64,000 nt of DNA from Euphorbia lathyris (taxonomy: Eukaryota; Streptophyta; Magnoliopsida; Malpighiales; Euphorbiaceae), in NCBI RefSeq assembly GCF_963576675.1, contig NC_088912.1:100159895-100223894 (forward strand). The letters are read 5' to 3'. The stretch's first letter is position 1, and each line of letters begins with the position of its first letter. This document shows, in pieces, positions 1 through 64,000 of the stretch. Made by a program: the position numbers and the translations under genes. The notes beneath the pieces were generated by a model. The model did no database searches. It was not told where the DNA came from and was given only the letters and a program-made list of their open reading frames with translations.

Positions 1-898
1 ACATCATCTCAAAAGGCTGTTCCCAGTCGGGTCCTACCAGTATAGGCGAGTTGATCAGCTTGCCTTTCAACAGTTCGAAAGCCTTTAGACAGCTTGCATC
101 AAAAGAAAATTCCGCATCCTTATAAAGTAATGCTGACAAGGGCAGTGCAATCTTTGAAAAATCTTTGATAAACCGGCGGTAAAACCCTGCGTGCCCCAGA
201 AAACTTCGCACATCTTTTACATTGGTCAGAACAGCCAACTTTTCTATCACTTCCACCTTAGCCTTGTCCACTTCCATCCCCTTTTCGGAAATTTTATGCC
301 CGAGAACAACTCCACATGTAACCATGAAGTGGCATTTCTCCCAATTCAAGACCAAGTGGATCTCCTTGCATCACACAAGCACGGTCTCGAGGTTGTTTAG
401 ACAGCTCTCAAAAGAGTTTCCCTAAACAGAGAAGTTGTCCATGAATATCTCTACAGTTCGCTCCACCATATCATGAAATATAGACATCATGCATCTTTGA
501 AACGTGGCTGGAGCGTTGCACATTCCGAACGGCATATGCCTGTAGGTATAGGTCCCATATGGATATGTGAACATTGTCTTTTCCTGATCCTCACAGTGAA
601 TTGCAATCTGATTGTACCCCGAGTAACCGTCAAGGAAACAATAGAATGCATACCCCGCTAACCGTTCTAACATCTGGTTAATGAAGGGCAAAGGAAAGTG
701 ATCCTTCCTTGTGGCTTCATTGAGCTTTCTGTAATCCACACAAACTCGCCATCCTGTTATTGTTCTTATGGGAACCAACTCGTCTTTCTTGTTGAGTACT
801 ACGGTTGTTCCTCCCTTCTTTAGTACAACGTGAACAGGGCTGGTCCACACACTATCAGAAATTGGGTAAATAATGCCGGCATCCAGCAGCTTAATCAC
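1..898 (-). pseudogene. Athila-like Ty3 retrotransposon pol: reverse transcriptase and start of the connection/RNase H region
   Basis: On the minus strand 898-422 reads as a reverse transcriptase fingers/palm region: KLLDAGIIYPISDS near its start, then VCVDYRKLNEATRKDHFPLP and MPFGMCNAPATFQRCM. The catalytic F-x-D-D box reads FMDN, so the second aspartate is Asn, and a stop follows three codons later (near 422). The same element continues to base 1 in other frames: rc translation gives HFMVTCGVVLGHKISEKG and FLGHAGFYRRFIKDFS, the usual sequence after the active site, so the ORF is broken, not ended. The element runs off the left edge. Family placement (Athila branch of Ty3/gypsy) rests on synteny with the protease, gag and primer site to the right. 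It is dead by sequence (active-site change and internal stop). Confidence 0.85.
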
Positions 899-1404
899 CT
901 CCTTTCACACAACCTCCTTCATGTGGGGGTTCAATCTGCACTGCGGCTGGACAGATGGCTTGTGCTCCTTCTCCATCAAGTGGACACAAACTGCCGGATT
1001 GATACCTTTGATATCATCAATTTTCCATGCGATTGCATCCTTGTTCCTTCGCAGAACTTCCATGAGTTGAGCTTTCTGATCAGGAGTTAACTTTGAGGAT
1101 ATAATAACTGGACTCCCACTGGTGGTTCCATGAAGGCATAATCAAGGTGTGCAGGTAATGGTTTCAATTCTGGTTTAGATACTGGCACAATTGGTATCTC
1201 CGGTGGTTATTGATGAGTGGGAACAGTATGATCGAAAGAAGGTGTAGGTAAGTTGGATTCAATGGAACAGCCTGTTCCTTCACATAAGTTCACCTCTTAT
1301 CCCAATAGAGTCTCCAGAGTGTCCTGTTCCTGCAAAGTAGAAAGACTTTTAAACTCATCTAAGAAACAACATATGTCATCATTATTGTTAGCTCGTCTCA
1401 TTGC
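899..1404 (-). mobile_element. Degenerate pol linker between protease and reverse transcriptase of the Athila-like element
   Basis: No long open frame remains here. The minus strand continues the retroelement pol reading from the protease side towards the reverse transcriptase, with several frame breaks. Nothing suggests an independent gene. Confidence 0.55.
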
Positions 1405-2253
1405 CTATTTCATTTTGAAAATGACTTTCTCCCCATTAATTCTTAAAAACAGTTGTCCTTCTCCCACATCTATCAATGCTCTACCCGTGGCTAAAAATGG
1501 CCAACCTAGGATAATAGGAACATGCAGGTCTTCATCTATGTCCATTATGATAAAATCAACAGGCAATATGAATTTTCCTACTTTGACCAACACATCTTCT
1601 ACCACTCCCCTAAGGTAACATACTGATCGATCGACCAACTGAATTGACATACGAGTAGGCTGGGGTTCTCCTAATCCAAGTTTAGCATATACAGAATAAG
1701 GCATTAGGTTTATGCTAGCTCCTAGGTCACATAGTGCATTTTCAATATTTAGCTTTCCATTTGAACAAGGAATAGAAAAACTCTCTGGATCTTTTAGCTT
1801 TTTCGGTAGCTGCTGCTTGTTTTGGAGTATTGAAGAACAATCTCTATTGAGTTGGATCATCGATATGTGCTCCAGATTCTTTTTGTTTGACAAGAGATCT
1901 TTCAAGAACTTTGCATACGACGGCATCTGTGTCAGTGCTTCTACGAACAGAATGTTGATGTGCAATTTCCTTAAGGTGCCTAACACCTTAGAATTCTGTT
2001 CTTCCAAGTTTTTGTTGATCAACCGCGTTGGATATGGCACAGGCGGAACATACGGCGGAGGTGGCTTGTACATCTTTCCGCTTTCCTCCTGATCTTGCTC
2101 ACTGGTAGATTTTGTCTTCCTGGTTTCTTCTTGACTAGGAACAGTCTGTTCCTGCTCCCCTTCAGTTTCTTCGGATGTTTTTGCGCATTTCGCATTTTCA
2201 TCAGTAGATATAATGGGTTGAGTTTGCTTACCAGATCTCAGGGTGATTGCCAT
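1405..2253 (-). CDS. Athila-like gag C-terminus and retropepsin-like aspartic protease (open fragment)
   Basis: A 282-residue open frame. It starts MAITLRSGKQ, the typical sequence at the gag-protease junction of Athila-type elements. A Lys/Glu/Gln-rich stretch and a Pro/Tyr-rich PPPPYVPPVPYP segment follow (around residues 63-74). Near residue 175 the protease motif is ALCDLGASINLMPYSVYAKL: the catalytic D-[ST]-G triad reads D-L-G-A-S, the form usual in Athila protease. A later IILGWPFLATGRALIDV matches the second half of the retropepsin fold. The frame is intact to its stop, but neighbouring pol is broken, so the whole element is inactive. It is continuous with gag (4362-5525) if the solo LTR at 2296-4159 is removed. 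Confidence 0.85.
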   Translation of the reverse strand: MAITLRSGKQTQPIISTDENAKCAKTSEETEGEQEQTVPSQEETRKTKSTSEQDQEESGKMYKPPPPYVPPVPYPTRLINKNLEEQNSKVLGTLRKLHINILFVEALTQMPSYAKFLKDLLSNKKNLEHISMIQLNRDCSSILQNKQQLPKKLKDPESFSIPCSNGKLNIENALCDLGASINLMPYSVYAKLGLGEPQPTRMSIQLVDRSVCYLRGVVEDVLVKVGKFILPVDFIIMDIDEDLHVPIILGWPFLATGRALIDVGEGQLFLRINGEKVIFKMK

Positions 2254-2295
2254 GACATTGCCCTTTGGATTTGGCTCTGTGTTGCTTGGTATTAT

Positions 2296-4159
2296 TGAAG
2301 GAAAATAAGGCTAAGGTATAGCAGCGGAAATATAAATTTTTTAGCCTACTTCCTTTTAACCATAGGATCCGTTAATCGTTATTTCATATAAAGAGGGATA
2401 AGAAGGAATACCTTTTGAAGAACAATCTACCGTTGTTAAATAAGCGCCCACAAATCTTCTCCGAGTTCCCAAGCACGAAGTGTAACACGGTGAGGTTAAG
2501 TTAGAATCAACCGTATGAGATGCAACCAAAATAGATTGCCTCTAATTAACCAACACAAGATCAAAGAGAAAGAAAGACAGATAAAATTAATCGATCGATG
2601 GAAGCCGTATGAATTCTTGTCCACGAACTGGGGGATGCGAATTCACTTTCTCTCTCTAGAGGAGTATTTCGAAAATCACCAAGAGGGGAGGGATAAGGCT
2701 TAGTCGAAATTCACATAAAGAGGGGGTATATATAATCACTTGTATCTAAACCCTAGTTAGATAGGAATAGGTTACTTAATAGGAATTCAATTCGGAATAG
2801 GATTCCCAATTATTATCTCATTATATATCTAATATATCTAGGATAATAATAAATAATCTAATTGGATAATAATAGGAGTATATTAATCTAATTAAAACTC
2901 CTAACTTAATTATCTCTTAATTAATTTAATTCATATTCCTAATCAAATTAGGATTAATGGAATTAAAATAATTCCTTACTAATTATATATAAATTTTGGC
3001 CCCCTTAATTAAATGGGCCTTACTGGGCTCATTTGGGCTTCCATCTATTAATGACATCCATCTCTCTTTTAGTTCCAAGTCTTATGTGTGATCCATTAGG
3101 TTCTTACTACTTCTGGCCGTATGCAACTATTAAATTAATTTCTTCAAGAATTATATTTAATCCTTGCATAACGGAATGATGTACTGAGTATGTTATTGGC
3201 AAGTCTGTAATCATTCCCCCAGAGTCCGTTAAGAAGACATGTTGATTCTGTCGTTAACCCTTCCGTATTAGTTACGGTATAATTCGACCCTTTATCAACT
3301 ACATCCTTGAACTGAATCTTATGAGTATGAGTGATGTCAAGTCACATATAGTGAGACGTTCGTTTTACTTGTATAGGCCGAGTCAACTCAAATAGATAGG
3401 TTAAGTGAAATCTGTATTTCTTACTCTTAAGCTATCACCTCGCAAGGATTTAGAGTCGAGTCTTCCACAAGCGATTCTTGGATGTATCTCCCATTAATCG
3501 GGAGTGATAAATGCTCAATCCAATGTATAACTACCCTGAAATTACCTCACGTGACACCCAACCTTTGCAGTTCACACCCCAGAGTCATCTCTGTTAAGGA
3601 TCGTGGGACCGCAGGATCAAAGTCTCACATTCAGTAATTCAGGATGACCAATTAACATTCCTTTGAGTCTGAGGATTAGTTATACCTATTAATACCAATG
3701 AGATGAACAGGTGACAAGGATGAATCTACCCATCCTGTTATCTCAAATTAGATCCCCAATCCCAATGAACGACGTTTCATCGGATCTATATAACTGTCCA
3801 GATATCTATATATATGAAGCTTGTGAGATCAGCTTTCTGTCGGACAAAAGATATTGTTACATACAAGTCTCAACCGTGATATATCAATCCTAAACATATC
3901 ACTTGACTTGGGGTGGTTTTAAGTTTATTGGTTTATTATAAAGTTTTGTCTCACTTCATGCTTCTACGAACACTTTATAATCACTTTAAATAAACTTACG
4001 GATTTCCTTTTATTAGACTTTATTTAGTGCTTAAAAGGGATTGCCTTTATATATAGTTGTAAAACATATATCTCATTAAAACAAATGATATAAAGAACAA
4101 TTCATTTACATTAAGTTTGCATCCTGCAACAATTGTCTATAGGACACTAAACCCCAACA
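2296..4159 (-). mobile_element. Solo LTR (1864 bp) inserted into the Athila-like gag
   Basis: The segment has TG...CA termini (minus-strand start TGTTGGGGTTTAGTGTCC, end ...TTTTCCTTCA) and is flanked by the identical 5-bp direct repeat attat (2291-2295 and 4160-4164). Excising it rejoins the gag reading frame (residues KGKGI on one side, PSNTEPNPKGN on the other). No internal domain, primer site or second LTR is present, so it is a solo LTR left by LTR-LTR recombination. The terminal sequence resembles Ty1/copia LTRs, but the superfamily is not provable from an LTR alone. Orientation is inferred from that resemblance. Confidence 0.85.
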
Positions 4160-4361
4160 ATTATTCCCTTCCCTTTTGACGTAGATGCAGCTAATTGGTG
4201 GACTTGTGTTTCCAGATTTTTAATTGATGCTTGTGTCTGTTTCATGAACTGCATCATCATCGTCTTCATATCTGGCTCTATGTCTTCCTTTAGTGGAACA
4301 GGTTGTTTATAATGTTGCTGAGGTTGCCTCTGGTAGTGTCCTCCTTGCTGTTGTTAATATC

Positions 4362-5525
4362 TCAGTTGTTCCTGCTGGTTGGGCTGGTCTGTCCATCCAA
4401 AATTCGGATGATTTCTTGTGGCAGGGTTATACTGTTAGAATACGAGTTAGGTGGATTCTTCTGATTATACCCTGCATAATCACATTCTGCCTGTGCACCC
4501 TTTCCCTGCTTAAATCCAGGACAGTTGATGTTAAAATGAAGGCCTCCACAAAAATCACAAATGTCATTGAATGGTGGTTCGTTGTGGATCGAGGACACAT
4601 TTATCTTGCCGAGCTGTCTGACAAGCTGTTTTACCTGGCTTGTCAATTTCGACACAACATCTTCATTTCCTGCTCTTTTTCCTTCACTTCTGGCGGAGTG
4701 CCAGTTATAACTTGTGCTTACTACTCTCTCAATAAGGTCATACAAGGCTTGTGGTTCTAGATCTTCGGGGTTTCCATTGGCAATGGACTCGGTCTGGATT
4801 TTATAAATGTTGGTTACCCCATTGTAAAAGTTTTGCATCTGCATCCATATAGGGATGTCATGATTGGGCACTCTCCTTAGTAGTTCCTTGTACCTTTCCC
4901 ATGTTTCGGTTAATGATTCGTCCTCTTCTTGCACAAAATGGGAGACCTCGTTTCTGAGCTTAATGGCTTGTCTTGGTGGAAAATATTTCATTAAGAAAGC
5001 GTTGGCCATTTCTTCCCAAGTAGTGATCGTTCCTGGTTGCAAGTTTTTCAACCAATTCTTCGCTTTATCTTTTAGAGAAAAAGGAAACAGCTTTAGTCTG
5101 ATTACATCATCAGAAACGCCCCTGTTTGATCTGAAAGTGTTGCACAACGTGATAAATTCAAGGATATGCCCATTTGGATCTTCCGACTGGTATCCATTGA
5201 ACTGTACGGCACCCTGCAACATTTGTATCATAGATGCTTTCACCTTGAACATGTTGTTCCTTTCGTTGGGCAACACGATGCATAATGAATGTCCTTCAGT
5301 AGTTGGTCTCGAATAATCTCTGATTCGCATGACCAGAGGGTTGTCATTCTCCCCCTTTTCTTCCTGGTTTGGTTGGACTGGTTGTTCGGGTGGTACCATT
5401 CTAGCCATTCTTCTCTCTCTTTTTCGTTCTCTTTGTCTTGCACGTCGAGCTCCCGCTCCGTTTCGTCTACACGTTCTCTCTAATTCGAGATCGATAGGAA
5501 AAACAGGAGGTCCAGCTCTGCGCAT
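4362..5525 (-). CDS. Athila-like Ty3 gag (capsid/nucleocapsid)
   Basis: The open frame extends from 5639, but its upstream part overlaps the primer binding site and begins at a TTG. The first in-frame ATG is at 5525, in FMRRAGPPVFP. Central residues carry the retrotransposon gag (UBN2/RT-gag) region: LKLFPFSLKDKAKNWLKNL followed by TTWEEMANAFLMKYFPP, as in Ty3 capsids. Near the C-terminus a zinc knuckle CDFCGGLHFNINC fits C-x2-C-x3-H-x4-C. The frame closes at 4362. Coding similarity continues in broken frames to 4165 and then across the solo LTR into the protease ORF. This is a structural protein for particle assembly in the cytoplasm; here it is a relic. Confidence 0.88.
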   Translation of the reverse strand: MRRAGPPVFPIDLELERTCRRNGAGARRARQRERKRERRMARMVPPEQPVQPNQEEKGENDNPLVMRIRDYSRPTTEGHSLCIVLPNERNNMFKVKASMIQMLQGAVQFNGYQSEDPNGHILEFITLCNTFRSNRGVSDDVIRLKLFPFSLKDKAKNWLKNLQPGTITTWEEMANAFLMKYFPPRQAIKLRNEVSHFVQEEDESLTETWERYKELLRRVPNHDIPIWMQMQNFYNGVTNIYKIQTESIANGNPEDLEPQALYDLIERVVSTSYNWHSARSEGKRAGNEDVVSKLTSQVKQLVRQLGKINVSSIHNEPPFNDICDFCGGLHFNINCPGFKQGKGAQAECDYAGYNQKNPPNSYSNSITLPQEIIRILDGQTSPTSRNN

Positions 5526-5620
5526 AAACCGATAGAGATTCCTTCTAGCTGCACTATTAGCAAACAGATTAAAAACACCTTGTTTCACAGAAAAGTTCGT
5601 ATAAACTTTGTTGCTTTCAA

Positions 5621-5639
5621 TCCCCGGCAACGGCGCCAA
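5621..5639 (-). other. Primer binding site (tRNA-Asp type) of the Athila-like element
   Basis: The minus strand reads TGGCGCCGTTGCCGGGGAT, the classical Athila-group primer binding site complementary to the 3' end of tRNA-Asp. It lies just after the proposed LTR end and before gag, which fixes the element's orientation as minus. Confidence 0.8.
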
Positions 5640-5647
5640 AAACTTGT

Positions 5648-6897
5648 TGTCTCCTGAATGGAATCTAGCAAGTGTACTAGATACAAGTAATAAAGTGATA
5701 AGTCAAGTATCGCATCCATAGGGATTGAGGACTAAATCTTATAAGAAATACTTCATAAAACATGGTGTTTGTGATGTGTATCACCTTTAAATTGATAGAT
5801 GTTGTTCAAACAGTAACAAAGTCAATGATTTAGTTGATTAAAAGAAGTAATTAATAACGATAAAAGGCAGAACATGTTAAGCACAACGGAACATGTTACT
5901 TTCAGTCTCTAAACATCCTATTTATTCATGAATGACGTAAAGTGAAGTCAAGGTCTCTGCTTTAATGCTCACTTAAGTCAACTCTCGTGTGTTCTTAAGA
6001 TTCTAAGACGTACTACAACCTTAAGCGTCCCTAAAGTTGGTTCTTTCTTGCATTACAATCGAAACAGCATTTCTGTTAAGAAAACCCTTGATACAACCTC
6101 CTGACATCTCTATTTCGGGGTTGAATGCTTGACAAATAGTTCCGTGAAGATGAAAGCAGTTTCCTATCATGCATCTAACACTAACATACATGCCTTTAGC
6201 AATGGAGTTAAAGATTTATCAAGCACATCATAATATATCACCATTCATTCATAAATAAGATAATAGAGGACTTACATAACCGGCCCTAACTGGCCAAGCC
6301 CATTCAAAATGACTACTCACTCATAGTGTAGAGTGAACAACCTGAGTTAATTCCACAAACCTCCATTGATGGAGTCATCTTCCTTAGAGAGCTTTTTCCT
6401 CTCCCAAAGAAGCCAAAATTCTAGTTTTACGATTATCCAAAGTCTAAAGGTACCCTCTCCTTTCCTCCACTACGTCTATATAAGGGAAGAAATACGAGCC
6501 GTACCATAAAATATTACAAAAAGATTGTTTTTCTACAGCTAAGTTACTAGGAAATGATTAATTCTAATTTGACCCTTGAACACTCAAGGGGGGTGATCCA
6601 TCTTGTCATCATGTTGCTTTTTTGCCTTTCCTACGCCTGCTGTCACTGCCATGCCGCTCCTGCCACTTGTCCAGTCGCTATCCATCATCAGGTACGCAAC
6701 GGAGATCCGCTGGAAGAAAAGTTGCTCTACTCATTAAGGTTCGTTGCAAAACAGGCTGTGTGGTAGCCCTTTTGACTTAATCAATACAAATCTGCATGAA
6801 ACATTTATAAGTTCTTTTATTTAGGAATATTTCGCCTAAAACACTCACACATTGTTATTAACATGCTGTTTAATTGCAGTCATATTTATGCCTAACA
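5648..6897 (-). mobile_element. 5' LTR of the Athila-like element (outer boundary approximate)
   Basis: The non-coding stretch lies between the primer site and the integrase of the next element. On the minus strand it ends ...GAGACAACA a few bases before the primer site. Its outer end is either TGTTAATAACAATGTG (from 6863) or TGTTAGGCATAAATATG (from 6897). The second LTR and the left target duplication are outside the window, so the outer end cannot be decided here. Size (~1.2 kb) is within the Athila range. No gene is seen in it. Confidence 0.55.
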
Positions 6898-7383
6898 CTA
6901 CTAATGCCGGATTACGCATGCATCTTCCAATATCGGAGACCATTTGGGAAGATCTCTCTATGGACTTTGTGTTAGGGTTACCGAGAACTCAACGGGGTAT
7001 GGACTCCATCTTTGTGGTGGTGGATATATTCTCGAAGATGGCCCATTTCATCCCGTGTAGGAAGATTAATGACGCCACCGCCACCGCCAAGTTGTTTTTC
7101 CGTGAGGTAGTGAGGCTACATGGGGTTCCGAAGAGCATATTGTCGGATAGGGATACGAAGTTCGTAAGCCACTTTTGGCGGACTCTTTGGGCTATTCTTG
7201 GAACCACATTGAAGTTTAGCACCATGACCCACCCCCAAATGGATGGACAGACCGAAGCGGTAAACCAGACTTTGGGGAACTTATTGAGAAGCAAGTGTCG
7301 AGACAAACCCAAGATGTGGGATTATGTGCTCGCCCAAGCCGAGTTTGCCTACAACTCCGCCGCGAGTTCTACTACCGGGAAGT
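6896..7383 (+). pseudogene. Ty3/gypsy (chromovirus-like) integrase, N-terminal and core part, interrupted
   Basis: The frame reads [11 protein letters not shown], then [53 protein letters not shown] and [15 protein letters not shown]. These carry the D-D-E catalytic triad of a retroviral-type integrase (Asp in SMDF, Asp in SDRDTKF, Glu in GQTEAVN). Reading stops at 7383, inside ASSTTGK, where another LTR element has inserted. The same protein resumes at 13158 with SPFEIVYTKAPNHSL. The upstream reverse transcriptase half is missing: the Athila-like element abuts it on the left and probably inserted there too. Confidence 0.88.
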
Positions 7384-8090
7384 TGTCACACCCGACCCTA
7401 GACGACCTCAATCGGCATCAGGCGTGAAATAGAAAGATCATAACCAATACTTAGAAGTCTCCAATTTATCCAAATATCATTATATTACAGTTGCAATACC
7501 AAAGTTCTAACCATAATTCTAACAATAAGCAACAACTTCCGATTCTTGCCTAATCGGTTGGTAACCTTCTCTCTATCATGTACTATCTCACCTAAAAACA
7601 TTAAAACATTTAAAAACGTGAGACAAAAATCTCAGTAAGCAATTATCAACTATAAAAACCAACTTTACTTAACATAGCTACATATATACATTTACAAAGA
7701 GATTTAATCAAAACCTTATAAAATATACTCAAACTTAAGTTTATAAGATAGTCATCAAAACCTTATAAAATATTCTCAAAACTTAAGTTCATAAAATAAC
7801 ATTTGTGTATGTATATCCATTATCGAATTCCACCCGTGTAGATCATAACATCAATCATAACAATATCGAGATATCTCATTTATATCCCGTTCCTTGCCTA
7901 ACAATTAGGACTACCAACCGTGCACTCTGGCTATACCGCCATTAGATATGGTCTTATACGTGCGCAGGTGTAAAGTCGGGCGAAAATGGACTTAAAAGGC
8001 ACTCGGTAAGAATCGAGCACGCTGGGCACTGCCGCCCAGCCCGCTGCTCGGCCGAGATAAGCAACGTTTCGGGATTTTTTCCCGAACGAA

Positions 8091-8130
8091 GCTGAAATAA
8101 ATAAATAAATAATAATAATAATAATAAAAA
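8091..8130. repeat. A/T-rich (AAAT)n/(AAT)n microsatellite
   Basis: Tandem aaat then aat units inside the LTR-element remnant. Confidence 0.8.
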
Positions 8131-10137
8131 AATTTGCCACCGCAATTCGTCAAGCTTTTGGCGATTGCGATAAAATCCGTAAGTTTTCTTCTCCACCCTA
8201 ACTTTTGGCACTTGTACTTTATGGTTTGTGATGCAGTGTTGGAACTTATTGCATATTTTTAGTGTGAGGAGGAGGGGTAGACAAACTTACAAAAATTGTA
8301 TAAATTTTTAATTTTTGTTGCGTCGTGTCTAGTTTAGGTTTGAGTTTTGGTGTTTTATTTTTGCCTTATTTATGTTTTTGCATGTTTAGGACCTAAAACT
8401 GTGAACCTCCTTCGAATCTAAACTTCGTTATTTGTCTTTGAGGGCTGAGAACCGAATCTAAAATTGCATGACAACTAGTTTAGGCGTAGGACACAACTCT
8501 TGTATCTGTAAAAGCATGAGATAAAGTTTGCATTTAGACCCTACTTTTGAAGAAATACCAAAATCATTACTTAGGTAGATAACTTAAGAATTGAAGGCAT
8601 GTGATATTAAACTTGAGTTTGGGAAAAACTAGTAAACACAAAATTGAAACCCAAAGAATTGTGAGTTGAATTTGAGCCTAAGAGCGAACATCAAAAAGCT
8701 CTTTTTCTTGACATTTTTGTGTGAATGTTTTGACTTGTGGAAGATTACAGATTTTGCACCTAATACTGTGTTGAACCTACATGCAATGGTTTGAGATGAT
8801 AAACGATGAATCAGCCTCATTAGAATTAACCCTTTCCTTTACCTTATTTTCTCTTTTTCATCCACTCTAGGGAGCCCCTTTGAGCCTATATTTTTGTAGT
8901 TTGTAGACTTTTCGTTCGTTCTAACCTGTTTTTGCAAACCACAACTTGGTTTGCTATATAACCCAATCTCTTTTTGCAAAGCTCAATTAGAGCATTTGTT
9001 TTCTTCTAGCACTTTATCTTTGTTTATGGCATTTCAGTAGCAAGCCAAAAGACTAAGAAGTGAATGAGCATCACTATCCCAAAAAGAAAAAGAGAAAAAC
9101 AGAAAAAGAAAAGAAAAGAAAAGAGACGAACAAAAGGGAAGAGCTTCATTCCCCAGTTCTTAAAAATAAAAAACGTCTCAAGAAAACATCCCAAAAAGAA
9201 AAAAAAGTTAAGGGATGAATAAAAAGCTCAGTCACTTCGTATTTGCTAAAGCCATTTTAACTTTGTTTTTGTAGCGCTAGAACTTTTAACCCTTGTTGTA
9301 CCTTTAACCCTCTAACCACATTACAACCCCAATTAGAGGCTGTTTTTGATATCATCGGAACCATATGGCATAGTAGAGGAACGCGGATGAACGTGCAAAA
9401 TCAACGTAATCCTAAGCAAGAACATAAGCCGAGAGTAAACACTTTAGCCATCAAAATTGTGTGAAATGAGTGAACTACCTATGGTGAAGTGTTTTACTTA
9501 GCGATCCCCTTAAACTCGTTTAATTGAACATGTGTCCATTTGCTTAAAACTATGATCCATGATAATTGAAATGCGGCTTTTGGATATCGTGTTTCTACTT
9601 TGTATTTCCGAATGCATGTAATTACAGATGCTCGAAATTGTGTCAAGCACCTAGTCAAACCGGGAGGTTTTCTAGCTTGCTTGTGATGGCGGGTTTAGTT
9701 TTTTAGTTTACTTGGGGACAAGTAAAGTTTTAAGTGCGAGGAGGTTTGATAGGGGTCAAAAACCCCTATCTTTGGGTACGGTTTTAGGACGAGTTTTAGA
9801 GTTTTTTTGTGTTAATAAGCGAGCAATTCTCGCATTTAAATGCTTTTGTGTGAGTTAGTTAGAAATTGGAAACGTTCTATTTACTTTTCGTCGTTTAGGC
9901 TCGTTTTGTGATCAATTTAGGCAAATACGGCCGAAATAGCATGCATAGTATAATTCTGTTATCTTTTAAAGCTAATTGGTCCGTCAAAAGTCGCACCAAA
10001 CGAAGCGTTTGCTCAAAATAAGCGATTGACGGATCAATTTAGCTTTTGGACTAATGTTATTTGGAGTTTTTATACGTGCGCAGGTGTAAAGTTGGGCGAA
10101 AAATGGACTTAAAAGACACTCGGCAAGAATCGAGCAC

Positions 10138-10270
10138 GCTTCGGGCGAAAACGCTCGGTGAGCAGGGCCCCGTGGGCCATTTCTGCTCGGCGAGCAGGGG
10201 GCTGCTCGGCGCGAGCAGCCCTGCTCGCCGAGCAGCCTGCCCTGCTCGCCGAGCAGCCCTGCGGGAATTG
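10138..10270. repeat. GC-rich palindromic repeats inside an LTR
   Basis: Repeats of ctgctcgccgagcag and variants (gctcggcgagcag, gctcggcgcgagcagc) form overlapping perfect or near-perfect hairpins in an otherwise AT-rich LTR. The open frames on both strands here are by-products of the missing stop codons in GC-rich DNA. Confidence 0.75.
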
Positions 10271-11472
10271 GTCAAAAAGACCAATTCCGCCCCCACGAAG
10301 CCACGTTCGGCCCCACGTCTTCCTACACCAATAAGGACACGAAAATAGGTCAAAACAAGGCCCGAGACGCGTCTATAAATAGGATTTTTCCATTGTAATT
10401 CAATATCTTTCGTTTTTGTAAATTATTTTAGCTTTCCCCTTGTAATTCCTCTCCATCTTTCCCATCTTCCTCAACCTCCATTGAAGCTCCTTCAAAGCTT
10501 TTCCTCGAGGAATTATCAAGGTCCGTCCTTAAGATTAAGTCGCCGGCTGCGAGTAAACAGGTTCCCTGAAAGGGATTTTTGTATCTCCTTTTATCTTTCC
10601 ATGTTTGTACTCTTTGATACAGTTGCCGAACTTAGCTTATTGTATCTTGTGACAATTATCTTCGCCTTTAATAATAATTTAGCTCTTGTTTTGTTCTATG
10701 ATTATTTGTTTAATCTCTGTCTTACGCTTTATTCAATTGGTTTAACTCATTCAAAAGCCCCAAAATCTAGTAGGCACACATTGCGAGCTGAATCTGACCT
10801 AGTCAGAGCCTAAGAGATTGACGACCTCTTAGTTGATTAAGCGCCAATTTACTGAGCCTTAGACCTAGTTCCGGCCTTAGGGAATCACGCGCTAGGAACC
10901 TCAAGAGGGTAAGTAGGGTTAATTGCCTTGAATACAAGTGACTCAGATTAGGTTTTTATTCAATAGACTTGATAATCTATCTTTATTATTATCGTTCATA
11001 CCATGTTCCTTCGAATAGTTTCATTAATGAAAGATCAATTAGGGGTAGAGTAACTTAGTTAGGCGTAGAATAACTTAGTTAGAATTAGATAACTTAGCTA
11101 GGATTAGTATAATTCAACCTAGGAGTAGATTAATATAAACAAACTAACTCAAAACCCCCTAAGCCTAGATAACATCCGAGACCGAGTAGCTCGGTACTTG
11201 CAGAAATAAATCCTATGGACGATAACCTGGACTTAAACCAGAAATTTATTACTTGATAACGATGGGGTACACTTATCCCTTAGTGAGGATTCTGCGGAAT
11301 CCGCATCATTACTCAATCCTTGAAAAATTCCAAATGATTTCTTAGCTATCACCAAATATCCATATTCCTCAAGTACTATCGATTAGTTCTTAGCTATCAC
11401 CAAATATCGATATTCCTCAATTACTATCAACTTTCGGTCCGAAGAATTTAACCTAGAGCTCTGATACCAAAC

Positions 11473-13152
11473 TGTCACACCCGGCCCTAGACGACCTCAA
11501 TCGGCATCGGGCGTGAAATAGAAAGATCATAATCAATACTTAGAAGTCTCCAATTTATCCAAATATCATTATATTACAATTGCAATACCAAAGTTCTAAC
11601 CATAATTCTAACAATAAGCAACAACTTCCGATCCTTGCCTAATCGGTTGGTAACTTTCTCTCTATCATGTACTTTCTCACCTAAAAACATTAAAACATTT
11701 AAAAACGTGAGACAAAAATCTCAGTAAGCAATTATCAACTATAAAAACCAACTTTACTTAACAAAGCTACATATATACATTTACAAAGAGATTTAATCAA
11801 AACCTTATAAAATATACTCAAACTTAAGTTTATAAGATAGTCATCAAAACCTTATAAAATATTCTCAAAACTTAAGTTCATAAAATAACATTTGTGTATG
11901 TATATCCATCCTCGAATTCCACCCGTGTAGATCATAACATCAATCATAACAATATCGAGATATCTCATTTATATCTCGTTCCTTGCCTAACAGTTAGGAC
12001 TACCAGCCGTGCACTCTGGCCATACCGCCATTAGATATGGTCTTACAAATACAACTCCTACCCCGGACAATTTTAGATGGATAAACCCATTTTATCTGTC
12101 AAAATATCACAACTCATAAAAATCATATTTGGACTTCAATCCAATAACCGCAACAGATTTCTCAATCCAAAAACAATTCGTAAGAAATCATCAAATTCAT
12201 TTTATTCACTATATATATACATTGAAACCAAAAACACACACACACACACATATATATATGTAAATCAACCAAATTAAGCCTTAAATCAACATAATCAAGT
12301 AAAATCTGAAATTCACATAGCCAATAGCTTCATTTGAACCATAATTTCACAATAAAAAGCAAAATCGTGAAAAATCTCAATTTTACAAAATTCCTGCATA
12401 ACCTTAAAATATCAATTTCTGAAACTTCTTTGATTATATATATATATATAACTCAAAATATAGTTGATAGTTATTTACATTGGCTACTAATTGAAAAAAA
12501 CAGACCCGTTCAATTCTCCTATAAATTTTGTCTAAGACGTTTCCCTCTAAACACTGCCGAAACTCAAAAACTCTTTGGTTAGGACTTAGATCTATGTATA
12601 AGGATACTAAGGTTTAAATATCAAGTGATTTGGACAGTCGAATCTCCGTAAATCAAAGAAAATGGTGGAGAAATAGTTCAGAGAAAACTGATGAATTTAG
12701 AAGGAAAATAAAAAGGAAGGAAAAGAAAAAGAAATGTTGATGATGATTCGATATGTTCCAGATCATTTGAGATATACAGTCAAACCTTCATAAATTAATA
12801 CTTGATAAATTAATAACCTCTTTAAAATAATAATTTCTTCCGGTCCCGATTTGGATCATATCTTTTATACTCGATAAATTAATAACTTCTATAAATTAAT
12901 AAAATTTCATGGTCCCAACATTATTAACTTATAAAGGTTTTACTGTATATCTCAAATTTGAAAAATATCTGGTTTGGTCCTCCATCTTTATATAATCTTT
13001 TAAAAATTACCCTAAACTTTTAATTTATACATAAACCATCAAATTAACTCCAAACTTTTCCCATAGCACCAAATAAAAATCACACACCTAATAATTATCA
13101 TATATATTACTATCAAGGTATAAATTTTAAAAATTTAGACACGGACGTGACA
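11473..13152 (-). repeat. LTR (1680 bp) of the nested element
   Basis: Termini are TGTCAC...TGTCACACCC inverted/direct as expected, with the primer site adjacent at its inner side. It contains a (CA)n/(TA)n microsatellite at about 12236-12260 and the Emigrant-like MITE at 12777-12945. Confidence 0.8.
12777..12945. mobile_element. Emigrant-like (Tc1/mariner-pogo type) MITE, 169 bp
   Basis: Terminal inverted repeats are CAGTCAAACCTTCATAAATTAATA and, from the other end, CAGTAAAACCTTTATAAGTTAATA. The element is flanked by TA on both sides. These ends match the Emigrant family known from Arabidopsis. It is non-coding and sits within the LTR, so it is a third-level insertion. Confidence 0.8.
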
Positions 13153-13840
13153 GAAGTCCCCTTTCGAGATAGTATACACCAAGGCACCCAACCACTCACT
13201 TGATTTGAGCGAAGTTCCCAAGAGGGAGAAGAAGAGCGTAGCCGCACATAACTTGGCCAACGACTATCATAGAATGCACCAAGAAGTGCGACATCGCATT
13301 AAGGAGAAGAATAGCCAGGTCAAAACTAAGGTGGATGAGCACCGACGGGATGTACAGTTTGAGGTGGGGGACAAGGTGATGGTATACTTGGGCAAAGAAC
13401 GTCTTATGCATACCCCAAGTAGTAAGCTGAGGCCGAGGAAGTATGGCCCTTACCGGATCACGAAGAAGATTAGTGCCAACACGTATCAACTAACCTTTCC
13501 CAATTAGCTTGGGATAATGTCTTCTTCTTTTAACGTGCAGGATCTTAGCTTGTGGAAGCCGGAGGGAACGTTGCCAACCAAGGCATCGGGGACGGAGTCC
13601 GACTCTTTCGAAGAAGGGGAGAATGATGAGGGCATCCTTTCACTAAGCCCGAGCCCGGAGCCAAGGGACGAGAATATCGAAAACCGGGGAAACCAGCCTA
13701 GCACGCGGGGCGTGCTCGCCAAGGCGCGAGGCGTGAAGGAACTAAGTCTCGAAGATTTGCCTAGAAGCTCAGGAGCGCGGGGCATGGATTCGGCGCTGGA
13801 GGAAAAACCAACCCAGGAGGGCAAGCACGCGGGGGCGTAG
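13153..13840 (+). pseudogene. Ty3/gypsy integrase, C-terminal part (continuation of 6896-7383)
   Basis: After the target duplication the integrase resumes: SPFEIVYTKAPNHSLDLSEV, then HRRDVQFEVGDKVMVYLGKE and LRPRKYGPYRITKKISANTY, the GPY/F-type C-terminal module of Ty3 integrases. A TAG at 13505-13507 interrupts it after LTFPN. The same frame then continues with SSSFNVQDLSLWKPEG, the usual end of such polyproteins, and an acidic/Pro tail to 13840. No chromodomain is recognisable. The element was inactivated both by the nested insertion and by this stop. Confidence 0.85.
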
Positions 13841-14400
13841 TCCCGAAGACGCTTCGCGTGAAGTTCACCACCCCTGGTCACCGGGAGTAGAAGCTCCAAT
13901 ACGCGGGGCGTGACTCCAGGAATCCCACGCGTAAAGTCCTCCGCGAAGATTCTCCCGGATTAGGAGCCGCGTTACGTGGAGCGTACCAAGACCCACGCGG
14001 GGCGTGGACTGCTGAGGGAATATTTCTCCTCCAAGTTCTTATCAAGAGGGGACCAATACCGTCAGTGTTTATTTACTGTTTTGCCACCAACCCTTATTTA
14101 CTAAACTACCATGGACTCTTTCCTTTCCCATCATACCCTTAGGCACATGCTATGCCCAAAACCCTATTCATGGGTTTTTGGTCTTTATCTTTGTTATTTT
14201 GGAGAGTATTTAAACCCTCCTCTTTATAATGTTCCTTAACTTTGAATGAATTAAAACTAAAAACCTCCATTAGAGCTTGGATTATCAATTCTTGGGTTTA
14301 CTTAACCTTCTAGTTTAGCTAGAGAAGATTGTATTCTTTATTGGTTTACGATTAAAACCTTTAATCGATTTCAATCTACATCACCTAATGGACTCAGCAA
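13690..14400 (+). mobile_element. 3' region/LTR remnant of the plus-strand Ty3 element
   Basis: From about 13695 to 14010 a motif close to cacgcggggcgtg recurs at least six times in variants. This is followed by an AT-rich stretch with a TATA-like tattta and a polypyrimidine region up to ~14350. I see no second LTR copy, so the limits are uncertain. No gene is seen. Confidence 0.4.
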
Positions 14401-15298
14401 GCTCTCACATTACGAACAAACAAAAGTAACAATTAACAGGAAACAATAAATAACAAATATTACAATATATCTATAATATATTAGAAAATAAAAAAGATAG
14501 GCATCAAGATATTATTTTTCCAATTTTGTAATTTTTAATTTTTTTAATTTTTTAATCATAGTTAAAAGTAGTAAAAATAAAAACATCAATCAAAATCAAT
14601 ATTCAAACAAACCGCCTTTTTGAAGGCAAAAGGAAAGTGTAGGGTATGACTTTGGCCCCAACCATCACTACCAAACCTCAAAAACTTCAATTTTTTTTTC
14701 AAAAAAATAAAATAAAATATTATTTTACATAAAAGGAATTAAAAAATAAAAATAAATATACTTGGCTTTATAATTAAGCCTCCAAAATCAGCTCCTCCAC
14801 ATTTATTATCTCCTCAAAAGCTAAACAGCTTAAAAGCAATAAAACCAGAAATCCAAACAGAGCCCATAAATTTCTCTCTGTTTTACCTGTCTTCTTCCCT
14901 TAATCTCTCTGCAAAAAAACGAAACCCATTCACACAGAAAAATCAAAACCCAACTCAATCAACTTTTTTTCACCGCCTTCGCTTCCTTGATCAGCTGCCA
15001 CCGCCCTCCTCCACCTTTTCACCGTCTTTTTCGCCTCCGGTTATCTTCTTCTCATCTTCGCCTGCAAGCAAACATCATCCGGTTTTGTTGCAGCCTCTAA
15101 TTCAAACGGTTAGGGTTGCTTTTTTCTTCCTTCTTTTTGGGTTTTCGTTGATTGAGAAAGAAAATTTATATTAGCTTTCAATTTTTTTGATCATTTCTGC
15201 CCCCAAAAATTGAAAGGTCAAGATCGTCTGAATCTTGATCTGGAAAACCCTAATTTGTTCGATTCGTTGAAATTCCGGTTGCTTTGTGAGTTGGGTCG
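14400..15298 (+). promoter_or_regulatory. Upstream region and probable 5' UTR of the glutaredoxin-like gene
   Basis: 14400-14760 is AT-rich, non-coding and featureless. From ~14865 the sequence becomes CT-rich (ctctctg, cttcttccctt, ctcatcttcg), as is common for plant 5' UTRs. A TATA-like ttataattaa lies at ~14769 and cataaattt at ~14866. The exact start of transcription cannot be fixed. Confidence 0.4.
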
Positions 15299-16087
15299 AT
15301 GGCAGGATTCGAAAATAACGTGGAATTCAAGGGTAAAGCGAAACCCAACACGATGGTTCCTTCCTTGTTTAGCCGTTCTTTCACAATTCGTTCTCCACCC
15401 AAAAATTCCCAAAGAGATTACATTAATTCCCCTTCTAGATTCTACAATTCCTTAGAATCCATGAAAGGCAAGGTTAAAAAGCTCTGTAATATCTTCGAAG
15501 CCTCGAAATCGGCTAAATCAAGTACCACAGAATTGCATACCCAATTGATATCTCAATCAAACAAGCTCAAGTCCGTGAAATCAATGGGAGCTGATTATCA
15601 TAGGTACCCTTTCAATGAAATTCGATTAGCCGGTACAGAAGATAGAATTGTGGTTTATTTAACCAGTTTACGAGGGATTAGAAGGACATTTGAAGATTGT
15701 TATGCAGTTATGATGATTTTCAGAGGGTTTAGGGTATGGATTGATGAGAGAGATATTTCAATGGATTCAGCTTATAAGAAGGAATTGCAGAGCGTTTTGG
15801 GGGAAAAACATTTTAGCTTACCACAAGTGTTTATAAAGGGGAAACACATGGGTGGAGCAGAGGTGATTAAGCAAATGTATGAAACTGGTGAATTGGCTAA
15901 GATTCTAGACGGATTTCCAAAGAGAGATTCCGTGTCCCTTTGTGAAGGGTGCGGGGATGCAAGGTTTAAACCTTGTGGGAATTGTAGTGGCAGTAGAAAG
16001 ATCTTTGATGAAGATGAAGAGGTGCTAAAGAGATGCTTGGAATGCAACGAAAACGGGTTAATTCGTTGCCCTGAGTGCTGTTCTTGA
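15299..16087 (+). CDS. Glutaredoxin-like family protein with four C-terminal CxxC motifs
   Basis: An intronless 262-residue protein. Residues 1-110 are basic and low in recognisable motifs. Residues ~115-203 form a glutaredoxin fold: RIVVYLTSLRG (first strand), FRVWIDERDISMD, HFSLPQVFIKGKHMGGAEV (cis-proline at ~175 and the GG turn that binds glutathione in true glutaredoxins). The C-terminus carries CEGC (215-218), CGNC (226-229), CLEC (246-249) and CPEC (257-260), a zinc-finger-like arrangement. This matches the plant-specific 'glutaredoxin family protein' group of Arabidopsis with a DnaJ-like CxxC tail. The active-site CPxC/CCxx of redox-active glutaredoxins is absent (TSLRGIRRTF at that place), as in that group, so redox catalysis is doubtful and a zinc- or protein-binding role is more likely. 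The first ATG follows a CT-rich leader, and the frame is intact to TGA at 16085-16087. Confidence 0.93.
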   Translation: MAGFENNVEFKGKAKPNTMVPSLFSRSFTIRSPPKNSQRDYINSPSRFYNSLESMKGKVKKLCNIFEASKSAKSSTTELHTQLISQSNKLKSVKSMGADYHRYPFNEIRLAGTEDRIVVYLTSLRGIRRTFEDCYAVMMIFRGFRVWIDERDISMDSAYKKELQSVLGEKHFSLPQVFIKGKHMGGAEVIKQMYETGELAKILDGFPKRDSVSLCEGCGDARFKPCGNCSGSRKIFDEDEEVLKRCLECNENGLIRCPECCS

Positions 16088-16560
16088 TTTTTACATTATA
16101 TGATTTGCCCTGCTTGTTCTGTATGTATGAATGTGGATGATGTATTAAACTTCAGTTTGGATTCATGGGTTTAGTTTGTTTTCCATTTTCTTACTGAATG
16201 ATCACCGGTTCCGTCCCTGGACCGAATCCGTGTTTCATTTCGTGGAGGAATAAGAGTCTGTCTTGTATTGTGGAAACATCAAAACTTGGTTTGGTTTGGT
16301 GTTATGCTAGTATTTTCTTACAGGAGGAGAAAGTATCTCCTTTTTGCTATGTAAATATTTAGTACTAAATGCAATGCAACTTAGGGTTGCTAATGTGCAA
16401 ATCATGATTGTAATGAGAAAGGGGTCTTTTTTTTCCCTAAGTTTTTCCTGTCTTATCTTCTACAATTGATGCTTTTTTTTCTGCAATTTCGGTATGAAAT
16501 GAATGTTATGATGAACAGCTCTTGCAATTTCGATATGAATGAATGTTATGAACAACTCTT
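16088..16560 (+). other. 3' UTR and downstream spacer of the glutaredoxin-like gene
   Basis: AT-rich non-coding sequence. A short imperfect direct repeat (aatgaatgttatgatgaacagctcttg/aatgaatgttatgaacaactcttg) sits at 16498-16560. No other gene is seen. Confidence 0.5.
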
Positions 16561-18835
16561 GTTCTGTTCGGTTCAGCTTTTGTTTACCATTTGCTGTTTT
16601 CGTAGTTATTAGAGCCTCTATTGATAAACACTAATGGAGGGGTCTGCTTGGTTCGGCTTTTGTTTAGTATTTGCGTTGTTGTTGGTAGCTGATAGTAGTT
16701 CGTCATAAAGGGCGGCCCGGTGCACTACTCGTCCCCGCTAAGCGAGGGTCCAGGGAGGGGTCCGTCCACAAGGGTGTCTTGGGGGCAAGCCTACCCCTGC
16801 TAATTTATTTTGGCAAGAGGCCGCTCTTAAGACTCGAACACGTGACCTCTCGGTGTCTTGGGGGCAAGCCTTCCCCTGCTAATTTATTTTGGCAAGAGGC
16901 CACTCCTAAGACTCGAACACGTGACCTCTCGGTCACACGACAACAACGTTTACCGTTGCACCAAGGCTCGCCCTCGATAGTAGATAGTAGTTCCGTCATA
17001 TTCCTACTAAATTATCCAATTATAACTTATTAACTGCTAACACACCTTTCTAATTAGCTATCTATTGACGAATACTAATAGAGCGTGTCTTTTTTTTTGG
17101 TATTATTAATGTTTGTTGTTGTCAGTACCTGGGCGCCTGTTTGGCTCAGCTGTTGTTTAGTATTTGTTGTTGTCGGTAACCTATAGTTATTAGCTAGCTA
17201 TTGACGAACACTAATAGAGCGTCTGTTCAGTTCATCTGTTGTTTACTGTTTTCTGTTTTCGTAGTTATTAGAGCCTCTATTGACAAACACTAATGGAGGG
17301 GGTCTGTTTGGTTCAGCTGTTGTTTAGTATTTGTGTTGTTGTCGGTAGCTGATAGTAGTTCCGTCATATTCCTAATAACTTATCCAATTACAACGTATTA
17401 ACCACTAATGCACCTTTCTAATTAGCTAGCTATTAGAGCGTCTGTTTGGTTCGGGTGTAGTTTAATGTTTTTTGTTGTCGGTACCTGATGGTTAGCAGCT
17501 AGCTATTGACGTACACTAACAGACGCTTGGCTCAGCTGTTGTTTAGTATTTGTTGTTGTCGATAGCTGTGATAGTTATTAGCTAGCTATTGACGAACACT
17601 AATACAGCTTCTTTTTGGCTCAGCTGTTGTTTAGTGTTTGTTGTTGTCGGTACCTCATAATTATTAGCTAGCTATTGACGAACTTCAATAGAGCGTCTTT
17701 TTGGCTCAGCTGATGTTTAGTGTTTCTTGTTGTCGGTAGCGGATTGCTATTGACGCATACTACTAGAGCGTCTGTTTGGTTCAGCTGTTGTTTAATATTT
17801 GCTGTTTTTCTCAATTATAACCAAACATTTAACCAAACATTTATATCTATTGTTTAGCGTAAAACAGTAAAAGATAGCTAGAAAAAGCAAGCTGATAGTT
17901 ATTAGCTAGCTATTGACGAACACTGATAAAGTGTCTGTTTGGTTTATCCGTTGTTTGGTAATTGTTGTTGTCATTTAGCTGTTGTTTAGTGTTTGTTGTT
18001 GTCGGTAGCTGAGTTATTAGCTAGCTATTGGTAACTGTTTCTCAATTATAACCGTACATTTTATATCTATAATAAGAAGTAGCTGCTAAAAGGAAGCTGA
18101 TAGTTATTAGCTAGCTATTGATGAACACTAGTAGAGTCTCTGTTTGGTTCAGCTGATGTTTAGTGTTCGCATCGTTTTTAGTAGTTGATAGTTATTAGCA
18201 AGCTGTTGACAAACACTAATAGAGCGTCTGTTTGGTCCAGCTGTTGTTTAGTGTTTGTTGTCGTGGATAGCCTCCAGTTATTAACTAGATTGGCTTATGG
18301 GGTTGGCTTACTGTATATGATTGGCACCTAAACCTTCTCTTTCTTCTTTTTATGAGCGTGAAAAGACGTGCTGTGCGTGGAACCTCATCTCACCCTACCA
18401 CTGCTTTGCTCGTATCCTTTTGCTTCGCTTGTGGCTAAGTGTGAAAACGAAAGATTCTTCTCCAAAGAACGATCATTCTTGTTAAAACCCTGCCCTATTT
18501 CTTATATTATCTAATACCACTGATTCAGACCTTTAAGTCGACTCTGCTTCGTGATCCGAGTCTCGTTATCAAGTACTAACTCTCACCTCCAGAATCAGCA
18601 TCCCTTCGATGGCAGTTTAATTCGATCCCTCACAGGATTCTCCCATCTCACTTGCGAACACTGATAGAGCGTCTGTTTGGTTCAGCTATGGTTCAGTATT
18701 TTCGTTGTTGTCGGTAGCCGATAGTTATTAGCTAGCTATTAACGAACACTAATAGAGAGTCTGTTTGGTTCAGCTATTGTTCAGTGTTTGTTGTTGTCGG
18801 TAGCGGATAGTTATTAGTTATCTATTGACCATTAT
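16560..18835. repeat. Degenerate tandem array of a ~86-bp unit (MITE-end-like)
   Basis: About 15 imperfect copies of ctgtttggttcagctgttgt...gttgttgtcggtagctgatagttattagctagctattgacgaacactaatagagcgt. Copy starts are near 17087, 17221, 17302, 17446, 17525, 17611, 17771, 17934, 18140, 18227, 18673 and 18760. The tgtttggttca core with aaccaaac blocks (near 17820-17840) resembles the ends of hAT-type MITEs, and related sequence occurs singly at 31020-31160, 34985-35100, 56690-56815 and 57445-57570. A SINE interrupts it at 16707-16975. A non-repeat stretch of ~350 bp at 18300-18650 has no coding frame I recognise. Confidence 0.75.
16707..16975 (-). mobile_element. Au-like tRNA-derived SINE with an internal 79-bp tandem duplication
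   Basis: The minus strand starts GAGGGCGAGCCTTGGTGCAACGG (box A) and has GGTTCGAGTC-like box B. It ends in the conserved tail GGGACGAGTAGTGCACCGGG. The central block (gtgtcttgggggcaag...gacctctc) is present twice, at ~16773 and ~16852. It is flanked by a near-identical repeat gatagtagttcgtcat/gatagtagttccgtcat (16691-16706 and 16983-16999). Confidence 0.85.
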
Positions 18836-20425
18836 TTTATATATCTATTGTTTAGAGAACTAAACAGGTACATAATCTTGATTTAGTTGTGACTACTTGT
18901 TCATTTTCATTTGGACATTCTTTTCCGGAACTGCAGGGAATAGTTGTGGAATGATGGATGTCTCACTTGCTAAAATTTCCAATGAGTTATCGGGTCACAA
19001 TCTTTATACGTTGCACGTGATAATCGTGTCAAACGGATGGTTTATTTTGATGCGTTTTTTTTTTCTTTTCGTGTGGCGTTAAAAATTGACAGAACTAGTA
19101 AAATTGTTGCAAATATGTTGAATTGTTCCTTCTCGTGATGTCATGGAACTATTTAAACTAGGTTTAATACATCATTTATTCTTAAATTTGTCTAAAAAGT
19201 TCGATTAAAATGTCCTAATAGCCTTTCGAACCGTAAAATGTAGTTAATTAATCACCAGGTTGTAAAACATGCTCTGTTCTTTATGACTAAAAAAACTGAA
19301 CTGAATTGTACTGAAACAATAATATAATCCTTTAAAAATAGCAATAATTAAAATAAAAATCTGAAAAAAATAATAACGGTTCTAATAATAATGATAATAG
19401 TAATAATGAAAAAAATAATTATAAAAAATAATTATGATTATAATAAGTAGTGATAAATTATTGAACTGAACTGAATTAATTACTGAACTTACTGAAATTA
19501 AGTAATAAAGAACATGGCCTTGCATGATGTGTTGCACGTGTTTTGGAAAAGTAAAACGACTAAGTTCTGTCTAATATCAGAGAGGACAAAATTTATAGGT
19601 AAACAAATAAGGATTTTTTCTTTTTAACTCTAAACGTGAGATATTAAGTGTTCGGTAAACTTTCGAAACAACTGTTTTTACAAAAAAAAAAAAAAAAAAA
19701 AAACAATTAGCATCTACTACTTATAAAAAAAAAAAAGCTAACAATTAGAACAAGTGAACCAAATATCCTTTTAGTTTATCTATGAGCTTTGCGACTACTT
19801 AACAGAAATAGCTAACAATTACAGAAATAGCTAACAATTACAACAAATAGCTTTTAGTGATTTAACAGTGAAAAATTTCAAAGGTGGGTCAATTTCAGAG
19901 ATCATTATGAAACATAGATATGTTAGCTTTTATTATGTGCATATCATTTGATTCCAAAAAAAAAATTAAATTCAATAAAATATTTGGATTTTTCTTGTCC
20001 AACTCGTAAAAAATATAATATATTTTTTTCAATATTTTTCATATATATCCATGTGTTTATGATCTATTACTATTAAATGATAAAAAGATGTAAATGTAAA
20101 GTGTAAATGATAAGATTCATGACTGAAAAATATAGTTTGATAAATTATTTTTCAAATTAACAATATTAGGGATAAATTTGCTTTTTGCTGTGAATTTCAG
20201 GAATAAAATTATATTATTTTAAATGTTAAACGTAAAATTATTCTTGACCGTCAATATTCAGCATCCTACCAAATAAAAACTGAATAGTGAATTTGCAATT
20301 TTGGAAATATTTATGTTGTTGGAGTTGTGCTTTCCAAATAAATTGAATTGTCCATTAATTTTCAGATTGTGCCAAACAAACAGAAGATAAAATACCAAAA
20401 GTTATTCTTTAAATCAAATTATATT
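18836..20425. other. AT-rich intergenic DNA, no gene recognised
   Basis: Contains a short open frame at 18897-19082 without recognisable similarity, an (AAT)-like region at 19320-19450 and a poly-A tract at 19682-19703. No splice or coding pattern stands out. Confidence 0.5.
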
Positions 20426-20834
20426 GGCCTAATACACAAATAACCCTCTGAACTTGTCCAAATATTGCAAATGCCCCCTCCAAGTTTCAATTGTAACAAC
20501 TTACCTCTCAAACTTGTCCAATCGTAACAACTTACCCTTTAAACTTGTCCAATTGTAAAACACAACCCCAAATTGCTGACATGGACTGCAATTGAAGAAA
20601 CACGTGAAATACAAAATCTGCAACGCTCGTGGAGTATGATAATCAGATCTTTGGCGTGATACGAATCCGGAAAAACTTTTTTACGGTTGCTTCAAATACG
20701 GGGTAAAAAAATTCCCAATTTGGGGTTATGTTTTACAATTGGACAAGTTTAAGGGGTAAGTTGTTACAATTGAAAGTTGATGGGGACAGTTGCAACATTT
20801 GGACAAGTTTAGGGGGTTATTTGTATATTAGGCT
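20426..20834. mobile_element. Fold-back MITE, Mutator-like, 409 bp
   Basis: Long terminal inverted repeats: left ggcctaatacacaaataaccc..., right ...ggttatttgtatattaggct. The flanking direct repeat is 9 bp, aattatatt, at 20417-20425 and 20835-20843. A 9-bp duplication with long inverted repeats is the Mutator-like signature. It is non-coding. Confidence 0.85.
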
Positions 20835-20869
20835 AATTATATTTTATCCCATATGTAATACCCATTTCG

Positions 20870-21650
20870 CCCCTCTAACTAAAGCTTCAATAGAATTTTA
20901 AACTATCAAAATCATCAATCGGGTCATCCAACTGAATAAAAATCATCAATTGAATCCATATTCTAAACAAAAATCATCAATTGAATCCTCACTGAAAATC
21001 ATTCAGTTGAAACAGTCTTAGACCCTCTTTTCCAAACCTATTTCAAGCCAACATAAAGATCATACAGTCCATTTAGCATAGTTACAATTTTTAATTTTGA
21101 GATAAAATGATGACTCAATTAATGATTTTTACTTAGTTTAGAACTAGTTGATGATTTTAATACTTTAAATTATAATTAACTTTAAATTTTTTGTTTAAGA
21201 GATGAAATGAATGTTATGCTTTTATTATTATTTGAATATTATTAAAATGAACATTGTTGAATGAAATTCAAAGTTTTATTATTATTTGAATATTATTAAA
21301 ATCGACGTTACGAACAACTTTAATTTTTGAATATTTTCATTTTGAGGTCGTTAACAGTTATTTTGAGGAGTTTGTTAAAGTTGAATGGCTACCGATGTTA
21401 AAAAGTGTAAAAGTCAGTGGTCATACTGTTAAAAATTAAAATTCAGTAGTCACAATGTTAAAATGATAAAGTTCAGTGGCCATGGGTGTAATTTACCCTA
21501 ATATTATATTCATTCACCTGTTATATATATAGAAATAAGTTTTGAAAAAATGTAATTGCAGAATATCAGAACATATCATATATATATATATATATTTCAA
21601 TTGAAAGTTTTTCCTTTTCTGTTCTTATTAGGATATGGATTAAACCATTA
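20870..21650. repeat. AT-rich spacer with fold-back and dispersed repeats
   Basis: 20885-21185 is self-complementary (aatcatcaattga... against ...tcaattaatgattttt). 21340-21500 (gaatggctaccgatgttaaaaagtgtaaaagtcagtgg...) belongs to a dispersed family seen again at 26890-27010. No gene is seen. Confidence 0.55.
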
Positions 21651-22160
21651 TTTGGCCATCGATCTATCTAAAATTTTGTTATTTGGTCGCTGACATATAA
21701 TTTGGACATATTTGGTCCCTGATCTATCCCAATTTATACAATTTTACCCAATTTAAATAGAGTTTTGACATAATTGTTATTCTATTAGCACATAATTTTA
21801 CACTTAAATTTGATCAATTTTAGTTTAGTGATTTGTTTTTATTTGTTTTTATTTTTTTAATCTAATTAATTATTTTGGCATAAGAGAGTTTATGTAACAA
21901 ATAAACTATAAGAGAGTTTATATAACAAATAAACTTCAAGATGTGTGACGTGTTAAGCTCATATGTAAAAATATCATTACATATGAGGGGGTAACGGTTT
22001 TGTCAAGTTTCCATCTAAATTGGGTGAAATTTTACCAATTGGAATAGTTCAGGGACCAAATATGACCGAATAATAGATCAGAGGTCAAATGATAAAATTT
22101 TGAATAGATCAGAGGCCAAATGATAAAATTTTGAATAGATCAGAGACTCAATAACACCTT
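21651..22160. mobile_element. Fold-back element (~0.5 kb), family uncertain
   Basis: The left arm ccattatttggccatcgatctatctaaaattttgttatttgg is the inverted counterpart of the right arm ...gataaaattttgaatagatcagagactcaataacacc. Part of the right arm is duplicated in tandem (22075-22140). I found no convincing target duplication. Confidence 0.6.
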
Positions 22161-22338
22161 AAGCCTTAGGAGATTAATTAAGTTGATTCAGTCTTAAAAT
22201 TGTTGCATATGTTACATCTATCATAATTCATATTATAGAAATCCAAAAAAAAAAAAAAAAACCCCAACAAATTCGAGTAAATCTCAGAAACTTTATTAAT
22301 ATGCGATAGGTCGTACATATTTTATTCCATATTAAGAT

Positions 22339-22644
22339 TTAAATGCCTGTTTCTGTGTCTAATGCAGAGACGCTGCAAAAACACTTATTTTGGATACAAG
22401 TACAAGTAGAACAAAGACAGTGATTCGGAGCAGCACAGTCAGCTGTTGTATTGCAAGTGAAATCTGCTATTGGTCCTCTAGCTATCTCATAAGCACCGTT
22501 TGCAGTTTTTGAACCTGCATTAATATATAATTAGTATAAATAAAATAAAATTCGTAAGAACTTCAAATTAAATATATATATGAACTTACATGAAGTGAAA
22601 ACCAATGCAACTTAATTCAACACCGATGAAAACTTGATTGCCAT
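22339..22644 (-). pseudogene. Two-exon small cysteine-rich secreted peptide gene with an in-frame stop in exon 1
   Basis: Exon 2 (22514-22339, minus) follows an atgcag acceptor and encodes a 57-residue tail ending at TAA, containing FTCNTTADC then CLCSTCTCIQNKCFC: eight cysteines in a dense C-x-C/C-x2-C pattern. Exon 1 (22644-22590) starts MAIKFSSVLN, is followed in frame by TAA (codon 11), then a hydrophobic VALVFTS, and ends at a strong gtaagt donor. Exon 1 has phase 1 and exon 2 completes the codon, so the splice is consistent. Exon 1 looks like a signal peptide. A TATA-like tctataaatt lies about 80 bp upstream (minus strand, ~22720-22730). Apart from the one stop the model is clean, so it is either a recent pseudogene or a sequence error. 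The family is not recognised; defensin-like/NCR-type secreted peptides share only the general layout. Confidence 0.6.
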
Positions 22645-22832
22645 TTTTTTTTATTTTGTTGAGATTCAGAGAATTACTGGAATTTTTTAATTTGTTTGGT
22701 TGTTTTGTCTGTTTTTGTTTAATTTATAGATAAATTTTTTATTTTAAATTTGGAAAGTAAATCCATGATATTAAATTCACCAACCCTATAATTGTGTATG
22801 CCATGTATCTAAGGAAAAAAGCATAATTTGAT

Positions 22833-23311
22833 GGCTTAATACATCAATTGCCCCCTGAATTTATCCAAAAAAACTTGATTGGTTCTTTGAACTTTCAAAG
22901 TGTTACGATAATCCCCTCAACCTGTATAAAATGTTCAATTAGTCTCTTGAACTTACATCAAATGTAACCAATTGATCACTCGAAGATGTATTATACGAGT
23001 TTAAAAAAAAGTAAAAAGACCAAAATCGGAGTATACAGATCTAATATTAGAGAAGACAAGTTGTATAGTTGAGCAAGCAATAACTTCATTTTTAATCTAT
23101 TTTTTAATTATGTAATAACATTCTAAAATGCGTGGAATACATCTATCGTATTTAACTTAATTTTTTTTTTGCGACCAAGTGATATTTAACGCAAGTTGGG
23201 GGGCTAACTGAATATTTTATATAAGTTGAGGGGGCTCTCGAGACACTTAAAAATTTAAAGAGCCAATCAAACTTTTTAGACAAATTCAGAAAACAAATAA
23301 TATATTAAACC
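22833..23311. mobile_element. Fold-back MITE, probably Mutator-like, ~479 bp
   Basis: Left arm ggcttaatacatcaattgccccctgaatttatcc; right arm ...aattcagaaaacaaataatatattaaacc, complementary to it. The flanks taatttgat (22824-22832) and taattttgat (from 23312) are nearly identical. A related half element lies at 24405-24665. Confidence 0.65.
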
Positions 23312-23522
23312 TAATTTTGATACCTTTTAATTAAAAAAGACATTTTAATTCTGCATAAATCAATTCAAATCACTTGAATTTTAATTAAAATGATATATTT
23401 TAATTAAAATTTGAAATTATAAGTTAGAATTGATTTAAATCACTGGCGTCTGGATTTAATCAAATTACAGAAATTCCCAATCCTAAAAAACAAAATCTTC
23501 TCGTCGTCTATATATAATTTAT

Positions 23523-24329
23523 GGGTTAAGGTGTAAAAGTATTCCTAACATTTTGAGTCAGGAGCAATTTTACCTCTAACGTTTAAAATGGTGCAATTTT
23601 ACCTCTAACATTAGTAGTCAAGAGCAATTTTATCCTTAACGTTGATAAATTGGGTCAATTTCAAACAATTTTATAAAACACATATATTTTTGTTTCTTAT
23701 TCCGCACCAATTGAATATCAATTCGTTCTAAAAAAAGGATTTCATGTTTTTTATAATTTAGAGTTAAGGTGCAAAACCACCTCTAACGTTTTGAGTGAGG
23801 AGCAATTTTACCTTAACGTTTAAAATGGTGTAATTTTACTCATAACGTTGGTAGCCAAAAGCAATTTTACCCTTAACGTTGATAATTTGGGTCAATTTCA
23901 GACAATATTATAAAATACAGATATTTTTGTTCCTTATTCTACACCAATTGCATATCAGTTCGTTCTAAAAAAAAGATTTCATGTTTTTTTATAATTTAAT
24001 AATAGAATTGAAGATTAATATTTATAAATTCAGTGAATTTTTTGTCCAATTCGTACAAAAGACTGTATATTTTTTTATTGCTTTCACATCGCAACATAGG
24101 TTTGTGATTTGTTACTGCTAAAATGACACACATGCGAAGTGTAAATGATAAGATTCATGACCGAGAAGACAGTTTGATGAATTATTTCTGAAATTGACCC
24201 AAATTATCAAAGTTAGGGGCAAAATTGCTATTGGCTTCCAACGTTAGGTGTAAAATTGCACCATTTTAGACGTTAGGGGTAAAATTTCTCTTGATCCAAA
24301 ACGTTAGGGGTATTTTTGCACTTTAACCC
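23523..24329. mobile_element. Fold-back MITE, Mutator-like, 807 bp, with internal duplication
   Basis: Starts gggttaaggtgtaaaagtattcc and ends ...aggggtatttttgcactttaaccc (its complement). It is flanked by the 10-bp direct repeat tataatttat (23513-23522 and 24330-24339). The left arm is present twice (23560-23740 and 23770-23960). Non-coding. Confidence 0.8.
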
Positions 24330-24339
24330 TATAATTTAT

Positions 24340-25395
24340 AGTGTAGAACTCCAAAAAATAAAATTGAGTAAATTTCAGAAATGTAAAGATATTATTATTA
24401 AGACTTAATACATCATTTGCCTCCAGAACTTGTCCAAAAAGCTTGATTGACCTCCTGAACTTTCAAAGCGCCCCGATAGCCTCCTGAACTTGCATAAAAT
24501 GTTCAGTTAGCCGCCTGAACTTGCGTAAACTCGGTCGCAAAAAAGTAAATTAAATACAGAAGCTATATTTCACGCATCTTAGAATGTTATTACATATTAG
24601 AACCACATACCCCGATTTTGGTCGATTTACTTTTTTTAAAATTCGTGCTATACATCTTCCGTATTTAACTTATTTTAAGTTTTTACATTTTCTATCAATA
24701 GTTCGATAAAAACTCGATCATGTTGAGCTCAATTTATAAATGAACCGAAGTTGAGCATGACGAAATTCCGCTCGAAAGCTAGCGAGCATACTCGATTATA
24801 GGTTCAAAAACAAGCTCATGAGCAAGCTAGATTACAATGTTCATGAACAAACACGTGAGCAAGCTTGGTTCGATTATTTTTTTAATAATAATATTTTCTA
24901 TAAATGGGGAAATATAAAACAACATAGTTTTGTGTTAAAAAATTCAAATCAATATAATTAATGAACATAATTAATGAGTTGTTTGCAACGAAATTCATAA
25001 ATTGAATTAACGAAATGCTTGCGAGCAAAGCTTGTGAACAATCTCGTTAACAAGTTTGCGAATAGCTGGTGAGTAGATCACGAACAAAATGTTGAGATCG
25101 AACTCGTTAATTTTATAACGAGCCGAGCATCAGTTCGGCTCAATTACAACTCTAGCCCTAATCACGTCCTTAGGCAGCAAAAACACTCCCATAAAAAAAC
25201 ATGCATGCTACGAAGAACAGAAATAACGAGTTACACATGTCTTACAAAGGATAGACTCTTATAAGTATATCCAAGGGTGGAACCAGCCCAGGGAACCGAA
25301 GCCCCCGGCCACCGGCTCCACTCTTGAATATTATTAGTTTTGTTCCTTATAGTGCTCTTAATATTGCTCTTAATATTGATTTATATTTAATTTAG
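24340..25395. repeat. Intergenic DNA with MITE fragments
   Basis: 24405-24665 is one arm of the element family at 22833. 24690-25150 (gagctcgttaattttataacgagccgagcatcagttcggctcaattacaactctagcc...) resembles dispersed hAT-type elements of plants, with no clean borders seen. No gene is recognised. Confidence 0.5.
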
Positions 25396-26026
25396 TGGGC
25401 TGCTATTTACCGCAATATTTTTTCCAACCACCGCATTTTTTTTGACAATTTTGCCCTCCTCATAATTTAAACTCAAAAAACTCAAAACTCTCAAATTCTC
25501 TCTAGCTTTTTGGATTTTAAAAAAACCCGGCCTAAAACGACATGCCGCCAAAGACATGAGCGGGTAAAGGCTTCATGAATGCTCCCGTAAGTTTTTTTTT
25601 TTTAAAATTACTCCGAAATCACGGGCTCCGCCTCCGAATCGGAGTCGGAATCCGTATGAATTTAGCCTAAACGGACGGGACGTGCCGTTTCCACCACGGG
25701 TGGAACGAACGGCATGCTCGTTCCACCCGTGGTGGAAACGGCACGCGCCGTTCGTTCCACTGTACGGTGGAACGAACGGCGCTCTCGTTCCACCGTACGG
25801 TGGAAACGGCGCGTGCCGTTTCCACCACGGGTGGAACAGGCATGCCGTTCGTTCCACCGTACGGTGGAACGGTGCGCGCTGCTCGTTTAAGCCAAATCCA
25901 TTTAAAAAAAAAATCAAAAAGAGAGAAAAAAAAAGTTTTAGTTTTTGATAAAAAATTATGACAAGGGCATAAATGTCAAAAGAGTGCGGTAGGTGGAAAA
26001 AACTATTACGGTATATAGCAATACCC
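25396..26026. mobile_element. Fold-back element with a GC-rich palindromic core
   Basis: Terminal arms tgggctgctatttaccgcaatattttttccaaccaccgca and ...gcggtaggtggaaaaaactattacggtatatagcaataccc are inverted repeats. Flanks are ttaatttag and ttaatttat (one mismatch in nine), suggesting a Mutator-like insertion. The core (25680-25885) consists of alternating ggaacgaacggc, gtggtggaaacggc and ccaccgtacggtgg units on both strands. It gives overlapping open frames in three registers that are artefacts of base composition. Confidence 0.7.
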
Positions 26027-26082
26027 TTAATTTATGTAATATTATTTCAATAGTTCAGAGTATTTGAATTTGTTTAATAGAC

Positions 26083-26215
26083 TGTCTACTTTTACAAATG
26101 ATTCAAATTCCTCTTATTTACTAACGGATTTTGCAAATAGAGGAAACCTCAAACTCGCATTTATGAACTTTTTAACCACGGAAACGTGTTTACAAATATA
26201 CAAAACATCTCTTCT
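26083..26215. repeat. Direct repeat of 27071-27200
   Basis: tgtctacttttacaaatgattcaaattcctc...cggaaacgtgtttacaaata is present here and again at 27071 with few differences, about 1 kb apart. The hAT MITE and part of a dispersed repeat lie between. Confidence 0.85.
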
Positions 26216-26316
26216 AATAAAAAACACTTAAATGATCTCAAAACGAATATTTTCAAAAATTAAAGTTCCTTGAAATATCACTAACTCTTCGAATTTTTTA
26301 GTTTGAGACCGTCAAC

Positions 26317-26860
26317 TAGGGATGGCAACGAGTAGTATACCTGCGGGTACCCGGCACTATCCGATCCTAATGGGACTACCCGTACCCTGTATAAAAAGGT
26401 ATGACACGGGTATGTGATCAAAAACATTACCCGTTACGGTAATGGGACGGGTATGGGAATACCCTCTAGGGTACTCGGTACCCGTCATAATTTTTTTATA
26501 TATCAATAAATATAATTGTTTTTTAGACTGTAAGACGTGAGATTTGAACTCCAGTCTTTTATTTTTTAACCACTGAATGATACTACTAAGCTATTTTATT
26601 CTTAATAATTAAGGTTCAATTTGTTCAATTTTTAGATAGATGATTTATTAAATTTATACTTTGTTAAATTTGTAATATTTTTCTTTTATTTATTGATTCT
26701 TAATAATGGGTAAGGGTACCCGCGAATTAAATGGGACGGGTATGGGATGCAAAAACTATACCCGTTAGGGTAATGGGACGGGTACGGGTAATTAAAAAAT
26801 AAAAGGGTAAGGGTTTGGGATCAGCTTTACCCACGGGTACCATACCTGTTGCCATCCCTA
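26317..26860. mobile_element. hAT-type MITE, 544 bp
   Basis: Terminal inverted repeats TAGGGATGGCAAC.../...GTTGCCATCCCTA with an exact 8-bp target duplication ccgtcaac (26309-26316 and 26861-26868). The interior repeats acgggtatggg and cccgtaccc blocks. Non-coding. Confidence 0.92.
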
Positions 26861-27310
26861 CCGTCAACAATCATTATAAGGTTTTGACTGGCTACCAGTG
26901 TTAAAAAAAAAATGTAAAAATCAGTGGCCATACGGTTAAGAATTGAAGTTGAGTGACCACAATGTTAAAATGGATAAAATCCAATAGTCATGAGTGTAAT
27001 TTACCCGTTAATGATGTGACGTGTTAACTTGATATAATGATAAAAATGTTTACTAACATTTTAGTGAAAATGTCTACTTTTACAAATGATTCAAATTCCT
27101 CTTATTTACTAACAGATTTTGCAAATAGAGGAAACCTCAAACTCGCATTCGTGAACTTTTTAACCGCGGAAACGTGTTTACAAATACACGAAACCTCTAC
27201 AAACTATTCACAAAATCATCAATGAGGATACAAGAATACTAGGCTAAAAATTCTTCTTCCTATTATGCATTTTCCATGTACACCACAAGTTCCCCGCATT
27301 TCCGAGCCGG

Positions 27311-30196
<2,886 letters not shown>

Positions 30197-31309
30197 CTGA
30201 TTTATGATGAAGGAAATCATGTTACTCAGACACGGGAAAAAGTTAAAACTCGGCCTTTGTACTTGCAGAATGCACCATTCTAGCTCGAGAACTTCAACTT
30301 CGACGCATTTGACCTATACATGATTCTCTTGAGCAATGCAGACGTGTTGCTAAAACTTAAAAGGGGTGTGGTTAAACTATGTATGTGTAAGGAGAAAAGT
30401 TAAAACATGGCGTTTGGACTTGCACAATGCGTCATTTTAGCTCCACGACAACTTCAATTTCGACACATTTGATCTATACCCGATTCTATTATCAATGCAT
30501 ATAAAGCTGGTGGTTAAACTATTTATAAGGGCAAAAGTTAAAACTTGGCCTTTGTACTTGCATAATTAGCTCCCGAACTTCAATTTCGACACATTTGACA
30601 TACACCTGATTCTATCAGCAATGCACTTGCTTTGATAAAAGGCGTGTGGTTGAACTATGTACAAGGGAAAAAGTTAAAACTCAGCCTTTGTACTTGCATA
30701 ATGCGTCATTGTAGCTCCCGAACTTCAATTTCGACGTTTGACATTACCTGATTCTATTAGCAATGCAGATGCGTTGTTAAACGCATGTGGTTAAACTATG
30801 TACAAGGGAAAAAGTTAAAAACTCGTCCTTTATACTTGCACAAGGCACCATTTTCGCTCTAGAACTTGAATTTCGACACGTTTGATCGATACCTGATTCT
30901 ATTAGCAATGTATTATTGAAAGGAAATGTGATTAAACTATGTACTTCAATCGCGTAACTTTGCATTTATTTCAGTGCAATCAATCAAGGGTAACTTTGAA
31001 AAAACTAAAATAAAGTGGACTAAGCGTCAGTTTGATTCAGATGTTTCTATTTACTATTTGTTGTTGTGATTGTTTTCCATTACATACGTGGTAGATATTA
31101 GCTAATTTTCTTTCTAAAATAGGTATAAGTAGTTGTTTTCTATCCTAACCAAACACTTTGTATCTACTGTTTGAAATACAACATAAAAAAAGAGCTAGAA
31201 AAAGAACCAAACCAGCACGAAATGTGCAGAGGGACCAAAAGATAAATTTTGACAAATACAGGAGTCAAATGAGCTAAAACTGAAGAACATAAACCAAAAT
31301 GACAAACAA

Positions 31310-31858
31310 TAAGTGATACGGGTTTTCTTTGTGACCCAGGCATGCCTAATAGACTGATGTGAAAATTCTTCCGTACGACAATTAGACCTGCACTGTTATA
31401 TGGTACGTGTGTTGCGTAGTGAAACACTGTCACATTCATAAGATGTCGGTGGCGGAGATGCGTATGTTGAGATGAATGTGTGGTCATACGAGAAAGGATC
31501 GGGTGAGTAATGAAATAATTAGGACAAAAGTAGGGGTTACATCTATTGAGAATAAAATGAGGGAAAACCGACTAAGGTGGTTTGGCCATGTAAGACGAAG
31601 AGCGCTTGATGCGCTGGTTAGGAGGACCGAAGAGTGGTGCAATGGTGAGGGGTAGGGGAAGACCTAAGCAAACATGGAAGAGGGCGATTGAGAGTGATAT
31701 GAGTTTATTGGTGATTGAGGAAAATATGGTAGTGGATAGGACGGAGTGGAGGGAGAGAATTTATGTTGCTGTCACGACTTAATTTCACGGTTTCGTATGA
31801 CGGTTTATGTTAGCCGACCCCGAATCATTTCGGGACTAAGGCTTTGTTGTTGTTGTAA
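31310..31858 (+). mobile_element. RTE-type LINE 3' end, copy 1
   Basis: Degenerate coding for the C-terminus of the RTE-clade reverse transcriptase ([16 protein letters not shown], [27 protein letters not shown]), followed by a short 3' UTR (ttagccgaccccgaatcatttcgggactaaggctttg) and a terminal (TTG)n. 5'-truncated, with stops and frameshifts. It lies in the intron before the last cassette exon. Confidence 0.85.
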
Positions 31859-31965
31859 GCAACAAACTATTAAGGATGCCAAATACTACAATAGAGCTGA
31901 ATTTCAAGATTCCATCAAGCTTCAAGTATGATTAATTAAACGAAAGAAAAGAAAGAGAAGATTAC

Positions 31966-32091
31966 CTTTAAGTCGTTCCTTCTTGCTATTATGTGTTGTT
32001 GGTGTTGGTGATGGTGATCGTGATGACGATTGTGATTGTGATGGTGATGGCGGGTCTAAGTACAAAATATCTTGGAGGCAAGTAGTAGTAC
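31966..32091 (-). CDS. Cassette exon 1 (nearest the ArfGAP exons), 126 nt
   Basis: Encodes GTTTCLQDILYLDPPSPS, then a Ser-rich SQSQSSSRSPSPTPTTHNS and KKERLKG. It is richer in serine than other cassettes and has a shortened tail (KKERLK, without the HKSS block). GT-AG borders are intact. Confidence 0.8.
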
Positions 32092-33698
32092 CTAAAAGAA
32101 AAATGCAATTCAATGGCATAAAGCAATGCAGACGCGTCATTAAAAGACATGGTAAAACTATGTATCAGGGAAAAAGTAAAAACTCGACTTTGTAAATGCA
32201 CAATACGTCATTTTAGCTTCAATTTCGACAGGTTTGTCCTATACCCAATTGTCGTAATGCCTTGAATCAGTATAACACACTATGACAGGAAGCAACGGGG
32301 TCTCGCTAGATTCGACATCGTGGGGACATCATGGGTTCGTGGGTTCCAAGTCAGATTAGGTCGTGGGTTCCAAGTCGGATTAGGTTAGATTGGGTATTAT
32401 AAATACCCCATTATGTAAACCTAATTTGTAATTTGTTTTTCACCTCCTAATAAATACTATTCTCCTTCTGCCCGTGGACTAGCCAACACAACGTTGGTGA
32501 ACCACGTAAATCTGCATTTTCGATTGTTTATTTATTTATGTTTCATTGATTCCGCACAACAAACTCTCTTAGCAACGCAAACGCGTAGATAACAGGCGTG
32601 TGGTTACACTTTGTATGAGGGGAAAAGTCCAAACATGGCCTTTATAATTGCACAATGCATCATTTAAGCTCAAGAACCTCAGTTTTGACACATTTGACCC
32701 GCACCCAATTCTATTAGCAATGCAGACGGTTTTAAAAGGCGTATGGTTAAACTACGTATAAGGGAAAAAGTTAAAACATGGCCTTTGTACTTGCACAACG
32801 CGTCATTTTAGCTCCAAGAATTTCAATTCCGACACATTTGACCTATACCTGATTATATTAGCAATGCAGATTCTTTGTCAAAAGGTGTGGTTAAATTATG
32901 TATAAGGGCAGTTAAAAGTCGACCATTGTACTTGCACAACACGTCATTTTAGCTCCACAACTTCAAGTTCAACACATTTGACCTATACCTGATTCTATTA
33001 GCATTGCAGACGCGTTGCTAAAAGGCGTGTTGTTGAACTATGTGTAAGGGAAAAAGTTAAAATTCGGCCTTGGAACTTGCACAATGCGTCCTTTAGCTCC
33101 ACAAATTCGATTTCGACACATTTCACCCGTAATTGATTTTATTAGCAATGCAAATGTGTTGATAAAAGGCTTTGGGTTAAACTGGGTATAAAGGCAAACG
33201 TTAAAGACTTGGCCTCTTGTCATTTTAGCTCCACAACTTCAATTTCGACACATTTGATCATTGACCAATTCTATTAGCAATGCAGACACGTTGCAAAATG
33301 CGTTATTTTAGCTAAAGGACTTCCATTTTGATATATTTGACCTATACTTAGCAACGTAGACGCGTTGTAAGAGGCAATGTAGATAAACTATGTACTTCAA
33401 TTGTGTACTACGCATTCATTTTATTACTATCAATCAAGGAAACTTTGCAAAACTAAAACAAAAGTGGACAAAAGGCTTGTTTGGTTCGACTGTTAGAGAG
33501 CCAAATGAGCTAAAATTGAAGTACATAAACCAAAACGATGCCAAATTTTGACTTTTTCCTTCAGTTAAGCAACAAACTATAAGGATGCGAAATACTACAC
33601 TAAAGCTGAATTTCAAGATTCCATCAATCTTCAATTATGATTAATTAAGAAAGAGGAAAGAATAGAGAATCAATCTTGACAAGAAATTAGAAGATTAC

Positions 33699-33920
33699 CA
33701 GGAGATATATGATTTGGTGCTTGTGCTGGTGCTGGTTCAAGTTCTGGTTCTGGTTTTGCTTCAGGTTTAGGTTCAGGTTCAGTTTCAGCTCCAGGTCCAG
33801 GTCCAGGTCCAGGTGCAGGTTCAGGTTCAGGTTCAGGTTCAGGTTCAGGTTCAGGTACTGGTTCTGGTGTCGGTGCTGATGAGTCTAAGAACAAACTATC
33901 TTCGTGGGGAGTAGAAGTAC
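33699..33920 (-). CDS. Cassette exon 2, expanded (222 nt)
   Basis: Encodes [20 protein letters not shown] followed by (EP)n, GPGPGPG, then [20 protein letters not shown] and a tail NHISPG. The usual KKERHK tail is gone and the middle is enlarged by an in-frame 6-bp (ggttca/ggtcca) repeat expansion. Confidence 0.8.
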
Positions 33921-34230
33921 CTAAAAGAAAAATGAAATTCAATTGCATAATCAATCACAAACTACAGCAATGGGATTGAGCAGAAACAAACAGCGCAAAT
34001 TGCACCGACGATCAATAAAATTTAGTCACTGAAATTTGGACTTTGCCTCACAAAGTTCACTTTTGGTTTCAATAAAGTCGTCACAGATAATTTGTGTACA
34101 TAAACACAGCAGCTAGCGCCATCGGCAAGAGTATAATTTTTAGCATATTTTGACACATTTGACCTGTTCCTGATTCTATTAGCAATGCAGACGCCTTGTT
34201 AAAAAGCATGTGGTTGAGCTGTGTATAAAA

Positions 34231-34368
34231 GGGCAGCCCGGTGCACTACGCGTCCCCGCTAAGCGAGGGTCCGGGGAGGGGTCCCACCACAAGGATGTAC
34301 TGGGGGCACGCCTTCCCCTGCCAATTTTTTTGGCAAGTGGCCGCTCCTAAGACTTGAACCTGTGACCT
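34231..34368 (-). mobile_element. Au-like SINE, truncated at the tRNA-like head
   Basis: Tail and body (gggcagcccggtgcactacgcgtcccc ... ggccgctcctaagacttgaacctgtgacctc) present; box A is missing. Intronic. Confidence 0.8.
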
Positions 34369-35124
34369 CTAAAACGGAAAAATTTAAAAATTCTGCCTTT
34401 ATACTTGCACAATGCGTCATATTAGCTCGAGAACTTCAATTTCGACACATTTGACCTACACCAATTCTATTAGCAATGCACACGCATTGTTAAAAGGCAT
34501 GTGGTAGAACAATGTATAAGTGCAAAACTTAAAACACGGCCTTTTTATGCAAAATGCGTCAATTTAGCTCCGCAACTTCAATTTCGACACATTTGACCTA
34601 TACATGGTTCTATTAACAATGCATACACGTTGTTAAAAGGCTCGTGGTTGAAATATGTATAAGTGTAAAGGTTAGAACTCGGCCTTTGTACTTGCACAAC
34701 AATGCATCATTTTAGCTCTAAGTTCAATTTCGACACATTTGACCAATACCAGATTATTAGCAATGCACACGCATTGTTAAAAGGCGTGTACTTGCACAAT
34801 GCGTCACTTTACCTCCCTAACTTCAATTTCAACAAATTTGATCCATACGTTATTCTATTAGCAACGGAAATGCGTTATCAGAGGCCAATGTGGTTAAACT
34901 ATGTACTTCAATTATGTAACTTGCATTTATTTCAGTACTATCAATAAAGGGCAACTTCACGAAAACTAAAATAAAGTGGATTACGGGCCTGTTTGGTTCA
35001 ACTGTTGTTATTTAGCTATTTGTTGTTGCTGTTTTCTACCTATTAGCCGATTTTCCTTCTAGTAGCTGTTTTTCTATCCTAACCAAACACTTTGTAACCA
35101 AAAGGGGCTTCATAAAAAAAGAAC

Positions 35125-35352
35125 TGTCATATTAATATCTGACACATCCCCACACGCAAATGCCCACTAGGCTTGAAGCGTGCACAACACAGACCCATAT
35201 TACCATGTCCTGCAATCAAATCAACAAATGGGGCTGCCAAGAATCGAACCCTAGACCACTTGATCAAAATGGCTCTGATACCATGTCATGGAACCATTTG
35301 AACTAAAAGCTCAAGCTCATAGTTAAATGTCCACTTCATATAATATCTAACA
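35125..35352 (-). mobile_element. TRIM/SMART-like mini-LTR element with one LTR internally deleted
   Basis: Right LTR 35284-35352 (69 bp) is intact. The left LTR keeps only its ends (tgtcat + attaatatctgaca, 21 bp). Minus-strand primer site TGGTATCAGAGCC adjoins the intact LTR. Target duplication agaac is exact on both sides (35120-35124 and 35353-35357). Confidence 0.85.
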
Positions 35353-35578
35353 AGAACAAACCGAGTACTAAATGTGCCGAGGAACCAAAAGAATGTTTTG
35401 ACTAATACAAAACTCAAATGAGCTAAAATTGAAGTACATAAACCAAAATGACAAGTAATATAAGGATGCCAAATACAACAATAAAGCTGAATTTCAAGGT
35501 TCCATCAAGCTTCAAATACGATATTAAGAGAAAGAAAAGAAATAGAAACACATTCTCGACAAGAAATTAGAAGATTAC

Positions 35579-35701
35579 CAGAAGATTTATGATGCTCCTT
35601 CTTACTATTATTATGAGTTGGTTTTGGTGTTGGTGTTGGTGTTTGTGTTTGTGCCGGTGTTGGTGTAGGTGCTACAGGGTCTTGGTGGAGGGTAGCAGTA
35701 C
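35579..35701 (-). CDS. Cassette exon 3, 123 nt
   Basis: GTATLHQDPVAPTPTPAQTQ, TPTPTPKPTHNNSKKEHHK, SSG. Borders AG/GT intact; the frame is open. Confidence 0.8.
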
Positions 35702-36705
35702 CTAAAAGAAAAATGAAATTCAATTGCATAATCAATCACATACTACGGTATTGAACAGAAACAAACACCGCAAATTGCACCGACGATCACTAAAATTTAG
35801 AGTCGCTGAAATTTGGAGTTTGTTTCACAAAGGTCACATTCAATTTCGATAAAGACATTCCAGCCAATTTGTGTATAAAAACACAATGGAAAGTTGATGT
35901 TGGAAACGAAAAAAGTTGATTATATAGAAACTAAGCCCTATGTCGGACAAGAATATAATTTTCAACATATTTTGACACATTTGACCTATTCATGATTCTA
36001 TTAGCAATGCAGACGCGTTGTAAAACGGTGTGTGGTTAAACTATGTACAAGGGCAAAAAGTCAAAACTCCGCCTTTGTACTTGCACAAGGCGTCATTTTA
36101 GCTCTAGAACTTCAATTTCGACATATTTGACATATACTTAATTCTATTAGCAATAGAGACGCCTTGTTAAAAGGCATGTGGTTAAACCATGTAGAATGGT
36201 AAAAGTTCAAACTCAGCCTTTGTACTTGCACAATGCGTCATTTTAGCTCTAGCACTTCAATTTCGACAGGTTTGACCTAGACCTGATTCTATGAGCAATG
36301 CAGACGCATAGTTAAAAGGCATGCGGTTAAACTATGTATAAGCGTAAAAGTTAAAACTCGGCCTTTGAACTTGCACAACAATGCATCATTTTAGCTCCAC
36401 AACTTCAACTTCAATTCCGTTCCTAATTTTATTAGCAATGCAGGCGCATTGATATGTACTTGCACAATGTGTCACTTTACCTCCAGAAATTCAATTTTGA
36501 CAAATACATGATCAAATAAACCAAAATGACAAACAATAAGTACAATGCCAAATTTTGACTTTTTCCTTTAGTTAAGCAACAAACATAAAGCAGCCAAATA
36601 CTACAATAAAGACGAATTTCAAAATTCCACAAAGCTTCAAGTATGATTAATTAAGAGAAAGAAACGAAATAGAAAATCACTCTTGACAAGAAATTAGAAG
36701 ATTAC

Positions 36706-36837
36706 CAGAAGATTTATTTCGTTCCTTCTTGCTACTATGTGGTTCCTTCTTGCTACTATGAGTTGGTGTTGGTTCTGGTTCCAGTAATGGTGCTCGTGGG
36801 TCAGGGAAGAAAGTATCTTGGTGGAGAGCAGTAGTAC
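36706..36837 (-). CDS. Cassette exon 4, 132 nt
   Basis: GTTALHQDTFFPDPRAPLLE, PEPTPTHSSKKEPHSSKKER, NKSSG. The SSKKE tail is duplicated in frame within the exon. Confidence 0.8.
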
Positions 36838-36884
36838 CTAAAAGAAAAATGAAATTCAGTTGCATAATCAATCACAAACTAGGG

Positions 36885-37083
36885 CACTGGGGCTTGCAGC
36901 GTGTACAACACAGGCCCATCCCACCATGTGTTTTTAATTCCACAAATTAATGAGGCTGCTAGGACTCGAACCCTCGACCGTTTGGTGTCCAAGAGGCTTG
37001 GATACCATGTCATGAAACCGTTTGAACTAAAAGCTCAAGCTGATAGTTAAGACCCAATCATATATCTTATATTAATCTCTGAC
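36885..37083 (-). mobile_element. TRIM/SMART-like element, partial
   Basis: Internal region (cttgcagcgtgtacaacacaggcccatcccaccatgtg...) and one LTR of the tgtcatgaaaccgtttgaac...tctgac subtype. The other LTR is missing. Confidence 0.7.
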
Positions 37084-38222
37084 GGTTCACAAAGGTCACA
37101 TTTGATTTCAATAAAGTCATTCCATCCAATTTGTGTATATAAACACACCGAAAAGTTGATGTCACCAAAAAGAAGTTGATTATATGGCAACTAAGAACTG
37201 TGTCGGAGAAGAATATAATTTGCAATATATTTTGAAAAATTTGACCTATTCCTGATTCTATTAGCAATGCAGAAACTTTGTGAAAATGTGTGTGGTTAAA
37301 CTATGTATAAGGGAAAAAGTAAACACTCGGCCTTTGGACTTGCAAAACGTGTCATTTTAGCTCTAGAACTTCAATTTCGACACGTTTAACACATACCTAA
37401 TTCTATTTGCAATGCAGACGCCTTGTTAAAAGGCATGTGGTTGAACTATGTTACTATGTATAAGGTAAAAGTTAAAACTAAGCCTCAAATTCGGCATATT
37501 TGACCTAGTATTGATTCTATCAGCAATGCAGACGCATTGATAAAATGCATGCGGTTAAACTATGTATAAGGGAAAAAGCCAAAACTCGGCCTTTTGAATA
37601 TGCACAATGTGTCATTTGAGCTCCAGAACACAATTTCAACACATTTGATCTATACGTGATTCTATTAGAAATGTCAAGGCGTTGTTAAAAAGCATGTGGT
37701 AAAACTATGTACAAGGGAAAAAGTTAAAACTTGGGTTTTGTATGCAAATTCCTTGTTTTAGCTCCTCAACTTCAATTTAGACACAATTCCATTATCAATG
37801 CACACACATTGTTAAAAGGTGTGTGGGTAAACTATGTATAAGCAAAAACGTTAAAATGAAACCTTTTTACTTGCACAACAATGCATCATTTTAGCTCCAC
37901 AACTTCAATTGCAACATATTTGGCCTATAACCGATTCTATTAGCAATGCAGGCGCATTGTTAAAAGGCGTGTGTGCTTGCCCAATGCGTCACTTTACCTC
38001 CAGAAATTCAATTTCGACAAATGCAGGACGCAAATAAATCAAAATGACAAACAATAAGTACACTGCCAAATTTTGACTTCTCCCTTTACTTAAGCAACAA
38101 ACTATAAGGACGCCAAATACTACAACAAAGCCGAATTCCAAAATTCCATAAAGCTTCAAGTATGATTAATTAACAAAAACAGAAAATAGAATATCATTCT
38201 TGGCAAGAAATTAAAAGCTTAC

Positions 38223-38333
38223 CACAAGATTTATGTGGTTCCTTCTTGCTACTATGAGTTGGTGTTGGTTCTGGTTCTAGTACCGGTGCTCGTGGGTCAG
38301 GGAAGAAACTATCTTGGTGGGGAGTAGTAGTAC
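38223..38333 (-). CDS. Cassette exon 5, 111 nt
   Basis: FPDPRAP-type cassette: GTTTPHQDSFFPDPRAPVLE then PEPTPTHSSKKEPHKSCG. The donor is gtaagc instead of gtaatc. Confidence 0.8.
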
Positions 38334-39526
38334 CTAAAAAGAAAAATGAAATTCAGTTGCATAATCAATCACAAACTAGGGTCCTCACGGTTGGCCAGCT
38401 GTTGATGATATGAATCAAGGCTAGTTTTTTCCGGAAAAATTCAAAAGCATTGGGATTGCGCAGAAACAAAAAGGGTAAATTGCAACATTGATCGCTAAAA
38501 TTTGGAGTTTGTTCACAAACGTCATATTTAATTTCGGTAAACATATTTAGCCAATTTGTGTATATAAACCCACCAGAAAGTTGATGTGGCACCAAAAAAA
38601 GTTGATTATATGGCAAGTAAGCCCCGTGTCGGAGAAGAATATAATTTGCAACATGTTTTGACACATTTGACCTATTCCTTATTTTATTACCAACGCAGAC
38701 ACATTGTGAAAATGTGTGTTGTTAAACTATGTATAAGGGAAAAAGTTAAAACTCGGCCTTTGCACTTGCACAAAGCATCATTTTAGCTCTAGAACTTCAA
38801 TTACGACACATTTGACATATACCTAATTCTATTTGCAATATAGACGCCTTGTTAAAAGGCATGTGGTTGAATTTGTACTTGCACAATGCTTACCTAGTAT
38901 TGATTCTATTAGCAATGCAGACGCATTGTTAAAAGGCATGCGGTTAGACTATGTATAACAGAAAAATGTCAAAACTTGGCCATTTTACTTGCATAATGCG
39001 TCATTGTAGCTCCAGAACTTCAATTTCGACACATTTGATCTATGCGCATGTGGTAAAACTTATGCATCTGTTAAAGCAATGCATACGGGTTGTTAAAAGG
39101 CATGTGGTAGAACTAGGTATAAGGGAAAAAAGTTAAAACTTGGATTTTGTATGCAAATTCGTTGTTTTAGCTCCTCAACTTCAATTTCGACACATTAGAC
39201 CTGTATGCGATTCCATTAGCAGTGCACATGCATTGTTAAAAGGCGTGTGGGTAAACTATGTATAAGCAAAAAAGATAAAACTCAACCTTTGCACTTGCAC
39301 AACTATGCATTATTTTCGCTCCAGAACTTCAATTGCGACACATTTGACCTATACCTGATTCTATTAGCAATGGAGGCCCATTGTTAAAAGACGTGTGCTT
39401 GCACAAAGCGTCATTTTACCTCCAGAAATTCAATATCGACAAATACAGGACCCAAATAAACCCAAATAAAAAATAATTAAGTACAAGAAATAGAAAATCA
39501 TTCTTGACAAGAAATTAGAAGATTAC

Positions 39527-39637
39527 CACAAGATTTATGCCCTTCCTTCCTGCTATTATGAGTTGGTGTTGGTTCTGGTTCTAGTGCTGGTGCTCGTGGG
39601 TCAGGGAAGGAAGAATCTCGGTGGAGAATAGTAGTAC
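39527..39637 (-). CDS. Cassette exon 6, 111 nt
   Basis: GTTILHRDSSFPDPRAPALE, PEPTPTHNSRKEGHKSCG. Open, AG/GT borders. Confidence 0.8.
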
Positions 39638-40489
39638 CTAAAAGAAAAATGAAATTCAGTTACATAATCAATCACAAACTAGGGTAAATTGCACTGTTGA
39701 TCACTAAAATTTGGAGCTTGTTCACAAAGCTCACATTTGATTTCGATAGTCATTCCTGCAAATTTGTGTATATAAACACAACAGAAAGTTGATGTGGCAC
39801 CGAAAAAATTTGCTTATATGGAAACTAAGCGTTGTGTCGGAGAAGAATATAATTTTCAACATATTTTAACACATTTGAACTATTCCTGATTCTAGTAGCA
39901 ATGCAGAAATGCGAGTGGTTAAGCTATGTATAAGGGCAAAAGTTAAAGATCGGCCTTTGTACTAACACAACGTGTTGTTTTAGCTCTAGAACTTTAGTTT
40001 CGACACATATACCTAATTCTATTAGCAATACAGACGCATTGTTAAAACGCAAGGGATTGAAGTACGTATAAGGTAAAATTTTAAAACTCAACCTTTGTAC
40101 TTGCACAATGCGTCATTTTAGCTTTAGCACTTCAATTTCGACAGATTTGATTCTATTAGCAACGGAGACGCATTGTTAAAAGGCATGCGGTTAAACTACG
40201 AATAAGGGAAGAAGTAAAAAACTGGCCTTTGTACTCTCACAATGCGTCATTTTAGCTCCAGAATTTCAATTTCGACACATTTGATCTATACGTGATTCTT
40301 TTAGAAATCGACACTTTGTTAAAAGGCATGTGGTTGAACTAAGTATAAGGGCAAAAGTAAATCTCTGTCTTTGTACTTGCACAATGTGTCATATTAGCTC
40401 GAGAACTTCAATTTCAACACATTTGACCTATACACGATCCCATTTGCAATGCAAACACGTTGTTAAAAGCCGTGTGATAAAGCTATATA

Positions 40490-40544
40490 CAACAACAACA
40501 ACAACAACAAAGCCTTAGTCCCGAAATGATTCGGGGTCGGCTAA
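40490..40544 (-). mobile_element. RTE LINE 3' end, very short (antisense)
   Basis: (ACA/CAA)n followed by agccttagtcccgaaatgattcggggtcggcta: the reverse complement of the RTE 3' UTR and (TTG)n tail seen at 31858 and 44274. Confidence 0.85.
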
Positions 40545-40891
40545 TACAAGGCATCATTTTAGCTCCACAACTTCAGTTTCGACACATTTGACCTATGCCC
40601 GATTCTATTAGCAATGCATACGCATTGTTAAGAGGCATGTGCTTGCACAATGCGGCACTTTACCTCCAGATATTCAATTTCGACAAATACAGGACCCAAT
40701 TAAGCCAACATGACAAACAATAAGTACAATGCCAAATTTTGACACTTTCCTGTAGTTAAGCATTAACATATAACCAAGCCGAATACTACAATAAAGTCGA
40801 ATTTCAAGATTCCATAAACCTTCTAAGTATGATTAATTAAGAGAAGGAAAAGAAATAAAAAATCATTCTTGACAAGAAATTAGAAGATTAC

Positions 40892-40996
40892 CAGAAGATT
40901 TATGACGTTCCTTCTTACTATTATGAGTTGGTTTTGGTGTTGGTTCAGGTGCTGGTTGGTCTAAGGACATAGTATCTTGGTGGAGAGTAGTAGTAC
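40892..40996 (-). CDS. Cassette exon 7, 105 nt
   Basis: GTTTLHQDTMSLDQPAPEPT, PKPTHNSKKERHKSSG. Open, AG/GT borders. A truncated duplicate of its acceptor side lies at 41121-41160 without a donor. Confidence 0.8.
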
Positions 40997-41865
40997 CTAA
41001 AAGAAAAATGAAATTCAGTTGCATAATCAATCATGTCAGATATTAATATGAAGAATAATTTGATGTGGCACCGAATTTTTTTGATTATATGGCAACTAAG
41101 CGCGGTGTCGGACAAGAAGAATAGAGTATTAGTACCTAAAAGAAAAATGAAATTTAATTGCATAATAAATCACAAACTAGGGCATTGGGATTGCACAAGA
41201 TAAATTGCATTGTTGATCACTAAAATTTTGAGTTTCTTCACAAAGGTCACATTTCCTTTCGATAAAGTCATTTCAGCCAATTTGTGTATACAAACACATC
41301 GGAAATTTGATGTGGCACCGAATTTTTTTGATTATATGGCAATTAAGTGCGGTGTTGGACAAGAATATAATTTTCAACATATTTCGACAGATTTGACCTA
41401 TTCCTGATTCTACTAGCAATGCAGACGCGTATAAGGGAAAAACTTAAAACTCAACCTTTGCACTTGCACATCGCGTCATTTTAGCTCTACAACTTTAATT
41501 TCGTCACATTTCACATATATCTAATTCTATTAGCAATACAATTGTCTTGTTAAAAGGCGTGCGGTTAAACTATGTATAAGTGTGAAAGTTAAAACTAAGC
41601 CTTTGTACTTGCAAAATGCATCATTTTAACTCCAGAACTTTAATTTCGACACAATTGATGTATCAGCGATTCTATTAGAAATTTCGACGCTTTGTTAAAA
41701 GGCATGTGGTTAAACTAAGTATAAGGGCAAAAGTAAAACTCTGCCTTTGTATTTGCACAATGCGTCATATTAGCTCGAGAACTTCAATTTCGAGACCTTG
41801 GAGCTATACTCATTATGTTAGCAATGCACACACGTTGTTAAAAGGCATGTGGTAGAACTATGTAT

Positions 41866-41960
41866 AACAACAACGACAACAACAACAAAGCGTTAGTCCT
41901 GAAACGATTCGGGGTCGGCTAACATGAACCATCATATGAAACCATGCAATCAAGTCGTGG
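41866..41960 (-). mobile_element. RTE LINE 3' end (antisense), ~95 bp
   Basis: (CAA)n then agcgttagtcctgaaacgattcggggtcggctaacatgaaccatcatatgaaaccatgcaatcaagtcgtg, matching the RTE 3' UTR in reverse. Confidence 0.85.
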
Positions 41961-41987
41961 TAAAACTATGTATAAAAAAAAAAAAAA

Positions 41988-42053
41988 GGGCGGCCCGGTC
42001 GCATTACGCGTCCCCGCTGAGCGAGGGTCCGGGGAGGGGTCCCACCACAAGGG
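41988..42053 (-). mobile_element. Au-like SINE tail fragment
   Basis: Poly-A on plus followed by gggcggcccggtcgcattacgcgtccccgctgagcgagggtccgggg; head missing. Confidence 0.75.
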
Positions 42054-42178
42054 TGGTAAAACTATGTATAAGGGAAAAATTTTAAACTTGGCTTTTGTAT
42101 GCAAAATGCATCGGATTAACTCCTCAACTTCAATTTCGACACATAGAATCTCATGTTGATAAGAAATTAGAAGATTAC

Positions 42179-42289
42179 CACAAGATTTATGCGGTTCCTT
42201 CTTGCTACTATGAGTTGGTGTTGGTTCTGGTTCTAGTGCTGGTGCTCGTGGGTCAGGGAAGGAAGTATCTCGGTGGAGAATAGTAGTAC
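42179..42289 (-). CDS. Cassette exon 8, 111 nt
   Basis: GTTILHRDTSFPDPRAPALE, PEPTPTHSSKKEPHKSCG. Open, AG/GT borders; very close to exons 6 and 10. Confidence 0.8.
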
Positions 42290-42599
42290 CTAAAAGAAAG
42301 ATGAAATTCAGTTGCATAATCAATCACAAACTAGGCATATATATACCTAATTCTATTAGCAATACAGACGCATTGTTAAAAGGAAGCGAATGAAGTATGT
42401 ATAAGGGTAAAATTTAAAACTCAACCTTTGTACTTGCACAATGCGTCATTTTAGCTTTAGCACTTCAATTTCGACATATTTGACCCAGATTTGATTCTAT
42501 TAGCAATGGAGACGCATTGTTAAAAGGCATGCGGTTAAACTATGTATAAGGGAAGAACTCAAAAATCGGCCCAAGCCCATTGGGAATTTGCAGATTAAT

Positions 42600-42812
42600 A
42601 TATAAGATCTATGATTGAACCTTCGACTATCGGCTTGAGCTTTTAGTTCAAATGGTTCCACGACATGGTATCAGAGCCTCTTGGACCAAACGGTCGAGGG
42701 TCCGAATCTTGGCAACCTCATTTATTTTGAATTTAAACCCATGGTGGGATAAACATGTGTTGTGCATGCATGGGGCATTTGCGCGTGGGGGTGTGTCAGA
42801 GATTAATATATA
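42600..42812 (+). mobile_element. TRIM/SMART-like element, plus orientation
   Basis: LTR end ...cttttagttcaaatggttccacgaca, then the primer site tggtatcagagcc, an internal region ending gcgcgtgggggtg (purine tract), and the start of the 3' LTR tgtcagagattaatata. 3' LTR truncated. Confidence 0.75.
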
Positions 42813-43407
42813 CATGATTCTTTTAGAAATTACGCTTTCTTAAAAGGCATGTGGTTGAACTATGTATAAGGGCAAAGATAAATCTCTATCTTTGTACTTG
42901 CACAATGCGTCATATTAGCTCGAGAACTTCAATCTCGACACATTTGACCTGTACGCTATCCCATTTGCAATGCAAACGCGTTGCTAAAAGCCGTGTGGTA
43001 AAACTATGTTTAAGGGATAAAAGTTAAAACTAGAGCTATGTACTTGCAATATAATGCATCGTTTTAGCTCCACTACTTCAGTTTCGACACATTTGACCAA
43101 TACCTGATTCTATTAGCAATGCATACGCATTGTTAAGAGGCATGTGCTTGCACAATGCGGCACTTTACCTCCAGAAATTCAATTTCGGCAAAGAATTTCG
43201 ACAAATGCAGGACCCAAATAAACCAAAATGACAAACAATAAGTACAATGCCAAATTTTGACTTTTTCCTTTAGTAAAGCATTAAAATATAACCAAGCCAA
43301 AGACTAATAAAGCCGAACTCAAGATTCCATAAAGCTTCAAGTGTGATTAATTAAGAGAGAGAAAAGAACTAAAAAAAATCATTCTTGACAAGAAAGTAGA
43401 ATATTAC

Positions 43408-43512
43408 CAGAAGATTTATGACGTTCCTTCTTGCTATTATGAGATGGTTTTGGTGTTGGTTCAGGTGCTTGCTGGTCTAAGATCATAGTATCTTGGTGTA
43501 GAGTAGTAGTAC
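43408..43512 (-). CDS. Cassette exon 9, 105 nt
   Basis: GTTTLHQDTMILDQQAPEPT, PKPSHNSKKERHKSSG. Open, AG/GT borders; sister of exon 7. Confidence 0.8.
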
Positions 43513-43730
43513 CTAAAAGAAAAATGAATTTTAATTGCATAATCAATCACAAACTAGGGCATTGGGATTGCACAGAAACAGACAGGGTAAATTGCAATGG
43601 TGAATCGATGATCACTCAAATTTTGAGTTTCTTCACAAAGGTCAAATTTGATTTCGATAAAGTCATTTCAGTCAATTTGTGTATACAAACACATAAGAAA
43701 TTTGATGTGGCACCGAATTTTTTTTTTATT

Positions 43731-44274
43731 TGACCCCGGCATTCCTAATAGATTGAAGGAAAAATTCTACCGCACGGCAATTAGACCTGCATTGTTATAT
43801 GGTACGGAGTGTTGGGTAGTGAAACACTGTCACATTCATAAGATGTCGGTGGCGGAGATGCGTATGTTGAGATGGATGTGTGGTCATACGAGAAATGATC
43901 GGGTGAGTAATAAAAAAATTAGGACAAAAGTAGGGGTTACATCTATTGAGAATAAAATGACGGAAAACTGACTAAGGTGGTTTGGCCATATAAGACGAAG
44001 AACGCTTGATGCGCCGGTTAGGAAGACTGAAGAGTGGCAAAAGGATGTAATAGTGAGGGGGTAGGGGAAGACTTAAGCAAACTTGGAAGAGGGTGATCGA
44101 GAGAGTGATATGAGTTTATTGGGGATTGAGGAAAATATGGTAGTGGATAGGACGGAGTGCAGTGAGAGAATTTATGTCGCTGACACGACTTGATTTCACG
44201 GTTTTATATGATGGTTCATGTTAGCCGACCCTAAATCATTTCGGGACTAAGGCTTTGTTGTTGTTGTTGTTGTT
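43731..44274 (+). mobile_element. RTE-type LINE 3' end, copy 2
   Basis: Reads [53 protein letters not shown], then stop, then LRWFGHIRRRTLDAPVRK, ending in the ctaaggctttg(ttg)n tail. Near-identical to copy 1 at 31310. 5'-truncated. Confidence 0.88.
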
Positions 44275-44716
44275 TGTATTTGGCAACTAAGTGCGGTGTT
44301 GGACAAGAATATAATTTTCAACATATTTCGACACATTTGACCTATATGCAATTCCATTAGCAATGCACACGCATTGTTGAAAGGCGTGTGGGTAAACTAT
44401 GTATATGAAAAAAAGTTAAAACTCAAACCTTTGAACTTGTAAAACAGTGCATCATTTTGGCTCCGCAACTTCAATTGCGACACATTTGACCTATACCTGA
44501 CTCTATTAGTAATGCAGGTGCATTGCTAAAAGGCGCATTGGTGGCACAATCAGATATTCAATTTCGACTTTTTCCTTTAGTTAAGCAACAAACCATAAGG
44601 AAGCCAAATACTACAATAAAGCAGAATTTAAAAATTCCATAATAAAGCTTCTGGTTCCTTCTTGGCAAAAGAAATCGAAATAGAATCTCATTCTTGACAA
44701 GAAATTAGAAGATTAC

Positions 44717-44827
44717 CACAAGATTTATGCTGTTCCTTCTTGCTACTATGAGTTGGTGTTGGTTCTTGTTCTAGTGCCGGTGCTCGTGGGTCAGGGAAGG
44801 AAGTATCTCGGTGGAGAATAGTGGTAC
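44717..44827 (-). CDS. Cassette exon 10, 111 nt
   Basis: GTTILHRDTSFPDPRAPALE, QEPTPTHSSKKEQHKSCG. Open, AG/GT borders. Confidence 0.8.
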
Positions 44828-45150
44828 CTAAAAGAGAAATGAAATTCAGTTGCATAATCAATCACAAACTACGGCATTGGGATAGCACAGAAACAACAGG
44901 GTAAATTGCAGTGTTGATCACTAAAATTTGGAGTTTTTTCACAAAGGACACATTTTATTTCGACGAAGTCATTCCAGCCAATTTGTGTATACAAACACAA
45001 CAGAAAGTTGATGTGGCACCAAAAAAAAATTTGATTATGGAAACTAAGCACCTAAAGCGGAATTCAAGATCCCATAAAGCTTCAAGTATGATTAATTAAG
45101 AGAAAGAAAAGAAATAAAACATCATTCTTGACAAGAAATTAGAAGATTAC

Positions 45151-45273
45151 CAGATGATTTATGACGTTCCTTCTTGCTACTATGAGTTGGTTTTTGTGTT
45201 GGTTCTGGTGCTGGTGTTGGTTCTGCTGCTGGTGGGTCTAACAACAAAGTATCTTGGTGTTGAGTAGTAGTAC
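45151..45273 (-). CDS. Cassette exon 11, 123 nt
   Basis: GTTTQHQDTLLLDPPAAEPT, PAPEPTQKPTHSSKKERHK, SSG. Open. It is only ~320 bp from exon 10, the shortest intron of the array. Confidence 0.8.
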
Positions 45274-45540
45274 CTAAACGAAAATTAATTGCATAATCAA
45301 TCACAAACTAGGGCATTGGGATTGCACTGTTGATCACTAAAATTTTGAGTTTGTTCACGAAAGTCACATTTGATTTCGATAAAGTGATTTCAGCCAATTT
45401 GCGTATACAAACACACGTAAATTTGACGTGGCACCAAATTTTTTTTTTATTATATGGCCACTAAGCGCGGTGTTGGACAAGAATACAATTTTCAACATAT
45501 TTTGACACATTTGACCTATTCCCGATTCTATTAGCAAGAC

Positions 45541-45785
45541 TGTCATGGAACCAATTAAACTAAAAGCTTAAGTTGAAGCTGATAGTTAAGGCCCAATCAT
45601 ATATCTTATATTAATCCATGACACCCCTACATGCAAATGCCCATTGGGCTTGCAGCGTGCACAGCACAGGTCCATCCCACCATGTGTTTTTTAATTTCAC
45701 AAATTAATGAGGTTGTCAGGACTCGAACTAAAAGCTCAAGCTGATAGTTAAGGCCCAATCATATATCCTATACTCAGACACAGAC
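45541..45785 (-). mobile_element. TRIM/SMART-like element, rearranged
   Basis: tgtcatggaaccaattaaactaaaagctt...atccatgaca LTR, internal cccctacatgcaaatgcccattgggcttgcagcg..., and part of a second LTR; primer-site segment deleted (joins gactcgaa to ctaaaagctc). Confidence 0.7.
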
Positions 45786-45893
45786 ACGTTGTTGAACTAT
45801 GTATAAAGGAAAAAGTTAAACGCAGTCTTTGCACTTGCACAATGCGTCATTTTAGCTCTAGAACTTTAATTTCGACACATTTGACATATACCT

Positions 45894-46774
45894 GGGTCCG
45901 CTTGGATGGAGCTTTGAAGAGAGGGGAGGGGAGTTAAAGTGAGGTGAGGTTATTAAAATAACCTTGCTTGGATGGGTGGGATAGAATAGAATTATGAGCT
46001 TAAATAATTAACTCTGCTTGTTTTGAAGGTTTTGTAAAGGAAGGTTAAATGTATAAATTGGTCACGGGTTCGAGTCTTAGGAGCAGCCTCTTGCCAAAAA
46101 ATTGGCAGGGGAAGGTTTGCCCCCAATACACCCTTGTGATGGGACCCCTCCCAGAACCCTTGCTTAGCAGGACGTGTAGTGCACTAGGCCGCCCGTTTTA
46201 CCCAAATGCCCTTAATTTAAACCTAAGAATAGTTTTTTTTATGCCTTTACATATTTATCCGTTTACATATTTTTTATGTCATACAATGTTGCCTTGTGCT
46301 TTGAATGGTTTTATAAATTTCAATACATGCATTCTGTTTTGGTGAATTTTTTTTTTTTTTTTTTGACACAGACGAATTTCTATTTAATTTGCATGCTGTA
46401 CATATACAAAATAGTAAGAATTCAGATTACCTTTAGCTGGAGAAACTTCGCAGGCTGAAGGACTGAAGTCGAAGAAAGGAAGAAGATGAGCAGCAGCCCT
46501 ATATGAGATGTTTTCTGCTAATAACGTTTTAATATTTATTAAGGATGAGGATGATTCAGAAAATAAATAAAATAGTCAAGGATAATTTGGTCATCTCGTT
46601 TTGGCTAACCTTGGGATCCCACCGATTTGGAGGGACAGAAATTGGGGGTTTTATAAGCTTTTTTAAGCTTCATTTAAACTCAATTTAACCTTCAAAAAAA
46701 CCCACCGCCTAAGCAAGGTTAGCTAAATAACCTTCCTTTAATTAACGTCCTCTAATCCCAAAACAAGCATACCC
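45894..46774. mobile_element. DNA-transposon-like element (~0.88 kb) with nested SINE
   Basis: Imperfect inverted ends gggtccgcttggatggagc / ...caagcataccc and inner aaccttgcttgg / caaggttagct blocks. It is inserted in the satellite motif atacctaattctatt, whose halves lie on either side. The target duplication is too short to settle (cct or less). The segment 46420-46500 (caggctgaaggactgaagtcgaag...) may be a captured host fragment. No transposase. Confidence 0.6.
46058..46197 (+). mobile_element. Au-like SINE, 5'-truncated
   Basis: ggtcacgggttcgagtcttaggagcagcctcttgcc...gtgcactaggccgccc; nested inside the 45894-46774 element. Confidence 0.8.
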
Positions 46775-47124
46775 TAATTCTATTACTTTGCTTTTGTATG
46801 CAAAATGCGTCGTTTTAGCTCCACAACTTCAATTTTGACACATTTGTGCTATACAGGCGCATTTTTAAAAGGGATGTGCTGCCACAATGCGTCACTTTAC
46901 CTCCAGAAATTCAATTTCAGAGAAATGCAGGACCCAAATAAACCAAAATGACAAACAATAAGTACAATTCCAAATTTTGACTTTTTTCTTTAGTTAAGCA
47001 ACAAACTATAAGGAATCCAAATACTACAACAGCTGTTTCAAGATTCCATAAAGCTTCGAGTATGATTAACTAAGAGAAAAAAAAGAAATAGAAATACATT
47101 CTTGATAAGAAATTAGAAGATTAC

Positions 47125-47235
47125 CAGACGATTTATGTCGTTCCTTCTTGGTACTATGAGTTGGTTTTTGTGTTGGTGTTGGTGTTGCTTGCGGTGGGTC
47201 CGAGAAACAAGTATCTTGGTCGGGAGTAGTAGTAC
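47125..47235 (-). CDS. Cassette exon 12, 111 nt
   Basis: GTTTPDQDTCFSDPPQATPT, PTQKPTHSTKKERHKSSG. The acceptor is tttcag rather than ttttag. Confidence 0.8.
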
Positions 47236-47979
47236 CTGAAAGAAAAATGAAATTCAATTGCATAATCAATTCAATTGCGTGCAGTTAAACTATGTATAAG
47301 GGTAATCAGACACATTCTTAAAAGGCATGCGGTTAAACTATGTATAAGGGAAAAAGTAAAATCGGCCTTTGTACTTGCAAAATGCGTCATTTGATCTATC
47401 AGCTATTCTATTAGAAATGTTGACGTTTGTTAGAAGGCATGTGGTTAAACTAAGTATAAAGGAAAAAATAAAACTTTGTCTTTGTACTTCCACAATGTGT
47501 CATATTAGTTCGAGAACTTCAATTTCGACACCTTTGAGCTATACTCATTCTATTAGCAATGCAAACGCATTATTAAAAGGCATGTGGTGAAACTACGTAT
47601 AAGGGAAAAAGTTAAAACTTGGCTTTTGTATGCAAAATGCGTGTTTTAGTTCCTCAACTTCAATTTCGATACTTTTGATCTATACGCGATTCCATTAGCA
47701 ACGCACATGCCTTGTTAAAAGGCATGTCGCTAAACTATGTAAAAGAAAAAAAAGTTAAAACTCAACAATGCATCATTTTGGCTACACAACTTCAATTTCG
47801 ACACATTTGACCTATACATGATTCTATTAGCGATGCAGGCGCATTGTTAAAAGGCGTGTGCCTGCACAATGCGTCACTTTACCTCCAGAAATTCAATTTC
47901 GACATATACAGGACCCAAATAAACCAAAATGGCAAATAATAAGTACAATGCCAAATTTTGACTTTTTCCTTTTGTTAAG

Positions 47980-48258
47980 TGTCATGGAACCGATTTAGCT
48001 AAAAGCTCAAGCTGATAGTTAAAGGTCCACTTCATATTAATAGCTGACACACCCCCACACGCGAAAGCACACTTGGGCTTGAAGCGTGACAACACAGGCC
48101 CATATTACCATGTCCTGCAAATAACTCAACAAATGGGGCTGCCAGGAATCGAACCCAGGACCACTTGGTCAGCCTGGCTCTGATACCATGTCATGGAACC
48201 GTTTTAGCTAAAAGCTCAAGCTAATAGTTAAAGGTCCACTTCATATTAATAGCTGACA
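47980..48258 (-). mobile_element. Complete 279-bp TRIM/SMART-like mini-LTR retrotransposon
   Basis: Two LTRs of exactly 70 bp (47980-48049 and 48189-48258), each TG...CA with tgtca/tgaca ends. The target duplication is ttaag on both sides (47975-47979 and 48259-48263). On the minus strand the primer site TGGTATCAGAGCC (initiator tRNA-Met) starts directly after the 5' LTR, and a purine-rich gtgtgggggtg precedes the 3' LTR. The 139-bp interior has no coding capacity. Removing it restores the satellite-associated motif gttaagcaacaaac. Size matches the SMART class of tiny LTR elements known in plants; it must depend on another element's proteins. Confidence 0.92.
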
Positions 48259-48392
48259 TTAAGCAACAAACTATAAAGAAGCCAAATACTAAAATAAAGC
48301 GAATTTCAAAATTCCATAAAGCTTCAAGTATGATTAATTAAGGGAAAGAAAAGAAATAGAAAATCATTCTTGACGAGATTTTAGAAGATTAC

Positions 48393-48509
48393 CACAAGAT
48401 TTATGTCGTTCCTTCTTGCTATGATGAGTTGGTTTTGATGTTGGTGTTGGTTCTGATGCTGGTGCTGGTGCTGGTGGGTCTAAAGTATCTTGGTGGACAG
48501 TAGTACTAC
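48393..48509 (-). CDS. Cassette exon 13, 117 nt
   Basis: GSTTVHQDTLDPPAPAPASE, PTPTSKPTHHSKKERHKSCG. Open, AG/GT borders. Confidence 0.8.
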
Positions 48510-49736
48510 CTAAAAGAAAAATGAAATTCAATCACAAACTATAGGGTATACTGCACCAATGATCACGAAAATTTCGAGTCACTGAAATTTGGAGTTTGTT
48601 CACCAAGGTCCTATTTGATTTCGATAAATTCATTCCAGCCAATTTGTGTATATAACACACCAGAAAGTTGATGTGGCACCGAAAAAAGTTGATTACATGG
48701 CAACTATGCACTATATCGGAAAAGAATAAAATTTACAACATATTTTGACATATTGGACCTATTCCTGATTCTATTACGGTACCAATGCAAAAATGTTTCG
48801 TTGAGCTATGTATAATGGCAAAAGTTAAAACTCGGCCTTTGTACTCGCACAACACGTCATTTTAGCTTCAATACTTCAATTTCGACATATTTGACCCAGA
48901 TCTGATTATATTAGCAATTTAGCAATGCAGACGGTTAAAAGGCATGCGGTTAGACTATGTATAAGGGAAAAAGTTAAAACTCGGCCTTTGCACTTGCACA
49001 ATGCAACATTTTAGCTCTAGAACTTCAATTTTGACACATTTGACCTACATATGATTCCATTAGCAATGTCGACGCGTCATTAAAAGGCATGTGGTTAAAC
49101 TACGTGTGAGGGAAAAAGTAAAACACCGCCTTCATACTTGCACAATGCATCATATTAGCATGAGAACTTCAATTTCGACACATTTGACCTATAGTGATTC
49201 TATTACCAATATAGACGTGTTGTTGAAAGGCATGTGGTAGAACTATGTATAAGGGAAAAAGTTAAAACTTGGCCTTTGTATGCAAAATGCGTTGTTTTAG
49301 CTCCTCAACTTAAATTTCGACATATTTGACGTATACCCGATTCCAATAGCAATGCACAGGCGTTGTAAAAAGGTGTGTGGTAAAACTATGTATAAGCATA
49401 AAAATTAAGACTCGGCCTTTCTACTTGCACAACAATGCATCATTTTAGCTCCACAACTTCAATTTCGACACATTTGACCTATACCTGATTCTATTAGCAA
49501 TACTGGCGCATTGCTAAAAGGTGTGTGCTTGCACAATGCGTCACTTTAGTTCCATAACTTCAATTTCGACACATTTAACATATACTTTATTCAATTAGCA
49601 ACGGATACGCGTTGTTAGAGGGCAATGTGGTTAAACTATGTGTTGTATGTACTTCAATTGTGTAATTTTGCATTTATTTCAGTATCGTCAATCAAGGGCA
49701 ACTGTGCGAAAACTAACACAAAGCGCATTTATTATT

Positions 49737-50084
49737 GGGATAAGGTACCAAAATAGGCCTAAGGTTTTTTGGGAAGTACCAATTTAGGTTCTACGTATAA
49801 AATAGCACCAATGTAGGTTTAACATTCACAAAAGAGTACCAATTTAGGTCTCCATAACGGAACGTGACACGTGATTCATATTACTCCGTAAAGTTCTACT
49901 AATTGTATGTGGAGAGAGAAATCATAACTTAATGGAGTAATATGAATAGCGTCTCATGTTTTGTTATCGAGGCCTAAATTGGTACTCTTTTGTAAACGTT
50001 AAGCTTACATTGGTGTTATTTTGTACGTGGAACCTAAATTGATACTTTCCCAAAAACAATAGGCGTATTTTGATACCTTATCCC
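49737..50084. mobile_element. Fold-back MITE, Mutator-like, 348 bp
   Basis: Ends gggataaggtaccaaaatagg/...gcgtattttgataccttatccc; exact 9-bp target duplication tttattatt (49728-49736, 50085-50093). It interrupts the repeated intron motif that follows cassette units. Non-coding. Confidence 0.92.
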
Positions 50085-50474
50085 TTTATTATTTGTTGTT
50101 GTTGTTTGCTGGTAGATGTTAGCTGATTTTCCTTCCAATTTAGCTATTACGTCGTTTCTTTTTCCAACCACTTTGTATCAAAAAGGAGCTTCAAAGAACA
50201 ACACAAACTCGGCACTAAATGTGTCGAGGGACCAAAAGAAAGTTTTGACAAATCCAGGACTCAAATGAGCTAAAACTGAAGTACATAAACCAAAACGACG
50301 AACAATAAGAACAATGCAAAATTTTGACTTTTTAGTTCAGTTAACCACACACTATAAGGAGCCAAATACTACAATAAAGCTGATTTTCAAGATTTCATCA
50401 AGCTTCGAGTATGATTAATTAAGAGAAAGAAAAGAAATAAAAAAATCATTCTTGACAAGAAATTAGAAGATTAC

Positions 50475-50696
50475 CAGAAGATTTATGTCGTTCCTTCTTC
50501 TTATTATGAGTTGGTTTTGTGGTCGGTGTCGGTGTTGGAGATACTGCTGATGCTGGTGTAGTTGATGGTGGGTCTAAGAACATAAGAACTTGGTGGAGAG
50601 CCGAAGTACCAACACCATAAGATTTATGCCGTTGCTTCTTGGTATTATGAGCTGGTTTTGGTGTTGATGTCGGTGTCGGTTCTGGTGCTGGTGGGT
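50475..50696 (-). CDS. Cassette exon 14, a fusion of two cassettes (222 nt)
   Basis: Begins DPPAPEPTPTSTPKPAHNTK (5' part of the cassette deleted, the acceptor ttttag now joining at ACCC), continues KQRHKSYG|VGTSALHQV with no intron between, then LDPPSTTPASAVSPTPTPTT and KPTHNKKKERHKSSG. Both the deletion and the intron loss preserve the reading frame and phase. Confidence 0.8.
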
Positions 50697-50901
50697 CTAA
50701 AAGAAAAATGAAATCCAATTGCATAATCCATCACAAACTACAACATTGGGATTGAACAGAAACAACCAGGGTAAATTGCATCGATGATCACTAAAATTTA
50801 GAGTCGGATAAATTTGGAGTTTGTTTCACAAAGGTTACATATTATTTCGATAAAGTCATCTCAGCCAATTTGTGTATATAAACACACCGGAAAGTTGATA
50901 T

Positions 50902-51195
50902 TGTCATGGAACCGGTTGAACTAAAAGCTCGAGCTGATAGTTAAGGCCCAATCATAGATCTTATATGAATCTCTGACACACCCCCACACGCAAATGTCCA
51001 TTGGGCTTGCAGCGTGCACAACACATGCCCATCCCGCCATGTGTTTTTAATTCCACAGATTAATGAGGTTGACAGGACTCGAACCCTCGACCGTTTGGTC
51101 CAAGAGGCTCTGATACCATGTCATGGAACCCTTTGAACTAAAAGCTCGAGCTAATAGTTAAGGCCCAATCGTAGATCTTATATGAAACCCTGACA
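50902..51195 (-). mobile_element. Complete 294-bp TRIM/SMART-like element, second subtype
   Basis: Left LTR 77 bp (tgtcatggaaccggttgaac...tgaatctctgaca) and a similar right LTR. Interior bears cacacccccacacgcaaatgtccattggg and the minus-strand primer site TGGTATCAGAGCC. Flanks gatat/gatct match at four of five bases. LTRs differ at several positions, so this is older than the 47980 copy. Confidence 0.85.
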
Positions 51196-52284
51196 GATCT
51201 GGCACCGAAAAAGATTTATTATATAGCAACTAAGCGCTATGTTGGACAAGTATATAATTTTCAACATATTTTGACACATTTGACCTATTTCTCGTTCTAT
51301 TAGCAATGGAGACGCATTGTTAACATGTGTGTGGGCAACCATGCACAACGCGTCATTTTAGCTCTAAAACATCAATTTGGACATATTTGACATATACTTG
51401 ATTCTATTAGCATTAGACGCCTTGTTAAAATGCATGCGGTTAAACTATGTATAAGCATAAAAGTTAAAACTCAGCCTTTGTACGTGCAGAATGCGTCAAT
51501 TTAGCTTTAGCCCTTCAATTTTGACATATTTGACCTTGACCTGATTCTATTAGCAATGGAGATGCATTGCTAATAGCCATGCGGCTAAACTATGTATAAG
51601 GGAAAAAGTTAAAACTCGGCCTTTGTACTTACACAATGCATCATTTTAACTCCGGAACTTCAATTTCGACACATACGAGATTCTATTAGCACAGTGGATG
51701 CATCGTGAAATGGGATGTGGTTAAACTATGTCCTTGTACTTGTACAATGCATCATTTTAGCTCCACAACTTCAATTTCGACACATTTGACCTATACATGA
51801 TTTTATTATCAATGCAGACACATTGTTAAAAGGCCTGTGCTTGCAAAATGAGTCACTTTACCTCCAGAACTTCAATTTCGACACACTTAACATATACTTT
51901 ATTCTATTTGCAAGGAATACGCATTGTTAGAGGGCAATGTGGTTAAACTATGTACTTCAATTATGTAACTGTGGATTTATTTCAGTACTGTCAACAAAGG
52001 GCAACTTTGCGAAAACCAAAATAAAGCAGATTAAGGGCCGGATTGGTTCAACTGTGCCGAGGGACCAAAAGAAAGCTTTGACAAATACAGGACCCAGATG
52101 AACTAAAATTGAAGTAAATAAACCAAAACGACAAACAATAAGTATAATGCCAAATTTTGACTTTTTCCTTCGGTTAACCACACTATAAAGCTGAATTTCA
52201 AGATTCCATCAAGCTTAAAGTATGATTAATTAAGAGAAAGAGAAGACATAAAAAATCATTCTTGACAAGAAATTAGAAGACTAC

Positions 52285-52413
52285 CAGGAGATTTATGTCG
52301 TTCCTTCTTTCTATTATTAGTTGGTGTTGGTGCTGGTGCTGGTGCTGGTGTTGGTGTTGGTTCTGGTGCTGGTGGGTCTAATAAACAAGTATCTTGGCGG
52401 ACCGGGGTAGTAC
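52285..52413 (-). CDS. Cassette exon 15, 129 nt
   Basis: GTTPVRQDTCLLDPPAPEPT, PTPAPAPAPTPTNNRKKERH, KSPG. First of the NNRKKERHKSPG subtype; donor gtagtc. Confidence 0.8.
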
Positions 52414-52621
52414 CTAAAAGAAAAATAAAATTCAATTGCATAATCCATCACAACTACAACATTGGGATTGAACAGAAACAACCAGGGTAAACTGCATCGA
52501 TGGTCACTAAAATTTAGTCATATAAATTTGGAGTTTGTTTCACAAATGTCACATATTATTTCGATAAAGTAATCCCAGCCAATTTGTGTATATAAACACA
52601 CCGGAAAGTTGATGTGGCACC

Positions 52622-53480
52622 TGTCACATACAGACGCCGAATTAAGTAGAAGGACCTAATTAGTAATTTTACTTTTGTTAATTAATTCTGTTTCGTGGGA
52701 TTGCTCTTTTATTGTTATTTGTTTTCCCTAAAGAAAAGCTCTCTTAAGAGATGTGCGTGTAGCAGTTGGGGCAAGGAAGTGGTTGGCCACCTGTCGTGTA
52801 GTGGTCCTGACCTCACCTCCTAAATCTCTTCATTCTTCTTCCTGACCTCACCTCTATTCTTTTCTTCCTATTCTAATTCTGGAATTCTTCTGTCAGAACT
52901 TAGTCCTGACATTGGGTATCACAGATAGTTCTTCCTCCAGCCTTCTTTACCTTATATGGTAAGCAACGCCGCTAAGAGAACTCGAGCTGCGAAACGAGCA
53001 CAAGCCATGGAAGAACTTGAACAACATATCAAGGCAGTGTGCAGCAGAAGAGGATTGATTCTATTCTTAAGGAACAATCCAAATCCCAATTCTCCATTGA
53101 GGAAGTTATCAAAAACTTATCTAACCTAACCCAAATCGTTAAAAACAACTCTCAACCACCCCAAAATTCTTCTTCATCTTTCACTAAGGATAAGGGTAGT
53201 TCATCCTTGTTTGGCCAGCATGACAAGGGAAGCTTACCGACTCCAGGGGCATATCTGAATACTGAGATCCTTGAAAGGGCACCTTATTTCAATAAGATGC
53301 TGCCTAAGGAAAGGCTGAAAAATGGTTGAAGAATTGGATTAAAAGCCAACTTGTGGTTAACTGGGAGATTTTCATTGAGGAAGTCACAAAACAATTCCAA
53401 GAAGTGTATAAAGCATCATAGATAGTATTCCACCGTTATATTCATTGGCCACCGATAAATAAAGTCCTCATGGACCTTTA
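52622..53480 (+). mobile_element. LTR retrotransposon fragment: 5' LTR, primer site and degenerate gag
   Basis: LTR 52622-52911 (TGTCACATACAG...GTCCTGACA, 290 bp), followed by ttgggtatcacaga, a decayed tRNA-Met primer site. 52955-53420 encodes broken gag: QQKRIDSILKEQSKSQFSIE, GQHDKGSLPTPGAYLN, RAPYFNKMLPKE, then a frameshift into AEKWLKNWIKSQLVVNWEIF, typical of Ty3 gag capsid. It is cut off at ~53480, with no pol and no second LTR. Intronic, between cassettes 15 and 16. Confidence 0.75.
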
Positions 53481-53640
53481 ATTTTGATGATGTATTAGTT
53501 TTGTTTTTCATACTCAAATAATATATTTTCATAATTTTCTTCTTACTATTTGTTCAAGAGCAGTCAAAAATTACAGTTAATCCTTATGTTTTTTAAGGTA
53601 ATTATTCGATTTTTTTAATATGTAGTAGTTATTTTTTTGC

Positions 53641-54034
53641 CAAACGTTGTTGTCGTGTGTCATGGATAGCTGACACACCCCCACACGCGAAAGCACACTT
53701 GGGCTTGAAGCGTGACAACACAGGCCCATATTACCATGTCCTGCAAATAACTCAACAAAGGGAGCTGCCAGGAATCGAACCCAGGACCACTTGGTCACAC
53801 TGGCTCTGATATCATGTCATGGAACCGTTTTAGCTAAAAGCTCAAGCTGATAGTTAAAGGTCCACTTCATATTAATAGCTGACATCGTGTGACCAAGAGG
53901 TCACGGGTTCGAGTCTTAGGAGCGGCCTCTTGCCAAATAAATTGGCAGGGGAAGGCTTGCCCCCAGTACACCCTTGAGGTGGGATCCCTCCCTGGACCCT
54001 CACTCAGCGGGACGCGTAATGCACCGGGCCGCCT
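53641..54034 (+). mobile_element. Au-like SINE interrupted by a TRIM/SMART element
   Basis: SINE head ...aacgttgttgtcgtg (53643-53657) and remainder tgaccaagaggtcacgggttcgagtc...gcaccgggccgcc (53890-54034) become contiguous when the TRIM at 53658-53884 is removed. First ~20 bases of the SINE missing. Confidence 0.85.
53658..53884 (-). mobile_element. TRIM/SMART-like element nested in a SINE
   Basis: Left LTR internally deleted (tgtcatgg + atagctgaca), full interior, right LTR ending aatagctgaca. Target duplication tcgtg is exact (53653-53657 and 53885-53889) and lies within the SINE. Confidence 0.88.
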
Positions 54035-54183
54035 TTAATAGTTGTTATAGTTTCATCTTTGAGAGATGAAATTTCTTTAAAAGGGATGTGGTTAAACTAT
54101 GTCTTTGTACTTGCACAATGCGTCATATTACCTCAAGAACTTCAATTTCGACACATTTGACCTATACTGATTCTATTAGCAAT

Positions 54184-54355
54184 GGCAACACAGGCCCATA
54201 TTACCATGTCCTGCAAATAACTCAACAAATGGGGCTGCCAGGAATGGAACCCAGGACCACTTGGTCACACTAGCTCTGATACCATGTCATGAAACCGTTT
54301 TAGCTAAAAGCTCAAGCTGATAGTTAAAGGTCCACTTCATATTAATAGCTGACAC
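54184..54355 (-). mobile_element. TRIM/SMART-like element, one end missing
   Basis: Interior from caacacaggcccatattacc and a full right LTR (tgtcatgaaaccgtttt...aatagctgaca); fused on the left to satellite sequence. Confidence 0.75.
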
Positions 54356-55057
54356 AGTTAAACTATGTATAAGGTAAAAAGTTAAAACTTGGCCTTTGTA
54401 TGCAAAATGCATCGTTTTAGCTCCTCCACATTAATTTCGACACTTTTTACTTATACGTTGTTAACAAGTGTGTGGTTAAACTATGTATAAGCACAAATTA
54501 AAACTCAGCCTTTGTACTTGCACAACAATGCATCATTTTAGCTCCACAACTTCAATTTCGACACATTTGACCTACACATGATTCTATTATCAATGCAGAC
54601 GCATTGTTAAAAGGCATGTGCTTGCAAAATGGGTCACTTTACATCCAGAACTTCAATTTCGACACACTTAACATATACACAACGAATACGCATTGTTAGA
54701 GGGCAATGTGGTTAAACTATGTACTTCGATTATGTGGCTGTGCATTTATTTCAGTACTGTCAGCGAAGGGCAACTTTGCGAAAACTAAAAAATAAAGCGG
54801 ATTAAGGGCCGGATTGGTTCAACTGTGCCGAGGGACCAAAAGAAAGGTTTGACAAATACAGGACCCAGATGAGCTAAAATTGAAGTACATAAACCAAAAC
54901 GACAAACAATAAGTACAATGCCAAATTTTGACTTTTTCCTTCAGTTAACCACACACTATAAAGCTGAATTTCCAGATTCCATCAAGCTTAAAGTATGATT
55001 AATTAAGAGACAGAAAAGACATAAAAAATCATTCTTCACAAGAAATTAGAAGATTAC

Positions 55058-55180
55058 CAGGAGATTTATGTCGTTCCATCTTTCTATTATTAGTCGGTGT
55101 TGGTGTTGGTGCTGGTGTTGGTGCTGGTTCTGGTGCTGGTGGGTCTAATAAACAAGTATCTTGGCGGACCGGGGTAGTAC
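55058..55180 (-). CDS. Cassette exon 16, 123 nt
   Basis: GTTPVRQDTCLLDPPAPEPA, PTPAPTPTPTNNRKMERHK, SPG. Open, AG/GT borders. Confidence 0.8.
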
Positions 55181-55431
55181 CTAAAAGAAAAATGAAATTC
55201 AATTGCATAATCCATCACAACTACATCATTGGGATTGAACAGAAACAACCAGGGTAAATTGCAGCGATGGTCACTAAAATTTAGAGTCGTATAAATTTGG
55301 AGTTTGTCTAGCAACTAAGCGCTATGTTGGACAGCTATATAATTTTCATCATATTTTGATACATTTGACCAATTCCTGATTCTATTAGCAATGGAGATGC
55401 ATTGGTGTGGTTAAACTATGTATTGTCATGG

Positions 55432-55680
55432 AACCGTTTGAACTAAAAGCTCAAGCTCTTAGGTAAGGCTCAATCATATAGCTTATACTAATCTCTGACA
55501 CACTCCCACACGCAACCCTCGACCGTTTGATCGTTTGATCCTAGAGGACCTGATACCATGTCATGGAACCGTTTGAATTAAAAAATTAAAAACATATGGT
55601 GGGATGGGCTTGTGTTATGCACACTGCAAGCCCAATGGGCATTTGCGTGTGGGTGTGTGTCAGAGATAGTATAAGTTATG
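55432..55680. mobile_element. TRIM/SMART fragments of both orientations
   Basis: tgtcatggaaccgtttgaactaaaagctcaagc... (minus) ends in a second LTR start at ~55558. This is followed by plus-oriented interior (catatggtgggatgggcttgtgttatgcacactgcaagcccaatgggcatttgcgtgtgggtgtgtgtcagagat). An inverted rearrangement of two copies. Confidence 0.6.
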
Positions 55681-56130
55681 TCATGGAACCGTTTTAGCTA
55701 AAAACTCAAGCTAATAGTTAAAGGTCACACCCCCACACGCGAAAGCACACTTGGGCTTGAAGCGTGACAACACAGGCCCATATTACCATATCCTGCAAAT
55801 AACTCAACAAATGGGGCTGTCGACTACTTGATCACACTGGCTCTGATACCATGTCATGGAACCGTTTTAGCTAAAAGCTCAAGCTAATAGTTAAAGGTCC
55901 ACTTCATATTAATAGCTGACACACACCCACACGCGAAACCACACTTGGGCTTGAAGCGTGACAACACAGGCCCATATTACCATGTCCTGCAAATAACTCA
56001 ACAAATGGGGCTGCCAGGAATCGAACCCAGGACTACTTGATCACACTGGCTCTGATACCATGTCATGGAACCGTTTTAGCTAAAAGCTCAAGCTAATAGT
56101 TAAAGGTCCACTTCATATTAATAGCTGACA
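55679..56130 (-). mobile_element. TRIM/SMART tandem: LTR-interior-LTR-interior-LTR
   Basis: Three LTR copies (the first shortened, tgtcatggaaccgttttagc...aaaggt) separated by two interiors (cacccccacacgcgaaagc... and cacccacacgcgaaacc...). Such chains come from LTR-LTR recombination between elements. An inverted LTR piece (gattgggtcttaactatcagctcgagctttt) follows at 56140-56185. Confidence 0.8.
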
Positions 56131-57084
56131 AGATATATGATTGGGTCTTAACTATCAGCTCGAGCTTTTAGTTAAAACGGTTCCAAACATGTACAAGGGC
56201 AAACGTTAACACTCGGCCTTTGTACTTGCACAATGCACAATTTTAGCTCTAAAACTTCAATTTGGACATATTTAACATATAGTTGATTCAATTAGCAATA
56301 GAGACGCCTTGTTAAAAGGCATGCAGTTAAACTATGTATAAGGGTAAAAGTTAAAACTCAGTCTTTGTATGTGCAGAATGCATCAATTTAGCACTAGCAC
56401 TTAAAATTCGACATATTTGATAGGCATGCGGTTAATAGGCATGCGGTTAAACTATATATAAGGGAAAAAGTTAAAACCCAGCCTTTGTGCTTACACAATG
56501 CGTCATTTAAACTCCAGAACCTCAATTTCGACACACTTAACATATACTTTATTCTATTGGCAACGAATACGCATTGTTAGAGGGCAATGTGGTTAAACAA
56601 TGTACTTCAATTATGTAACTCTGCATTTATTTCAGTACTGTCAACGAAGGGCAACTTTGCGAAAACTAAAACAAAGCCGATTAAGGGCCTGGTCGGTTCA
56701 ACTGTTGTTATTTACTCGTTGTTGTTGTTGTTGTTTGGTGGTAGATGTTAGCTGATTTTCCTTCAATTTTAGCTATCATCAGCAGTTGTTTTTCTATCTT
56801 AACCAAACACTTTGTATCATAAAGGAGCTTCATAAAGAGAACAAATTTAAATGTGCCGAGGGACCAAAAGAAAGTTTTGACAAATACAGGACCCAGATGA
56901 GCTAAAATTGACGTACATTAACCAAAACGACAAACAAAAAGTACAATGCCAAATTTTGACTTTTTCCTTCGGATAACCACACACTATAAACTGAATTTTA
57001 AGTTTCCATCGAGCTTCAAGTATGATTAATCAAGAAAAAGAAAAGACATAAACGAACATTCTAGAAAAGAAATTAGAAGATTAC

Positions 57085-57189
57085 CAGGAGATTTAAGTCG
57101 TTCCTTCTTTCTATTATTAGTTGGTGTTGGTTCTGGTTCTGGTGCTGGTGGGTCTAATAAACGAGTATCTTGGCGGACCGTGGTAGTAC
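57085..57189 (-). CDS. Cassette exon 17, 105 nt, with a replaced acceptor
   Basis: GTTTVRQDTRLLDPPAPEPE, PTPTNNRKKERLKSPG. Upstream of the exon the normal ttttcttttag is replaced by unrelated satellite sequence reading ...taaattcacag. This still supplies an AG at the right place, but with a weaker pyrimidine tract. Confidence 0.7.
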
Positions 57190-57782
57190 CTGTGAATTTA
57201 TACACGATTCTATTAGCAATGGAGGCTCATTGTTAAAAGGTGTGTGCTTGCACAATGAGTCAATTTACCTCTAGAACTTCAATTTCGACACACTTAACAT
57301 ATACTTTATTCTATTGGCAACGGATACGCATTGTTAGAGGGCAATATGGTTAAACTATCTACTTGAATTATGTAACTGTGAATTTATTTCAGTACTGTCA
57401 ATCAAGGGGAACTTTGCGAAAACTAAAATGAAGTGGATTAAGGGCCTGATTGGTTCAACTATTGTTAATTTATTGTTTGTTGTTGTTGTTTGCTGATATA
57501 CGTTAGCTGATTTTCCTTCCAATTTAGCTATCAGCAACTGTTTTTCTATCTTAACCAAACAATTTGTATCATAAAGGAGCTTCATAAAGAGAACAAATCT
57601 AAACGTGCGGAGGGACCAAAAGAAAGCTTTAACAAAGACCCAGATGAGCGAAAACTGAAGTACATTAAACCCTAAATACTACAATAAAGCTGAATTTCAA
57701 ATTCCATCAAGCTTCAAGTATGATTAATTAAGAGGAAAAAAAGACATAAAAAATCATTCTTCACAAGAAATTAGGAGATTAC

Positions 57783-57881
57783 CAGGAGATTTATGACGTT
57801 CCGTCTTTCTATTATTAGTTGGTGTCCATTCTGGTTCTGGTGTGTCTAATAAACAAGTATCTTGGCGGACCGGGGTAGTAC
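57783..57881 (-). CDS. Cassette exon 18, 99 nt (shortest)
   Basis: GTTPVRQDTCLLDTPEPEWT, PTNNRKTERHKSPG. Open, AG/GT borders. Confidence 0.8.
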
Positions 57882-58741
57882 CTAAAAGAAAAATGAAATT
57901 CAATTGCATAATCCATCACAAACTACAGCATTGGGATTGGACAGAAACAACCAGGCTAAATTGCATCGATGATCACTAAAATTTAGAGTCGGAGAAACTT
58001 GGAGTTTGTATCACAAAGGTCATCGATAAAGTCATCCCAGGCAATTTGCGTCATAAACACATAGGAAAGTTGATGTGGCACCGAAAAAGGTTGATTATAT
58101 AGCAACTAAGCGCTATGTCGGACAAGTATATAATTTTCAACATATTTTGACACATTTGACCTATTCTTGATTCTATTAGCAATGGAGACACATTGTTAAC
58201 ATGTGTGTGGTTAAAATATGTATAAGGGCAAACGATAAAACTCGGGCTTTGCACTTGCACAACGCGTCATTTTAGCTTTAAAACTTCAATTTGGACATAT
58301 TTGACATATACTTGATTCTATTAGCAATAGAGACGCCTTGTTAAAAGTCAGGCGGTTCAACTATGCATAAGGGTAAAAGTTAAAACTCAGCCTTTGTACG
58401 TGCAGAATGCGTCAATTTAGCTCTAGCACTTCAATTTCGACATGTTTGACCTTGACTGATTCTATTAGCAATAGAGATGCATTGTTATTAATAGGCATGC
58501 GATTAAACTAGGCCTTTGTACTTACACAATGCACCATTTTAACTCCCAAACTTCACGTACGAGCTTCTATTAGCAATATCGATGCATCATTAAATGGGAT
58601 GTGGTTAAACTATGTCTTTGTACTTGCACAATGCGTCATATTACCTCGAGAACTTCAATTTTGACACATTTAACCTATACTGATTCTATTAGCTATGGAG
58701 ATGCGTTGCTAAAAGGCATGCGGTTGAACTATGTATAAGGG

Positions 58742-58985
58742 TGTCAGATATTAATATGAAGTGGACCTTTAACTATCAGCTTGAGCTTTTAGTTCAATCG
58801 GTTCCATGAAGCCAATTTGACCAAGTAGTCTAGGGTTCGATTATTGGCAGCCTCATTTGTCGATTTAATTGCAAGACATGGTGTTGTGCACAATTCAAGC
58901 CCAGTGGGCATTCGTGTGTGGGGGTGTGTCAGATATTAATATGAAGTGGACCTTTAACTATCAACTTGACCTTTTAGTTCAACAC
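58742..58985 (+). mobile_element. TRIM/SMART-like element, plus orientation, primer site deleted
   Basis: tgtcagatattaatatgaagtgg...ggttccatga LTR, interior with gtgtgtgggggtg, second LTR tgtcagatattaatatgaag...ttttagttcaa truncated. The tggtatcagagc segment after the first LTR is missing. Confidence 0.75.
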
Positions 58986-59610
58986 ATTTTACTTATACGT
59001 TGTTAACAACCGTGTGGTTAAACTATGTATAAGCACAAATTAAAACTTGATCTTTGTACTTGCACAACAATGCATCATTTTAGCTCCACAACTTCAATTT
59101 CGACACATTTGACCTATACATGATTCTATTATCAATGCAGACGCATTATTAAAAGGTGTGTGCTTGCACAATGAGTCACTTTACCTCCGAAACATCAATT
59201 TCGACACACTTAACATATACTTTATTCTATTGGCGACGGATACGCATTGTTAGAGGGCAATGTGGTTAAACTATGTACTTCAATTATGTAACTCTGCATT
59301 TATTTCAGTACTGTCAGCGAAGGGTAACTTTGCGAAAACTAAAAATAAAGCGGATTAAGGGCCGGATTGGTTCAACTGTGCCGAGGGACCAAAAGAAAGG
59401 TTTGACAAATACAGGACCCAGATGAGCTAAAATTGAAGTACATAAACCAAAACGACAAACAATAAGTACAATGCTAAATTTTGACTTTTTACTTCAGTTA
59501 ACCACCCACTATAAAGCTGAATTTCAAGATTCCATCAAGCTTAAAGTATGATTAATTAAGAGAAAGAAAAGACATAAAAAATCATCCTTGACAAGAAATT
59601 AGAAGATTAC

Positions 59611-59721
59611 CAGGAGATTTATGCCGTTCAATCTTTCTATTATTAGTTGGTGTTAGTGTTGGTGTTGGTTCTGGTGCTGGTGGGTCTAATAAACAAGTAT
59701 CTTGGCGGACCGGGGTAGTAC
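59611..59721 (-). CDS. Cassette exon 19, 111 nt
   Basis: GTTPVRQDTCLLDPPAPEPT, PTLTPTNNRKIERHKSPG. Open; its surrounding intron is near-identical to that of exon 20. Confidence 0.8.
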
Positions 59722-60619
59722 CTAAAAGAAAAATGAAATTCAATTGCATAATCCATCACAAACTACAGCATTTGGATTGAACAGAAACAACCAGGGTAAA
59801 CTGCATCGATGATCACTAAAATTTAGAGTCGGAGAAATTTGGAGTTTGTTTCACAAAGGTCACATATTATTTCGATAAAGTCATCCCAGCCAATTTGTGT
59901 TATAAACACACTGGAAGTTGATGTGGCGCCGAAAAAGGTTGATTGTATAGCAACTAAACGCTATGTCGGAGTATATAATTTTAAACATATTTTGACACAT
60001 TTGACCTATTCCTGATTCTATTAGCAATGGAGACACATTGTTGACATGTGTGTGGTTAAACTATGTATAAGGGCAAACATTAAACCTCGGCCTTTGCACT
60101 TGCACAACGCGTCATTTTAGCTTTAAAACTTCAATTTGGACATATTTGACATATACTTGATTCTATTAGCAATAGAGACACCTTGTTAAAAGGCATGCGG
60201 TTAAACTATGAATAAGGGTAAAAGATAAAACTCGGCCTTTGTTCGTGCAGAATGCGTCAATTTAGCTCTAGCACTTCAATTTCGATATATTTGACCTTGA
60301 CCTGATTCTATTAGCAATGGAGATGCATTGTTAATAGGCATGTGGTTAAACTATGTATAAGGGAAAAACTTAAAACCCGGCCTTTGTACTTACACAGTGC
60401 GTCATTTTAACTCCAGAACTGCAATTTCGACACTTACGAGATTCTATTAGCAATGTCGATGCATCGTTAAATGGGATGTGGTTAAACTATGTTTCTGCAC
60501 TTGCACAATGCATCATATTACCTCGAAAAACTTCAATTTCGACACATTTGACCTATACTGATTCTATTAGCAATGGAGATGCGTTGTTAAAAGGCATGCC
60601 ATTGAACTATGTATAAGGG

Positions 60620-60890
60620 TGTCAAAAATTAATATGAAGTGGACCTTTAACTATCAGCTCTACCTTTTAGTTCAATCGGTTCCATGACATGGCATCAGAG
60701 CCAGTTTGACCAAGTAGTCTAGGGTCCGATTCGTGGCAGCCCCATTTGTTAATTGCAAGACATGGTAATATGGGCCTGCGTTGTGCACGCTTCAAGCCCA
60801 ATGGGCATTCGTGTGTGGGGGTGTGTTAGATATTGAAGCGTGTGGGGGTGTGTTAGATATTAATATAAAGTGGATCTTTAACTATATAAG
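60620..60890 (+). mobile_element. TRIM/SMART-like element, plus orientation
   Basis: LTR, primer site tggcatcagagcc (one change), interior, and a purine tract plus LTR start present twice (gtgtgggggtgtgttagatatt at ~60815 and ~60840), then a truncated LTR. Confidence 0.75.
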
Positions 60891-61500
60891 TTGTTAACAA
60901 GCGTGTGGTTAGACTATGTATAAGCACAAATTAAAACTCGATCTTTGTACTTGCACAACAATGCATCATTTTAGCTCCACAACTTCAATTTCGACACATT
61001 TGACCTATACGTGATTCTATTATCAACGCAGACGCATTATTAAAAGGTGTGTGCTTGCACAATGAGTCACTTTACCTCCGGAACATCAATTTCGACACAC
61101 TTAACATATACTTTATTCTATTGGCGACGGATACGCATTGTTAGAGGGCAATGTGGTTCAACTATGTACTTCAATTATGTAACTGTGCATTTATTTCACT
61201 ACTGTCAGCGAAGGGCAACTTAGCGAAAACTCAAATATAGCGAATTAAGGGCCAGATTGGTTCAACTGTGCCGAGGGACCAAAAGAAAGCTTTGACAAAT
61301 ACAGGACCCTGATGAGCTAAAATTGAAGTACATAAACCAAAACGACAAACAATAAGTACAATGCCAAATTTTGACTTTTTACTTCAGTTAACCACACACT
61401 ATAAAGCTGAATTTCAAGATTCCATCAAGCTTAAAGTATGATTAATTAAGAGAAAGAAAAGACATAAAAAATCATTCTTGACAAGAAATTAGAAGATTAC

Positions 61501-61611
61501 CAGGAGATTTATGCCGTTCAATCTTTCTATTATTAGTTGGTATTGGCGTTGGTGTTGGTTCTGGTGCTGGTGGGTCTAATAAATTAGTATCTTGGCGGAC
61601 CGGGGTAGTAC
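61501..61611 (-). CDS. Cassette exon 20, 111 nt
   Basis: GTTPVRQDTNLLDPPAPEPT, PTPIPTNNRKIERHKSPG. Open, AG/GT borders. Confidence 0.8.
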
Positions 61612-62845
61612 CTAAAAGAAAAATGAAATCCAATTGCATAATCCATCACAAACTACAGCATTTGGATTGAACAGAAACAACCAGGGTAAACTGCATCGAT
61701 AATCACTAAAATTTAGAGTCGGAGAAATTTGGAGTTTGTTTCACAAAGGTCACATATTATTTCGATAAAGCCATCCCAGGCAATTTGTGTTATAAACATA
61801 TCGGAAAGTTGATGTGGCACCGAAAAAGGTTGATTATATAGCAACTAAGCGCTATGTCGGACAACTATATAATTTCATCATATTTCGACACAATTGACGT
61901 ATTCCTAATTCTATTAGCAATGGAGACACATGTTGACATGTGTGTGGTTAAACTATGTATAAGGGCAAACATTAAAACTCGGCCTTTGTGCTTGCACAAC
62001 GCGTCATTTTAGCTCTAAAACTTCAATTTGGACATATTTGACAAACTTCAATTTGGTCACATTTGACATGTACTTGATTCTATTACCAATAGAGACGCCT
62101 TGTTAAAAGGCACACGGTTTTACTATGCATAAGGGTAAAAGTTAAAACTCAGCCTTTGTACGTGCAGAATGCGTCAATTTAGCTCTAACACTTCAATTTC
62201 GACATATGTGACCTTGACTGCTTCTATTAGCAATAGAGATGCATTGTTAATAGGCATGCGGTTAAACTATGTATAAGGGAAAAAGTTAAAACTCGGCCTT
62301 TGTACTTACATAATGCGCCATTTTAACTCCAAAACTTCAATTTCAACACGTACAAGATTCTATTAGTAATGTTGACACATGGTTAAATGGGATGTGGTTA
62401 AACTATGTCTTTGCACTTGCACAATGCATCATATTACCTCGAGAACTTTAATTTCGACACATTTAGGAAAGAAGATGTGTTGTTAAAAGGCATGCGGTTG
62501 AACTATGTATAAGTAAGGGTGTCGGATATTAATATGAAGTAGACCTTTAACTATCAACTTGAGCTTTTAGTTCAACACATTTTACTTATACGTTGTTAAC
62601 AAGCGTGTGGCTAACTATGTATAAGCACAAATTAAAACTCGGCCTTTGTACTTGCACAACAATGCATCATTTTAGCTCCACAACTTCAATTTCGACACAA
62701 TTTGACCTATACATGATTCTATTATCAGTTCAGGCGCATTACTAAAAGGCGTGTGCTTGCACAATGAGTCACTTTACCTCAAGTACGATTAATTGAGAGA
62801 AAGAAAAGACATAAAATCATCCTTGACAAGAAATTAGAAGATTAC

Positions 62846-62956
62846 CAGGAGATTTATGCCGTTCCTTCTTTCTATTATGAGTTGATGTCGGTGCTGGTGT
62901 TGATGTCGGTGCTGGTGGGTCTAAGGACAAAATATCTTCACGGGAAGTAGAAGTAC
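62846..62956 (-). CDS. Cassette exon 21 (most upstream in the window), 111 nt
   Basis: GTSTSREDILSLDPPAPTST, PAPTSTHNRKKERHKSPG. Like exon 2 it has an S-x-E-D start (GTST), unlike the GTTPVRQDT group next to it. Acceptor ttattttag. Confidence 0.8.
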
Positions 62957-63407
62957 CTAAAATAAAAATGAAATTCATTTGCATAATCAATCACGAACTA
63001 CAACATTGGGATTGAACAAAAACAGACAGGGTAAATTGCACCAATGATCACTAAAATTTGGAGTTTGTCTCGTAAAGGTCACCTTTGATTTCAATAAGGT
63101 CATTCCAGACAATGTCTATATATAAACACACCGGAAAGTTGATGTGGCACCAAAAAGAGATGATTATATGGAAACTAAGCACTATGTCGGATAAGAATAT
63201 AATTTTTAACATATTCCTAATTCTATTACCAATGCAGACGCGTTGTTGAAAGGTGTGTGCTAAAACTATGTATACGAGAAAAAGTTAAAACTCGGCCTTT
63301 GTACTTGCACAACGCGTCATTTTAGCTCTAGAACTTCAATTTCAACTTATTTGACCTATACCTGATTCTATTAGCAATGCATACGCCTTGTTAAAAGGCA
63401 TGCGATC

Positions 63408-63684
63408 TGTCAGATATTAATATAAATTGGCCTTCAACTATCCGCTTAAACTTTTAGTTCAAACCATTCCATGATATGGTATCAGAGCCTCTTTGATCAA
63501 GTGATCAAGGGTTCGAGTTCTAGCAATCTCATTTGTTGATTAAATTTCAGAACATGATAATATGGGTCTGTGTTGTGCACGTTTCAAGCCGAGTGGGCAT
63601 TTGCGTGTGGGGTGTGTCCAATATTAATATGAATTGGGCTTTTAACTATCAGCTTAAGCTTTTATTTGAAACCGTTCCATGATA
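63408..63684 (+). mobile_element. TRIM/SMART-like element, plus orientation, near-complete
   Basis: LTR tgtcagatattaatata...ccattccatgata, primer site tggtatcagagcc, interior ending gcgtgtggggtg, second LTR tgtccaatattaatatgaa...ccgttccatgata. No convincing target duplication. Confidence 0.75.
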
Positions 63685-63699
63685 TGATTAAAGGCGTGC

Positions 63700-64000
63700 G
63701 GTTAAACTATGTATAAGGGCAAAAGTTAAACCTCAACTTTTGTACTTGCACAATGCGTCATTTTAGCTCAAGAACTTCAATTTATGCAGTTTTTTTGTTA
63801 AAATAACAGTAAAACAGTATGTGTAAATTTTATGTTAGGTTTGGGTAAATTTGATCTTGCTCGACAACGTTAGGGGTAAAATTGCACTATTTCATACGTT
63901 AGGGGTAAATTTGCATCTTATCTCAACAAAATATAAGGATGCTAAATACTACAATAAAGGTGAATTTCAAGATTCCATCAAGCTTCAAGTATTAATTAAG
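63700..64000 (-). other. Start of a further intron/cassette unit at the right edge
   Basis: 63780-63900 carries a MITE arm (aacgttaggggtaaaattgcac..., same family as 23523). 63905-64000 (aaatataaggatgctaaatactacaataaaggtgaatttcaagattccatcaagcttcaagtattaattaag) is the conserved block found 60-130 bp downstream of each cassette donor, so another cassette probably lies just beyond the edge. Confidence 0.6.

Follow-up and report, generated by a model that had tools for sequence, protein, structure and literature searches.

An array of in-frame cassette exons, apparently expanded from the second coding exon, in the AGD11 gene of Euphorbia lathyris

Why should a single Arf GTPase-activating protein gene of Euphorbia lathyris carry a long run of small, related exons ahead of its ArfGAP domain, and are these exons translated? 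The window analysed here is a 64,000-nt stretch of contig NC_088912.1. A sequence-only reading had described 21 related in-frame cassette exons on its minus strand, and their coordinates, borders, phase, lengths and freedom from stops were all re-verified. All 21 exons (62956-31966) are preceded by AG and followed by GT, lie in phase 1-1, contain no stop and have lengths divisible by three. Single lengths range from 99 to 222 nt and sum to 2619 nt, or 873 codons. The reported phase match of the ArfGAP exon at 30196 was likewise reproduced, as this exon begins in phase 1. The array continues past the window edge, with a 22nd cassette at 64123-64049 (window numbering continued) whose canonical acceptor is gone and which has an in-phase internal TTAG available. 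The features, in the order of the gene, are as follows.

66598-66562, minus: exon 1, first coding exon, MEMSVRQDNNSD plus G, 37 nt, phase 1; 2.6 kb past the window end
63906-64000, minus: segment of the intron that follows the 22nd cassette, reaching the window end
62846-62956, minus: cassette E01, 111 nt; AG/GT, phase 1-1, no stop
61501-61611, minus: cassette E02, 111 nt
59611-59721, minus: cassette E03, 111 nt; nearest copies E02 and E06
57783-57881, minus: cassette E04, 99 nt
57085-57189, minus: cassette E05, 105 nt; sequence upstream replaced, acceptor now TTCACAG
55058-55180, minus: cassette E06, 123 nt
52285-52413, minus: cassette E07, 129 nt
50475-50696, minus: cassette E08, 222 nt; fusion of two cassettes, intron lost, in frame (by eye)
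48393-48509, minus: cassette E09, 117 nt; in-frame deletion of 6 nt
47125-47235, minus: cassette E10, 111 nt
45151-45273, minus: cassette E11, 123 nt
44717-44827, minus: cassette E12, 111 nt
43408-43512, minus: cassette E13, 105 nt
42179-42289, minus: cassette E14, 111 nt; resembles E12
41119-41150, minus: orphan acceptor stub near 41135, cassette truncated after ~10 nt of exon (by eye)
40892-40996, minus: cassette E15, 105 nt; resembles E13
39527-39637, minus: cassette E16, 111 nt
38223-38333, minus: cassette E17, 111 nt
36706-36837, minus: cassette E18, 132 nt; in-frame duplication of 21 nt
35579-35701, minus: cassette E19, 123 nt; 15-nt deletion and 3-nt insertion, each in frame
33699-33920, minus: cassette E20, 222 nt; Pro-Glu hexamer expanded, 15-nt in-frame deletion
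31966-32091, minus: cassette E21, 126 nt; 5' end TTTCLQDILYLD like the single Hevea cassette
30112-30196, minus: first ArfGAP exon, beginning in phase 1
29923-29998, minus: second ArfGAP exon, containing HRSLG
28359-28522, minus: third ArfGAP exon
28051-28267, minus: exon with the ArfGAP domain end and linker
27852-27968, minus: first C2 exon
27667-27762, minus: second C2 exon
27311-27592, minus: third C2 exon and stop codon

By its sequence, the gene is AGD11 and encodes a plant Arf GTPase-activating protein that also carries a C2 domain. An ArfGAP zinc-finger domain (PF01412, E 2.1e-37) is followed by the C2 domain (PF00168, E 3e-24). A comparison with AGD12/ZAC had been drawn earlier; the nearest relatives by identity (79-81%; Jatropha, Hevea, Manihot) are instead mostly named AGD11, these AGD names being the sources' own and a few AGD11-type N-termini being named AGD12 (e.g. 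Melia, P0073). In a tree that included no AGD12/13 rows, the gene groups with the Malpighiales rows (99/96). Exon 1 lies upstream of all cassettes and is of the MS.RQ.NSDG type ending in phase 1; its peptide, MEMSVRQDNNSD plus G, matches Manihot MSVRQDNSDG. When exon 1, the 22 cassettes and the seven ArfGAP-C2 exons are joined, the model is a 1255-codon frame (3768 nt) in which the lone stop is terminal. The N-terminal region of this model, 898 residues, is rich in proline and charged residues and low in hydrophobicity (GRAVY -1.40), with acidic-proline blocks alternating with basic KKERHKS-type tails. Its Uversky H of 0.344 lies below the boundary of 0.417, which predicts disorder from composition only.

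AGD11 of Euphorbiaceae and other eudicots has the same ArfGAP and C2 domains, a similar exon 1 peptide and a homologous cassette. Among 122 relatives whose N-termini were scanned, one cassette was found in 94, none in 14, two in one, and three or four in 13, of which 12 are named Populus or Salix and one is unnamed. In seven of the 14 cassette-less relatives, exon 1 runs cleanly into the ArfGAP part, as judged by eye. From these counts, the second coding exon of AGD11 thus seems to have multiplied explosively in tandem to give the array. Populus and Salix are alike in having cassette copies in tandem ahead of the ArfGAP domain, but they have only three to four copies, known from protein models rather than exon borders; the other eudicot models read carry one cassette of ~26 residues or none, in contrast to 22 here. 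More than four cassettes were found in none of the 124 protein relatives read, among the matches listed, and a shortened cassette composite used as protein query gave no match at E <= 0.001 among 8000 candidates scored. All four cassettes tested against single Hevea cassettes matched at both ends better than all 5000 shuffles. A profile of the relatives' cassettes gave 22 matches on the N-terminus, of which the Pro-rich insert left only nine with a domain E < 0.1; this hexamer insert is absent from the Hevea, Jatropha and Ricinus cassettes.

A genome-wide DNA search for cassettes returned 22 matches, all 22 at the AGD11 array locus and none elsewhere in the genome. Within the window, nhmmer --max and blastn found no credible further or decayed cassettes, only short matches at chance level. 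A selection effect, in which overlooked decayed cassettes would make all copies appear intact, was considered and set aside, as nothing credible was found beyond the acceptor stub and the lost acceptor of the 22nd cassette. The small second coding exon would have been duplicated in tandem into 22 cassettes (23 units, one fusion counted) between exon 1 and the ArfGAP exon, presumably through unequal exchange of exon-plus-intron units. Like pairs among the cassettes, such as E12/E14 and E13/E15, suggest that two-cassette blocks were duplicated. Minisatellite and SINE-like insertions abound in the array introns; one intron minisatellite is of 145 nt.

The divisibility of all cassette lengths by three had been read as a sign of constraint. 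Taken by itself this evidence was rejected: the Pro-rich part is extended in hexanucleotide steps, so that its multiples of three are partly trivial; only the non-repeat ends are informative on frame, and there the claim stood. Outside the Pro repeat, six of six indels in the cassettes are multiples of three (eight of eight with two E08 events included), compared with two of 13 in the adjoining introns after removal of four alignment-end events (Fisher p 0.001; 0.0002 with the E08 events). No frame-breaking indel was observed in the cassettes against 11.7 expected. In neutral simulations, six to nine of the 23 units were expected to contain a stop and none does; in the weakest stop simulation, the probability of none was 0.04. 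These results agree with the earlier argument that neutral drift would have broken several copies.

Constraint on the amino acids is a different matter. The dN/dS over the non-repeat cassette ends was 0.98, not different from 1, by our own estimator on an IQ-TREE tree (in the IQ-TREE codon run, a warning was given that sites were too few). Overall, no constraint on the amino acids could be detected, and conservation of the cassette peptides was not found. By part, omega was 0.71 for the 3' part alone (log-likelihood gain 2.2, nominal p ~0.04) and 1.20 for the 5' part. The most likely reading is that selection maintains an open frame but tolerates sequence change, as it would for a translated disordered tether.

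The explanation that we consider probable is therefore one in which the second exon of AGD11 has grown to 22 spliced-in cassettes that would form a disordered N-terminal tether whose frame is under selection. The cassettes would be spliced in wholly or variably, for a tether of up to ~900 residues, and selection would act on frame and splice sites. Such a tether would likely set the reach, crowding or phospho-regulation of the GAP at membranes, and differing inclusion would yield differing tether lengths. The lack of the usual acceptor in the 22nd cassette and the reduction of another copy to a stub count against this explanation. The earlier proposal that the array is translated, or was until recently, is favoured by the frame conservation, by an upstream exon 1 matching that of relatives and by cassette homology. 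Its companion, a Pro/Thr/Glu-rich disordered N-terminus of ~870 residues or else a menu for splicing, is in line with relatives' models that include or lack a homologous cassette.

That second alternative, in which each mRNA takes in just one cassette or a few and the array is maintained for isoform diversity rather than for a giant tether, has a tentative claim, and it overlaps the tether explanation where the degree of inclusion is left variable. Database isoforms of Nicotiana tomentosiformis, for example, differ in whether they contain the single cassette (X1 with, X2 without; P0068, P0054). Since all cassettes share phase 1-1, gain, skipping or fusion of any of them leaves the frame unshifted, and any subset joins in frame; the computed joins for a skip-all isoform (357 aa) and an E21-only isoform (399 aa) are both open. 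Nearly all cassette donors pair with U1 less well than the exon 1 donor does, as a menu would allow. Most pair modestly (-5.1 kcal/mol), but they fall within the range of the ArfGAP-C2 donors of this gene (-4.1 to -6.4 kcal/mol) and are no weaker than these, which speaks against a menu. The loss of the E08 intron was almost exact, which suggests that neighbouring cassettes stood together in a spliced message. Also, when two conserved intron elements were compared with the first intron and the last, no docking/selector pairing above shuffles was found: 15-32 of 60 shuffles had an energy as low as the observed one or lower. The two introns tested thus lend no support to mutually exclusive splicing through RNA pairing. 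All of these points are compatible with free skipping.

It is improbable that the array is a relic or young by-product, that is, a duplicated intronic segment with its exon, whose cassettes are mostly skipped, unselected and intact through youth or homogenization. The dN/dS close to one and the insertion-rich introns would fit such an origin, as would the intron divergence of 3-6% over the first 555 nt in six pairs among E02, E03, E06 and E07. In addition, lower substitution in exons than in introns was not found among four young copies (5/87 exon, 53/542 intron, p 0.32). A second comparison of this kind (six copies, 170 nt; intron 62/166, exon 9/87) was dropped, as the E04 and E05 flanks looked misaligned. 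Against a relic stands the cassette tree, in which ~165 substitutions were inferred with no stop and no frame-breaking indel, whereas the flanking introns of the same copies carry 11 frame-breaking indels. Least probable is an alternative promoter, with the ArfGAP expressed from a site a short way 5' of 30196 and the array an abandoned 5' gene part. An in-frame ATG does lie at 30191, two codons into the ArfGAP exon; against this, the gene still has, 36 kb upstream, an exon 1 that matches that of relatives and has a good donor, and the array shows frame constraint.

Animal genes such as titin and Dscam are known to contain large exon arrays; no plant example was found in the parts of the literature open to our search. 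Titin PEVK is a long run of small in-frame Pro/Glu/Lys-rich exons, altered as exons are duplicated and lost, with 81-116 exons found per species (PMC6469411). The AGD11 array resembles it in having numerous exons in tandem that share a symmetric phase (all 21 in the window, phase 1-1) and in its Pro/charged, disorder-type composition. Titin, however, is a long-known animal muscle spring, and the likeness is by description, homology not being expected. Dscam-type mutually exclusive clusters are likewise described as large tandem arrays of related exons in one gene (PMC1397879). Unlike these, all 21 lengths here are multiples of three, the exons can be concatenated and two are fused, and docking pairing was not found in the introns tested.

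With indels in frame and dN/dS ~1, constraint on frame and constraint on sequence come apart here, as predicted for a disordered region selected for length. Cassette number also forms a comparative series, from none or one in most relatives read, through three to four in Populus and Salix, to 22 here, and the protein potentially has a very long, floppy and repetitive N-terminus not seen in the relatives examined. More speculatively, and on present indications rather unlikely, variable inclusion may give a family of AGD11 proteins with disordered tethers of 0 to ~900 residues, a plant counterpart of titin PEVK with selection on length and frame instead of sequence. If true, one skippable Arf GAP exon would have become a source of membrane-traffic regulators differing in tether length. 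In Populus nigra, one AGD11 isoform lacks exactly 12 residues of one cassette, which matches the internal TTAG position at which the first half of E08 starts.

The array is a real, locus-specific explosion of one exon of AGD11, a plant ArfGAP-C2 gene. Within the window, 21 related minus-strand exons (cassettes E01 to E21, in transcript order) run from 62956 to 31966. The sequence-only reading had described them as in-frame exons with AG/GT borders and without a stop, and this was borne out: AG precedes and GT follows 21/21, the lengths of 21/21 are multiples of 3, stops in phase 1 number zero, and the summed length is 2619 nt, or 873 codons. Neither an exon profile search with all filters off nor blastn turned up a credible additional or decayed cassette in the window. 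The window lies at C3:100159895-100223894, and a whole-genome DNA search with a near-consensus cassette plus flank, which leaves out very common words, returned 22 matches, all within C3:100191799-100223982. Upstream, 60 kb of DNA from the window end onward was examined; at E 1e-3 a scan as far as 123906 gave no cassette past the 22nd.

Features in and beside the array (positions above 64000 continue the window numbering)
66598-66562, minus: coding exon 1, MEMSVRQDNNSD then G, ending in phase 1
64123-64049, minus: 22nd cassette; usual acceptor gone, internal TTAG would give a 75-nt in-frame exon
50696-50475, minus: E08, a fused double cassette; the intron between two cassettes was lost nearly exactly, with six extra bases, in frame (by eye)
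41119-41150 (near 41135), minus: truncated acceptor stub; a cassette's acceptor and initial ~10 nt run into unrelated intron sequence (by eye)
15299-16087, plus: open glutaredoxin-like gene with a GRXCR1/2 C-terminal domain
422-7427, both strands: gag and pol fragments of retrotransposon type, recognised by eye among ORFs

Exon 1 matches the first residues of an AGD11-like protein of Manihot (P0007), MSVRQDNSDG. Joined to 22 cassettes and seven ArfGAP-C2 exons, it gives a model of 3768 nt with one terminal stop, encoding 1255 residues. The frame also stays open when all cassettes are skipped (357 residues) or only E21 is included (399 residues). The stub acceptor near 41135 would break the frame if used, leaving 139 nt to the next exon.

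Cassette spacing, counting the 22nd cassette and the ArfGAP exon, is 446-2767 nt. A ~145-nt tandem repeat (minisatellite) occurs in many runs in the introns, alongside SINE-like pieces. About ten such tRNA-like pieces were counted by eye and motif in introns of window 30000-64000; neither they nor the minisatellite runs overlap a cassette by coordinates. In E08, judged by eye, the first half starts at the point that lies 36 nt into a normal cassette, where that cassette has its internal TTAG, and in the same phase. Recombination with a spliced message would fit the fusion.

The protein downstream of the array contains an ArfGAP domain and a C2 domain. Among the best 120 of 1387 protein relatives, the closest by identity are AGD11-named Malpighiales proteins (79-81%), and the top E-value belongs to a Brassica model, 55% identical, in which a C2 segment is repeated. 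A 29-row tree placed the window protein among Malpighiales (99/96), weakly next to Linum (86/90). Eight short loci and nine 10-kb stretches, beyond which exons would escape, covered twelve other ArfGAP places in the genome. Within these, only two loci resembled the ArfGAP part as well as the C2 part, L018 at 51-77% by exon and L002 at 44%; thus, no second AGD11 was seen there.

The cassette itself is found in relatives, known here from database gene models rather than DNA exon borders and with several near-duplicates per species. The N-terminus of Hevea P0004 reads MSMRQENSD, next GTATCLQDLLFPDKHSWTRKDRHKFSG, next the ArfGAP start. In window cassettes the two ends (GTTTCLQDILYLD... and ...KKERHKSSG types) are retained, with a Pro-rich hexanucleotide insert between them. 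When both-end anchoring was compared with two Hevea cassettes, 0/5000 shuffles reached the score for 4/4 window cassettes tested. Other references gave 0-2 (Ricinus), 0 (Turnera-type P0021) and 0-3 (Populus) of 5000; Jatropha, to whose cassette the fixed register is unsuited, gave 31-279 of 5000.

A profile built from relatives alone was used to scan 122 of the 124 relatives' N-termini, two with <15 residues before the zinc finger being omitted. One cassette was found in 94, none in 14, three in 11, four in 2 and two in 1; the window N-terminus gave 22 matches, 9 at domain E < 0.1. The 13 models with three or four cassettes are from Populus or Salix (12 named, 1 unnamed). In this set (13 proteins drawn from P0034 to P0057, and P0122), some isoforms or models omit one cassette or its first 12 residues. 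Seven of the 14 cassette-less models pass cleanly from exon 1 peptide to ArfGAP by eye, the rest being partial or odd. In Nicotiana tomentosiformis, what distinguishes isoforms X1 and X2 at the N-terminus is exactly the cassette segment. In Populus nigra isoform X2, one cassette is missing its first 12 residues, which corresponds to the internal acceptor position seen in the window. Thus, judging from such isoform and model differences, inclusion of the second exon of AGD11 was probably optional even in ancestors. The exon has undergone modest multiplication in Populus and Salix, and has reached 22 copies in the window gene.

Indels separate cassettes from introns. Over the 95 intron nt directly following each of 22 cassettes (three flanks trimmed where homology stopped), 17 distinct events were counted, or 13 after four right-end ones were excluded as alignment drift; 2/13 are divisible by 3. 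Indels in the non-repeat ends of the exons (by eye: E09 -6, E18 +21, E19 -15 and +3, E20 -15, E21 -6) are divisible by 3 in 6/6 cases, or 8/8 with two E08 events (Fisher p 0.001 and 0.0002 respectively). No frame-breaking indel was observed in 1878 nt, against 11.7 expected at the flank rate (P 8.5e-6); without three T-run flank events the expectation is ~8.5 and P ~2e-4 by hand arithmetic. These counts take the 22nd cassette from its internal acceptor and omit its 5' part, where a deletion took away the splice acceptor, which counts against perfect preservation. Neutral simulation on the cassette tree predicted a stop in 5.8-9.1 of 23 units. The probability of none was 0.0085 at full scale and 0.04 at 0.7 scale with exon base frequencies, while assumed intron-like frequencies gave 0/2000 runs and 0.013.

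The bases themselves behave differently. Pairwise differences at codon positions 1, 2 and 3 are 0.183, 0.218 and 0.207. The dN/dS estimate of 0.976 fits no better than a value of 1 (log-likelihood -760.19 vs -760.20); it comes from 29 aligned codons, few for a tree with this many branches. In E02, E03, E06 and E07, exon variation resembles that of intron (5/87 vs 53/542, p 0.32). The comparison with introns proposed earlier is therefore half passed: phase and freedom from stops are kept far beyond the flank indel expectation, but base identity is not. Exon 1 is kept, phase is symmetric, splice sites are intact in 21/22, the frame is open and indels are frame-biased. On sequence grounds, it is very probable that the array undergoes some translation, or did so until recently.

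The cassettes would then be included in mRNA. Growth may have been by unequal exchange, to which the pairing of blocks, for example E12/E14 and E13/E15, would point. The encoded N-terminus (898 residues, pI 8.8, GRAVY -1.40, 117 K+R, 107 D+E, 13 aromatics) falls below the Uversky boundary; it is likely disordered and might act as a tether. Because the cassettes carry 16 R-x-K-S motifs, repeated phosphorylation would be a reasonable idea. Arabidopsis AGD12 is described as a TGN-located, C2-containing ARF GTPase activator whose mutants are affected in gravitropism (PMC8890496), and ZAC/AGD12 is listed among gravistimulation-specific phosphoproteins (PMC13054138).

Dscam-type mutually exclusive splicing is unsupported by RNA pairing in the introns tested, and the fused E08 fits badly with it. 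The array is a form of tandem exon duplication, not a separate kind of system. Closest in kind is the titin PEVK region, with 81-116 exons per mammal, a number held to change by exon duplication (PMC6469411). No plant exon array of this size was found in the available portions of the literature searched. None as large was found among the relatives' proteins read; for additional relatives, reading covered the N-terminus of each of the first four new entries, most of the remaining plant entries being fused to other domains.

Other N-terminal expansions were observed. Six Linum AGD11 models (P0003, P0006, P0011, P0012, P0017 and P0121; 522-782 residues) have long Ser/Pro/Gln-rich N-termini with a single cassette in 5/6, a separate route to lengthening the same region. 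Apparently, another is the 683-residue AGD11 model of Andrographis paniculata (P0124), with many SSAATPESGCK-type repeats ahead of a single cassette. In Rhamnella rubrinervis P0023, a ~29-residue exon-1-like peptide (MAT...TMCQR...) is present in three tandem copies.
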